From Daphnia carinata (taxonomy: Eukaryota; Arthropoda; Branchiopoda; Diplostraca; Daphniidae): a DNA stretch of 64,000 nt. Shown piece by piece: positions 1-64,000 of the stretch; position 1 is the first letter of the stretch, and each line of letters begins with the position of its first letter. The position numbers and the translations under genes were made by a program. Under the pieces are notes generated by a model. That model was given only the letters and a program-made list of their open reading frames with translations, made no database searches and was not told where the DNA came from. The stretch covers positions 3,719,679-3,783,678 of the forward strand of contig NC_081338.1 of the NCBI RefSeq assembly GCF_022539665.2, in the 5' to 3' direction.

Positions 1-748
1 GGTAGGTTCTGAAGATGCTGGCCATCACATCAGATGTTAGTAGGTACCTAACACCACCATTGCAGCCATCTGTTTGAGGTTTGATATCAGCCTAAACAGG
101 GATAAAATGCTTTTAACATTAAACACATTGAAATGTTAGTCTAATAATTCATTAAGGAATACCAAGAATGAAGCTGAGATGCCAACATCTTGCTGGGTGG
201 CATTTTTAGTTTCTTGTTGTTGTTTAATAAATTGTGTTGCATGATCAGACCAAAATTCCTCAGCAGATATGACATTTGACTTTACAAGATCCATGTACAA
301 CTGGCGATACTGAGGGTTTTCAGACAGAAAAAGCTTTTTCTCTTCAAGATCTTTGTTAACCATTCTTTTGAACTTGGGTAGCATGAGTTGAAGTAAATCT
401 TTCACTTTATCCCTGTCTGCCATTTGCTCAGCTTGTCCTGATGGATTAACAAACTGGAATGTTGTTGCACTTCCATCATGTAGACACACTTGCAACTGTA
501 CTTTAGGCTTTCCTTCTGGTGAAATCTTTTGGGCTACAAAAAAGTTGAGGGATGAAATGGAAATCTCAGGTAGGGCAATAGACATGCAGCTTACTTTTGA
601 TATCTGAGTATTTGTGCGATACACTGAAACTGTCTTTATTCCCCACCATCCATCCCAGCCTTTCTGTCATTAAATATAGTTCTCCTTCATTTTTCTTTAG
701 TTTTACGTGAGGCACTAACAGGAGAATACTTTCCGATGATGAAGTCAT
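1..748 (-). CDS. GTF2H1: TFIIH core subunit p62 (GTF2H1/Tfb1), 5' part, runs off the window
   Basis: TFIIH p62 is a scaffold subunit of the transcription and nucleotide-excision-repair factor TFIIH in the nucleus. Three exons are visible: 595-748 (start ATG at 748), 163-533, and 1-91, which is open at the window edge. Donors and acceptors are GT/AG and the phases match (1, then 0). Exon 1 and the start of exon 2 give the N-terminal PH-like domain, with [15 protein letters not shown] and then QKISPEG across the junction. The second half of exon 2 gives the start of the first BSD domain, with LLPKFKR, NKDLEEK and ISAEEFW, then DVGISASFL. Exon 3 continues with [10 protein letters not shown] and [13 protein letters not shown]. 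These match the order known in animal GTF2H1 proteins. About 205 residues of an expected 540-550 are visible. It shares a 278 bp divergent promoter with TAF11. The identification is firm. Confidence 0.95.
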
Positions 749-1026
749 TTTTCGAAAAAAAAATGTGGCCGAAAGATTCGTCTGCTAGTCGGTAGAGCCA
801 TCTGTAGTTCTTGTTAAACACTTCATGTTCGACCAAGATATTTATGATACTACAAGCAGTGTTGTTTTGACAGTTCAAGAAACTTAGCAAATAAAAGCAG
901 AGCTAATTTTCTTGCCAAACCCTTCATTTGAACTCTAAGTCCGGCATTAATATTTAATTATATCGCGAATGAGCACGATAAAAAAAACCTAAACCATAGA
1001 TTGCTGAAACAAGTAATTCAAATAAA
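749..1026. promoter_or_regulatory. Divergent promoter between GTF2H1 and TAF11
   Basis: These 278 bp separate the two start codons and must hold both 5' UTRs and both core promoters. No good TATA box is placed for either gene. The stretch near 955-970 is AT-rich with a TCGCGA palindrome. Housekeeping genes of this kind usually have TATA-less promoters, so a shared bidirectional promoter is inferred from spacing alone. Confidence 0.6.
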
Positions 1027-1974
1027 ATGGACATGAATGTGTCAACTGGTTCCATTTCTGAAGATGGTGAAATGAGTGATGTTAACATTACTCATTCTAG
1101 TGAGAATGATGACGATGACGGAGGACAATCGACAACAAGGAATTCTTCAGTTTCCCCTTTCAAGAGCAGTTCTCGCAGAGAAACAAAACAGAGAAAGCAG
1201 GTTTCTGAATCAGAGACAGATTACGATGAAGAAAATGGAGAAATGGACCCCCTTGCAAGGATGCTTTCCACACCGACACATGGGGACGAATCCAGTGAGC
1301 CACCAGAGAAGATTCAGAAACTTAGTGATGAAAAGAAAACTGAAGGTGAATTTGTTATGCCCAAGTCATCTCCAATGTCATCCTCAGAAACCCCACCGCC
1401 AACCTCTTCACCTTCAAAAGAAAGTGAAAAAGAAGCAGAACGGAGAGCTGAGTACAGAATTAAAAGAGAGGCTGAGGAAGAGGAAAGGGAAAAAATGCAA
1501 GTTTTAGTATCCAATTTCACAGAAGAACAGTTGGACCGTTACGAAATGTACAGAAGATCGGCTTTCCCAAAAGCAGCTATCAAACGAGTATGTTCGTCTA
1601 AATTTAACTGCAATACCAAGCATTCTTTGGTAATCACGTCCTTTTTTTTCTTCGTCTTGATTTATAATAGTTGATGCAGACCATTACCGGATGTTCTATT
1701 TCTCAAAACGTGGTCATCGCTATGGCCGGCATTGCCAAAGTTTTCGTCGGCGAAGTAGTAGAAGAAGGTACGTTTAAAAAATGCAGCAACAGACTATTAA
1801 ACGTGGTCAAATGCGTGGGAGCTCACTATGAATATTCTTATCATAGCTCTCGACGTCATGGAGCAATGGGGCGATAGCGGTCCACTTCAGCCCAAGCACT
1901 TGAGAGAAGCCGTCAGAAGAGTGAGGAATCGAGGAGGCATCCCCGGCTCGAAACCATTCGCAAAGGCCCTTTGA
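1027..1974 (+). CDS. TAF11: TFIID subunit 11 (TAF11/TAFII28), complete
   Basis: TAF11 is a histone-fold subunit of TFIID that pairs with TAF13 and contacts TBP/TFIIA in the nucleus. Three exons join in frame: 1027-1587, 1671-1767 and 1847-1974, giving 261 residues and a TGA stop. Residues 1-150 are acidic, Ser/Pro-rich and low in complexity. Residues from about 158 form the TAFII28 histone fold, with [53 protein letters not shown] and [12 protein letters not shown], nearly as in vertebrate TAF11. The protein is longer than human TAF11 (211 residues) because of the N-terminal tail. Introns are 83 and 79 bp. The 3' half of this gene is the outer end of the left arm of the inverted duplication; its decayed counterpart lies at 54679-55190. 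Confidence 0.96.
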
Positions 1975-2039
1975 AACTTATACTTACAACAATCAACTAC
2001 CATGGCAGTGTCATTTATCTCTTGTAACTAAAACTTTTA

Positions 2040-2045
2040 AATAAA
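2040..2045 (+). terminator. Polyadenylation signal of TAF11
   Basis: AATAAA lies 65 bp after the TAF11 stop codon in an A-rich stretch, a normal place for the cleavage and polyadenylation signal. Confidence 0.7.
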
Positions 2046-5000
2046 AAACGTAAAAAATAGAAATATTTGAATTCTTTAACGTGAATCCCGACCTACATCT
2101 ACAAATTTGGCATCGGTTGAATTCGTTTGAGGCGCCGCGAAGGGATGAATTTCTCTTCCATACGCAAAGCTATAATAGGAATGAATGGAATGGTTTAACA
2201 TTACATAGCAGAAATACGAGTGTGAAATTACGTGAGTGATGATGGACGAATCACGCTTATGTACACTAAAACGCCTTCAGCGTGTGGACGAAGGAAGCCT
2301 CCTACGCGTTCGGCATGTATGAATGGCAGTTGATGGTGAATGAATGAACGATTGAAGTTGAAAAGCTATCAACATAGGAGAAATTTCATTTCAAAGAATG
2401 AATGGCCGCCTAGCAACAGCTATCGTCCATGAATGGTAAATGGACATGCAAACGTGGGAGTGAAGTTGAGTGGAATGCAAAGATGGGCACGGCGCCATCG
2501 TCCAGAATGAAAGCAGGGAACTGCGACGAAGCGCATTGGAGGCATTCGTGCATTTATGCAAAACGTACACACAAGGGCTCTATTACGGATAATTTCAGCA
2601 TTGCTTTCTTGTTGATTTGCACTTTTTTTCGATTGCAACGAGACTTGAACTGAGAATTCTCTAAATTTCGCATTGCTTTTTCTTATTCCGTCTGCTTTTT
2701 CCGGAAATTGACTTAACTTCGGATCCATTTTTTTTTCTGTGTGTATTTTCTATTTACTTCTTTTTCTATGCATGGATTCCTTTTCCACGGCAAGCTGGAG
2801 TAAGGCTGTGTTTTGGTCAAAGGCAATTTTGAAGGAGAGGAAATGACCGAAGAATTCGCCGAATCGTCTCTTCGGGACACGTTCATGAAAGATTTGAATG
2901 AATGAACCCATCTCTGTGAATGGGTTCATGTGAAACGGCTTCTGAGGCTTATGACTTCAAGGCTTATGAGCTAGTCATCACGTGAATAATTCATCGTCTT
3001 CTCTGTTTACTAGTACCCTCAAATAGATCAATCCCATCCTTCGTAGGAACGCGAATCCAAGATATTTGGAAACAAACATGGGGTCCCTTGCGATCCATTA
3101 CTTAACAATCGATGCGCTAACTAATTGCACCTAAACCTTCTTTTCGTTGTGTGGACGCACATAACGTTGGTCGTAGAAAAAACTAAACGCACGTTTACCT
3201 CTACTCCAGATTACCAAATGCACTTGTTATACTAGAGCAATGCGTCACCTAGTAAATGATAAATGAGATTACCTACCACAGCTCATTGGAAAGTATGCAT
3301 TGTAGATTGTACCTAGTGCTTCCCATTTCACTGATGGATGGATCATTCAATGCAAGTGCAGCCATAGTGGACGATGTCGCTGGCAAGTTATCGTATATCA
3401 CGGCGTCTAATTTTATCCATCGTCAGTAACGTTTAGAAGATGAGAAATGATGATACACTAACGGTCTAAATAGTACGCCTACCCTCGAATGATGTGAGAC
3501 TTTGTTGCTAGTTTTTTTTTTTTTCAATTCATAAATCGTGTGCAGCCTGCTCTATTTCTTCTCAGTAATAAATCTACTACCGGTGCAGTTCCTTTCCGCG
3601 CAAAAGTAAACTTCTTATGAAGAAAGGTTGTGCATTTTTTTCTTCAGAAAATCATTTGTTTGGCACGTGAGGCAGATTATGTCTAAAGATCATTCAGTTT
3701 TTTGGTTGTAAAAGAAACGAGAAAGAAATGTACCGACCTTTTTCACTCGTCGATAAGTTCATTACCCCACATAGCGACGGGACAGGGAAAGTTTGGCCTT
3801 TTGTTTTTAGTACTAGAATTATTTGTTGTTTTTGTCTATGCTTTTTGTGATGAATTGATGGCCATACCTGTCGAACATACCTTTTTATGCATACGGATGG
3901 TCTCTGCTACATACTAACACGTATGTTGATGGATGGAAAACTTGGCCGTCGAAATAGTGTCAAGTAATGCTAGAGCGTTGTAGAGCACATCGGGATACAG
4001 AAAATGTGGCCACTCTCACTCCGGGTGGAAATAAACAAAGAAGGGAAAAGAAGTCAGGACAGCCTGTCTGCGTATGAAAACGAGCCCGTCACAACAATGC
4101 AGGACGAGATACAAGAACAGCAGGTGAGGAAGTGTTCAAATGTTTTAAATGAAAATGCATATTGATGGTCGCTTAAGGCAGGGCGTTGGGTATTTGTTAT
4201 CTGCATAGTCACAAGTATTTACATCCAATGTGTAGCCACACTTAAAGGCCTGCTACCATTCGTCTTACCACCATTTGCTACGCGTACGGGCGTGTGGTCG
4301 AACATTGCCAGCCAATGTCGTAAAAACAAGCGTCTGTATATTTGGAAGAATTTCCTGACTGAGTTTTAGCTGGAGAAGAGAGGGAAGAAAACAATAACAA
4401 CAAAACAGCCACATTTAAAAAAGAAAAATAAGCACTCACGTGCAAAGATCAACGGATATTTGTTCAGCTTGTACCGGATGACCTCTGTCGTTCTGGAACA
4501 CAAGGGGAACACGGAACAGTCAAGAGGAAAAACCCGCTGGCAACCGAAAAAAGAGAACATAAAAGGCAAAGGGCCTTTATCACAAAGAGGACAAAAAAAA
4601 AACCTGAAACCGAAAGGGATGGAATAACCGTAGGTTGTTGGGTGTAGGTGGAAAAGCACCGCCGACATAATGAAATCATAAATCATTGGTTAAACACAGG
4701 CGAAAGAGAAATGCTCAAGTAAAAACATAGCCACTGAAGGATACACAGCATGAACCAATGTAATTGTGCGCCATGGCTAGCAAAACTCGTATATCGTGAA
4801 TATTTATCTGTTTTTGGATGAGAACGATATGAACAGTTAATGGGATGCAGCAGGAGTTTGGAATTTGAAGTCCAAACAGAAAATATTTTAACGTCAGCCA
4901 CTATAATTAAAATATCCAAAAGTCGTAATATAAGAGGCAATGGATTATCTATCTTTGCCTACAGCAGATTGAATTACCTTTAATGTCATTATTTTTTTTT

Positions 5001-6591
5001 GTGTCTTCGGTTGTCCGCGCTGTAAAGGGAAAGTTACGCTGCAACGTAACACTTGTTGATGTAACAGGACCGCGATGAAACGTCATCGAAATGCTGCGCA
5101 GGTTTACCTTTTTGCATTAAACACGGTTGAAAACCAAGAGACAACGGAAGATAACAAAACCTGACACTCAATAAGAAACATTCCACAATTATTCGCAATA
5201 TTTTAAGATAGGAAAAGATGGGATGGTCTTCTTGACGAAACCGAATCCCCTCTTTTATTAACCTTAATGTTTGACAAAGAAAATGAAATCACAAACTGAA
5301 CGAAATTGATTACGAAGAGAAGAAGAAGCCGTGTTTTAAACGAAAAGAATAAAGGATTAAACATTGGCTATAACTTTTTTTTTATTTCGAACCGAAAAAA
5401 AGAACAATAGCAAACATTTGCATGAAAAAGAAATAAACGGGTTGTAAGTTTCAATCGGGGAAAGGGGGTCACGAAAACAGACGATAGCAAAAACGACAAT
5501 GAAATAAAAAGAAAACTAATAAAAATATCCTTGCGCATTTAAACGAAAGGTATCTTTTCGCTGTGATTCTTGGAAAGTCGACTGGCTCGAAACATAGAAA
5601 TGAAACAAAAAATATGCAATGTCAATCACGTGCGATATCGTTGCATATCAGCACATGAGTAGAATAGCGATGAAATAAGCATTTCCAAATACCCGAACGC
5701 TAAAGAAACACCTGCGCATAATTCGTTAATTTGTTTAATTTTACGGTAGCGTGAGCTGGCATTACAAGTGCGTAAAATTACATCTAATGAGGTTACTTTT
5801 CGGCATCACGTAATGGATAAGTCGATGGAGTGCGTCATGTCCGTTACTTGTTTGATACCAATAACCAAAGGGAAAATCCAATTGGAAATTCCATTGGAAA
5901 TGAAGAATTGCCCTCTCCATTATCAATTACCTGTCAACTAGATTTAAGTTTATATTTCTAGAGCCAAAAAGTAAGAGGTTACGGAGAAGACCGTAATAAG
6001 TTGTTTGAACTTTAGACGAAATTATACCGAAGAGAAAAAGGTAACATGGGAAAACCAAAACAACTTACCTTTTGTTTTAAATGTTTTTTTTTTATATTAT
6101 GAGCGATAAAATAAAGACCCAATTACGAAGCAAACTGGAAAATGTAAATTTACCGTTTCCTTGGAAAACAAAATTTCCGGGAAATAAGTAAGTGGGTTTT
6201 TGTTGACATTTCGAAACTAAAAGCGCAATTCGATTGCCATCTTTCAAATGGAACAGTCAAAAAAATTAGTAATACAATTTCAAAGAAATTTAACCAGCGA
6301 CCAAATGTAAACAAAATAAAGATAACACTTCGTTAGCAAATAATGACTATTCATCTCGCACTAAATAACGAATCCCGAAATAATAGGGAAAAAAAAAGCA
6401 TGTCGTCGTCATTAAGCGGACCAAGCTTGGCAGTAGTGCGTGGGTGTGTGATATTGACAAGCGTGACGTTTAAAATATGAAAAATAAAATTCAACAACAA
6501 AAAAAGGGGGGGGGGGAAACGAAAATCCTTGACATAAGTGAATTTATTGCGGACCCTTTTGAGTAAGGAGGCACTACCAAGAAACGGAGGA
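2046..6591. other. Outer non-coding part of arm A, no gene seen
   Basis: No convincing coding region was found on either strand. The stretch 2160-2420 is dense in ATGAATG-type motifs. A perfect 10 bp stem with an 8 nt loop sits at 2902-2929. Several blocks (2300-2530, 2765-2945, 3380-3480) have recognisable reverse-oriented partners in 53.1-54.4 kb. From about 4.0 to 6.4 kb I could not find clear partners by eye. The position upstream of the CHRDL-A promoter and the selective survival of blocks suggest regulatory DNA. Confidence 0.6.
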
Positions 6592-6599
6592 TATCGATA
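6592..6599 (+). promoter_or_regulatory. DRE-like element TATCGATA upstream of CHRDL-A
   Basis: The palindrome TATCGATA, the DNA replication-related element bound by DREF in insects, lies about 65 bp upstream of the TATA box. The matching position in arm B does not have it. A chance match is possible for an 8-mer. Confidence 0.4.
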
Positions 6600-6657
6600 G
6601 AAGCGGGGCGTTCTGCGCGAATCCTCTTGATTTCTTACGCGGTAGGAACCTGCTCGC

Positions 6658-6667
6658 TTTATATAAA
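6658..6667 (+). promoter_or_regulatory. TATA box and core promoter of CHRDL-A
   Basis: TTTATATAAA is followed, at the usual spacing, by GGCAGTTAG with a likely start A at 6687, about 28 bp from the TATA. The sequence AGTTGATCGAC just downstream is kept in the arm B promoter. The promoter is about 8.9 kb upstream of the first coding exon. Transcription start and gene link are inferred from the mirrored pair and from the lack of any other gene in between. Confidence 0.65.
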
Positions 6668-6686
6668 TAGGTAGAAGAAATGGGGC

Positions 6687-6831
6687 AGTTAGTTGATCGA
6701 CAACGGTCGAACTAAGCGTTCCCCGGCAAAGGCTTCACCCATAATTCCCTTAAAGCGCAAAATATAAACGGTATACAATTTTCCAATCAGTAAGTGTATC
6801 TTCGTCGGAGGAATTGTTCTCAACAGCTACG
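6687..6831 (+). other. Probable 5' UTR first exon of CHRDL-A
   Basis: This stretch starts at the inferred start site and has two good donor sites, CA|GTAAGTG at 6790 and CG|GTGAGTC at 6832. It has no useful open frame, so it is read as a non-coding leader exon spliced to the exon holding the ATG at 15563. Which donor is used cannot be told from sequence. Confidence 0.45.
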
Positions 6832-8375
6832 GTGAGTCGTCCATTTATTGCCGTATTTTTTTACGCTGTTGACATTCAATTGCGCTCAGGAATAGAGCAC
6901 ACGATTAGAATAACGATGTTGCATTAGATATGCGAATAAGTTCTTTGGCACAATTATTTTAACAAGCTTCTCGGCCAATGTTTTATGGGCTATTACATCG
7001 CCTCCCTTTTTCATAGATAATGATGAATCGTGCAAGAAACCGGTTATTTCTTGCCAGTTTTTATTTCTTTGCCTATTAAGCGTCTCAAACACGTTACATT
7101 ATTCATTATTTTGCTGACCTATTAGTTGATATTAGGAATTTATTGCTCGGCTTTTTGATGAAACAAACTTTTTTGCTTGTTTGCTTTATTGCCAGTGCCT
7201 CGCACACGAATGAAATTCAACGCGATCAATTTTTTCTTTTGCTCTCCAGTTTATTTGTACGTAATAGCGGCTCTTTACCATCTCAAGTTCAATATTTTGT
7301 TTGCTCTCTTTCTTTTCATTGTTATGTCATTTTCAGTAAAAATGTTAGCAGTTACACGACATGGATTTTTTTCGTTCGTCATTACTTATCACAGTTTTCT
7401 ACACTATGTAAATTAACAAAGATAATTTTTGTTTTTCTCTGCTGATTTACCGCTCCCGTAATTCAGGGGCTCAACCTCAGGTTGCTGGGCATTTGTTTCA
7501 CGAAATTCTCGTGTGTTTTCACGACGGTCGTTTCTTTTGTTACTCCAAGTATTTTAGCCGTTACAACCACCGGAGAAATGAAGGTTATGTCTTTCAGCGT
7601 TTGTTTGCTTATACCGGATTTGGTTGTCACGTTCGGCGGCCTTTTCTGCTCGTCGAAAATTACCAATGCAGCTGTTGCCGATAATAACGCAACAGTCGTG
7701 CACATATCAGTTAACACGCTGGCCATATCCGTCGTCGTGACGAGAATACGTGATTGGCGTTCCTAGACACTTTTTTTTAGTGGTAGCAAAAAATGCTAGA
7801 AGCACAATGCATTTGCGATTATTGTAAGATCGGTTGTAGCCAGTGCTGTAAAAACCTTTGTGATGTAACACGCTATGGTCGTTATTCATTTGATTGTAGT
7901 CAACATGCGAATGAATGCAAAATTCGGATTAAGCCACAACATAATTGTCGTATAATGCTACCGCGTTTAAGCACTACGTTAACTAGGCCTGAATGTAAAG
8001 GCAATTAGCCAGTTAAAAACAAGACAGTTAAACTGGAATTTTATTTCAGGAAGGTCTCATTTGGTGTTATTTCTTTCCCTGGAACTGATACAGTAATCTA
8101 ATCGATACGTTACACTGATTACATGACTCGTGCTACCATAGCGACGCGGTTAATTGGTATCAGATGGATTAAGCATAGTCAGATGGATGGCGCGTGTCTA
8201 AAGACTTACACCCTAAAAACGTCAAACAATCTGGCCTAGGTCATGGATTACTTTCTTTTTTGCTAGGCTAGTTGTTATCTAATAGGAAAGTGACATTCCT
8301 TTGGTTACGTAAGGGTTTTTTTTTCTTTTCCGTAACACATAACACAGCTTGCACTGATTTATGTTCATTTTTATT

Positions 8376-8391
8376 CCCCCCCCCCCCCCCC
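8376..8391. repeat. Run of 16 C
   Basis: Homopolymer in CHRDL-A intron 1. Long C/G runs also occur at 6506-6515 and 46991-47001. Lengths in assemblies are often unreliable. Confidence 0.8.
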
Positions 8392-11300
8392 TCCATATCG
8401 TTCAGTTTTCATTTTTCTTATCCAAATGAATGTCGAATCGACATGATCTGGTTATTAGCTGCTTTATTTTATGAAATATAAGAGTCATGTTTCAAACAAC
8501 ATGCCACATTCACGCTTCGGTGGTCTAACATCTGGAATCATTTGCCCGTTGGTAACGTTGCAACAACAAATTAAAAGAAAAAACCCTCCCCTAAAAAAAA
8601 AAACTAGTTTCATAACAAGAGAACATTAGCTTTTGTGTTGGGGATTGTTCCGGGGATTTATTATTTTTTTAGAACGTCTTGCCATCTTCGGCCTGCTAGA
8701 AACAAAATGTATCAAAATATTTTCACACCAAAAGTAGATAAACCACCGATCCATCATCAACTGTTGTTTCATTACATTGTGTTCTGTTTCAGCCTACTTT
8801 GTTCCATCACTTTTGGTATAAAATTTTCTTTTTTTACATTAACTTAGGCTACACCTGAAAAATTTCCTTTTTTTTTTTTCTTTCTGACGTGAACTAATTT
8901 AACATGTGGATTTTTCATTTCGATTCTGAAACTTCCATTCTCTGCGTCAGCTAAAAAACGATAAGCCTGTTTTACAGAGTAATAAGCAAACCTGCGGTAT
9001 TAGTTGTTAAAGTCAGCTAAACACCAGGTGCTCGCTTCTTGAACGCCCTTCGGTGCGTGCAGTTCAGTCCAATATTCTGCTGCAACAACACCGTAAGGCA
9101 AAAATGGGAGTTGACGTCTCATCAGTCAAAGACAAAGACTTTCGATAATCACAGTCATCGTAGTGGTAGTAGTCTTCGAACATGTTCTGTTCAAATCGTG
9201 CAACATTGAGACGCAGATGTTACAGACGCCGCATCGTGCGTGTTGCAACGAACTGAACGATACGCATGCCGTTCATTATTTCAATTACTCAATGGCATGT
9301 TTAGGCGCTTCCAAAGACGAAAAAAGTCTGTTGTAGCTCTGCTTTCTCTTTATTGTCAACACATCGTCTTGCAGCTGTTGTATAAAGTAGGCTCTACTCT
9401 CTGAAGCAAAGAAACTGTTGCAGTTGCGTCGACTATGGGAAAACAAACGTCTTATTACGTGACTAAATGAGCGTTCGGTTGAATAAAAAGTACCATGAAA
9501 CAGCAGGGGGAAAGGTTATTTGGCACGGAAAATGGTAAATTCCTTCGGATGAAAGCGAGATGTTACGTGGAAAAATAGAGGAACGTAAAAAAGAAGGGGG
9601 AAAAGGACAGGTTCTCTGTTGCTGTGGAACTCTTTTGAGAATTTTAGTTTTTTGGTTTTCCATTGGCGATGGCCCTACAGTTGGGCCATGAAAAAAAAAA
9701 AAAACAACCTTCCATCGTAAAACGTCTGTCTGCTGTTATGGCTGATATGGCGCAACAGGGATCGTTTATGCTGATGAGCCAGACGCATATCATTTTCTAT
9801 GATGCAACACACAACAAACACGACGTTTCTGTTTCATTTTCAGTTTGACGGAGGGCTGGGTATACGGAACTCGCGAAGAAAAACAAGGCGAATCAATTCC
9901 TGGATCTCTTAGTTATGTTAATTATACCTCACATCTTATTGTTTCGTTGTTCTTCGATGCTTTCGTTTCCGAGAACAAAACGAACAGAATTACAAATACT
10001 GTGCTGATAGCGATGTAACAAATTGGATATATACGGCTATAAAAATTGCGTCACAAATCATCGGTTGATGCATTGACGTGAAGTCATCGAATGCGAAGAA
10101 AAGGGGGATATTCAGACGGCAAGGAGGAATTGAACAAGTTCTGAGAAAAAAGGGCCACCGTGAAAACATTATATGAATCTGCTACTGTTCAACATGAAGC
10201 CGAGAAGGTGGAGGAGGTTGGCATTAAATGGAACTCATCTCGTATGCTGATAGCAGAACATATTCTTGCCTACCCTTCTTTTTTCAGTCCAGCAATTGTT
10301 TCGAAAGAATGTAAATTCATTCCATCATCTATGATGGCATGCAACAATCAAGGTGGGTACTGCTTTCAGCGTTCATATTGGATACACGTACAAGCTCTAA
10401 TTTAACAGTCCGTTAAAATATCTTATACGAAGTGAAATAAGTTGAAGTTTAAATAGAACTAATGTAATAACGAAGCTGGTGGTCAATGCCAAAAATTAGC
10501 AACGCGCAATTCCGTGAAGAATAGAGATATGCATGCCACTGTCAGATAGAGAACTATTGAACCTTAACCAACGGACCACCGGGCGTCTGGCAGAATCCAC
10601 CGGCTTTAAAAGAAAGGCAGAAAAATACAAAAGAAAAAGACAGACGAAACGAAAGCCAAAAACAATCGTGAATGAAAAGAAGCGTCTGGATGAACGTCGG
10701 TCAAAAAATTGGCTATGTCCAAACTGATGCTGTTGTCTTCTATAACAGCCAGCACGTTCTCTTGTAGCAAATTTATAATCGCGATTCGGCTGGCTGTATG
10801 GGTTTTCATCTTTTCTCGATATTTTCGGGTCTATTGCCACGTTTAGTAGAGTACGTCTGCCTTGATTTTAAGCCAAATGCAAACGTACTAAATAGTCCAG
10901 CATATTTGTGCCCCTTTTCTGCCTTGGCTTCTCACGTATACGTATATATTTTTATCTTCTTTATTTTAGACGCCATTCATTAAAAAAAACTACTATGAAT
11001 GTCACCCATTATTTGAAACTGATGCTGGTGCTGCGTGATGTGCTATTTTTAGCCAAGCGCAGCACGAGGAGAAGCTAAGATGATGGCGAGTTTTCTCGTC
11101 TATTGTCTGACAAGGGCAAACGAATAATGTCGTCGCAGCACGTTGTAAAAAAAAAAAACGGAGGGTAGTTGCATGGCAACCCGTGATAGAAGACTGGGTC
11201 GTTCCAAACAATACTGCCACACGACGGTGTTCATAAACATGTGAGTGGTTTGATGCCGGACAGCGAACACAGTTTTAATCCTTTATATATTTTCCTTGCA

Positions 11301-12684
11301 TTCTTATTTCTTCCTTTATCTCAATAGATGAACGTAAAATAATTAAATAATTGCACATGTCCAATAAGTCCATGTCGTATAGTTACATGAAAACTATGGC
11401 GATGTCATACGCAAATTTCTATTTAAAAAAAAAAAGGCCGGTCGGATTTTTCGTAGAAAATATGTGAGGATGCAAGCCAATAGAACTCATAATAGCGTCT
11501 CGTCACCTTATTGTAATTTGTCATAGGCTAAGTGAACCGTAAGACACACACCGCCACCGTACATTCTGGTTGCGTGTTGGCACTGAGTTGAAGGCAATAT
11601 TCACTAGCCGATATAAGAACATTCCTGCGATCTTGGTGATCTGTCACTGAATTCGTGGAAGAAATAAAAAAAAACGGTGAGGGGAAATATTCCATTTCCT
11701 ACCACCAAAAAAAGACAGCATAACTATCACGATTTGCGTATGACGTTCAGGGACATTGTCCAAGAAAGCGGAAGAGATGCCAGAATGTTGTCGCATTGTG
11801 GCACAGGAATCATTTTGCCTCATATTCACTAGTAGGTCTGACACTTAACAGGAAATCGGTTTAAATATGTAGATGCCAACTTCGCTTCTCTTTTACTTCG
11901 GGTTGGTGTGATAGACTGTCAGTTGATTACATCCTACAAAGAAAGACGTAATGTCTTATAGGCAAAAGGAGAGAAAAAGAAAAGAATGTGCTACACCGTG
12001 AAGAATGCGCCGTCGACGGTTCGAAGAAAAGGCCCACCATCTAACTCACCGCGGGTGGTATTGCTTTGCTTAACTATAATAGTATACTAAGTGAAGCATA
12101 AACACTGTTGGCTCGCTACGGCATGCGGTAATCCGACGATGGTATCCAGAAGTCAATCAAATTAAAACAAACCTGAACAGTGATATTCAAATGGCTGATG
12201 AAGCTGACGTAATGAGTGTCAGACGAGAAATTGTTGCTGTTCGGGACCAACGTTTCTGCGGACATATCCCATTCATTTTTGGTCCGGATATGGACATTAA
12301 AATTGTTGAATGATTATATAGCTGCATGAAATACTAAACGGGCCACGTCATTAACGGCTTGTGGATTCCTGTTTGACATTGGTTTCGGTGATTCATTCAT
12401 GAATGAGTATTACATGCGGTTTTGTTAAGAAACGTGCGGTTGAAACCGGAGATGAGTCTACAGTAGCGATAATTCCAGATCGTTGCTAATGAAACACAGG
12501 AACCGACCTTATGGTGTGAAACGTAGAGAGAGTCTATTTGGTATTCATTCTTCATCGTCTATATGATAAGGTACCTGAAATTAATTTCAGAAATAGATTG
12601 ATAGACAAAAAAGAAAAAAAAATGGAAGGTCGATAATAAATCAGTTCAATTGATGAATATATAATATACTACGAATATTATTCG

Positions 12685-13207
12685 GAAGATCCTGATACGT
12701 GCCATCATAGTGCACGTGCCATTATCAGAGTCGCAATATCCTGTTCGTGTCATCTTTCTAGTCGCCGTTCTTGTGATGAATGAATACCGGCCCATTAGTC
12801 ACCGGCACGTATCCGCAGGCCAAGTCGGACGGCAGTTGTTTTTCGTGCCGAACGTAGTCGTCATTTCGCAGACAACACGTCGCTTTAGCATTCAAGGAAA
12901 ACCTATCCATCCACTCATCCATCTGTCTATCGTCAGCCAGTCGGATGGGACGAGGCCGGCCGACTCAAAATGGTTAAAGAAAATGAAACAAGTTTTTCAA
13001 CACATGTCGGTCTCATGTTCCATCAAACAGGGATATGTCCCGTTCTAGAGACACATGCGATGAAAGTGGCACGAATATTTCGGTGTGTCCAATGTTTACG
13101 TGTTGTCTACAACGTAGAGCATGCGACGATATCCATCATTTTCTCCAAATAAATGGTCAGTTACAGCATCAACAAGTTGTCTTTTCCCATATCGAGATGG
13201 CACATTT
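12685..13207. repeat. Strongly conserved intron-1 island, arm A copy
   Basis: About 520 bp closely match 43233-43738 in reverse orientation, with few substitutions and a 12 bp deletion in arm B, while sequence on both sides falls off quickly. It holds a 112-codon open frame on the plus strand (12710-13048), but the differences between copies are more often amino-acid-changing than silent, which argues against a protein. An enhancer under constraint or a small conversion tract fits better. Confidence 0.7.
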
Positions 13208-15562
13208 GAGAAATGCATTTAAAATAGAATAGGATTAAAGAAACTCGAATGACCATTAGCGAAAAGAGGAGGAAGACAATGACGAGATGAAAGAAAACGA
13301 AACTAGTTGGCGAGATGGGGAAAATTCGCGTCGTGAGATCCGTCTTTGTGCCTCCATACACTATACGTCATCATCAATACATGTACACAGATTTACCGCC
13401 GCACGTGTGTCGTGGAAGGCCAAAATTTCGTTGCCCATCCGTGCGGGAAACCCAATTTTGGAATTCCCGTGATCGCGCAGGACAAAGCCGATGGACAAAA
13501 GGAAAAAGGAATTTGAAAAGGAAGCAAAATAGAAGCAAAAAAAAAAAAAAAAAAAAAAAAGAACAAGATGCGCAGAAAAATCGACACAAAAGGCAAACAA
13601 ATTGTCTTCATTTTATTATATGAATTCAATTTGTTGTTCTCGTTTTAGCCTTTAAGGATTCCCCATTTTCTTTCGTTTGGCATTCGAATCAGCGCATTTT
13701 GCACAGTCATGGCCCACGAAAAGATTGTTCTCTTTGATAATAATTAAAAGTTTATTTAGTAGAAGAGAAAACAGAATTATAATACAGAGCGATCGTTGAG
13801 AAGATGAAACAAGTATTTTATATGACTTTCTTTTTGCTCGGCCACTTCAGTCATGATCAGTTGCGACATATTCCGTGCGTAGGTTTCAGTCTGGTTCACG
13901 AGGTACTGATCAAATTCGTATTTTTAGCCATTTGTTTGCCTGCGTCTAATGAGAACATGAGAGCACATTGAATGTTTTGTAAGGTAACTAAAGAAAACAA
14001 CGGGATATTTGAATTGCACGAAGGCTATAGAGTTTGAATTACTGCTCGTGACCGGCCACTTTTAATTCCGTACCCGGTGACTTGTCTACTTTTGGGTTAA
14101 GTTCCAAACTTTCCATGCAGAATCTCACATAATGGCCTATATAAAACTACATCCATCATCTGAGAAACGAAACCTCGTATGCAAAAGAGAAATTATTACT
14201 GCCCGTTAAATCTCAAAAAATGACGGGAATAACAATTGGCAATAATCACCATACATACCGTAGGACCTACCGTAAATGGTCGGTCATGTGCGTTTACCGA
14301 AAAATTTGAAAACGCGATGATTTTGCATATCACATGAGGTAGCGTTTGACGTTGATACCTGAAGAATTTCTGCACTTAAATTGATATCATCATGGTGGCA
14401 TTCTCAATAATGCCGATTGTTTGTTTGTTTTGTGGTGAAACATGTCACAATATAATGATCAGTGATCATTTCAGTGACTTACAGAGCAAACAGTGAAATG
14501 CGAACAATAAAACGGAACGGACAATATGACATTAATCAATGTGCTGGCGGTAGACATTTCTCTGAAATGAGGATGACGAACGGACGGGAACGGGAATGAG
14601 CATTAAAGTGGATGTGTCCATAGCAGCGATAGTTTTTGATGATTCGCGCTATCTTTTTCTTCCACAATGCCCAGGGTTTCCTGGAACGGAGCATGTCATA
14701 TAATGGGATTTTTGGCACACGTTCATCATCAAGTAAAATGAATACGTGTGGTCGTTGCGCATCTATCCATCTTCTGCAAGTGAAAGTATTTATTGGGCAT
14801 GGATATAAAAAGAAAAGAAACGCAGAGAGTCTGGATGTAGAAGGGATCTCCTCCGTTGCCGTGCCGTCTGGTCTGTTGGACGAGTGCCGAAGGAAGAAAA
14901 CAAACGACAGGAAAGAAAGAGAAAGGGAAGAAGAGGAATCGAGTGAAACGAAGGGAGAATGAGAGAAGGAAACAAGTAAAGGGACCCACGAATGAAAATA
15001 GAAGCGGCACGAAGAAAGAAACAAAACGAAAAACATAACACGCGCTACCAATCGGTCGGATCTCGCCAGTCTTCCACTGACCGGCATCGCGTCCGCACCA
15101 CGCACAACAGCGAGCCAAAAAAACTAAAGACGAGAACAACGCTAACAAATATTGTAGTTTCGTGTAATCCGAATTGTGCCGACTGTCGAATAACACACAA
15201 AATCGAAAGCGCATTTTGTTATTACTGGCCAAGGATAAAACGTCACGACAAAATTGAATTGGATTGAACCATCGTTCTGCCGTTCACCGTCCATCTTTTC
15301 AATTGTGAGCGCAGATATTGAAACAAAACCAACAAGTCAAGTGTCCAAGGCAATTGACTCATCATTTCATTGATTGCGACTTGTGGTTCAAGGTATAGCA
15401 CGAGGATATCCAAAGGGAAACTCAGATCTTTTGATAGGATTTCGAAATTTTGTGATCGTTGTTCATTAAGAAAAAAAAATTCTGTAACCGGTTGTCATTG
15501 ATTTTTTTTTTATTTGTGAAGATTACGAGCCTGTCAAGTTACGACACTCCATTCAATCAGCA

Positions 15563-18500
15563 ATGGCTCAGCGCGACCGGATGATGACGACATACCTGAG
15601 ATCAGCCATCACGGCAATGATGCTACTCCTTCTCACCTTCCCATCAATGCAAACAGGTAAAACAACCAATTATGTCACACAAGTCATCGTCGTTTCCGTC
15701 GTGATTTCATGTCGCTTTTGGCTCAAAACATAAAGGACAGAGAGGATATAATTAAGTGCGGCTTGGTTGAGTGACGTTGGCTACAATAAAAGTTGCCGAG
15801 TGTTTATTGGACTTCCCTCCTCTTGTGGGGGATCAAAGATCAGCACAATGAACCAACTCTGACGAGGAGAAATGTAGAAACGAAGAGGGAAATTCAACGA
15901 TATTCCCGTCTACAACTGCATGTACTAGTTAAGAATTCAGCTTAAAGTTCATCAAATAACCAATACGAACAACATCCAAGGAGGTTAGGAAGGATTGGCT
16001 CATTGGGTTTGGCCACTTTCTACGGCACGTAGTCACATCGGCCAGTCAGCCAACATAAAAAATAAAGACGCTCTCTTAATCGTAAACGTGCAAAAAAGGT
16101 GCGTAATTTACGACGAACGTACCCTATTTGCTAGAAAAGGGCAAAACACCGACATTCGGCTTCAACACATCAACAAAGAGTCAGGAGATAAAAAAAAAAG
16201 CTTTTGCAAGAAGAAGCGCTGGAAACGTGAACACCTTCGGGACAGACATCATAACTTGCTTGCACACACACACTCACAGACACGCGATTATACGGTACAT
16301 AGCAACTGGTAGAACACTTTTTTGTTTTATCTCTTTTTCGTGAATGATTAGTGCTCTTGCGATTTGACTGCCATCGATGACAAACGAAATAAACGAAGGC
16401 GTTCCGGAGACGAGGAACTCGCTTGAGTTCAACTATGTCTAAACGCAGTCCAATTTCCTTTAAAGATGAGAATGAGATCAGATTCGACGATAGTTTATGT
16501 ACAGCAGACAAAACAACCTGTCCTAGGATAAATGAGATAACCCAAAATAAATTGGAAATGGAGACCCAAAAAAATAGGAAGAAACAAGAGGCAATCGAGC
16601 GGAGCGAATACGGTCTAAATATTTCTAGTTCTCCTTTATTTTTTTCTTTCTGTTTTGTAGACTGGCATCCATAAAACGAAAAAGGAATGCCTGTCTATCT
16701 TAATAACAGTCATCATCAATAGAAATAGTCGTATATTCTTGAAGGCCCTCTGGTCCTCTTGAGTTGGGAAAGGGTTTCCACCTTGTTCCCCTCACACCAC
16801 ACGACAACGGCACCTATCTCCTTCTCCTCTACATCCACGGAGGCATAGAAAATAAAAAGGGAAACGATAGAAGGTCAAAGGAGGGACGGGCTTATTTTTG
16901 CCTCGAGAGGGACAAGGAGGCGAGTCAGGCTTACCATGTGACCCTACACTTTGTTGTATGTGTACCAGGAGGTCCCGAAACTCTCCGCATGACTCCGACC
17001 GCCAGGGTCCATCAACTTGTAAATTGTTTAGTTTTTTTCTTTTTTTTCTATTTTTTGATGTTTTTCTACACCAGTAGTAGTAATGGTAATAGCGATTGTA
17101 ACAGCAGACTGGTGTAGTACAAGCTAAGAATAGAAACAACTGAGAGACGAATGTGCGAGGGTTCGCCCTCTTTGCCATCTCCATTTCTTCCTCGTCTTCT
17201 TTGCTTCTACCCCTGGATGATTTCAAACGTCATTTGCTTAGTCAATGTGAGTTTGGTGGAGAGTAGACCGTCTATCATCACTGCCCGTCTTTGAACGCGA
17301 TGTTGGTACCAGAATTTCGATCTCCTCAGCAAATCCGAAGGTTAGGAGACGGCCAAAAAAGGAAGGTCAATGGCAACAAAAAGAAACGCAGTCAATCGTT
17401 CGTTTTTACGTCCATGCCATGATGCAGTTTACGCAAGGAATGAGACATTAAAACTGACACAGCAGAATCAGCTTTGAATAATCAGAATCATTAACGAGCG
17501 ATAATGAGCCGCCAATTTAGATACCACTACCTGTCCAATCAAATAGTTGATTTCGTATACAGTGTCCTCATCCACCCTTTTCCTTTTATTCATTATACGC
17601 TGCGCAAGTTAATGTTACAATTTTATATATTAATGATGGTTCTGTTCGTCAAATATGTAACCATCTTTCAGCTTTACTGGAGTTCTACGAGTTTTTGTGT
17701 AATGTGCCATATCGGGCGAGCAAATAATAGATGACGTGATTCCGTTTTACTCCAAAACTGTATACACTAACAGAAAAAGAATATTTTTATTCGGATCCAG
17801 CGTTCGAGTGTGGTAATAGAAGATGAAATTTCAGGGAAATCCAAATTAATAATTTGATGACGAAAAAATCGGGTAAAAAAAATAAGCCCGAGTATTTCGC
17901 TCATTTCATTTAATTTTTCAAAATGTAGATGGGGCTATAAATACGCATGATTACGATACGCGATTTAACGAGGATCACGAAAATCTATTATATTTGTGTG
18001 TAGCTCTTATAGTTTTTGAGTTATCCGGTGATATTAGTCTCAATATCACCGATATCAAATCGCAGAAATGGAAGTGAAATCAAAGCCAAAACACACACGC
18101 TTATAACACTGTGTGTACACATGGTTGGAAACTGTATAGGAATCTGACAATTGATCGCCCAAAATTAAGCGATCAAACGATGCGAACGTTCAAAACAAAT
18201 ATGCACAGGAAGAAATGGAATATGGGACCGGATGCCGGCAGAAATGCGAGCGCAGATGAGCAAGAGAAAGAAATACGAGCCCAACACTACGTAGCGCTGT
18301 TTTAACGTTTTCAAATCAAAATCATCACCAGATTTAATACCATCAAAAATGACTACTCGAATGACAAAAGAGCTAGTTGGCTTGCCCTTGTGAAGCCAGC
18401 AGTTTTTAGCAGCACACAGTTACGTTACGTTTGTCTCTGAAGGTATTCATTCGGGTAAAAAAACATGAACGAAATTAAACGTGGGACAGTAGAGAATCAA

Positions 18501-21500
18501 AAGAGGTAGGAGGCGGGCCAATGATGGCACCTATCAGCAGTTTCTCATTTGTTTTGCTCTTCATTTCTCTTGGCCGCCGGCTGTGGACCTGACGCTGGAT
18601 AGTATCACGCTGCGCAAAACAAATTGAGGCATGACAGGAAGAAAAAAGAATGAAGTGAAGAATGGTTTTGCTTGTTTGCGTTTAATTGCTGTTGGGCTTT
18701 TGCTTGGCCTTTGATTGAGTTGATTGAGTTTCAACCCGTTATTCCGTTAAGACAGCGGCACCCTCACGAAATCATGTCAATTTGTCTTGAAAGTGAATGA
18801 ACAGGAAAAAAAAACTTTTGATAAATGGAATTGAAAACAGTTATTGTTGAAGAAATACCAACTTTGATTTCCCTCTTCTTAGAGTTGGCTTTGGGTAGCG
18901 CAAAACAAAAGGTTTGGCGAGGTCGTGAAACTGGGTTGATGCCGACTGCGTGAAAGCCGCAAGACAAGACAAAGGGAAAGATGCAACGAATCGCGTGCGG
19001 CTAAAAATAGAATTGGGCTGATCCGAAAGTCGATTCGGCGTTTTCATTTCAAAACGAATACCACATAGCTAAAAAAAAAAAATAAAAAAAAATAAAAATA
19101 AAATAAACTACGACCAGAGATCAACACATGAATTTTGAAAGCAAAAAACTAATCAACATTAACTAGACTTTGATGGTGGAAATTTGGCAGATTTTTAAAG
19201 GCAAAAAGCTGTTGGGTGAGTAAGAGGATTGCAGACTCAATTCTGAGAAAGAGCGCACTGCACAATCATCAGCCAATACAATACTGAGAATTCTCTATAA
19301 ATAGACCGTTTTAAAAGTAGAAAAGCAAAGGGTGTGTTGCATAGATATTGCCATCATTCCGCAATTGAGCAGCAAGCCAGTGGGTGAGCCGAACACGCCC
19401 CGATGGATTATTTGGATACGAAAACAATCATCCATCATCATCCAGGGCGAGGCAATGGCTGAGGGTTACTGGATGCAGAGAACACGAGACAAGTCGACCA
19501 CTTCAACGTTTGCAAAAGCCCAATAAACAAAAGAAGAGAATGCAAAAACAACTGAATGCATTACTACTAGGACTTGCAATCTATTATTAGACTGATAAGT
19601 TTACCGTATTTTTAATCCATTCAGTTGGCATAAAATGTTGTTTTGGTTCTGATCAAACAAGAACTGCGAATCGGTGCAGCACCTTCGGGGGACTAATTCG
19701 CAGAAGTCCAGCGATTCACGCTAACTGTATGGGCAGCGGTTTGTGCCTCTAGCAAGGCCATTTTTTTTTTACCTTTTTGTTTGTGCTGCGATGATTATTC
19801 AAGATCCTTCAGGTGTTGGCGCAAGTGTTTCCATTGTTTTAGCCCAGCTGATTTAATAAGATGGACTGCCAAGCAATAATGGCATGATACCACCAACGTG
19901 GTTTCAACTTTAGCAGTTGCTGGACTGCCTGGATCAGTAAAACCGGGGAAATCCCGTCTGATTCACGTGTGTTAAAAATTCATGTTCGTTGAATAGACTT
20001 ACGTGATATGTCTTACGTCCTTGATTAATAGCTTTAATGTGGTGGAATCAAATGAGGTGGCATTTATAACTAATTGGTACATTTGAAACCTATATTGATT
20101 GATTACATATGCTGCCCTTTCACAATTAATGCTACAATCGTAGCTTCATCTAACGAAGTTCTCAACTTTTTTTTCTTGACGATACGTCTTTGCTTGACAT
20201 GGAAACAATGAGCAACTGACATAATCCACAAATAGTTCCTACACCGTACCAGTGTTATTATTGGCTTTGTATTTTGTTCACCCAGGGTTATATATCCTGC
20301 GTAGGTAGACTAAGAAGGCTGTTGTCCTTTTCACAATCACCAACCCAACACCAGCCGCGAGCTAGACGCCAGAAAAGTACACACACAAACACACACAACA
20401 CACACGCGTCTACAAGTATAAACAGAAGAATCGTGTTGTCGACCGGATCTGCATCGTCTGGTCCCGTCTGGGCTCGTCTATAAAGTGGCGTGACCACCCG
20501 TAATGTAACACGAGACATAAGGCATTGTGTGTTGCACAACAAGAGCACATTAGGGATTCTTTCGTCATCATTCATTAGACTAGAACTTGAACGTTTCAAT
20601 TACTTCGTTCGAATCAATCGTTAATCATTCACTTCTCACATATAAATGGTAAATAATCAACGTGTTATACTCTCATGCATCGGAAAATGAATAGGGACGT
20701 CTTCGGGACTTGTTATGGCGGCTGATACCTCGGCAGGAACAACTTGCACTTTTACATCGAGGAATTATGCGGTCGGTGATGTCTGGTATCCGCGACTGGG
20801 TCAACGAGGAGCCCTTCATTGCGTCGCTTGCATTTGCCAAGAGGTAAAGTCATATACAGTTGACGAATAGCCGAGGGTTTTTAGCTGATTTTCTGTGCAT
20901 TTGCTTTAAAACAGGGTGGTAAAATCAACTGCACCATCCACGAATGCGGTGGAGAGGAGTGCACCTCGCCGGATTCTGCCGCCACTAACGAATGCTGCAT
21001 TCACTGCGCAAGTAAGTGACTGGTTACTCAATGGGCGATAGGTGGGAACCAATTAGAATATTCACGCATTGCTTTTATGTTTGCTAAATTGCGAGAGAAA
21101 AAAACGAAAAAGAAAGAGATAAAGACCCAACTGACAAGTGAAGAGCCTTGAATTTGTTACGACTCATTTGCATCACAACCAGACGATGTCCAGAACGTAG
21201 ATCCCCCTTGTCTTCATTTCAATACAGATTTTGGAGTTGTTGCTTTGGGTTGTTCATACCGGGCACCATAAGGCGTCATTAAAGCAGATCGTGCAAATCT
21301 AATGATTACGTTGAATTTCCTATTTTTCCGCATTCGCTTTCGGTTGGTGATGAAGAAGAGGCAAAATCATCGACTTTGATGGCTGCATCAACACGTCCTG
21401 CCTCTCTCTATCCGGATGAAATACCAGTCTCTTCGTTTTCCTCTTCGGATCTGAGTGGCAGTTCGACGTCACCTGGCGTCACCTGCTTGCACAATGGCAA

Positions 21501-24500
21501 CGTTTACCGTCACAAGGAGCGTTTCACGTCGACCAGCATCGGCCTCAAACCGGAACATCCCAACCAATGCGTTCAATGCTCCTGCGAGGTCAGTCATTCC
21601 TCCTTTCCTATACTAATCGTTACAAAAAAGCACGATGCATCCGTCCATATTTTGAATATCAATTCACAATTTGGCCTGTCGTTATTTGAGTCTAAATCAT
21701 GGGCTGACAGGGATTGTCGGGTTCCGCCATCTCGCATTGTCCCCCGTCAGATCCAATAGGCAACCCTATCACTTTTCGTCGGTGAGCCATTGAGCAAAAA
21801 CTGAATTAGAAAGATGTCTTATCTGAGCAAAATAATCCAGAGAAAAAAACAAGAGACGTAGAGTTTGGAATGTTGAAACGGCGGGTGATGAAGAATGGGT
21901 TCGAATGATGCCATTGATCGAATGTTGTTGAGCGTGGCTGGTGCATTTCTTTCACCGCTGCTGGATTAAGGTAATCGGCTGTCGGCTTGGAATGTGATAT
22001 CGACGACGTTGAGCAATGGAGAGAAAACGAGTCGATTGAGTAAAGGAATTTTCTCTTTTTCCCCTTTGTTTTCCTTTGGTCTCCATTTATTTCTCTGTTT
22101 TGTTTTTGATGACGTTGTGGAATGTCAGTGGACGAGCAGCGACCGGTCGCATCATCCACTGACCCACTCGATTTCTGTTGTGTCTCGATCGATGTCGTGC
22201 AGTGGCAACATCGTAGCTGGCGTGGCGGACGCTTCCTTCCAGTGGTAGGGATGCGTACAAAAGAGCAGCAGCAGTCGTCCATCGTCCACCATTGCATTAG
22301 CATATTATTGTACACCACCTTGCCGCCGCCTGTCTTCGCTGCCGTTGCCGTTCCTCTTCGCCCGTTGGCCGCGTCCCATTTGTTGTGCACATTTCGCCTT
22401 TCGCTGCATCGCCCATTTCAGCAGCAGTGCAGCCCGTCCCGCATGCGTTCCCGAAACAAAAACGAAACGGAATGACAACGAAAAGATGCGCGCCCATCGT
22501 GCGTGGAATATTTAATGATGTCTCCTTTTTCTTGGACGTTTCTCTCGCAGCCTCTTGCGATAGAGTTCATATTTCTTTTTCTTCTGTTTCTTCACCGTCA
22601 CGAAGCGCCATCTCCGCAATGTTTTCGAATCGCTAAAGGCTCACTGTCGAGCCTTTCTTTCGTTCCATTTCCCTTTTACTCCATTCCACGTTCCATTCGA
22701 TATGTACGGCTGTGATGGCCAGTTTCACGTTGCGTGAAATTCCTCGCGCGCTACGTTTTCCTCTAAATAGAAAAAGGCGAGCACGACCCATAAAGCGAAT
22801 TGCACCTTTCACTGTGGCAAACCAGGTTGCCCAAACGATTTATTTATTGGAGTTTCTCTTTGACGTCATCTCTTATGGTAGGTCGTAGCAAAAAACCGTA
22901 ACTCGAGTTGGCATGGCAGCAAAACTCAATCATAGGAAATGAATAATAGAGGGGTCAGCTTTGGAACAAATCAACAAATACTTTTACAGACGAGTCGCGT
23001 GAAAACAGTTTTGAAAACTGACGATAGTGAAGGCCAGACCAAGAATGCCCACGATGAGGCCATCAACCGAAAGGCTAAAGGAGCGAGACAAGAACGCGCT
23101 TCGCAGGCAGAATGCGCATGACAGTAATGGAGGCCACATCTAAAGAAGGAAAGAAATTAAAAAAGAAAAGAAAAAAAGGCAAAGCTGAAAAGAAACTGAA
23201 TCTAGAAAATGAGAAAAAGGCTCAACAAATTTTCATCCGTCTATTTTGATACTTCGTCTTTAAAAAAGAAGAAAAGAAAGCAGCGCATTTGCATGACATC
23301 TCCATAATTTTCAATTCTTGAAACACCCGCGTGTCCTACTGGCTCGGTCGACGAATCCCCGTTCGATATTTATAGAAATAAACATATTCATACTTACGTA
23401 AAAACATCACGCCCTGCTGTTGTTGTCGTTGTTGCCTTGCGCCTCTCGGTTGTTGCTGCACAGTCATAGAAATTCTGATTGTTTTTATTGTTATTATCAG
23501 ACGGCCCGATCATAAACCAAGTCTTTATTCATAAGTATCCGCATTGCGCGGCTTGACGTTCCTCGCGTCTCAGTCAAACGAAACGATGGAATCCCGAAGA
23601 ATGTCCGCTATGGCGAGTTTCACTGAGAAAACAAGCCCTAAATCCTCAGCAAAGCGGATGCTAAAGAATAATTTGGAATCCACGAAGGAAATACAATGAA
23701 ACAAACCAAACTATTATACTTCCTACGTTCCAAATAAGAAGATCATCTATGGCACATGAAGTTTTGCTCACGTTGACTGTGTTCCTTTTGTTTTACCTTC
23801 AGCCGTGTAACGAATTCTTTCTTGCTCTCTCTCACTCCGACATTGAAGTGCTGACTCGAAATCTAAAAATAGACGTGGAATATTATGAGAGCGACGGACA
23901 AGCGAAGATCAGACACGGAGGAAGTGGGTGCTTGTCTGCATCTTGATAACAAAAGAGAGGTCAAGTTTGCAGGGAGTGGCTCTTTAGGGGAAAGAGGCAC
24001 GGCCCTCTACATCTGCCCAATAATATCGTATGGGTTAAATGTCTACGTGAGCTCGTGCTTTGGCTTTTACGAGTTACATGGTCGCTGGGCAACAGAACCA
24101 GTGCCAACAAACAAAAGAAACCAGACCACACCAGTTTGCTCATCAATTGGACGGGCACTGCTTTCAAAAAAGCTTCAGAAATCGTGTCTGGGAAACGCGC
24201 TTCATGTTGTTTCGCGGCGATGAAACTCGATAGGCTCGTAAATATGCAAATCCAGTCGAGAGGAGGAAAGGAGACAAACGGAATGAGAAAGAGAGGAGAG
24301 AGAAGAGAGAAAAGCCGTTCGAAAAGGATGGAGCGGGAATACTGAAAGCAAGTCTACCATATCGTTTGTGGGGCGGTAAATCACGCGTAATGATGAAACG
24401 ATTCCCAAGTTGCTGACGGCGTTCGTCACTTTATTTTCTTTGACTTGCGTTGGTTTTCGTTTTCCTCTTTTACGCTGTTCTTCTTTCTTCCTGTCCATCG

Positions 24501-26627
24501 TAAGTCGCTTTTCCCTATTGCCTCAAACAGGGCAACGTTCTGTTTTTCGCAATGTAAATCAAGAAGCCAGACTATAGGTTTTCTTCCAGCTTATTCAGTT
24601 CAATTGAATTATGCATTTTCAAAAATTCATTGACTTACCTAATCGGATACAATTCTTTTTTCTTTTGTCTCATCTTCTCTGTGTGAATGCTAATCACGGT
24701 CTACGTCACGGGACGCTTCCACACCTGCAATCAACCAAATGGCCAACAACGAACAACGAAAATGACGCAACAGGGCGGAATGGTGATGTGCCAACTCAAA
24801 GATTGCCCTAAAGCCGACTGTGAAAAGCCGATCCGGACCAAAGACGATTGCTGCCCTGTCTGTCCAGGTGAAAAACGTTAAACCTTTTTCATTCGATTTC
24901 AACCTACCCACTAATTGAGCGTTAGTTGCGGTTAGTTGAGGACTACAAATAAATGTTTAATATTTTTCAATTCATTTCAATAGTTTCTTAGTCTATTATT
25001 CCTCTCTGAATTTGAATGTGTTGTATTAGATCCAGCTGGTAGAGTGGACGAAATGGACAATTCCCCCGTTATTATTCAACAGCAGACGGATGGAGCAAGC
25101 GGGAAAATGGAAGATTGTATCTCCGGTGGCCGGTAAAGAATCGCATCCTTATCAATAATAGAACTTTACCGTTGTCAATGCTTACGTTGGTCATTAAGTG
25201 AGGCTCATCGCCCTGTTATCCCTTTCTTGTTTGAAGATATTACCTGCACGGGACAACTTGGCATCCGGTGATGGGTCCATTTGGACCAATGGACTGCGTC
25301 AACTGCCAATGCAGATCCGGTCGGATCGAGTGCCAACGTCTGGAATGTCCCAGCCGGCCGGCACTCAACTGCGAAAGACCAGTCAAAGTGGCCGGCCGCT
25401 GCTGCCCGGTCTGTCCGCTCATTGAAGGAGACATTCAAGGTATACGTCTAGATTGCTTTTCTTTTGTAAAGGAATGTGTCATTTTTCATAATAATCTATT
25501 CGCCAATAAAAGAGACATAAACTGGCTGTCTTGTAAACATTGGCCAAATGGTTCTTTTCCGGCTCATTGTTTCTTCCGTGTTTTTTTTTTTTTCGCGTCT
25601 CGGTTTCATCGTGTTTGACGTCTGTGTTTGTTCTGCCAAAAGGCCCCGTGACGCCTTTGCTCTCGTCTTCGCCCATCACTGGGACGCGGTCCAACATTCA
25701 AGGAACATCTGGAATTGACAGTAGCAGCAAAATCAGGACATCTAATCGACCTTTGCTGCCCAGTTCCTCGTCTTCGCTCATCAAGTCCTCCACCCATCAT
25801 GCCAACTTTACGCTGTGCTTGCCCAAAGAATACGACGTCGTTGTCTACCGCGCACAAGGAGGCGGCAATGCTTCTGAATTCATTCAGGTAATAAAACGAG
25901 TCACTCGACTTTGGAACATTTGCTTGCGTTGGGTTGCTATCTGTCGTCTGTTGTCATTGCCTGGTCGCTGCTCTTTGTATCAGGCGACATAAACAATGTA
26001 GCGTGACTGCCGTCACGATTTTCATCCTATTCCCGAAGTTGTGCTTCATCTGCATACTGGCACAACAACCACAGAATGGTTTGGGGGGTTTCTCACATTC
26101 AACACACGAGAAAATGAAAGAGACCGAGGCAATTGTGTACCCAATGTGATCGATAATCTATGATTTGTGTTTATTGGCAATGCCCAGTACATCTTCCAGC
26201 AAGTGGTCAACGGCTATGCCATTGAACACCATCTATGGATGCTACAGCCCACGGTGACAACTTACAAAGTCCAAGATCTGACCAAGGACCAGTCTGAGGC
26301 TCTACGTCAACGTTTTCGCTTCGTCCTTCTTGGTGCCACAGCAAAAAGTAAGCACTCGTCGACAATTACTTTACACTACACTCACATGGACAGTTTTCAA
26401 CGACGTCACTAATCTCACGTACTTGAATGCCATTGTTTTTCTCTTTGCGTTGTCCCACAGAACATGTCAAACGATTCACCAAGCGCGAGAAGAAATTGAA
26501 ACCAAAGTGTTTGCCGAACTCCGGTTGCCCAAAGAAGATCCGTCGTCTTGAACGGAACCTCGTTCTCCAGGAAGTCACCAGCCGCAGAGCGTGTTTACCA
26601 ATCGAAGTGGAAGCCAACACTCGCTGA
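15563..26627 (+). CDS. CHRDL: Chordin-like protein, copy A (secreted BMP antagonist)
   Basis: Chordin-like proteins bind BMPs outside the cell and restrain signalling. Ten coding exons join in consistent phase: 15563-15656, 20695-20843, 20915-21011, 21359-21588, 24774-24867, 25030-25132, 25237-25439, 25643-25887, 26188-26347, 26461-26627, giving 513 residues. Residues 1-31 form a signal peptide with an MMLLLLTF core. VWC domains lie at about 49-112, 156-221 and 251-316, each ending in CC-x-x-C (CCIHC, CCPVC, CCPVC); the third has TWHPVMGPFGPMDC as in vertebrate CHRDL CR3. A Ser-rich linker leads to the C-terminal region (about 375-513) with EYDVVVYRAQ and later paired cysteines, matching the CHRDL1/2 tail rather than chordin, which has CHRD repeats. 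Introns 1 (5.0 kb) and 4 (3.2 kb) are long, the rest short. The ATG follows CAGCA and starts the signal peptide. A near-identical copy faces it on the other strand. Confidence 0.92.
15657..20694 (+). other. Intron between CHRDL-A coding exons 1 and 2
   Basis: These 5.0 kb hold no supported gene. From 15.66 to about 18.5 kb the stretch is nearly identical to arm B (38.2-40.9 kb). From about 18.5 to 20.27 kb it is clearly diverged from 36.4-38.2 kb. Identity returns sharply at about 20.27 kb. Around 17540-17620 arm A carries roughly 85 bp that arm B lacks. An AC repeat lies at 20379-20406. Long minus-strand frames here are chance openings. Confidence 0.65.
21589..24773 (+). other. Intron between CHRDL-A coding exons 4 and 5
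   Basis: These 3.2 kb of intron match the arm B intron at 31897-35082 almost base for base, including length (3185 against 3186 bp). No gene is supported. A 194-codon open frame on the minus strand (21806-22390) is broken up in arm B by small differences, so it is unlikely to be coding. Confidence 0.7.
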
Positions 26628-29600
26628 ATACTCATCGTTAACCTCGTTTCATTTCGGGTCGTCGTATATCGCGATTCGAATGCACTCATACGAACTTCCA
26701 ACGACTTGCAATGGCAACTGAAATGCAATCCAAAAACAAAACGCGGCTCTCTGTTACTGAAATTTCAGTTGTACGATCGCAATGCATTGGCCGTTCCATC
26801 TTCTCTAGAAATCAAATGATCTTTAACGACATTTTATGCGACAATAAGCAAACTATTTATCTTAACTGTCTGGTACATTCTTTTTGTCTTGTTAACTGTA
26901 TATGATTTTTAAAAATATTTGGATGGAAGTCGTGCAAGGCTCATGTGTGCCTGACATAGTAACCTGGTATAAGTGATATCATCCCCTCCACTCTCTTCTG
27001 CCTGTCATTTTGCTTACTTCATTCTTTTTTTACCAATATCGCTACATATATTCGTTTAAAAATAGCTCCCTTCTCCTAATTCCTACTGTACAACTGGCGA
27101 TCAAAGGCGTTAAGGTTGATTATCGAATGCGATCAAATCAACACACAAAAAGCATAGTATTGACGCACCAATCACAACTGTCTTAGTTTTAAATTTTCAA
27201 ATTTCATTTAGCCGAAAGAATGACTCAGTGGACGTACGTAGCAAGTTTTGTTTCATGTATCCGCGTTACGTTGTTTATCGGTTTTCAATCAGTAGCCATT
27301 ATAAGGTGTTACACTATCACCACTTCCGTGCTGGACACGAATCATTGCGGTTTTTTCATCCATTATTTTCATCGTTGTCCGTCTCCGAAATTTTTTTACT
27401 TTTGACGACAGTTTAATGACGGAAGTATGATGGAGTTTTGTTGATCAAACGCCATCCAACAATCACAAAACGTGACAAAAATGGAGTTGAACTACAGTCA
27501 ATGATTTATTGGAGAATAAGTAACACAAATTTGTGCCCTCGAGTACATTGTGAATGAGGCGTATCTAATAGGCTAACAGGACGAACACAAAGCTAATCAC
27601 TTATTGTTTTTGATTTGCTAATAACACATTAAATAGACGCAACACAGACGTTGATAGTTGCTGTTTCGTCATACTCCGGTTTTTTCATACCCATTTTCTC
27701 TATGGCTTGCTTTTAAAATCTTTGTTAAGTACAGTCTCGATTGTATTTTCAACAGTTTGTAACGATAACCTATTCGTCAAATTGCATCAATGTCGCCCAT
27801 CCCTTACCTGTTGCTGATGTTATTGCAACTGTCCGTTTCTGTCAATACCTTTGATCCCAGAAGAAACCCATCTGAATTACTTGCGCCACCGTAAATTCTG
27901 TATCAAATGTTCAATTGTTTTTACTTTTCTCGTTGTATTGTATGTTACCTTGGGTTTCCCCATTTCTTTTCTTTTTTTTTTGAAAAAAATGTTAAACATA
28001 AATTTAAATAGAAATGAGTTGAAACAAAAAACAAAGACGAAAGAAACTGGTACTGGTGACTAGTCTAATTAAGTGCATGCAGTTCCATTTGCATTTTTCT
28101 TAAACTGAGAATTTGCATATGCTAACCCATTTGCTACCTGTTGAAAAGAGGCGAAATCAAATACCATTCAGTTGCCGAAACAAAGCTGTATGCCTGTATG
28201 CTCCTTTTGTTGTTATCTTTGATGATAACAAAAGTCCATTTCATGTTTTACTATTGCTTTTGCTGGGGAAATTGTTCTACGTTTAATTTGTGTTCGTCAT
28301 TTTTGTTGTTGGGTTTTTTTCTTTTAGAAATCAAGCTTTCGAAAGATGTGTTTGTCAACTTGGAATATACCGTCATTTGCACACTGTATGAAATCGCGAA
28401 AAACTCTACACTTTAACAATGAAACACATGAAAAATGTACCCTCCAAAATTCTTGGTATGTGCTAATTGGAAGCCGATTAAATGTAACATAAAATGTACA
28501 GACGATCAAACAAGGAAAACGAAACGCCGAAGTGCTTCAAAGTTGCCATCCAAAGTTGCCATTATAATTGTCTCTTTTATAGTATGGTTCAATACGTTGA
28601 AATAATAAAAATCTTATTTTCAGTTGTAAATGTTTCGTATGTTTTTTGTTTCTTGTATTTGGCACTGCAAATTGAATATAACATCATAATGAGGATCAGT
28701 CGAAGGACAGATTTTTCGATAAGAATGAGGTCACGTATCCTTTTTTTTATGACTTATGACTTGGTATAAAGAAATTGAGTCTCTAGTTAAAACAAACTTA
28801 GCAACATATTGTTAGCACATAGACCATTGGCCGGATGTCGCAATTCACAATGCATAGCTTAAGCAATGTATCTAATCAACGACCAATAAACAATCGAGTA
28901 TCATCACCAAACCTTCACGGACAAGGATGAAATCTCACGAAAACAAAAGGAATAATGAATGCGTGATGGATATATGCGGAAGACCAGCGAAGTTAAATAA
29001 TCCGGGTCTACATCGGCCAGCGACAAAGGATTTGATTCTACAGACAACATTCATGGGGAATTGACAGGATTTTTGTATCGTTCCCATTTTCAAGTCTTCC
29101 TCGGCGTGCTACGACACTCACGTGAGTTGTCGGCATTCCTTTACAGGCGGAACACTCGCTCAAGGACAAGCGTGAAATGAGGGATATTGAGCCACACGTA
29201 TGACGTTCGTGCCGTCAGCATTCACGCATTTAGCTATTGGAGACACACGTTTGCACTCACTGCGAACAGGTTGCTTTCAGAACTTTAAAAGGTGGACCTG
29301 CAATTCGGCTTTGTTGATTTTTGCGGCCAAGCTTCCGGCTTGGATCTTTCTGCAATGATTGATCACTGTATACTAGTGACTGATTTACATGGAAATCGGA
29401 TACATTTATATAGGTTTTTAAATTAGCTTCGTGTTTCTCGTTTTTAAATACAACACTGGATGAAACGATGAGGAAAGAAGTGTCAAAAACGTAGTGGCCA
29501 TAATTTTTGTAAACCTGACATCATTTGGGACAATGATGCGAGAACGGAGTATTCTTCTCTCTTAAATGCTGAGTTGTATGTTTGGACAAAGTTGGAAAAA

Positions 29601-30044
29601 AAAAACATCTGCTTCTTTTAGGCGTCGGTTACTTAAATCAATAAAATCAAGGTACGTAACATAACAGGTGTAAAAGATGGCCTACTTATTTGCCCTTTTC
29701 ATAAACTGCGTTCATCACTAGGTAGCCTCTTTTTCTTACATCAATACAAAGTGCTCCAAATCGATGGAGAACTATCAGAGGATTACATGGAATTCGTCGG
29801 CGATAATGCGAAGAAAAGCATATGTTTCAGTTTTATGTTTCCACGGAATCATATCGGGTATTGTTCCCGCGACCGAGTACCGTACACCACGTCTGCTTAG
29901 ACCCGAGCCACCGAGAGTAAATGTCAAGAGGGTCTATGTAGTTTGCATTTCAGTTGAAATAATTCGTCGTTGGATGTAGGACTGATAATTTAAAAGGTGC
30001 GGCTCAGACGAGTCGCAAGCAGGGACGGGTTAAAATATTTGAGT
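26628..30044. other. Spacer between the two CHRDL stop codons
   Basis: This centre of the palindrome holds the two 3' UTRs and no gene I can support. Sequence identity between arms drops right at the stop codons. A weak match persists between about 26697-26735 and 29945-29985 (shared CCAACGAC and CAACTGAAATGCAA). Beyond that the spacer looks single-copy. No clear AATAAA close downstream of either stop was found. Confidence 0.6.
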
Positions 30045-33000
30045 TCAGCGAGTGTTGGCTTCCACTTCGATTGGTAAACACGCTCTGCGGCTGGTAACTT
30101 CCTGGAGAACGAGGTTTCTTTCAAGACGGCGGATCTTCTTCGGGCAACCGGAGTTCGGCAAACACTTTGGTTTCAATTTCTTCTCGCGCTTGGTGAATCG
30201 TTTGACATGTTCTGTGGGACAACGCAAAGAGAAAAACAATGGCATTCAAGTACGTGAGATTAGTGACGTCGTTGAAAACTGTCCATGTGAGTGTAGTGTA
30301 AAGTAATTGTCGACGAGTGCTTACTTTTTGCTGTGGCACCAAGAAGGACGAAGCGAAAACGTTGACGTAGAGCCTCAGACTGGTCCTTGGTCAGATCTTG
30401 GACTTTGTAAGTTGTCACCGTGGGCTGTAGCATCCATAGATGGTGTTCAATGGCATAGCCGTTGACCACTTGCTGGAAGATGTACTGGGCATTGCCAATA
30501 CAACACAAATCATAGATTATCGATCACATTGGGTACACAATTGCCTCGGTCTCTTTCATTTTCTCGTGTGTTGAATGTGAGAAACCCCCCAAACCATTCT
30601 GTGGTTGTTGTGCCAGTATGCAGATGAAGCACAACTTCGGGAATAGGATGAAAATCGTGACGGCAGTCACGCTACATTGTTTATGTCGCCTGATACAAAG
30701 AGCAGCGACCAGGCAATGACAACAGACGACAGATAGCAACCCAACGCAAGCAAATGTTCCAAAGTCGAGTGACTCGTTTTATTACCTGAATGAAATCAGA
30801 AGCATTGCCGCCTCCTTGTGCGCGGTAGACAACGACGTCGTATTCTTTGGGCAAGCACAGCGTAAAGTTGGCATGATGGGTGGAGGACTTGATGAGCGAA
30901 GACGAGGAACTGGGCAGCAAAGGTCGATTAGATGTCCTGATTTTGCTGCTACTGTCAATTCCAGATGTTCCTTGAATGTTGGACCGCGTCCCAGTGATGG
31001 GCGAAGACGAGAGCAAAGGCGTCACGGGGCCTTTTGGCAGAACAAACACAGACGTCAAACACGATGAAACCGAGACGCGAAAAAAAAAACACGGAAGAAA
31101 CAATGAGCCGGAAAAGAACCATTTGGCCAATGTTTACAAGACAGCCAGTTTATGTCTCTTTTATTGGCGAATAGATTATTATGAAAAATGACACATTCCT
31201 TTACAAAAGAAAAGCAATCTAGACGTCTACCTTGAATGTCTCCTTCAATGAGCGGACAGACCGGGCAGCAGCGGCCGGCCACTTTGACTGGTCTTTCGCA
31301 GTTGAGTGCCGGCCGGCTGGGACATTCCAGACGTTGGCACTCGATCCTACCAGATTTGCATTTGCAATTGACGCAGTCCATTGGCCCGAACGGGCCCATT
31401 ACCGGATGCCAAGTCGTCCCGTGAAGGTAATACCTTCAAACAAGAAAGGGATAACAGGGCGATGAGCCTCACTTAATGACCAACGTAAGCATTGACAACG
31501 GTAAAGTTCTATTATTGATAAGGATGCGATTCTTTACCGGCCACCGGAGATACAATCTTCCATTTTCCCGCTTGCTCCATCCGTCTGCTGTTGAATAATA
31601 ACGGGGGAATTGTCCATTTCGTCCACTCTACCAGCTGGATCTAATACAACACATTCAAATTCAGAGAGGAATAATAGACTAAGAAACTATTGAAATGAAT
31701 TGAAAAATATTAAACATTTATTTGTAGTCCTCAACTAACCGCAACTAACGCTCAATTAGTGGGTAGGTTGAAATCGAATGAAAAAGGTTTAACGTTTTTC
31801 ACCTGGACAGACAGGGCAGCAATCGTCTTTGGTCCGGATCGGCTTTTCACAGTCGGCTTTAGGGCAATCTTTGAGTTGGCACATCACCATTCCGCCCTGT
31901 TGCGTCATTTTCGTTGTTCGTTGTTGGCCATTTGGTTGATTGCAGGTGTGGAAGCGTCCCGTGACGTAGACCGTGATTAGCATTCACACAGAGAAGATGA
32001 GACAAAAGAAAAAAGAATTGTATCCGATTAGGTAAGTCAATGAATTTTTGAAAATGCATAATTCAATTGAACTGAATAAGCTGGAAGAAAACCTATAGTC
32101 TGGCTTCTTGATTTACATTGCGAAAAACAGAACGTTGCCCTGTTTGAGGCAATAGGGAAAAGCGACTTACGATGGACAGGAAGAAAGAAGAACAGCGTAA
32201 AAGAGGAAAACGAAAACCAACGCAAGTCAAAGAAAATAAAGTGACGAACGCCGTCAGCAACTTGGGAATCGTTTCATCATTACGCGTGATTTACCGCCCC
32301 ACAAACGATATGGTAGACTTGCTTTCAGTATTCCCGCTCCATCCTTTTCGAACGGCTTTTCTCTCTTCTCTCTCCTCTCTTTCTCATTCCGTTTGTCTCC
32401 TTTCCTCCTCTCGACTGGATTTGCATATTTACGAGCCTATCGAGTTTCATCGCCGCGAAACAACATGAAGCGCGTTTCCCAGACACGATTTCTGAAGCTT
32501 TTTTGAAAGCAGTGCCCGTCCAATTGATGAGCAAACTGGTGTGGTCTGGTTTCTTTTGTTTGTTGGCACTGGTTCTGTTGCCCAGCGACCATGTAACTCG
32601 TAAAAGCCAAAGCACGAGCTCACGTAGACATTTAACCCATACGATATTATTGGGCAGATGTAGAGGGCCGTGCCTCTTTCCTCTAAAGAGCCACTCCCTG
32701 CAAACTTGACCTCTCTTTTGTTATCACGATGCAGACAAGCACCCACTTCCTCCGTGTCTGATCTTCGCTTGTCCGTCGCTCTCATAATATTCCACGTCTA
32801 TTTTTAGATTTCGAGTCAGCACTTCAATGTCGGAGTGAGAGAGAGCAAGAAAGAATTCGTTACACGGCTGAAGGTAAAACAAAAGGAACACAGTCAACGT
32901 GAGCAAAACTTCATGTGCCATAGATGATCTTCTTATTTGGAACGTAGGAAGTATAATAGTTTGGTTTGCTTCATTGTATTTCCTTCGTGGATTCCAAATT

Positions 33001-36000
33001 ATTCTTTAGCATCCACTTCGCTGAGGATTTTGGGCTTGTTTTCTCAGTGAAACTCGCCATAGCGGACATACTTCGGGATTCCATCGTTTCGTTTGACTGA
33101 GACGCGAGGAACGTCAAGCCGCGCAATGCGGATACTTATGAATAAAGACTTGGTTTATGATCGAGCCGTCTGATAATAACAATAAAAACAATCAGAATTT
33201 CTATGACTGTGCAGCAACAACCGAGAGGCGCAAGGCAACAACGACAACAACAGCAGGGCGTGATAGTTTTACGTAAGTATGAATATGTTTATTTCTATAA
33301 ATATCGAACGGGGATTCGTCGACCGAGCCAGTAGGACACGCGGGTGTTTCAAGAATTGAAAATTATGGAGATGTCATGCAAATGCGCTGCTTTCTTTTCT
33401 TCTTTTTTAAAGACGAAGTATCAAAATAGACGGATGAAAATTTGTTGAGCCTTTTTCTCATTTTCTAGATTCAGTTTCTTTTCAGCTTTGCCTTTTTTTC
33501 TTTTCTTTTTTAATTTCTTTCCTTCTTTAGATGTGGCCTCCATTACTGTCATGCGCATTCTGCCTGCGAAGCGCGTTCTTGTCCCGCTCCTTTAGCCTTT
33601 CGGTTGATGGCCTCATCGTGGGCATTCTTGGTCTGGCCTTCACTATCGTCAGTTTTCAAAACTGTTTTCACGCGACTCGTCTGTAAAAGTATTTGTTGAT
33701 TTGTTCCAAAGCTGACCCCTCTATTATTCATTTCCTATGATTGAGTTTTGCTGCCATGCCAACTCGAGTTACGGTTTTTTGCTACGACCTACCATAAGAG
33801 ATGACGTCAAAGAGAAACTCCAACAAATAAATCGGTGGGGCTGGTTGCCACAGGTGAAAGGTGCGATTCGTTTTGTGGGTCGTGCCCGCCTTTTTCTATT
33901 TAGAGGAAAACGTAGCGCTCGAGGAATTCCACGCAACGTGAGACTGGCCGTCACAGCCGCACATATCGAATGGAACGTGGAATGAAGTAAAAGGGAAATG
34001 GAACGAAAGAAAGGCTCGACAGTGAGCCTTTAGCGATTCGAAAACATTGCGGAGATGGCGCTTCGTGACGGTGAAGAAATAGAAGAAAAAGAAATATGAA
34101 CTCTATCGGCAAGAGGCTGCGAGAGAAACGTCCAAGAAAAAGGAGACATCATTAAATATTCCACGCACGATGAACGCGCATCTTTTCGTTGTCATTCCGT
34201 TTCGTTTTTGTTTGGGGAACGCACGCGGGATGGGCCGCGCTGCTGCTGAAATGGGCGATACATCGAAAGGCGAAATGTGCACAACAAATGGGACGCGGCC
34301 AACGGGCGAAGAGGAACGGCAACGGCAGCGAAGACAGGCGGCGGCAAGGTGGTGTACAATAATATGCTAATGCAATGGTGGACGATGGACGACTGCTGCT
34401 GCTCTTTTGTACGCATCCCTACCACTGGAAGGATGCGTCCGCCCCGCCAGGCTACGATGTTGCCACTGTACGGCATCGACCAAGACACAACAGAAATCGA
34501 GTGGGTCAGTGGATGATTCGATCGGTCGCTGCTCGTCCACTGACATTCCACAACGTCATCAAAAACAAAACAGAGAAATAAAGGGAGACCAAAGGAAAAC
34601 AAAGGGGGGAAAAAAAGAAAATTCCTTTACTCAATCGACTCGTTTTCTCTCCATTGCTCAACGTCGTCGATATCACATTCCAAGCCGACAGCCGATTACC
34701 TTAATCCAGCAGCGGTGAAAGAAATGCACCAGCCACGGTCAACAACATTCGGTCAAAGGCATCATTCGAACCCATTCTTCAACACCGCTGTTCCAACATT
34801 CCTAACTCTACGTCTCTCCTTTTTTTCTCTTGATTCTTTTTGCTCAGACAAGTCATCTTTCTAACTCAGTTTTTGCCAACTGGCTCACCGACGAAAGGTG
34901 ATGGCGTCGCCTATTGGACGGACAACGATGCGAGATGGCGGAACTTGAGGATCAGTTGCAGCCGATTATTTAGACTCAAATAACACATTAGAGACGCCAA
35001 ATTGTGAATTGATATTCAAAATATGGACGGATGCATCGTGCTTTTGTGTAACGATTAGTATAGGAAAAGAGGAATGACTGACCTCGCAGGAGCATTGAAC
35101 GCATTGGTTGGGATGTTCCGGTTTGAGGCCGATGCTGGTCGACGTGAAACGCTCCTTGTGACGGTAAACGTTGCCATTGTGCAAGCAGGTGACGCCGGGT
35201 GACGTCGAACTGCCACTCAGATCCGAAGAGGAAAACGAAGAGACTGGTACTTCATCCGGATAGAGAGAGGCAGGACGTGTTGATGCGGCCATCAAAGTCG
35301 AAGATTTTGCCTCTTCTTCATCACCAACCGAAAGCGAACGCGGAAAAATAGGAAATTCAACGTAATCATTAGATTTGCACGATCTGCTTTAATGACGCCT
35401 TATGGTGCCCGGTATGAACAACCCAAAGCAACAACTCCAAAATCTGTATTGAAATGAAGACAAGGGGGATCTACGTTCTGGACATCGTCTGGTTGTGATG
35501 CAAATGAGTCGTAACAAATTCAAGGCTCTTCACTTGTCAGTTGGGTCTTTATCTCTTTCTTTTTCGTTTTTTTCTCGCAATTTAGCAAACATAAAAGCAA
35601 TGCGTGAATATTCTAATTGGTTCCCACCTATCGCCCATTGAGTAACCAGTCACTTACTTGCGCAGTGAATGCAGCATTCGTTAGTGGCGGCAGAATCCGG
35701 CGAGGTGCACTCCTCTCCACCGCATTCGTGGATGGTGCAGTTGATTTTACCACCCTGTTTTAAAGCAAATGCACAGAAAATCAGCTAAAAACCTTCGGCT
35801 ATTCGTCAACTGTATATGACTTTACCTCTTGGCAAATGCAAGCGACGCAATGAAGGGCTCCTCGTTGACCCAGTCGCGGATACCAGACATCACCGACCGC
35901 ATAATTCCTCGACGTAAAAGTGCAAGTTGTTCCTGCCGAGGTATCAGCCACCATAACAAGTCCCGAAGACGTCCCTATTCATTTTCCGATGCATGCGAGT

Positions 36001-39000
36001 ATAACACGTTGATTATTTACCATTTATATGTGAGTAGTGAATGATTAACGATTGATTCGAACGAAGTAATTGCAACGTTCAAGTTCTAGTCTAATGAATG
36101 ATGACGAAAGAATCCCTAATGTGCTCTTGTTGTGCAACACACAATGCCTTATGTCTCGTGTTACATTACGGGTGGTCACGCCACTTTATAGACGAGCCCA
36201 GACGGGACCAGACGGGACCAGACGATGCAGATCCGGTCGACAACACGATTCTGCTGTTTATACTTGTAGACGCGTGTGTGTTGTGTGTGTTTGTGTGTGT
36301 ACTTTTCTGGCGTCTAGCTCGCGGCTGGTGTTGGGTTGGTGATTGTGAAAAGGACAACAGCCTTCTTAGTCTACCTACGCAGGATATGTAACTCTGGGTT
36401 AACAAAACACGAAGATGATAACGTAAACCTTTTGCGTGTTAGCCTAGCAAAGACGAATCGTCAAAGAAAATACTTTGACGATTTCATCACATGAAGTTAC
36501 GATTCCTGCTCGGCTCGTTGATTAGGATCAGTGGTAGCCAATCAAAAGTTTTCTTTGAATCAACCAGTTATCAATGTCATTTCATTTGGCTCAACCTCAT
36601 TTTCCCATTCTACATATCACCCCTATGTGTTCCCATGTTGTAATATTCAATAATAGCAGAAGAAAATCGGCGAGTTTGTTCCAGAAACGCGGTAGCCGGG
36701 CAAGTCAATGGAAAGAACATTAATTGTTCACGCACGTGAATCAGATGGGATTTCCCCGTTTTTACTGAATTAAACTGTTTGGCAAATGCTAAAAACGGTA
36801 GAATATTCTGCCAAATCCACTGAGTCAAAACAATGGCATCGCTTGCGCCAACACCTGCCGGATCTTGAATAATCATCACCATATGAAACAAACAAGAGAA
36901 TAATGGCCTTGCTAGAGGCACAAACCGCTGTCCATATAGTTAGCATAAATAGTTGGACTTTGTGGATTTGTTCCCCTAAGGTGATGCACCTATTCGCAAG
37001 TCTTGTTCAATCACAACCAAAACAAAATTTCACGCCAACTGAATATATTAAATCTAAAGTAAACCTATCAGTCTAATAACGGCTTCCAAATACCCAGTAG
37101 TAATGCATCCGGCTGCTCTTCTATATTCTCCTCTTGCTTATTGAGTTTTGTGAACATTAAATTGGTTGACTTGTCTCTTGTGCTCATCATCCAGTCAAGC
37201 ACTGCCATTGCCTTGGGTTGAATGATCATGTTGAATGATGATGGATTGTTGTTTTTGTGTCCAACTCATCCAGCGAGGCATTGTCGGCTCATCCACTGGC
37301 TTGCTGCTCAATTGCGGAACGATGGCAATATCTATGCAACACACCCTTTGCTTTTGTGCTTTTAAAACGGTGTATTTATAGAGATTCTCAGTATTGTATT
37401 GGCTGATGATTGTGTAGTGCGTTCTTTCTCAGAATTGAGCCTGCAAGCCTCTTAGTCACCCACAACAGCTTTTTGTCGTTAAAAGTCTGCCAAATTTCCA
37501 CCATCAAGGTCTAATTAATGTTGATTCGTTTTTTGCTTTCAAATTTCATGTGTTAATCTCTGGTCGTTATTTCATTTTGGCTACGTGTTGTCCTTGTTGA
37601 ACTGAAAGAACAGAGTTGACTTTAGAATCAGCCCAATTCTATTTTTAGCCGCATACGATTCATTGCATCTTTCCCTTTGTCTCGTCTTGCGGCTTTCACG
37701 CAGTCGACGACATCTACACAGTTTCATGACCACACTGAATGTTTGGATTTAGCGCTGCCAAAAGCCAAGTACAAGAAGAGGAAAATCATTTGTTGTTTAT
37801 CCAGCAATAATTTGTCATTTTCCGACATCTTTTTCCTGTTGCATCGCTTGAGCTCGCCTGCTCATTGTACTGCTCATTGTACTGTGGCACAAGTTGGACA
37901 CAGAGGATACCATTGTCTCACACTTATGTCATTGACTAAATAAACGGGTTGAACCTAACTAGAGAGTAAGGGAAAGCCCAGCAGTAATTAAAAGCAAACA
38001 AGCAAAGTCATTCTTCACTTCATTCTTTTTTCTTGCCTCAATTTGTTTTGCGCTGCGTGATACTATCCAGCGTCAGGTCCACGGCGGCCGAGAGAAATGA
38101 AGAGCAAAAAAAATGAGAAACTGCTCGTAGTTGGCATCATTGGCCCGCATCCGGCCTCTTTTGATTCTCTACTGTCCTACGTTTAATTTCGTTCATGTTT
38201 TTTTTACCCGAATGAAAACCTTCAGAGACAAACGTAACGTAACTGTGTGCTGCTAAAAACTGCTGGCTTCACAAGGGCAAGCCAACTAGCTCTTTTGTCA
38301 TTCGAGTAGTCATTTTTGATGGTATTAAATCTGGTGATGATTTTGATTTGAAAACGTTAAAACAGCGCTATGTAGTGTTGGGCTCGTATTTCTTTCTCTT
38401 GCTCATCTGCGCTCGCATTTCTGCCGGCATCCGGTCCCATATTCCATTTCTTCCTGTGCATATTTGTTTTGAACGTCCGCATCGTTTGATCGTTTAATTT
38501 TGGGCGATCAATTGTCAGATTCCTATACAGTTTCCAACCATGTGTACACACAGTGTTATAAGCGTGTGTGTTTTGGCTTTGATTTCACTTCCACTTCTGC
38601 GATTTGATATCGGTGATATTCAGACTAGTTTGCAAGGAATAACTCAAAAACTATAAGAGCCATACACAAATAAAGTCGATTTTCGTAATCCTCGTTGAAT
38701 CGCGTATCTTAATCATGCGTATTTATAGCTCCATGTACGTTTTGAAAAATTAAATGAAATGAGCGAAATAGTCGGGCTTATTTTCTCGGGCTTATTTTTT
38801 TAACCCGATTTTTTCGTCATCAAATTATTGATTTGGATTTATCACCACATTCGAATGCTGGATTCGAATAAAATATTCTTTTTCTGTAAGTGTATACAGT
38901 TTTGGAACAAAACGGAATCACGTCATCTATTGTTCGCTCGCTCGGGATGGCACATCAGACAACAAGGACTCGTAGAACTCCAGTAAGGCTGAAAGATGAT

Positions 39001-41017
39001 TACATATTTGACGAACAGAACCATCATTAATATATGAACTTGACAGGTAGTTGTATCTAGTTTGGCGGCTCATTATCGCTCGTTAATGATTCTGATGATT
39101 CGGAGCTGATTCTGCTGTCCCAGTTTTAATGTCTCATTCCTTGCGTGGACTGCATCATGGCATGGACGTAAAAACGAACGATTGACTGCCTTCCTTTTTG
39201 TTGCCATTGACGTTCCTTCTTCGGACGTCTCTTAACCTTCGGATTTGCTGAGTTGATCAAAATTCTGGTGCCAACATCGCGTTAACGGACGGACATCGAT
39301 GCTAGACAGTCTACTCTCCACTAAACCCACATTGACTAAGCAAATGACGTTTGAAATCATCCACGATAGAAGCGAAGAAGACGAAGAAGAAATGGAGATA
39401 GCAAGGAGGGCGAACCCTCGCACACTTGTCTCTCAGTTGCTTCTATTCTTAGCTTGTACTACACCAGTCTGCTGTTACAATCGCTATTACCATTACTACT
39501 ACTGGTGTAGAGAAACATCAAAAAATAGAAAAAAAGAAAAAAACTAAACAATTTACAAGTTGATGGACCCCGGCGGTCGGAGTCATGCGGAGAGTTTCGG
39601 GACCTCCTGGTACACATACAACAAAGTGTAGGGTCACATGGTAAGCCTGACTCGCCTCCTTGTCCCTCTCGAGGCAAAAATAAGCCCGTCCCTCCTTTGC
39701 CCTCCTATCGTTTCCCTTTTTCTTTTCTATGCCTCCGTGGATGTAGAGGAGAAGGAGATCGGTGCCGTTGTCGTGTGGTGTGAGGGGAACAAGGTGGAAA
39801 CCCTTTCCCAACTCAAGAGGACCAGAGGGCCTTCAAGAATATACGACTATTTCTATTGATGATGACTGTTATTAAGATAGACAGGCATTCCTTTTTCGTT
39901 TTATGGATGCCAGTCTACCAAATAGAAACAAAAAAAATAAAGGAGAACTAGAAATATTTAGACCGTATTCGCTCCGCCCGATTCCCTCTTGTTTCTTCCT
40001 ATTTTTGTGGGTCTCCATTTCCAATTTATTTTGGGTTATCTCATTTATCCCAGGACAGGTTGCTTTGTCTGCTGTACATAAACTATCGTCGAATCTGATC
40101 TCATTCTCATCTTTAAAGGAAATTGGACTGCGTTTAGACATAGTTGAACTCAAGCGAGTTCCTCGTCTCCGGAATGCCTTCGTTTATTTCGTTTGTCATC
40201 GATGGCAGTCAAATCGCAAGACCACTAATCATTCACGAAAAAGAGATAAAACAAAAAAGTGTTCTACCAGTTGCTATGTACCGTATACTCGCGTGTCTGT
40301 GTGTGTGTGTGTGCAAGCAAGTTATGATGTCTGTCCCGAAGGTGTTCACGTTTCCAGCGCTTCTTCTTCCAAAAGCTTTTTTTTTTTTTATCTCCTGACT
40401 CTTTGTTGATGTGTTGAAGCCGAATGTCGGTGTTTTGCCCTTTTCTAGCAAATAGGGTACGTTCGTCGTAAATTACGCACCTTTTTTGCACGTTTACGAT
40501 TACGAGAGTGTCTTTTATTTTCATGTTGGCTGACTGGCCGATGTGACTACGTGCCGTAGAAAGTGGCCAAACCCAATGAGCAAATCCTTCCTAACCTCTT
40601 TGGATGTTGTTCGTATTGGTTATTTGATGAACTTTAAGCTGAATTCTTAACTAGTACGTGCAGTTTTAGGGCTAAAATATCGGTGAATTTTCCTCTTCGT
40701 TTTCACATTTCTACTCGTCAGAGTTGGTTCATGGGGTTGATCTTTGATCCCCCACAAGAGGAGGGAAGTCCAACAAACACTCGGCAACTTTTATTGTTGG
40801 CAATGTCACTCCAACAACGCGCACTTAATTATAGCCTCCCTGTCCCTCATGTTGCGAGCCAATGGCGACATGAAATCACGACGGAAACGACGATGACTTG
40901 TGTAACATAATTGGTAGCTTTACCTGTTAGCAGCGATGGGTAGGTGAGAAGGAGTAGAATCATTGCCGTGATGGCTGATCTCAGGTATGTGGTCATCATC
41001 CGGTCTTGCTGAGCCAT
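30045..41017 (-). CDS. CHRDL: Chordin-like protein, copy B (secreted BMP antagonist)
   Basis: Second intact copy, 513 residues, same architecture as copy A: signal peptide, three VWC domains and the CHRDL C-terminal region. Coding exons in order: 40924-41017, 35826-35974, 35658-35754, 35083-35312, 31803-31896, 31538-31640, 31231-31433, 30786-31030, 30325-30484, 30045-30211. Every exon has the same length as in copy A, all junctions are GT/AG and there is no stop or frameshift, so it should be functional. I count ten differences from copy A: R4Q, M20I, F26Y, M29L, Q30L, A40V, I135V, Q280K, R282K, E402D. Five lie in the signal peptide. No cysteine is lost. It is the derived member of the pair, given the broken TAF11 beside its promoter side, and it has its own mirrored promoter near 49.05 kb. 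Confidence 0.92.
31897..35082 (-). other. Intron between CHRDL-B coding exons 4 and 5
   Basis: Nearly identical to the arm A intron 21589-24773 and free of supported genes. Near-identity of 3.2 kb of intron within a duplication whose other parts are strongly diverged points to recent gene conversion here. Confidence 0.65.
35975..40923 (-). other. Intron between CHRDL-B coding exons 1 and 2
   Basis: 4.95 kb, no gene seen. It is a mosaic: 35975-36405 nearly identical to arm A, about 36.41-38.2 kb diverged, about 38.2-40.9 kb nearly identical again. At 36198-36221 a 10-base unit around CCAGACGGGA occurs twice where arm A has it once. A TG repeat at 40297-40313 is longer than its arm A partner. 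Confidence 0.6.
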
Positions 41018-44000
41018 TGCTGATTGAGTGGAGTGTATTAACGTGACGGGCTCGTAATCTTCACAAATAAAAAAAAAACAATCAATGACAATCGATTACA
41101 GAATTTTTTCTTAATGAACAACGATCACGAAATTTCGAAATCCCATCAAAAGATCTGAGTTTCCCCTTGGATATCCTCGTGCTATACCTTGAACCACAAG
41201 TCGCAATCAATGAAATGATGAGTCAATTGCCTTGGCCACTTGACTTGTTGGTTTTGTTTTAATATTTGCGCTCACAAATGAAAAGATGAACGGTGAACGG
41301 TAAAACGCTGGTTCAATCGAATTCAATTTTGTCGTGACGTTTTATCCTTGGCCAATAATAACAAAATGCGCTTTCGATTTTGTGTGTTATTCGACAGTCG
41401 GCACAATTCGGATTACACGAAACTACAATATTTGTTAGCGTTGTTCTCGTCTTTAGTTTTTTTGGCTCGCTGTTGTGCGTGGTGCGGACGCGATGCCGGT
41501 CAGTGGAAGACTGGCGAGATCCGACCGATTGGTAGCGCGTGTTATGTTTTTCGTTTTGTTTCTTTCTTCGTGCCGCTTCTCTTTTCATTCGTGGGTCCCT
41601 TTACTTGTTTCCTTCTCTCATTCTCCCTCCGTTTCACTCGATTCCTCGTCTTCCCTTTCTCTTTCTTTCCTGTCATTTATTTTCTTCCTTCGGCACTCGT
41701 CCAACAGACCAGACGGCACGGCAACGGAGGAGATCCCTTCTACATCCAGACTCTCTACGTTTCTTTTCTTTTTATATCCATGCCCAATAAATACTTTCAC
41801 TTGCAGATGAATAGATGCGCAACGACCACACTTATTATTTTTACTCGATGGCAAACGCTTGCCAAATATTCCATTATATGACATGCCCAGTTCCAGGAAA
41901 TCCCGGGAATTGTAAGAAAGCAAACAAAAAAAATAGCGCATCATCGAAAACCAGCGCTATTCTGAACACGGCAAGCTTTTTGCACACAACGCGTCATCTA
42001 CAGGAAAATCTTTCTGGCCGATTGTCAGTTTCTTGATTAAAGTTACACCGGCCTGCGCTTGATTTTATTTTCACATCATAGAACTCATTATAAAAAAAAG
42101 TACTAGAATTGTTAATTAGGTAGTCCACTGTGACGTGATCGGTAGAAAACAATTGAGCAGACTAAGGGTACTGAAAAAATAATCAACAGTGACTCTCGAA
42201 CTACTTTTCTCAATAACAAAGCGGAGCCCAACAACAGCAGTCCACTCAATGGGAGCCACAACAGCAATTTATTTAAAACGTAGTTCGATATCACGTGATT
42301 ATGATGAAAAACGAATATGGCCATTAATGGGCAACATTCTCGACGTCATTGATACTTAGATCTTTGAACGCTGACTTGTTATCGTTCACCGATTCTTGTT
42401 TCAAAAAACTTTCGATTGCGTCTTGTTTTATTACTGCTCAATAAAAATGAATTCGATGCCGTACACAATGAACTCGGTGTGTAATTCATGCCCGGGTTAC
42501 GTCGCAATCAACGACAAACTAACGCTCAGAAAAGATACGGTTCGTTCTTTGTTTGCCAATAATGTCTCTGTCATCCTGCTTTTCTCTATACTCCTTTGAA
42601 TTACGGTTACATAGGAGGTATCTCGCAATAAGCGCGTGACGATGCAAAATCCACTAGCGTGAGGCACACACGCACAAAAAATAAGAGGAGGATTATAAAC
42701 GGCCGCGGGTAAAAAAGGGAACAACAGATTCCAGGACGTAGAATGAAATTCTAAAAGCACAAAGCAGAGATATCCGCCTTTCATGTTTGCATTTTTTAAC
42801 CGCGTCTACTTCACGTTTCTACCCATAGACAAAATAAAAATTAAAGCTCTTGTCTTCTTCCTTCTTTTGTTTATTTAATTCTTTTCTTTTTTCTATATGT
42901 TTGGTTTTGTTTGTTTTCTTCACCGCCTTTTCAAGTCTGTTTTTGAGTGCCTTTCTTTTTGCTATTGTTTTGGCTTGCACGGTGGAGGGAATTCCAAAAT
43001 CGGGTTTCCCCAACGGGTGAACGACACGTCTTTCACGACACACATGCGGCGGTGAATTTTTTTTTGCTACATGTATTGATGATGATGTATAGTATATATA
43101 GAGACACAAAGGCGGATCTCACGACTCGAATTTTTTCATTCTCGCCATTTCTTTTTCTTTTCTGAACATCTCCTCATCATCTTCCTTGAATTTTGGTTTC
43201 TTAAAACTCTACTTTACTTTAAATAGATTACTAAAATGTGCCATCTCGATATGGGAAAAGACAACTTGTTGATGCTATACCTGATCATTTATTTGGATAA
43301 AATGATGGATATCGTCGGATGCCCTACGTTATAGACAACACGTAAACATGGGACACACCGAAATATTCGTGCCACTTTTATCGCATGTGTCTCTAGAACG
43401 GGACAAATCCCTGTTGGATGGAACATGAGACCGACGTGTGTTGAAAAACTTGTTTCATTTTCTTTAACCATTTTGAGTCGGCCGGCCTCGTCCCATCCGA
43501 CTGGCTGACGATAGACAGATGGATAGGTTTTCTTTGAATGCTAAAGCGACGTGTTGTCTGCGAAATGACGACTACGTTCGGCACGAAAAACAACTGCCGG
43601 CCGACTTGGCCTGCGGATACGTGCCGGTGACTAATGGGCAGGTATTCATTCATCACCAGAACGGCGACTAGAAAGGTGTCACGAACAGGATATTGCGATT
43701 CTGATAATGGCACATGCACTATGATAGTATCAGGATCCCCTCAACAATAATCTTAGTAAATTACTCGTATGAAATCAATTCACTTGACGGCATTTATCGT
43801 CCGCGTCATGTAGCGATGCAACGCACCTGCAATTACACGCATAATTTGATAGCTCACAAGCACGATATCCTTTGATCATAAATTTTAATTGAACCTAATT
43901 TGTTGATTGACTTTCTGAATTTTGTCTTAGCGTTGGAAGCTCGCTTTTTTTACCAGCGGAACGTGTGGGCGTCAATATCAAATCCATTACAGTTTGACGG

Positions 44001-47000
44001 CTAATCTTTTTACGCTCCAGCTAGCGCAGGTAAATGCTTTACCACCCACCCACAATCTTGATGGACATCTTCTTCGAACTGGTGTTTGTTTTGTGGACAA
44101 ATTCGACGTTTCAACGTCACATTCCGTAACCACCGTCTCTTCGTCTTCACAATTTAAAACCTTGCTTATTCTCGTAGACGTTTTTCTGTGTGTGTGTGTG
44201 TGCGTGTGTGTGTGTTTGACGTGATAAACTGATAATCAATCATACCAACAAAACAAAAACGATTTTTGGCACACACTTTAATAATAATAAAAAAAATATT
44301 CTTACAATAGCTAGCGGTTGTAGCGAATGGCAATTGATTCCAATGCCAGGATCAGACAAGATGCTGGCATAATCTTCGCACAATGTGATTAAAACCTCAC
44401 GAAGAAACTCGTCAGCTGCTATCGTTGACAGAAGCCCTGAATACTTCCCTCTCTCCTCCTTTTCCTTTATCCCCTCCCCCCGTCATTGTTTCTTTTTCCA
44501 CGAATTCAACTGGCGGATAACTGAGACGAAGGAATCCGCAGGAATAACTGGATTCTCATTTGTGTTCAGTGCCAAACGATTACGCGTTGTGTAACATCAA
44601 CGTTTATTATACTGGCAAAAACAAACAAGAAACCGATTGATTTCCCCGCTCTACAAAGCAAATACAGTGAGGCATCGTTTGTCAAAAGAGTCCAGCATTA
44701 ATCAACGCGCATGTGACGAGCGTGAATCTGGTGATGATGCGGCTGGAACGAACCAGTTTTCTATCACGCGTTGCCATGCAACTGAATTCCTCGTCTCGTC
44801 ACAGCAGTACACCATCATCTATGGCGCGTTGTTAGCCTTCGTGCTCTTTCATTTCCATGTTTGTTTTTGAATTCGGCAGTAGCGCGTCAGCTTCAAAAAC
44901 AATAGCCAAACATTGACTGTAGTTTCCGAAACGAAGAAGCCGCTCTCACCAGTGGCAAGTTCGTAGATAGACATTCCACGTAATAATGCACAATAGCACA
45001 ATGGTAAAAAAGTAAGTGACTAGTTGATGCTCGATTAATAACGTTCAACGGGGAAGATGGACTCAAATCGTCGTGAATCTTAACAAGTGAACGAAAGGCT
45101 TTTGATACAAAACAATTGGTTCTTTTCGAACAGCAGAGCTTCTCTCTTCATTTTTAGTTTTGTCTAGAAGAGAACCGATACATCTTGCCAAACGCATGGG
45201 TGGGCTGTTGTGGTTCAATAGTTCCCTATCTGGCACTGGATGTCAGTTCTTCTGCGAATCGTGGTGCCGTTCGTTTGGCTCTTGTCATCATCTCGCTTGT
45301 CACAATCTATTTGAAATGTTACCCCCCTACCTTTTTTTTATTATTGCTAATTTACGCATATTCATTTGCCTATTGCTTGGCACATTGTACAATCTACTTA
45401 TACGCAAGAGAAACCATCACGAATGGAATGCGTCTACAATCTTTTCTCGCTCAATCCGTCTGTTAAAAAAAAAAAAAAAGAAAGCATAGAACCGTTGTGC
45501 TATCAGCATTCTCGATGACTTCCCTTGAGTGCCAACAATTGCTGACGGAGATCGCCTTAATGTCCAGCAGTAGCATATTCGGTCTTTACGGTGGCCCTTC
45601 CTTTTTTTTCCAGGAACTTGTTTCAATTTCTCCTTGCCATTCGAAACTCCTTTTATTTTTAAAAGCTCGTTATGGGTATCGATGCCCTGGACAGCCAGAT
45701 GACATCACAGTGTCATTCAATGTTTTTCTTTGTGAGGCAATTTGTAGCTGATGGATATTCAACTGATGAATTCAATTCCTTTTGCATATGTTTGAAATTC
45801 TGTCCGATTTGTTCACACGTAAGCGAAGAACAAAAACGTAATGAAACAACGAGGATTCGAATTACGTTTCAATGGTTATTACTTCTCGAATGGTGGGTCA
45901 TCGTGAAATCGGTAATGAAACGGAAGCGTCTTGCGTCGTGTTTGTTAATGCGGTTGCATCACAGAAAATGATATGCGTCGGGGGCTCATCAGCATAACCG
46001 ATCGAGGATTGCGCCATCTCGGCAACACTAGCAGATAGATATTTTACGATGGAACATGGCCCAACTGTAGGGCCGCCATTCAGTCGCCAATAGGAAAAGC
46101 AAAAAGATCTCAATGTTCCACAGTAACAGAACCTGCCCCTCTTTTTTCATCCTTTCTATTCCTCCGTAACATCTCGCATTGTGTACCCAAGGAATTTATT
46201 CTTTTCTATGCCAAATAATAAGCTTTCTTTCCTTATGGTTCGTGACTGCAGCCGATTGTTTGGCTGGTCACGTAATCACATGTTATACCCTTTTGGTCTA
46301 GAATTGCAAGCGTAACGTGCCTCATCCTTGCGTGTTTGGTTTTTTTCGGCGAAATAGAATATATAGCCTAGTGAACAACAGCTGCAAGGCGTTCGCAGTA
46401 AAAAAAACCAGAGATATGTGTCTGGTGTCTACCGCATCAGACCTCCCTCCCTTCCTAGTTTCGCGAATTTCGCGGCATTTCGCAAGCGCTTTAACATGAA
46501 ACAGAACCGAAATAGTTTGAAAATAGAATTCGATTATTCAAATGATGGAAGGTGGGATGTTTAAGTAGGACTTGTTTTCTACTAACCGTCTATTGCGCTA
46601 GAGCGCCAAGCAAACCTGTGCGGCTATATGCAGTGTATGATTAGTCCGTATCCAGCTTACTTGCTGAACGCATACATAATCATCCTCGAATTGCTTTTCA
46701 GAATTCTTTCGTTTTTTTTGTGATTGATCGCCAACTTGCATATTTTGCTTTATATGCGCTAGTCTTGGACGTGGAGGATATATGCTGGCATTAAATCAGC
46801 CGACCTAAAAAACACATGCCGTCAGTCTGGTTTGGTGGGTAAACCAAAAAGGCAATACGATTAGCCGATACTTTGCGGTACAAGTTATTCGCTCGACCCA
46901 CTCGGTATATTTGTGGGGTATACCTGTGCCCGTTTTTTATTTAAAGCAAATTATTCATTCTGTTAAGTGGCTTAAGGGCGGGGATGTTGACCCCCCCCCC

Positions 47001-48974
47001 CATCCGTCAAAGGAGCTCGTCGTATTGTTTGACACACACAAAGAAGAGAATGTAAGATGCCCAATATTTTGGAAGAAGGCACCTAACGCGGATGATGGAA
47101 TGAAAGACTGAATGGAACACGACGGATTGGAGCGAAACATCTCTGGATGATGGATGGTTTCGTTTGAACGGCAATATTTTCTCCCTTATAAATCTACTAG
47201 GTCAAGGATAGCAAAAAAAAACAAGAGAAAGTACTGAATCTTTGTTGGAATTTCACTGCGATGAAAACATTCAAGCACATACCCCATCAATAGATTGCAA
47301 GTACACGAAATGCCTCCGCTTGGATTCATGTCAATCAAACGTGTGACGTGTGCCACGAGAAGCCCACGACTCTTGAAAACTTGCGTAATAAAATCCGGTA
47401 TTTTTATGTACACACATATGTATATATATAAATTAGGAAAGAGAAATAAAAAAAAAAAGCAACTTAGACGACCTAGCCAACTGTTACAACAAGACGGGCC
47501 ATCTCGTGATATCCATTTGTGGCACGCAATCCGAGTGTGACATCACCCGGAACCACAAAAACCCGTTCAGCTTATCGATCACGTGATTAAAATCGATCCT
47601 GTAGGAGCTGTTGGATATTTCTAGTTTTCTTGCTCACTAGAAAATGCTCCCGGACATCGTCTCCAACTAGTCTCTCACGTTTTCGTTCATGGAGCTTCCA
47701 CGATCCGGGTTTGAACACACACGTTAAACATTGCATGCTTATCATTTTCTTTTGAGGAAAAACACGGGAATTTTGTTTGTTCTTTAATTCAATAAAAGGA
47801 CTCGAGTGTTCAAGAGAATTCAGCTAATGGCAGACGTGGAAAGAATTTGATAAATACTTCAAAACGATCGATTGAGACCTGTTCTTTTGTCTTCGACGAA
47901 GATAATGCGAGATTAAAACTAATCAGAAAAGCACATGCAGTTGGAGTTAAGAAAACAAACGAAAGGGTATCTAAAGAAAATGTTCATCATTTATGCTCGT
48001 CACGACGACGCATATGACCAGTGCATTAATTAATGTGCGCAAGTTTTGCTGGATATTTGCATTCAATATCAGCTGCTGTTGCATTTGTAATGCTGACGAG
48101 GTCTAATCGAAGCCGCCAAACGTCACGAGCGAATCCGGTCGACAACACAAGAAACGTTTCACCGCCATTTCTCTCTGTCTTCGATGATGACCGGCTAATA
48201 CCTGGTCTACCAAAACCCAACCGCACGTTCGTGAAATGGGCAAGGCTTGAAAGACGTAAGAATTTTGTTTTGATGTATGCAACCCATTGAAAAACCCCAT
48301 AGTAACCAACAGGACAAGTTTTTGCAATGTATGTCAAAACCCTATACCATTCCACTGAATAAAATCATTTAGTTTAGCCGTTAACTTGTCGTGAAATCAG
48401 CGATCTACTTTGTTTCAAAAAACAAACAGAAAAAAATAGCAAATGAAACGTAAGAGATACGATTACGCGATTTTGATTGAAGCAAATGCCAAGCGTAACG
48501 TAATCGCGCGAACGTAACTATAGTAGCCTTGACACAACAAATTCACATGGCAGAAAGCTGATAAATTGAAATATCACAAATGAATAGTACAAAAAAAGCA
48601 AAGAAAAAAAGAAAAAACTCATATTTCCCCTGTCGTTTTAAAAACTTGTTATTGATTGAAAAAAAAAAGGAAAGGTATAGACAAAAAAAGCGGGACGGTC
48701 ACGCTCAATAACACGTTTTCAACGTCTAACGACCCACCATTATTTTAATAACATACTCTAACTATTATATAATGATAACTGCGCGTGTTATAATAGTGCC
48801 GGAAGAAAACGATATAAATAGCATTGGAGACTTACCGCTATGAAAACGTTCAGGGACTTGAAGTGGAAGGCAGGTGTGATTCCCTAATTAAGATGCGCTG
48901 TTTCTGCACGAATCGTTTCTCCTTCTGGCTTCAAATGTCAGGCTTATTAGATAATATGTGAAACATGCGCTTAC
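41018..48974 (-). other. Long first intron and leader region of CHRDL-B
   Basis: About 8.0 kb with no supported gene, holding the partners of the arm A intron-1 blocks (42.98-43.12, 43.23-43.74, 44.74-44.80, 45.17-45.25, 45.90-46.10 kb). The near-identical part ends at about 41.83 kb. A TG-rich microsatellite lies at 44187-44216. Confidence 0.55.
43233..43738. repeat. Strongly conserved intron-1 island, arm B copy
   Basis: Reverse-oriented partner of 12685-13207. See that entry for what the comparison shows. Confidence 0.7.
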
Positions 48975-49040
48975 TCGTTGTGTAACGCTGGGGTCGACAG
49001 TCGTCGATCAACTAACAGCGGCGTTTATTTGTCCTCCATT

Positions 49041-49050
49041 TTTATATAAA
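49041..49050 (-). promoter_or_regulatory. TATA box and core promoter of CHRDL-B
   Basis: Read on the minus strand, TTTATATAAA is preceded by GGAACCTGCTTGC and followed by GTTAGTTGATCGAC, almost as in arm A. The start-site element is GCTGTTAG here against GCAGTTAG in arm A, and the spacing is about 4 bp longer. A donor GA|GTAAGCG at 48974 could end a short leader exon. The DRE-like site of arm A is missing. Confidence 0.6.
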
Positions 49051-52000
49051 GCAAGCAGGTTCCCATCGAAGAAGAATAAGGAAGATCGCGCAGCACTCGC
49101 CTCTCTATCTTCTTCCACGCCCTTCTTTCATAGCAGTGGGACGGCTCGTAACAGTGCCACTCGATTCAGAGATTGCACAGGACATCCATGCCGAGGATTC
49201 CATTTTTTAAAATATATACACTGTATTATATTTGTTCTCTTTTTGTTTGTTCCATTGTTACCATTGACGCTGTCTCCCACGCGCGCTTCTTGTCCAAAAC
49301 GTCCTTACACGGTCTTTCGTCTTTATTATTACATTATTATTTTTTAAAGATTACATAATTAAGTTGGCGGACGACTTGACAGACAATTAAAAGGAGACTA
49401 ACTAGTTTCTAATGAACCTCTGATTCAATTTATTTTTCGCCAAGCGTCCATGGTGTGCACTGGCCAATGCAAATTGAAAGATGACGTGCATGAAATTGAT
49501 GAAAATTCGTGGGTTTTAATTTCGCGTCAATCGTAATAATACGTAAAAAAAACCCAATTATTTATTTCCCAGTATTACTTTTTTTTCCGAGAAAAGCGAT
49601 GCATTTTTATTTTCCAGTTTTTTTCTACCGTCATTAACTATTGCTATGTCTGGTACCCATAATAATACAGACTGCCTTTTTCTTTTGCATACTCGTTTTC
49701 GTTTTCCCAATTTTTTTTTCTTTGTTTTCTTTTTTTTCAAAAAATAAGTATTCAGTTTTGGTATTTAGGCACCGATGGTATTTGTTCATCAACAACTATT
49801 GGCTTTATAAGAGAATTTTGTTCTCGAAAACAGAAGATATAAGGTTTGACGTATGACTGAATATGTCATGAAAGATTGCTCATCGGCTATTGATTGAGTT
49901 TTCGAGTTTTTCCCTACATTTAGATATAGAAAAGTAATGGATGTGAAGCCCATTGACCATCCATTGTGATGCCGAAATGTGATACCGAACGAAAACCAGT
50001 TACCGATGTGAAAAATGAAACAGAAGTTTTGCATAAATAAATTTCGAACGCTATCCAGCAACTATGGGGTGATTATTGGCCGTCTCGGTTGATGGCCAAG
50101 TCACGCTACCGTGGCATTATGAAAACGAAATAAGATAACATTAAATGAAAGGTGTTCCAGTTTTCTTCATGAGTCGGTTGATATTGGATCATTAAAAATC
50201 CTACCCGTCGGTAGTCTGTCAACATACTGATACGCATGCGACATCCCAAATTATTCTCGGTAACATTCACGTTGTTTGGCTTTGATTTGACCCGAATTTC
50301 CAAGAATCCAGTGCACACCGAAAAGGTAACCTTCTCTTCATACGCATTAACTGATTATGCATTGGTAAAACCCTCTCCTTTTTTTTTTTTTTTACTACGA
50401 TTTGTGCCCAAAAAGGTATGATAGAGAGCATATACAGTTTAAGTCTGCAGCCTTGATTATCGTTTCACATTTTCTTATGTTGAATTTCAGTGTCCCTCCT
50501 TTTGGATCCAGCCTGACTGGTTACAGATATGCCTTTTTTTGTTTTCTCATAGCTTAAAAATGACATGTTTTACCACAGAACTTGGTTACATAATAAAAAC
50601 AAAACTTATAAGAAGGAAAATTCTTGGAACGGACAGCAGGTTATTCGATTTCATCTGCAGGACCATGAAAATGTTTTCAACCTGAAAATTTAAAAAAGTT
50701 GAAGGATTCATATATGTGTCATATTTCCTTAGAGTAAACTTTCCCTTTCTTTTTTTTATTAAGTTTTCTTTCTCAAGCGTGTCTAATGTAAAATGTAATT
50801 CCAGTCGAATCCTTTCTCGATGACGTTACGTCGAGTGTTACGTTACGGCACGACTTTCACTTCGTAATCCGGACAACTGGAGATAGAAAATAACGTTGGC
50901 GATCATTCAAGCTATTGTAGAAATAAGGAATACGTAATCTTTGGCCTCTTATGACGACTTATTAATGTAACTTCATAGAAGTAAAGATTTTTTGTTGTTG
51001 TTCTTGGCTGGAAGTTTCGAAACCGTTCTCGCGTCCCAAATTACCGGCCGAGTCCCCCAAAATTCCATTTACATACACAAAAAATGTGAAATATTCAACA
51101 TTATGTTTTTGCTACGGTGAACATTGCTGATGTTCAAATGCATTAGCGTCCAATGACCTTATATTTTGACTGTTTTTCACTCTAACTAGATTTGACTGAT
51201 GATTTATGGTTTTAAAAAAGTCGGCAGATCTCTCCCTTTTCTTTTTCTCTCTCTATACATAATAACCATACCCAATAAGCTTTCCATTCATTTTTTTTTT
51301 CCAACTTGCAAGCCCTTCCCCGTTTGGTTGGCACTCTTTAACTGTCAGCGGTTTTCTCTTTTTTTTTCCTGTTTCTCTTGGGGTCATCGGGCACGAATTA
51401 GACAGCTAAACAAACCTCGTTTATCTTCGAGCGCGGGCGTTGATTGTTTAGTTTGGTCCTTTTTCTTCCCGTTTGCTTTCCCGCTCAGTTGAAAGTTTTT
51501 TCCCGAAATACACGCGCGCTCGCGTACGCGATACCAGTTCACTCCGGTTAGCCACGCGCGTTCTGAAACGGTAGCAAAACAACACAAAAAGAAAAGTGGG
51601 GAAAACGAATTGGCTATAGACTAGACGCAGACTATTGTGGCTTGCCTATGCGTACCTAATGCTCTGCGTGAGCCGACCGTGAGAGAGCCACCATGTGTTC
51701 CAAGCTCAAATATTTGGGTGCCGTCCTCACGTGCTGACACACCTTCTTTGCCGTTGTGACGCACATGGTTTCCATCCCGGCGGGTTTGTTGGTTTTGCTT
51801 GCCTTACCTGCTGTCCGTCAGTGTGTATATATGTGTATGGCCACAAGACTTGCTCAGCTTTTGTTTAATGCGCGATAATGTTTTTTCCCGCTTCGCTTTC
51901 CATGCCAGCTCTTGTACAGCAGATCCAATCCAGCTTTGGATGGAGTATATATATGGGGAGGACAACGGATACAAGAGTGTCGAGTCATCACGAGCTGCAT

Positions 52001-54678
52001 ACAAAGATAATAATATCCTCTACGCTCAGTTGGGACCCAACTCAAATTCCAAGTCAATCTTTTTCGCTGTGGAGTATAGAGTGGCCCGCAGCACAAATGC
52101 AAATGAACAAAAGTCATCGTCTGTGAAGGAAACCGTGCAACATTTTTCAGAGAATCGAGATTCGTGAGTGTAATCAGATCTAAACGAACCCAAAAAAAAC
52201 TGTTTCTTGCTTCAATCGACGTTTTGCTTGGAATAACACCATCGGTGATGCGACCAAAATTTCACAGCAAAGAAAAACAGAACATCCGGCAAGCTCAGCA
52301 CGTGACGGTTTTAGGAGCGTCAAAAACTACACAAGAATAACGGGGGGAAACCAGAGATTGCACAGCTTCTACAAATATATGCACGACTTTTTTTTTTTTT
52401 TTTCTTGTAGATTTTTTTTTTCCTCTGTTTGTCTTTGTCTCTTTGTCCAGGATCTACGCGTAGGTGTCGACCACCTACCCCAACCGATTTTGGAAGGCGA
52501 AAAATAGCTATTCCGTCATGCAGTAGTTCTTGGCTATATATCGTGTGCGTTTGTTTTCTTTCGAACATTGTCTTTATTGACGTCAACAAAACGATAAAAA
52601 TTGAGCACACCAACTATAGCGATGCGTCATATCTGATTGCTTTAAGTGACAGTTAATGGGCAATGCCACTTATGGCCGGGCATATTGCATTATGGATGAC
52701 TCGGCGATGGATAGCAGGTAAATGCATAACGTAAATTCTGAAAGAAAAAAACAAAACAGTTCAGAGCAATTATCAATGTATCTATAAATCGCTAACAAGT
52801 ATACCAACGTACATGAATGAAAAACGATCGAGTTGGCGTAGAGTAACACAATCCCGTCTAGATGATTTGCTGTTTAATAACCCGGAAGACTCATCCATCA
52901 GCGGAAGGAAAGCCGTCGTGTTTCAGCCAGTATTTGCACGGATCCTGACGTGGAAGAATAACATTTGCCACGTGCCGCATATTTATTTAATTTGATTTTG
53001 TTTCTATTTTTTTTTATACCGGATTCGGAGGTCAATCCTTTGGCACTTTAGTGTCGACGTGAAGAAGAATGAAATGGCTCGTAGATTTATGGCCCGAAAA
53101 GAAAATACGATTTATCTGTAAAAAACCAGCAACAAAGTCCCGAGTGTAATTCAATTGAGCTCGTACAAATGTAAGCCGTTCGTTGATCATCCATTCCTCT
53201 TCCCCTCTTAATGTTTTCCATGACGGATGCGATTATGTAGCCAGTGATGTACGATACGGACGCAGGCATTGGGGGCTTCATCCATCAGTTTGAAGAGGAG
53301 TAGCTATGGAGAAATCCGTCTCACATGCTAGTCCGCCCCCGCAAGTGTGGATGCACCCCTACCAGAGCCTTTAAAAATATACACCACGGGCTCTTGTTGT
53401 TCGTATTTTTCAACGGGAAATGTATTCCATCATCGACATGATCGAAAGATCTTCCACACTGGGGATTCCCCACACATTGTCCTTACTATGCAGCGAGCAG
53501 CCAAACCACTTTAAACATTCAAATTTGTTTTTAAACAGCGGTTCTCACACCTACATGCAATGCAAAATTCGCCCTCCAACCACTTCATCAATTCTTTGAT
53601 TTATTATTCCTTTTTAACAAAGACCGGAATGGCTCTGTTTTGGTGTACGAGCTGCGCGGCACAGATAGTCGGGGACGTCTTCGACGATCGATCTGCCTAA
53701 CATCCATTGACTGGATGCGTCCATTCAATCCATCCATTCATAAATTTATCCAAAGAGACGTAGTTCTTTGCTTCCATTTTCTTCCTGCCGGAATTGACGA
53801 TGAAATAGCGCCAGCTTCATTCAGTTTGCCGTAGAAAATATGGATATGGCATGCAAATAGCAGCAGTAAAATAAAGAAGGATAACCTTTAAAGACGCACA
53901 GAGCCGATTGACTGCATCTAGATCCACATAGACGCCACAATACGAAAGAGTACGCGGAATAAAAATTTAAAGAATTTCTCGTTGATGGCCTTTCGTGTAA
54001 AGACGCCTACAACATAAGCGAATGATGAGGACATTCATTCAGAACATTCGTTCCGATATAGCACCCATGCATTACGAATAACGCAATTTTTTTACGTCAA
54101 TGCCCGCACATTGCTCAAGCTTGTCCTTCACACAGTTCCTTCACTCTTTCATTCATGAATGATGGCGCCGTGTCCGTATAGTCAACTCGATATGACTCTC
54201 GGTTTCCCATGTCCATTACCCGTTCACGGACGATGGCTACTATTGGACGGCCATTCATTCATTCATGGCAATGGAATTCTTTGGCGTATTAAAGCATTCA
54301 TTCACTGTCAAGCAATCATTCATACATGATAAACGCGTGGGAGGAGCATTATTCGTGTTACTCACTACGACGTTCTTTACTGTATGTACGGCACGCCCTA
54401 CTGTCATGTCCTCGATGCATGACACCGGTATATCATCGATCAAATGAAATCAGTCCACCTTCCATCCGTGTAATGTTTGACAGTATCATTCGCCTCTAAT
54501 TTTGAAGAAATCTGAAAGAGTAAATCAAAATGCAGCACCCTAATAACTTAGTCTCTGCGTCATTTACAAACGTATGTTGATTAATTTTTTGTAAATGTTT
54601 TTTTGCCAAAGGCATTTAAGTTTACGTGGGAGGAATGAGATTAACACGATAACTGAGTTTATCACTAAACTTTGAATT
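49051..54678. other. Outer non-coding part of arm B, no gene seen
   Basis: No supported gene on either strand. Blocks at 53.16-53.28, 53.69-53.85 and 54.13-54.37 kb match arm A in reverse. The last is rich in ATTCATTC motifs, the complement of the ATGAATG cluster at 2.16-2.53 kb. The part 49.2-52.5 kb has no partner I could recognise. Confidence 0.55.
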
Positions 54679-55190
54679 TCAAAAGGACTTTAGCGAATGG
54701 TTGCGATCAAGCCTTCTCTATTCCTCACTGTACCGACGAGCTCGTTTTTTTTTTCAAGTGCTTTGGTTGAAGTGGAACACCATCGGCCAATTGCTCCATG
54801 ACGTCAAGAGCGGCGATAAGAATATTGGAAGTCAACTCCCACGCATTTGGCCGTGTTTAATAGCTGACTGCTGCCAGCGTCACTTAACGTACCTTCTTCA
54901 ACTACTTTGCCGACGAAAACCTTGGCGGTACCAGCAGCAACGAAGACCAGCACGTTGTGGGACATTAAACAGCCGGGCAATGGTTTGCATCAACTATTGT
55001 CCGTGGAACATACTCCATGATTACCGAAGCGAAACCACAGATACATTGGGCAATTCTGCTGTAATCTAGGGCAACTTATTTATGTGATGGCTGCTTCGAG
55101 AATGCCTGATCGTACGTAAGTTTCGTAACGGCTCATATTCGAAATTCGATCTTACTCTTTGTCTTTATCTTTTCCTCTTCGTTTTTTTTT
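54679..55190 (-). pseudogene. TAF11 pseudogene fragment at the outer end of arm B
   Basis: On the minus strand the 3' half of TAF11 can be followed in order: the tail of exon 1 (about 55190-55085, with CGTTACGAAA and GCAGCCATCA), intron 1 ending ACAATAG, exon 2 (54993-54893), intron 2 (82 bp against 79), and exon 3 (54810-54679) down to the position of the stop. Exon 2 has 101 bases instead of 97 and exon 3 132 instead of 128, so the frame is lost. The intron 2 acceptor AG has become CG, and an A run interrupts the histone-fold helix in exon 3. Introns are kept, so this is a segmental copy and not a retrocopy. The N-terminal half and start codon are absent. Confidence 0.9.
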
Positions 55191-55857
55191 GTATGTGATA
55201 AATCATTTAACAGCCATTAAGGCGTTCAAGGAAACGAGAGTATTCAGGATAAAGAAAAAATTTAAAGTTACGATGAGTATAACTGCTATTGCGCATTTCA
55301 TTCGATTTTCGATTTCATTAGAAAATGGATGGATCTAACAAGGCGGGTTCCAACTGGGACTATCAGAGCAACTTTTCCAGATAATGTAGCCTACCATAAA
55401 TAAGAGCTTACAGAGATTTGGCCAACACCAATCTGGTAACTTGAATCAAGTTGGTTTCGGTTGCTTAACCAAACTTCCTTTGAGTCACTGCGATTATGCT
55501 GCAACTACCGGTTTTTTATATAGCGTTGTAACTTGTAAGGCCTTATCAATAAATACAAAGCTTTCTTAAAAATTGTAATGTGTAATAATATTTTGTGCTG
55601 CGGCTTCGGGTGACTGCGGAGAGAGATAGTGGCGAGGGGAAGCGAATTTATTGATAGCTTTGGCAGTAATAGTGTAACAACAGTGGTCGTATAGCTAGCA
55701 CTACCTAGCGACAGCAGATCACGACGAATTAGAAATCCGCGCAAAACTCTAACGAAAACTGAGGTCGTGTATAAGCCTTGTTAGCATGCAAGTTTAAATT
55801 GAAGTTAAAACGCCATTTACTTGTTGGGAGAAAGGCAGAGAGCACGTATCAGGGAGA
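55191..55857. other. Upstream region of MINPP1 copy 1
   Basis: About 670 bp between the end of detectable TAF11 similarity and the MINPP1 start. It should contain the MINPP1 promoter. No TATA box at a sensible distance and no other gene were seen. The outer breakpoint of the duplication is probably near 55.2 kb. Confidence 0.45.
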
Positions 55858-57715
55858 ATGCAGACAACTTACTGTTTGTGTATAGCCTTAACTGTTTGTT
55901 GCATTACGTTCGTGCTGTCTGATGTGAACTTAATCCGCAATGCCGAACCATCATTGTGTTACGATAACGTTGACAGTCCTTACTACCTATTTTCTACAAA
56001 AACAGGTTATCGTGTGAATCAAAACAAAGATGACGAAGAAGTAAAAGTTAAAGGTATTTTAATTAATTGAATTTTTCATTAGCATTCAGATGAGCATAAC
56101 GATTATATTTCTAGGTTGTGTTGCCAAGCAATTATGGTTAATGTCTCGACATGGTACAAGGAATACTGGTACAAAAGATATGATAAAAATGAAAGAAAAA
56201 CTTCCAGTCATTTTCAAAGACATTAAGTTGAATCATAAAGAAGGAAGAGGAAGCCTTTGTAAAGATGATATTATAAATCTTGAAGACTGGGAGTTTATTG
56301 CAAATGTTACTGAAGATAAATTTCTGGTCAAGGAGGGTGTCCGTGAACTGAAAGGTCTTGGATATCGTTTCCAGAAAAGATTTCCAACCCTTTTGTTGAA
56401 ACCATATGTCAATGAATCTTATGAGGTAATTCAATATTTATACTTATTGTGTTGGTTCAATTTTCAGGGTTTTCCTTTGATACAATGCTACACAGTTTCA
56501 ATTTACTGACTCTGAAAGGACTGATGGCAGTGCCCAAGCATTTGCAAAGGGAATGTTTGGAAAAAAAGATTCGTCCAATGTGTACATGAAGAAATCAGGC
56601 AAACCTGATAATCTTCTAAGGGTAACATTTCCTTTAGCAAACTTTATTTTAACACAATGAATCGGTGAATGATCATTCGTTTTTTAGTTTTATAGAACAT
56701 GTGACAAATGGTTAAAGGAAGTTGACGAGAATCCTAATGCAACCATTGAAAAGAAATTGTTTGAAACAACTCCTGAATTCTTGTCCATGATAAAATCCGT
56801 CTCTGATCGCTTGGGCTTTACGTCGTTACGTACTCTAGGTTGGACATCAAACGTGCAACCTCTATTCATGTTTGCATTCATAGGTTTAAACACATTTTTG
56901 CACAATTCAGGTGACATTGACTTGATGTATTCGATGTGTTCGTTCGACAAAGCTTGGCAACCAGACGATCTCTCGCCTTGGTGTGCTGTGTTTAGTGAAA
57001 ATGACCTCCAGGTAAGCCAAAAATATTTCCTGCCCTACCTTTTATTGCATTGGAAAACAACCGTTTGAGATCTAGGAACTAAAAACATAGTTGGAATTAG
57101 ATATTGGAATATCGTGAGGATCTCGAGTATTTCTACGAAGATGGTTATGGTTATTCCATTAACTATGAGCAAGCTTGTACGCCTTTAAAACATATCATCG
57201 AGAATTTTAGGTCAGTAAAGCACTTAAAAGGGGAAAAAAATAACACCTTTTTAATCCGGTTTCCTTTGTCTATTTTCCAGACAAACAATACAAGAGTCTG
57301 AAGTTTCTGGACCAAAAGGTTTCTTTTATTTTACCCATTCTGGAACTATATTGAAAGGTAATTTTAGTTGAAAAAAAAAAAGAAAAAAGAAAAGCCGCAC
57401 TATCTTACATTGAGCACTGAATGTTTAGTTCTTGCACGGATGGGACTTTTCGAAGACGCAGTTCGCCCTACTCATCGAAACCGGCTTGACATCCATAAGA
57501 GAGCATGGCGAACTTCACTAATAGATTCATTTGCCTCGAACATTGCGTTTGCACTCTTTAAATGCTCCGACGACTACCGCGTCACTGCCTACTTTCAAGA
57601 ACGACCTGTTCGACTGCCAGGGTGTTCTCATGAGCTATGTCACTTCCGTGAATTCGTAGACCAGTATGGGTTATTAGCAGAGAAATGTAATGTTGAAGAA
57701 ATTTGTCGCGTATAA
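55858..57715 (+). CDS. MINPP1: Multiple inositol polyphosphate phosphatase, tandem copy 1
   Basis: MINPP enzymes are histidine acid phosphatases of the secretory pathway that remove phosphates from InsP6, InsP5 and related substrates. Eight exons: 55858-56053, 56115-56425, 56496-56621, 56688-56838, 56911-57011, 57101-57210, 57281-57357, 57429-57715, giving 452 residues. A signal peptide covers residues 1 to about 21. The catalytic loop at residues 76-83 reads SRHGTRNT, with the nucleophile His at 78. The C-terminal acid/base region reads FYFTHSGT (His 351), as in insect members, instead of HAE. GRGSLCKDD, SPWCAVF and EYREDLEYFYEDGYG are family-typical. Threonine replaces the usual proline of RHGxRxP. 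No ER-retention tail is seen, so secretion or surface location is likely. The 72 bp intron 56839-56910 is in frame without stops. Confidence 0.9.
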
Positions 57716-58678
57716 TTACTTTTTTCATGTCTATTCATCCCGCCCAATGTAATCAGACTCCCTGACTGTATGCTGCGTGAGTCATAATCCTATATGTGCA
57801 AAATGCATGCAATCCCAACCTTGAGGGAACAGCGTTTAACCATAAAATATTAAGATACTTTTCTGTGTAAACTATTTTCATAATATTGATTCCAGATTGA
57901 GGGACAGAATTGTTTTCCCTAATTTGTCTCATGCCCTAAGAGAAACAAAATGTTTTCCAAGATACACTGCTTCTTTCAATAACTGTGAGTGTACTAAATT
58001 GAATTAAAGATTTTACACAGTTGTAAATGTAAAAAAATAATTTGGGTTGAATCGTACAGCACTATTCGAGTGTCGGAATTCACCGACATTTTCCCGATAT
58101 GCATTCAGTTGGAAAAGTCGCATTTGTGCTGTTTTTTTTGTAGGCTTCTTGTCGTTTCAGCCCTAAGCCACTGCATGGATCCTTAAGCACAAACTAAATT
58201 TTGTTAAGATTTCTTCGCAAAGTGCGTTCGTCAACACATATTTACGCTTCTATCCTACACGTTACTCTGAATTTATTTTTCAATCAACTTTCTTTCAAAT
58301 CTTACGACGTGAAAAGCTCAGTGTGAAGCTGTGTCGCTGGTCTTAAAAATACTTCTAATGTCGTGGCTTTTATTACATGCTTTATGGACTTAAATATTAT
58401 TATTGGTCATCTCAAATTATCAAAGTTAATCAATTAAGAACTTCTGGCTATCGGAAACCTTGTCTCATGAATCATTTAAGTTGGTGAAATGCATAAATTG
58501 TCGTAAGCGTCAGTCCATATTTACACGATAGATGGCGTTGATGTCGCGCTCAGAGAATATGCAAATCAAAATCACATAGGCTGTGGCAGGCAATGTTGAT
58601 ATTGGCGTGCAACAAGTGGTTAAGCGACAAAAATCAGTTTTTCAACAAAACGTGCTTTTTTTTGCAGGATTGTTGATA
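57716..58678 (+). other. Region between the two MINPP1 copies
   Basis: Holds the 3' UTR of copy 1 (a possible ATTAAA signal at 58003-58008) and the promoter and leader of copy 2. A good acceptor TTTTTTTGCAG ends at 58667, 11 bp before the copy 2 ATG, suggesting a 5' UTR intron. No other gene seen. Confidence 0.45.
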
Positions 58679-60589
58679 ATGAAGAAATTATTTAATCTTG
58701 TAATATTAACTTTGTTCTTGGTTTTGTTTGTACAAGCTGGAGAACATTCAAAAAAATCACCTATAAAAGGTAAAAATAAAACACCTATTAACAAAAAGCA
58801 AAACCAAGCAGTTTGCTACGATGACGTCAATAAGCCTTACGTCTTTTTCGGAACCAAGACAGCGTACAGATGGAATAGAAACAAAAATGATGATGAGGTT
58901 ACACTGCCTGGTAAAAAAGCTACTCATCATAGTAATCACAGTGCCAAAGTATCAAACTTAAATATGTTGGGGTTGATGTAGGCTGTGTGGCTCAGCAATT
59001 TTGGATACTGGCAAGACATGGTTCACGCAATCCTACCACAAAGGATATGATAAAACTGAAATCTGTACTTCCACTAATTCAAAGTGAGATAATGTCAAAC
59101 TATAAAGCTGGAAGAGGATCCTTATGCAAAGATGACATTAAAAACCTTGAAAAATGGAAATTTCATGCTGATGTTGATGACGGTGAGCTCCTCGTGAAAG
59201 AGGGATTTAAAGAACTAAAAGGCATTGGCGAGCGTTTCCAACATAGATTCCGCACACTACTCACAAGACCTTTTGTGAATTCATCATACATAGTAAGTCT
59301 ACAACCAATGTCTAATATGGTTACTTTAATTTTTAACTTATATTTCTACTTCATTTTCAACTTAATTATTAACTTAACTTAAGTTTCAACATACAGACAC
59401 AGAGCGCACAAATACCAGTGCCTGGGCATTTGCCAAGGGAATGTTTGGAAAGAAAAACATTGGTGATGTTTTTTTCCAGAAATCATCAACTCCAGACCCC
59501 CTGTTGAGGGTAAACCATGTTTTTATACCTCAGTATTCTTTACCATAATTTGTATACAATAATTGTGTCACTTGTGTCTTCAAACTAGTTTGATCAAGTA
59601 TGTGATAAGTGGAAAAAAATTGTCCATGCAAACTCAGATGCCCTAATTGAAAGAACCCTTTTCGAAGAATCAGACGATTTTTTGTCAATGATCCAGTCCG
59701 TCACTCATCGCGTGGGATTCGTTTCTACACTGAACTTCAGTAAAACGTGTTAAAACATCAACTAATTCGTGTTACATACTTAATTATAAACATATTGAAC
59801 AATTACTATTTAGGTGATATTAATCTGATGTACACAATGTGCTTGTTCGATAAGGCCTGGCACCCAAAGAAGCTCTCGCCCTGGTGCGCGGTTTTCAGCA
59901 AAGAAGATCTTAAGGTACAATGCTGATTGAAAGTAAAACATTACAAACAAATCTGTAATTTTTACTCAGTATTCATCGAATCAACCAGATACTTGAATAT
60001 CGCGAAGATATAGAATTCTACTATGAGAATGGCTATGGATTTCCCATAAATTACGAGCAGGCCTGCTTGCCATTAAAGAATGTCTATGACAGTTTCAGGT
60101 ATTAACACTTGAAGTACGTTGGTTACCATAGGTTATGACTAATGGGTTTCCATACATTGAAGACGGGTTGTGGACAATGTTTCGTCTAATCCAAAAGGAA
60201 AATTTTACTTCACGCACACTGGGACGGTTCTCAAAGGTGATTTAACATTTTTCTGCGCTAAAATAAATCTCCTAGGCATATCTTTTTTTTTCTATAATCC
60301 AGTGATGACGCGGTTTGGATTATTTAAAGATGCAATGCCAGTGAAACATTCAAACCGAGAGCTAATGAAGCACCGTGAGTGGCGTACTTCGTTGATAAGT
60401 TCATTTGGCACGCACTTGGCGCTGGTGCTATTCAATTGTACAGATGGCCATTACGTCACGGCATATGTACAAGAACGCCCTATCAAGCTGCCTGGGTGCA
60501 TGAATGAACTATGCAAATTTTCAGATTTTTCGGCCCAATATGAACCATTAGCAACTTCGTGTGATTTCGAAGAAACGTGCCGTATGTAA
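58679..60589 (+). CDS. MINPP1: Multiple inositol polyphosphate phosphatase, tandem copy 2
   Basis: Eight exons: 58679-58910, 58982-59292, 59384-59509, 59589-59739, 59814-59914, 59989-60098, 60163-60236, 60303-60589, giving 463 residues. Exons 2, 3, 4, 5, 6 and 8 have exactly the same lengths as in copy 1, showing tandem duplication of a whole gene. The ATG at 58679 starts a clear signal peptide (MKKLFNLVILTLFLVLF), followed by a Lys-rich stretch not found in copy 1. The catalytic loop is complete, ARHGSRNPT with His 90, and the second site is FYFTHTGT with His 362. Family motifs GRGSLCKDD, SPWCAVF and EYREDIEFYYENGYG are present. With a full RHGxRxP this copy is the safer candidate for a classical enzyme. 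The frame is open upstream of the ATG but passes an acceptor site, so the shorter start is preferred. Confidence 0.92.
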
Positions 60590-60728
60590 TTTTATTCCTA
60601 CTCCTTCCCAACCATAAACAATATCTGTGTATGTATGGGTCTAATCATTGCCATACATGTAACTTGAAAGTTTCATATTTGGTAGTTGGCCTTTGAGCAA
60701 CAATCCTGGTTTAGTGCCCCAAAAATTG

Positions 60729-60734
60729 TTTATT
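60729..60734 (-). terminator. Polyadenylation signal of ATG4
   Basis: TTTATT on the plus strand is AATAAA for the minus-strand ATG4 gene, about 110 bp past its stop. It lies in the 253 bp between the convergent MINPP1 copy 2 and ATG4 stop codons, so their 3' UTRs are close or overlapping. Confidence 0.6.
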
Positions 60735-60842
60735 GAGTTTTTAACGTTTTGAGTTAAGAATCCGGCAAACAATTTTGTTTAAAATACGTTTCTTTTTTTT
60801 TCAAAATTTTTGTCGATTTTATATTGAACAAAATTACAGAAG

Positions 60843-62435
60843 TCAACCCAAAATTTCGAAGTCTTCCTCAGAATCTGCGCTATCTGTTTAAAAAAAAATT
60901 ATCTACTTTTAATTAAATGCAGGAAAGATTCTAAATTTACCAAGGGCAATAGCTTCATCCGTTAAGTCCATGCTGGATGGATGCCACTCGGCCTGCCGTT
61001 GGGTGCACACTTCAAATAGGTTTTGCTTTTTTCCTTCCTCAGTCATGATCTTAAATTGTTGCAGCAGGTTCTTCCATTCACAATACGTCGTGCACGAAAA
61101 ACACTGAAATCCAGGAAAGCGCAATATTAAAAGCAATCGAATGATAAACTCAATCATTATCATTCGGTTATTACCACCGCTAACGAGGGGTCCATCGAAT
61201 GAAAAGAGATCCGCGCACTTGTCGTAGGATGATAAGAGGAATCCTCGAATTCTTCGTCATCAAATTCAATTGCATTTTGGGTAAGATGAGGGTCCAGAAA
61301 AACAACATCATCACCTATTAATCCAAAGAATAAAAATTTATCTGCTACACTAATCTTGAACGATTGGGGCTTACCAACGTAACCTATGAAATAAAGCGCC
61401 TGACTTGGCTTCCCTCCGATCATTCCAATCGATTGGGGCATTTGGAGACAAACCTATCCATTTAAAGAGAAGTCATTCTATTTTTGTTTTTGTGCTACAT
61501 TTACGACAATACCTTCAGACTGTCGATGTAAATTGGATTTATGCTAAGCAAGCCCAGTCGTAGCGGGACCACAAGTAAAAGAGGATTCCATGTAGTAATC
61601 TCGGCATCTGGAGTCTTAGTATGACATAACTCTTCTACAAAAGAAAAGAAAAGGCCAATTGTTTGTGAAATTGTTGTAGATAGATATTTTCTTACCTATT
61701 TCATCAATAACAACAGCATTATCCATGGCAACGTGAATTTTTAATGATGACCAATCATCATAATCAGACAATTTCCTAAAAAGTTGTCAATGTTAACAAC
61801 AATACATGCTGGTTACTGCATCATATTTAAGTAATAATACTTACTTCAAAACTTGTGCAACAGTGTTGGGGCCAAACCATTGCCCTATTTCTTTTCCTTC
61901 AGTAACTCCCATTTGAGCTAATTGATGAATAGAGTAGGTTGCAGTTTTCTTGTCTTCAAAAAGTTTTAAAATTTTTTTATATGTTTCAGCTTTGTTTTGA
62001 TCATTTTTTAGTGGCCAAAATGGACCTCTTCCTAAAGAAGTACACATACAACATGTTGCACAATAACACTGACAAGTAGAATTTTACCTAAATGCTGCTT
62101 CAACAGTGCCTGTGCTACCACCATCTGACCACAACGAAGCATGCAACCCCAGCCACGATCAGTAGTCATACCAGTATCTCCAATTGCAGTAAAATTTCTT
62201 CTATATGTTAACAACAATCTGGATTTTATGTCTGTATGAAGTTCGTCCAAGTCTAAGCGAGGAAAAAAGAGGTAATCTGGTACAATTCTTTCTCTTATCC
62301 TAATAACAACTCACTAGTTCTTGTGTCGTATTTTTGACCAAGTATCCATACAGGTTCTTCACTTACTTCGAATCCCTGGCGATCAAGAATGATGCCACTT
62401 TCATAAGTTACGAAAGCTTCACACGCTTCCAGCAT
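60843..62435 (-). CDS. ATG4: Autophagy cysteine protease ATG4, complete
   Basis: ATG4 (peptidase family C54) trims the C-terminus of ATG8/LC3/GABARAP and later frees it from lipid, in the cytosol. Nine exons: 62315-62435, 62088-62252, 61845-62031, 61696-61775, 61513-61634, 61375-61453, 61175-61314, 60941-61103, 60843-60883, joining in frame to 365 residues. The catalytic triad is visible: Cys 77 in GWGCMLRCGQM, and Asp 259 and His 261 in FLDPH. Other family motifs are EPVWILGQKY, SIHQLAQMGV, GQWFGPNTVAQVLKK, HVAMDNAVV, VPLRLGL, MPQSIGMIGGKP and YFIGYVG. The C-terminus EEDFEILG is an LC3-interacting motif like that of human ATG4B. The length and the short N-terminus point to the ATG4A/B type. 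Introns are short. The gene converges on MINPP1 copy 2. Confidence 0.96.
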
Positions 62436-62982
62436 TTTTTGTGTGTTCCCAAGCAAAGATTTTAAAAAAGAAAAGAAAAAAATTAATAACTATGCGTAAA
62501 CATCCATTCGAAGTATAGAAAAACAGATTGTCAGTGACAGAATCAAGCTGTTTTGTCAACAACAGAATGTCAAAAAACCTCATCTAGCGGTCTTGGAATG
62601 TACTTGCCGATCTACGGCATCTACCGATAATTTTTTGAACATTATTGCAGGCGAAAGGGCATGATAAAAGTTCCTATTTTTTACGTTTTGGATTTCCGCC
62701 AAAAATTGATTTATAGAAGTCCTTTCCCACACCAAGATTAGTGGTTCTTAGATATTGAATGTTGTGATGCCTGATGTGTGGCATTAAATAGAAAATATTA
62801 AATTTAATTTTTAGTTCAAGTGTTAAATGCAAAATTCTTCTAAGTTAAAGGATTCCAATACTTTATGGTTATCATCTATCAAAATTATATTAAATGTCAT
62901 TCAGTTATTATATTTCTTTAGGCGCCGAAAGAATGAGACTTCGTTAAATGTTCATGGGCCCTTAACATTTTTCCACTATTAG
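62436..62982. other. Upstream region of ATG4, nothing else recognised
   Basis: About 550 bp of AT-rich sequence that should hold the ATG4 promoter (minus strand) and possibly that of the gene to the right. No core promoter motif stood out. Confidence 0.35.
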
Positions 62983-64000
62983 TGGCAACGCAGCAACATG
63001 AGCTTCATCGTCATTTATTACAAGATGGCGGCTGTCTCGTATTTCAGCACATGTTGACTGAAGGGCTCAAGGTAAATTAAGCAGTGATACCCTAAATCTA
63101 CCTGTCGTCCACCATCAATCGTATTCGATGAATATGGAGAATGATAGTTATTAACAATGGCGCCTAGTTTTCTATTTTTCAGTTGATTTTCTAAAGGGTT
63201 TGCTATATACCCGCTTTCCATTTTTTTTTGTTCATTCTATTTCGCGCTAATGTCGGTAAAGCGGTTCACCTGCCCTTGTCACATAAGGGTAGTTAAGACT
63301 TGAGGAACAGAAAAATGTATCATTGAAGTTTATAATAAGTCTTCCCTCTGGTATTTTGCTGTTGTTGTACTGTGTTTTGTAACATTCTAATAATCTTTCT
63401 TACTTTGTCTTAGGATGTCACAGTCACGTGCTATTCAAATTACATTCTCCTGTGGTGTAACTGTCCTCGTACATTTTCACCATACTGATATATATTTAAA
63501 AATGGTTTGAAGAAAGTTCAGTCTCAAAGAAGTGCTTAACAATGACAGTTCTGTAGTTTTTGGTAGCAATTTTGTTAAAATTCAAGTGGATGAATCATTA
63601 ACGAGATGGTTGGAAGTAGCTGTTTTGGTTGTTTGATGTTCCATTAGGAAAGGCAATTGGCATTGTGTGCCAATCAACAGTTAAGTGCAGATGATCAGCA
63701 TCTTGTCTCATGGTTGGCTCAACTCATAGAAACCTGGTATTTTTTTCAAGGTATTTATTTATTTTTTGGTGGTTTCCACTTCACACAGAAATTTCCTGAT
63801 GATAAAAAATTTAGTAACAGAATGAAACAACCTCCAGCAGCCTTTTAGTCACAGTTGGTTGTAGCTACTAAAACTGTTTGTTTAAAATGCCGGCAAGAAA
63901 ATGACTGAAACAGTATTTCGATGCTTTATCGATTTGCTTCATCGTCGCCAAATGCCGTCAGCGAAAGGAAAAATGTTGCCGAGTTGTATTTTACAAGTAT
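62983..64000 (+). CDS. Possible exons of an unrecognised gene, runs off the window
   Basis: Three stretches can be joined in frame with GT/AG borders: 62983-63071 (after TATTAG, ending CTCAAG|GTAAAT), 63648-63736 (after CCATTAG, ending ACCTG|GTATTT) and 63914-64000 (after GAAACAG, open at the edge). They read as HRHLLQDGGCLVFQHM, LALCANQQLSADDQ, LVSWLAQLIET and then RFASSSPNAVSERKNVAELY, a composition that looks like a helical cytosolic protein. If the exon before 62983 ended in A, its first codon would be ATG. I do not recognise the family, and the third exon is the weakest. Other frames in this stretch are shorter and look random. Confidence 0.3.

Follow-up and report, generated by a model that had tools for sequence, protein, structure and literature searches.

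A 25-kb inverted duplication in Daphnia carinata carries two facing chordin-like genes that were probably homogenised after an old duplication

Mirrored gene pairs homogenised by conversion are already a known type. The Hsp70Aa/Ab and Amy-p/Amy-d genes of Drosophila are presented as palindromic pairs under ectopic gene conversion, which in the amylase genes of D. pseudoobscura is described as confined to coding regions (PMC3924832), and the extreme case is the palindromes of the human Y chromosome, large inverted repeats in which conversion between the arms is described (PMC3723533). The arms of the Y palindromes are above 99.9% alike. Gene conversion is also discussed in Daphnia, for Dscam exons (PMC3236188) and D. 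obtusa mutation lines (PMC12926508). The locus analysed here, in Daphnia carinata, was not named in the titles found on Daphnia inverted duplication and gene conversion, or on chordin-like genes and Daphnia. It resembles the Drosophila pairs in being an old pair of linked, mirror-oriented genes that was homogenised, with conversion as the likely cause: the paralogs are inverted and linked, the genes are more alike than their flanks, and candidate conversion tracts are present (a 1,249-base run identical between the arms and a 128-bp stretch shared with a third gene). It differs from them in that a chordin-like gene is involved, its introns are homogenised too, the arms measure about 25 kb, and one or more tracts are shared with a third gene that lies outside the pair. 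Unlike in the Y palindromes, the Daphnia arms are alike in the gene blocks alone, identity does not exceed 99% over the whole arms, and no sex chromosome is shown. The Daphnia case adds unusually good internal controls to the known type.

The window, i.e. the whole stretch of 64,000 nucleotides analysed, corresponds to positions 3719679-3783678 of contig 8 (C8; 8,392,112 bases) of an assembly of 108,149,354 bases in 106 contigs. A preliminary description had proposed an inverted segmental duplication of about 25 kb with a self-alignment as its check; run as a blastn self-comparison, this gave 11 inverted blocks on one diagonal (E 6.6e-6 to 0, coordinate sums all 55.7-56.7 k), forming a colinear, inverted series from 1666/54998 to 26628/30044. 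The left arm (1666-26628, forward strand, 24,963 bases) contains a chordin-like gene (CHRDL gene L) together with about 13 kb of DNA upstream of it and the 3′ part of TAF11; the right arm (30044-54998, reverse strand, 24,955 bases) has the mirrored order, with CHRDL gene R and a TAF11 fragment at its end. The duplication is thus where it was first placed, the proposed limits of 1475-55190 overshooting by about 190 bases at either end, and the spacer (26629-30043) measures 3,415 bases, in agreement with the 3.2-3.4 kb first given. Weaker islands on the same diagonal appeared at shorter word size; several measure 20-40 bases, have E values as high as about 1 and may be chance matches. The self-comparison also found a single direct repeat elsewhere in the window. 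Past the stop codons of genes L and R the arms share no recognisable homology, and the true inner breakpoint of the duplication may lie inside the spacer, whose sole matches in the assembly other than to itself were 27 and 29 bases at the arm edges.

The two genes, described beforehand as intact and facing, have 10 exons each with open frames, and converge tail to tail (15.56-26.63 kb and 41.02-30.05 kb). In gene L (15563-26627, forward strand) the signal-like exon 1 (15563-15656) was placed by hand from the open frames and the start of a related protein, P0001, and exons 2-10 were obtained by splicing (20695-20843, 20915-21011, 21359-21588, 24774-24867, 25030-25132, 25237-25439, 25643-25887, 26188-26347 and 26461-26627). 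In gene R (30045-41017, reverse strand) exon 1 (41017-40924) was likewise placed by hand from open frames, exons 2-10 being spliced at 35974-35826, 35754-35658, 35312-35083, 31896-31803, 31640-31538, 31433-31231, 31030-30786, 30484-30325 and 30211-30045. Exons 2-10 have equal lengths in both genes and are open in both, with 5 of 481 residues different; exon 1, about 5 kb upstream of exon 2, encodes 32 residues with five further differences and matching phase, and in both arms the P0001 start matches the open frames found there. The start of exon 1, read by eye, is hydrophobic in L and R, and the products are probably two near-identical predicted secreted VWC proteins. The preliminary description had also given each arm a TATA promoter, which is doubtful: TATAA[AG] is missing from about 260 bases preceding the exon-1 ATG in both arms, and the TATAAAG at 20479, if this was the one meant, is unsupported as a main promoter because it lies within intron 1 of gene L. 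A second start at this intronic TATA is possible.

The gene L protein contains three VWC stretches (PF00093, E 2.4e-25), with no other Pfam family at E 0.01. A precomputed domain list additionally gives PF23334 for full-length Daphnia relatives, and lists PF19548, the conserved C-terminal region of the chordin-like family, for the locust protein P0010, this family being absent from the Daphnia and barnacle entries. Gene L likewise gave no PF19548 match at E 0.01, so the label "chordin-like" is used here for similarity and not for full CHRDL membership. As in CHRDL1/2, there are three VWC stretches, and BMP binding is putative. With the 481 residues of exons 2-10 there were 17 matches among 8,000 scored candidates, including P0001 (95%), P0002 of D. 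pulex (87%), and P0003 of D. carinata and P0004 of D. pulicaria (78%). The named non-Daphnia matches at 96% coverage came from Schistocerca (34%) and Amphibalanus (32%), both under the name "chordin-like protein 1". The Daphnia records are named "uncharacterized", "von Willebrand factor C and EGF domain-containing protein-like" or "NELL1-like"; one relative with a solved structure, chordin 9rd6, was found. NCBIfam gave no family for P0001-P0003, and no Rfam family was recognised in the window at gathering scores.

The outer ends of the arms suggest which is the copy. TAF11 lies at the left (1000-1974, forward strand; Pfam match 1000-1671), and arm homology starts at 1666, the end of its intron 1. 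The right arm carries at its outer end only a fragment with exons 2-3 (54677-54998, reverse strand), with a broken frame, 75% identical to 1666-1976 (K 0.245). Since TAF11 with its first exon is on the left and a broken piece is on the right, the left arm is probably the original place and the right arm the derived copy. Other neighbours identified with Pfam are TFIIH p62 (139-666), peptidase C54 (61-62 kb), a histidine phosphatase above the cut-off (58936-59379) and a histidine phosphatase-like match below it (56063-56506, E 0.001). Of the TAF11-MINPP1 interval named earlier, TAF11 on the left and two histidine-phosphatase-like genes on the right were recovered, one of them by the match below the cut-off; the name MINPP1 for these genes is tentative.

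Identity between the arms is a mosaic. The gene block (20265-26628) is 97.5% identical (K 0.019), followed by 14614-17535 and 17618-18700 (94% and 90%, K 0.059 each), 12662-13486 (85%, K 0.127) and 18841-20000 (77%, K 0.208). The second level corresponds to the block of exon 1 and the first intron (14614-18700, mirrored at 41969-37973); a piece of dispersed repeat lies within it at 17737-18027. The upstream island 12662-13486 is mirrored at 43763-42969, and its part 12662-13132 also matches C8:1897767-1898231. Further out, mirrored islands of 69-92% identity were found on the forward strand at 9516-9825 and at 2393-2513, 6132-6204, 6596-6720, 7613-7754, 10118-10259 and 11167-11206; they are possible regulatory elements. 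K was 0.245-0.437 in nine of the 13 blocks left of 12662, the TAF11 piece included, and 0.05-0.16 in the other four, which are 20-40 bases long; these values underrate the drift, because islands are picked for alignability. Between islands, 10 of 11 tested intervals were slightly more alike than the reversed control (by 0.02-0.11 in identity), and one was not. The spacing between well-supported islands was kept in some cases although the sequence is nearly lost (391/435, 892/844 and 1761/1767 bases) and not in others (2614/3499, 846/568 and 603/428), the agreement being partly built in because the anchors were chosen on the diagonal. The upstream blocks are in mirrored order, as first described, in the sense that the islands are colinear and inverted; what survives of the outer arms is islands, much of the rest hardly aligning.

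Large inverted repeats are hard to assemble, and two haplotypes joined head to head could imitate such a structure. This is unlikely here, indeed barely credible, because the outer arms are too diverged for alleles and no extra whole copy was found in the assembly with five stretches searched (outer arm pieces, spacer and gene piece). The outer left pieces 8000-9000 and 3600-6100 and the outer right piece 46300-48900 matched themselves alone, and the gene piece 20265-23900 matched both arms and a third gene, B, and nothing else. The decayed TAF11 fragment at the end of the right arm, the lack of any N in the window and the size of the contig (8.39 Mb) also speak against an artefact. The preliminary description holds overall for the inverted duplication, the spacer size and the two open chordin-like genes; the history of the locus, i.e. 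decay outside the gene and later homogenisation, was absent from it.

Within the gene block the arms differ at 122 of 6,348 aligned sites, with 25 substitutions in the 1,448 exon bases. The remaining 4,916 bases carry 97, of which 85 lie in intron 4, and are about as alike between the arms as the exons. Because this block is near-identical and the outer arms survive as islands, the duplication looks old and the genes homogenised later. The differences are patchy: 74 substitutions fall in 21515-23014, including 39 in the roughly 500 bases of 21515-22014, and none in 24015-25014. The longest run identical between the arms (23988-25237, forward strand, 1,249 bases) covers the end of intron 4, exons 5-6 and introns 5-6, and was matched in 0 of 20,000 permutations placing the differences evenly. 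The GC content of the gene block's large intron (44-45%, versus 39-40% in the outer arms) was considered as a sign of biased conversion and rejected, the intron of gene B having 43%. The sharp edges of the block, the inner one at the stop codon and the outer one at 20265, would fit a history in two steps and no continuing conversion, in which a second, young inverted copy of the gene block took the place of the inner part of an old inverted duplication. This is improbable given more than two levels of divergence (0.019, 0.059, 0.127 and 0.208), some of them separated by stretches that hardly align, the uneven distribution of substitutions inside the block, and the 128-bp tract shared with gene B, which shows conversion acting in the family.

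Gene B (C8:3860608-3864883, reverse strand; first exon C8:3865325-3865233, reverse strand) is the third family member, 77 kb past the window. It corresponds to P0003, 512 of whose 514 residues were mapped piece by piece, and all 27 family matches in the search fell within L, R or B. Over 477 codons, dS and dN were 0.062 and 0.005 between L and R, versus 0.876 and 0.13 between L and B. Intron 4 of gene L kept one 59-bp match to gene B at the thresholds used, so this intron is not constrained as a whole. These values bear on selection alone, i.e. conservation of the gene and its regulatory elements with the remainder neutral. The mirrored outer islands could indeed be constrained elements, and the 59-bp intron piece is kept in gene B too; as a sole cause it is nevertheless highly improbable, the non-exon bases of the gene block being about as alike as the exons while intron 4 hardly matches gene B, and synonymous divergence being so much lower between L and R than to B. 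In exon 7, 128 bp of gene L (25234-25361, forward strand) are identical to gene B (C8:3861803-3861676): R differs from L at 13 sites, at all of which L equals B (0 of 20,000 permutations on 12 of the 13), and on either side L and R closely agree and gene B differs. Over the 25 differences between L and R compared with gene B, B agreed with L in 19, with R in four and with neither in two. We infer that this stretch is an ectopic conversion tract; the exchange may have run in either direction, as the D. sinensis protein P0009, of B type, carries the R-type residues there.

The relatives were compared as proteins, which cannot separate L from R in these species. In the tree L and R formed a pair (98/96) that P0001 joined next (95/100), and the positions of P0002 and P0004 were not fixed; a single duplication predating the Daphnia subgenera behind both L/R and B was dropped as an explanation for this reason. 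Among L, B, P0002 of D. pulex and P0004 of D. pulicaria there were 24 informative columns: in nine, of which seven are C-terminal, L goes with P0002 and B with P0004, 14 follow lineage (13 at positions 141-330, two being true for L but not for R), and one is crossed. This mosaic across subgenera fits a three-gene conversion network. It is possible, though rather doubtful, that L, R and B (about 130 kb) form a long-lived network of this kind serving the dosage of a BMP-type antagonist, with near-identical proteins, diverged upstream control and the mirrored islands as duplicated enhancers.

The order of events is suggested by a dispersed sequence, copy T (C8:1877610-1898378), which lies about 1.9 Mb away and is a decayed version of the outer half of the right arm. 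It matches the right arm at 52745-54581 (89%) and 43095-44875 (86-88%), with about 17 kb of sequence between the two parts that looks retroelement-like by eye. K between the right arm and copy T was 0.100 (1,830 sites) and 0.110 (1,519 sites); over about the first of these intervals the two arms were 0.492 identical, versus 0.435 and 0.429 in the reversed controls. As K to copy T is about 0.10 where the arms hardly align with each other, the split between the arms most likely predates that between the right arm and copy T, and parts of the inner arms would have been made alike afterwards. In 12662-13132 K was 0.057 between the arms and 0.114 to copy T, and over 12662-13360 the values were nearly equal (0.109 and 0.113); the latter stretch is thus just partly homogenised, K between the arms being hardly below that to copy T.

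Considered together, these observations make it highly likely that the inverted segmental duplication is real and old and that its CHRDL genes were later homogenised, most plausibly by gene conversion between the arms. A segment starting near TAF11 intron 1 and reaching the CHRDL stop codon or beyond would have been copied in reversed orientation to the right of the original; the outer DNA would have drifted until much of it hardly aligned, the hitch-hiking TAF11 piece breaking meanwhile. The CHRDL genes would have been overwritten repeatedly, and the exon-1 block less so, double-strand breaks being repaired from the opposite arm, and at least one tract would have been exchanged with gene B, at a distance of about 117 kb. 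The outcome would be a convergent pair of near-identical genes with largely diverged upstream DNA. A change of dosage, or a division of expression between the copies, is a possible effect of the doubled gene.

The decayed flanks, the broken TAF11, the dispersed copy and the third paralog jointly indicate homogenisation after an old duplication, and make this a clear case outside Drosophila. It also calls for caution, as coding similarity can make gene ages look far too young. Daphnia alternates clonal and sexual reproduction, and the locus would allow the measurement of conversion tracts in this genus.

The third chordin-like gene of the family, gene B (protein P0003), lies on the minus strand at C8:3860608-3864883, on the same contig as the window and 77 kb beyond its end, and has a 128-bp tract in common with gene L of the left arm. 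A 59-base piece of intron 4, found in genes L and R of the two arms (23367-23424 and 33246-33303, respectively), is also present in gene B at 85%; it may be a conserved non-coding element.

Within the left arm, 17737-18027 belongs to a dispersed repeat, and at least 35 matches to it, at 66-86%, lie in other parts of the genome. The right arm harbours a tandem repeat (36190-36224; ten-base unit, 3.5 copies), no such repeat being listed for the left arm. A decayed duplicate of the outer half of the right arm (copy T) occupies C8:1877610-1898378, where CHRDL had no match; it is split by an insert of about 17 kb with candidate retroelement-like open frames, labelled by eye.

To the right of the duplication there are two tandem histidine-phosphatase-like genes (55798-57712 and 58580-60586), presumably MINPP1-like, containing the only direct repeat found in the window by self-comparison (56112-56284 and 58979-59151).
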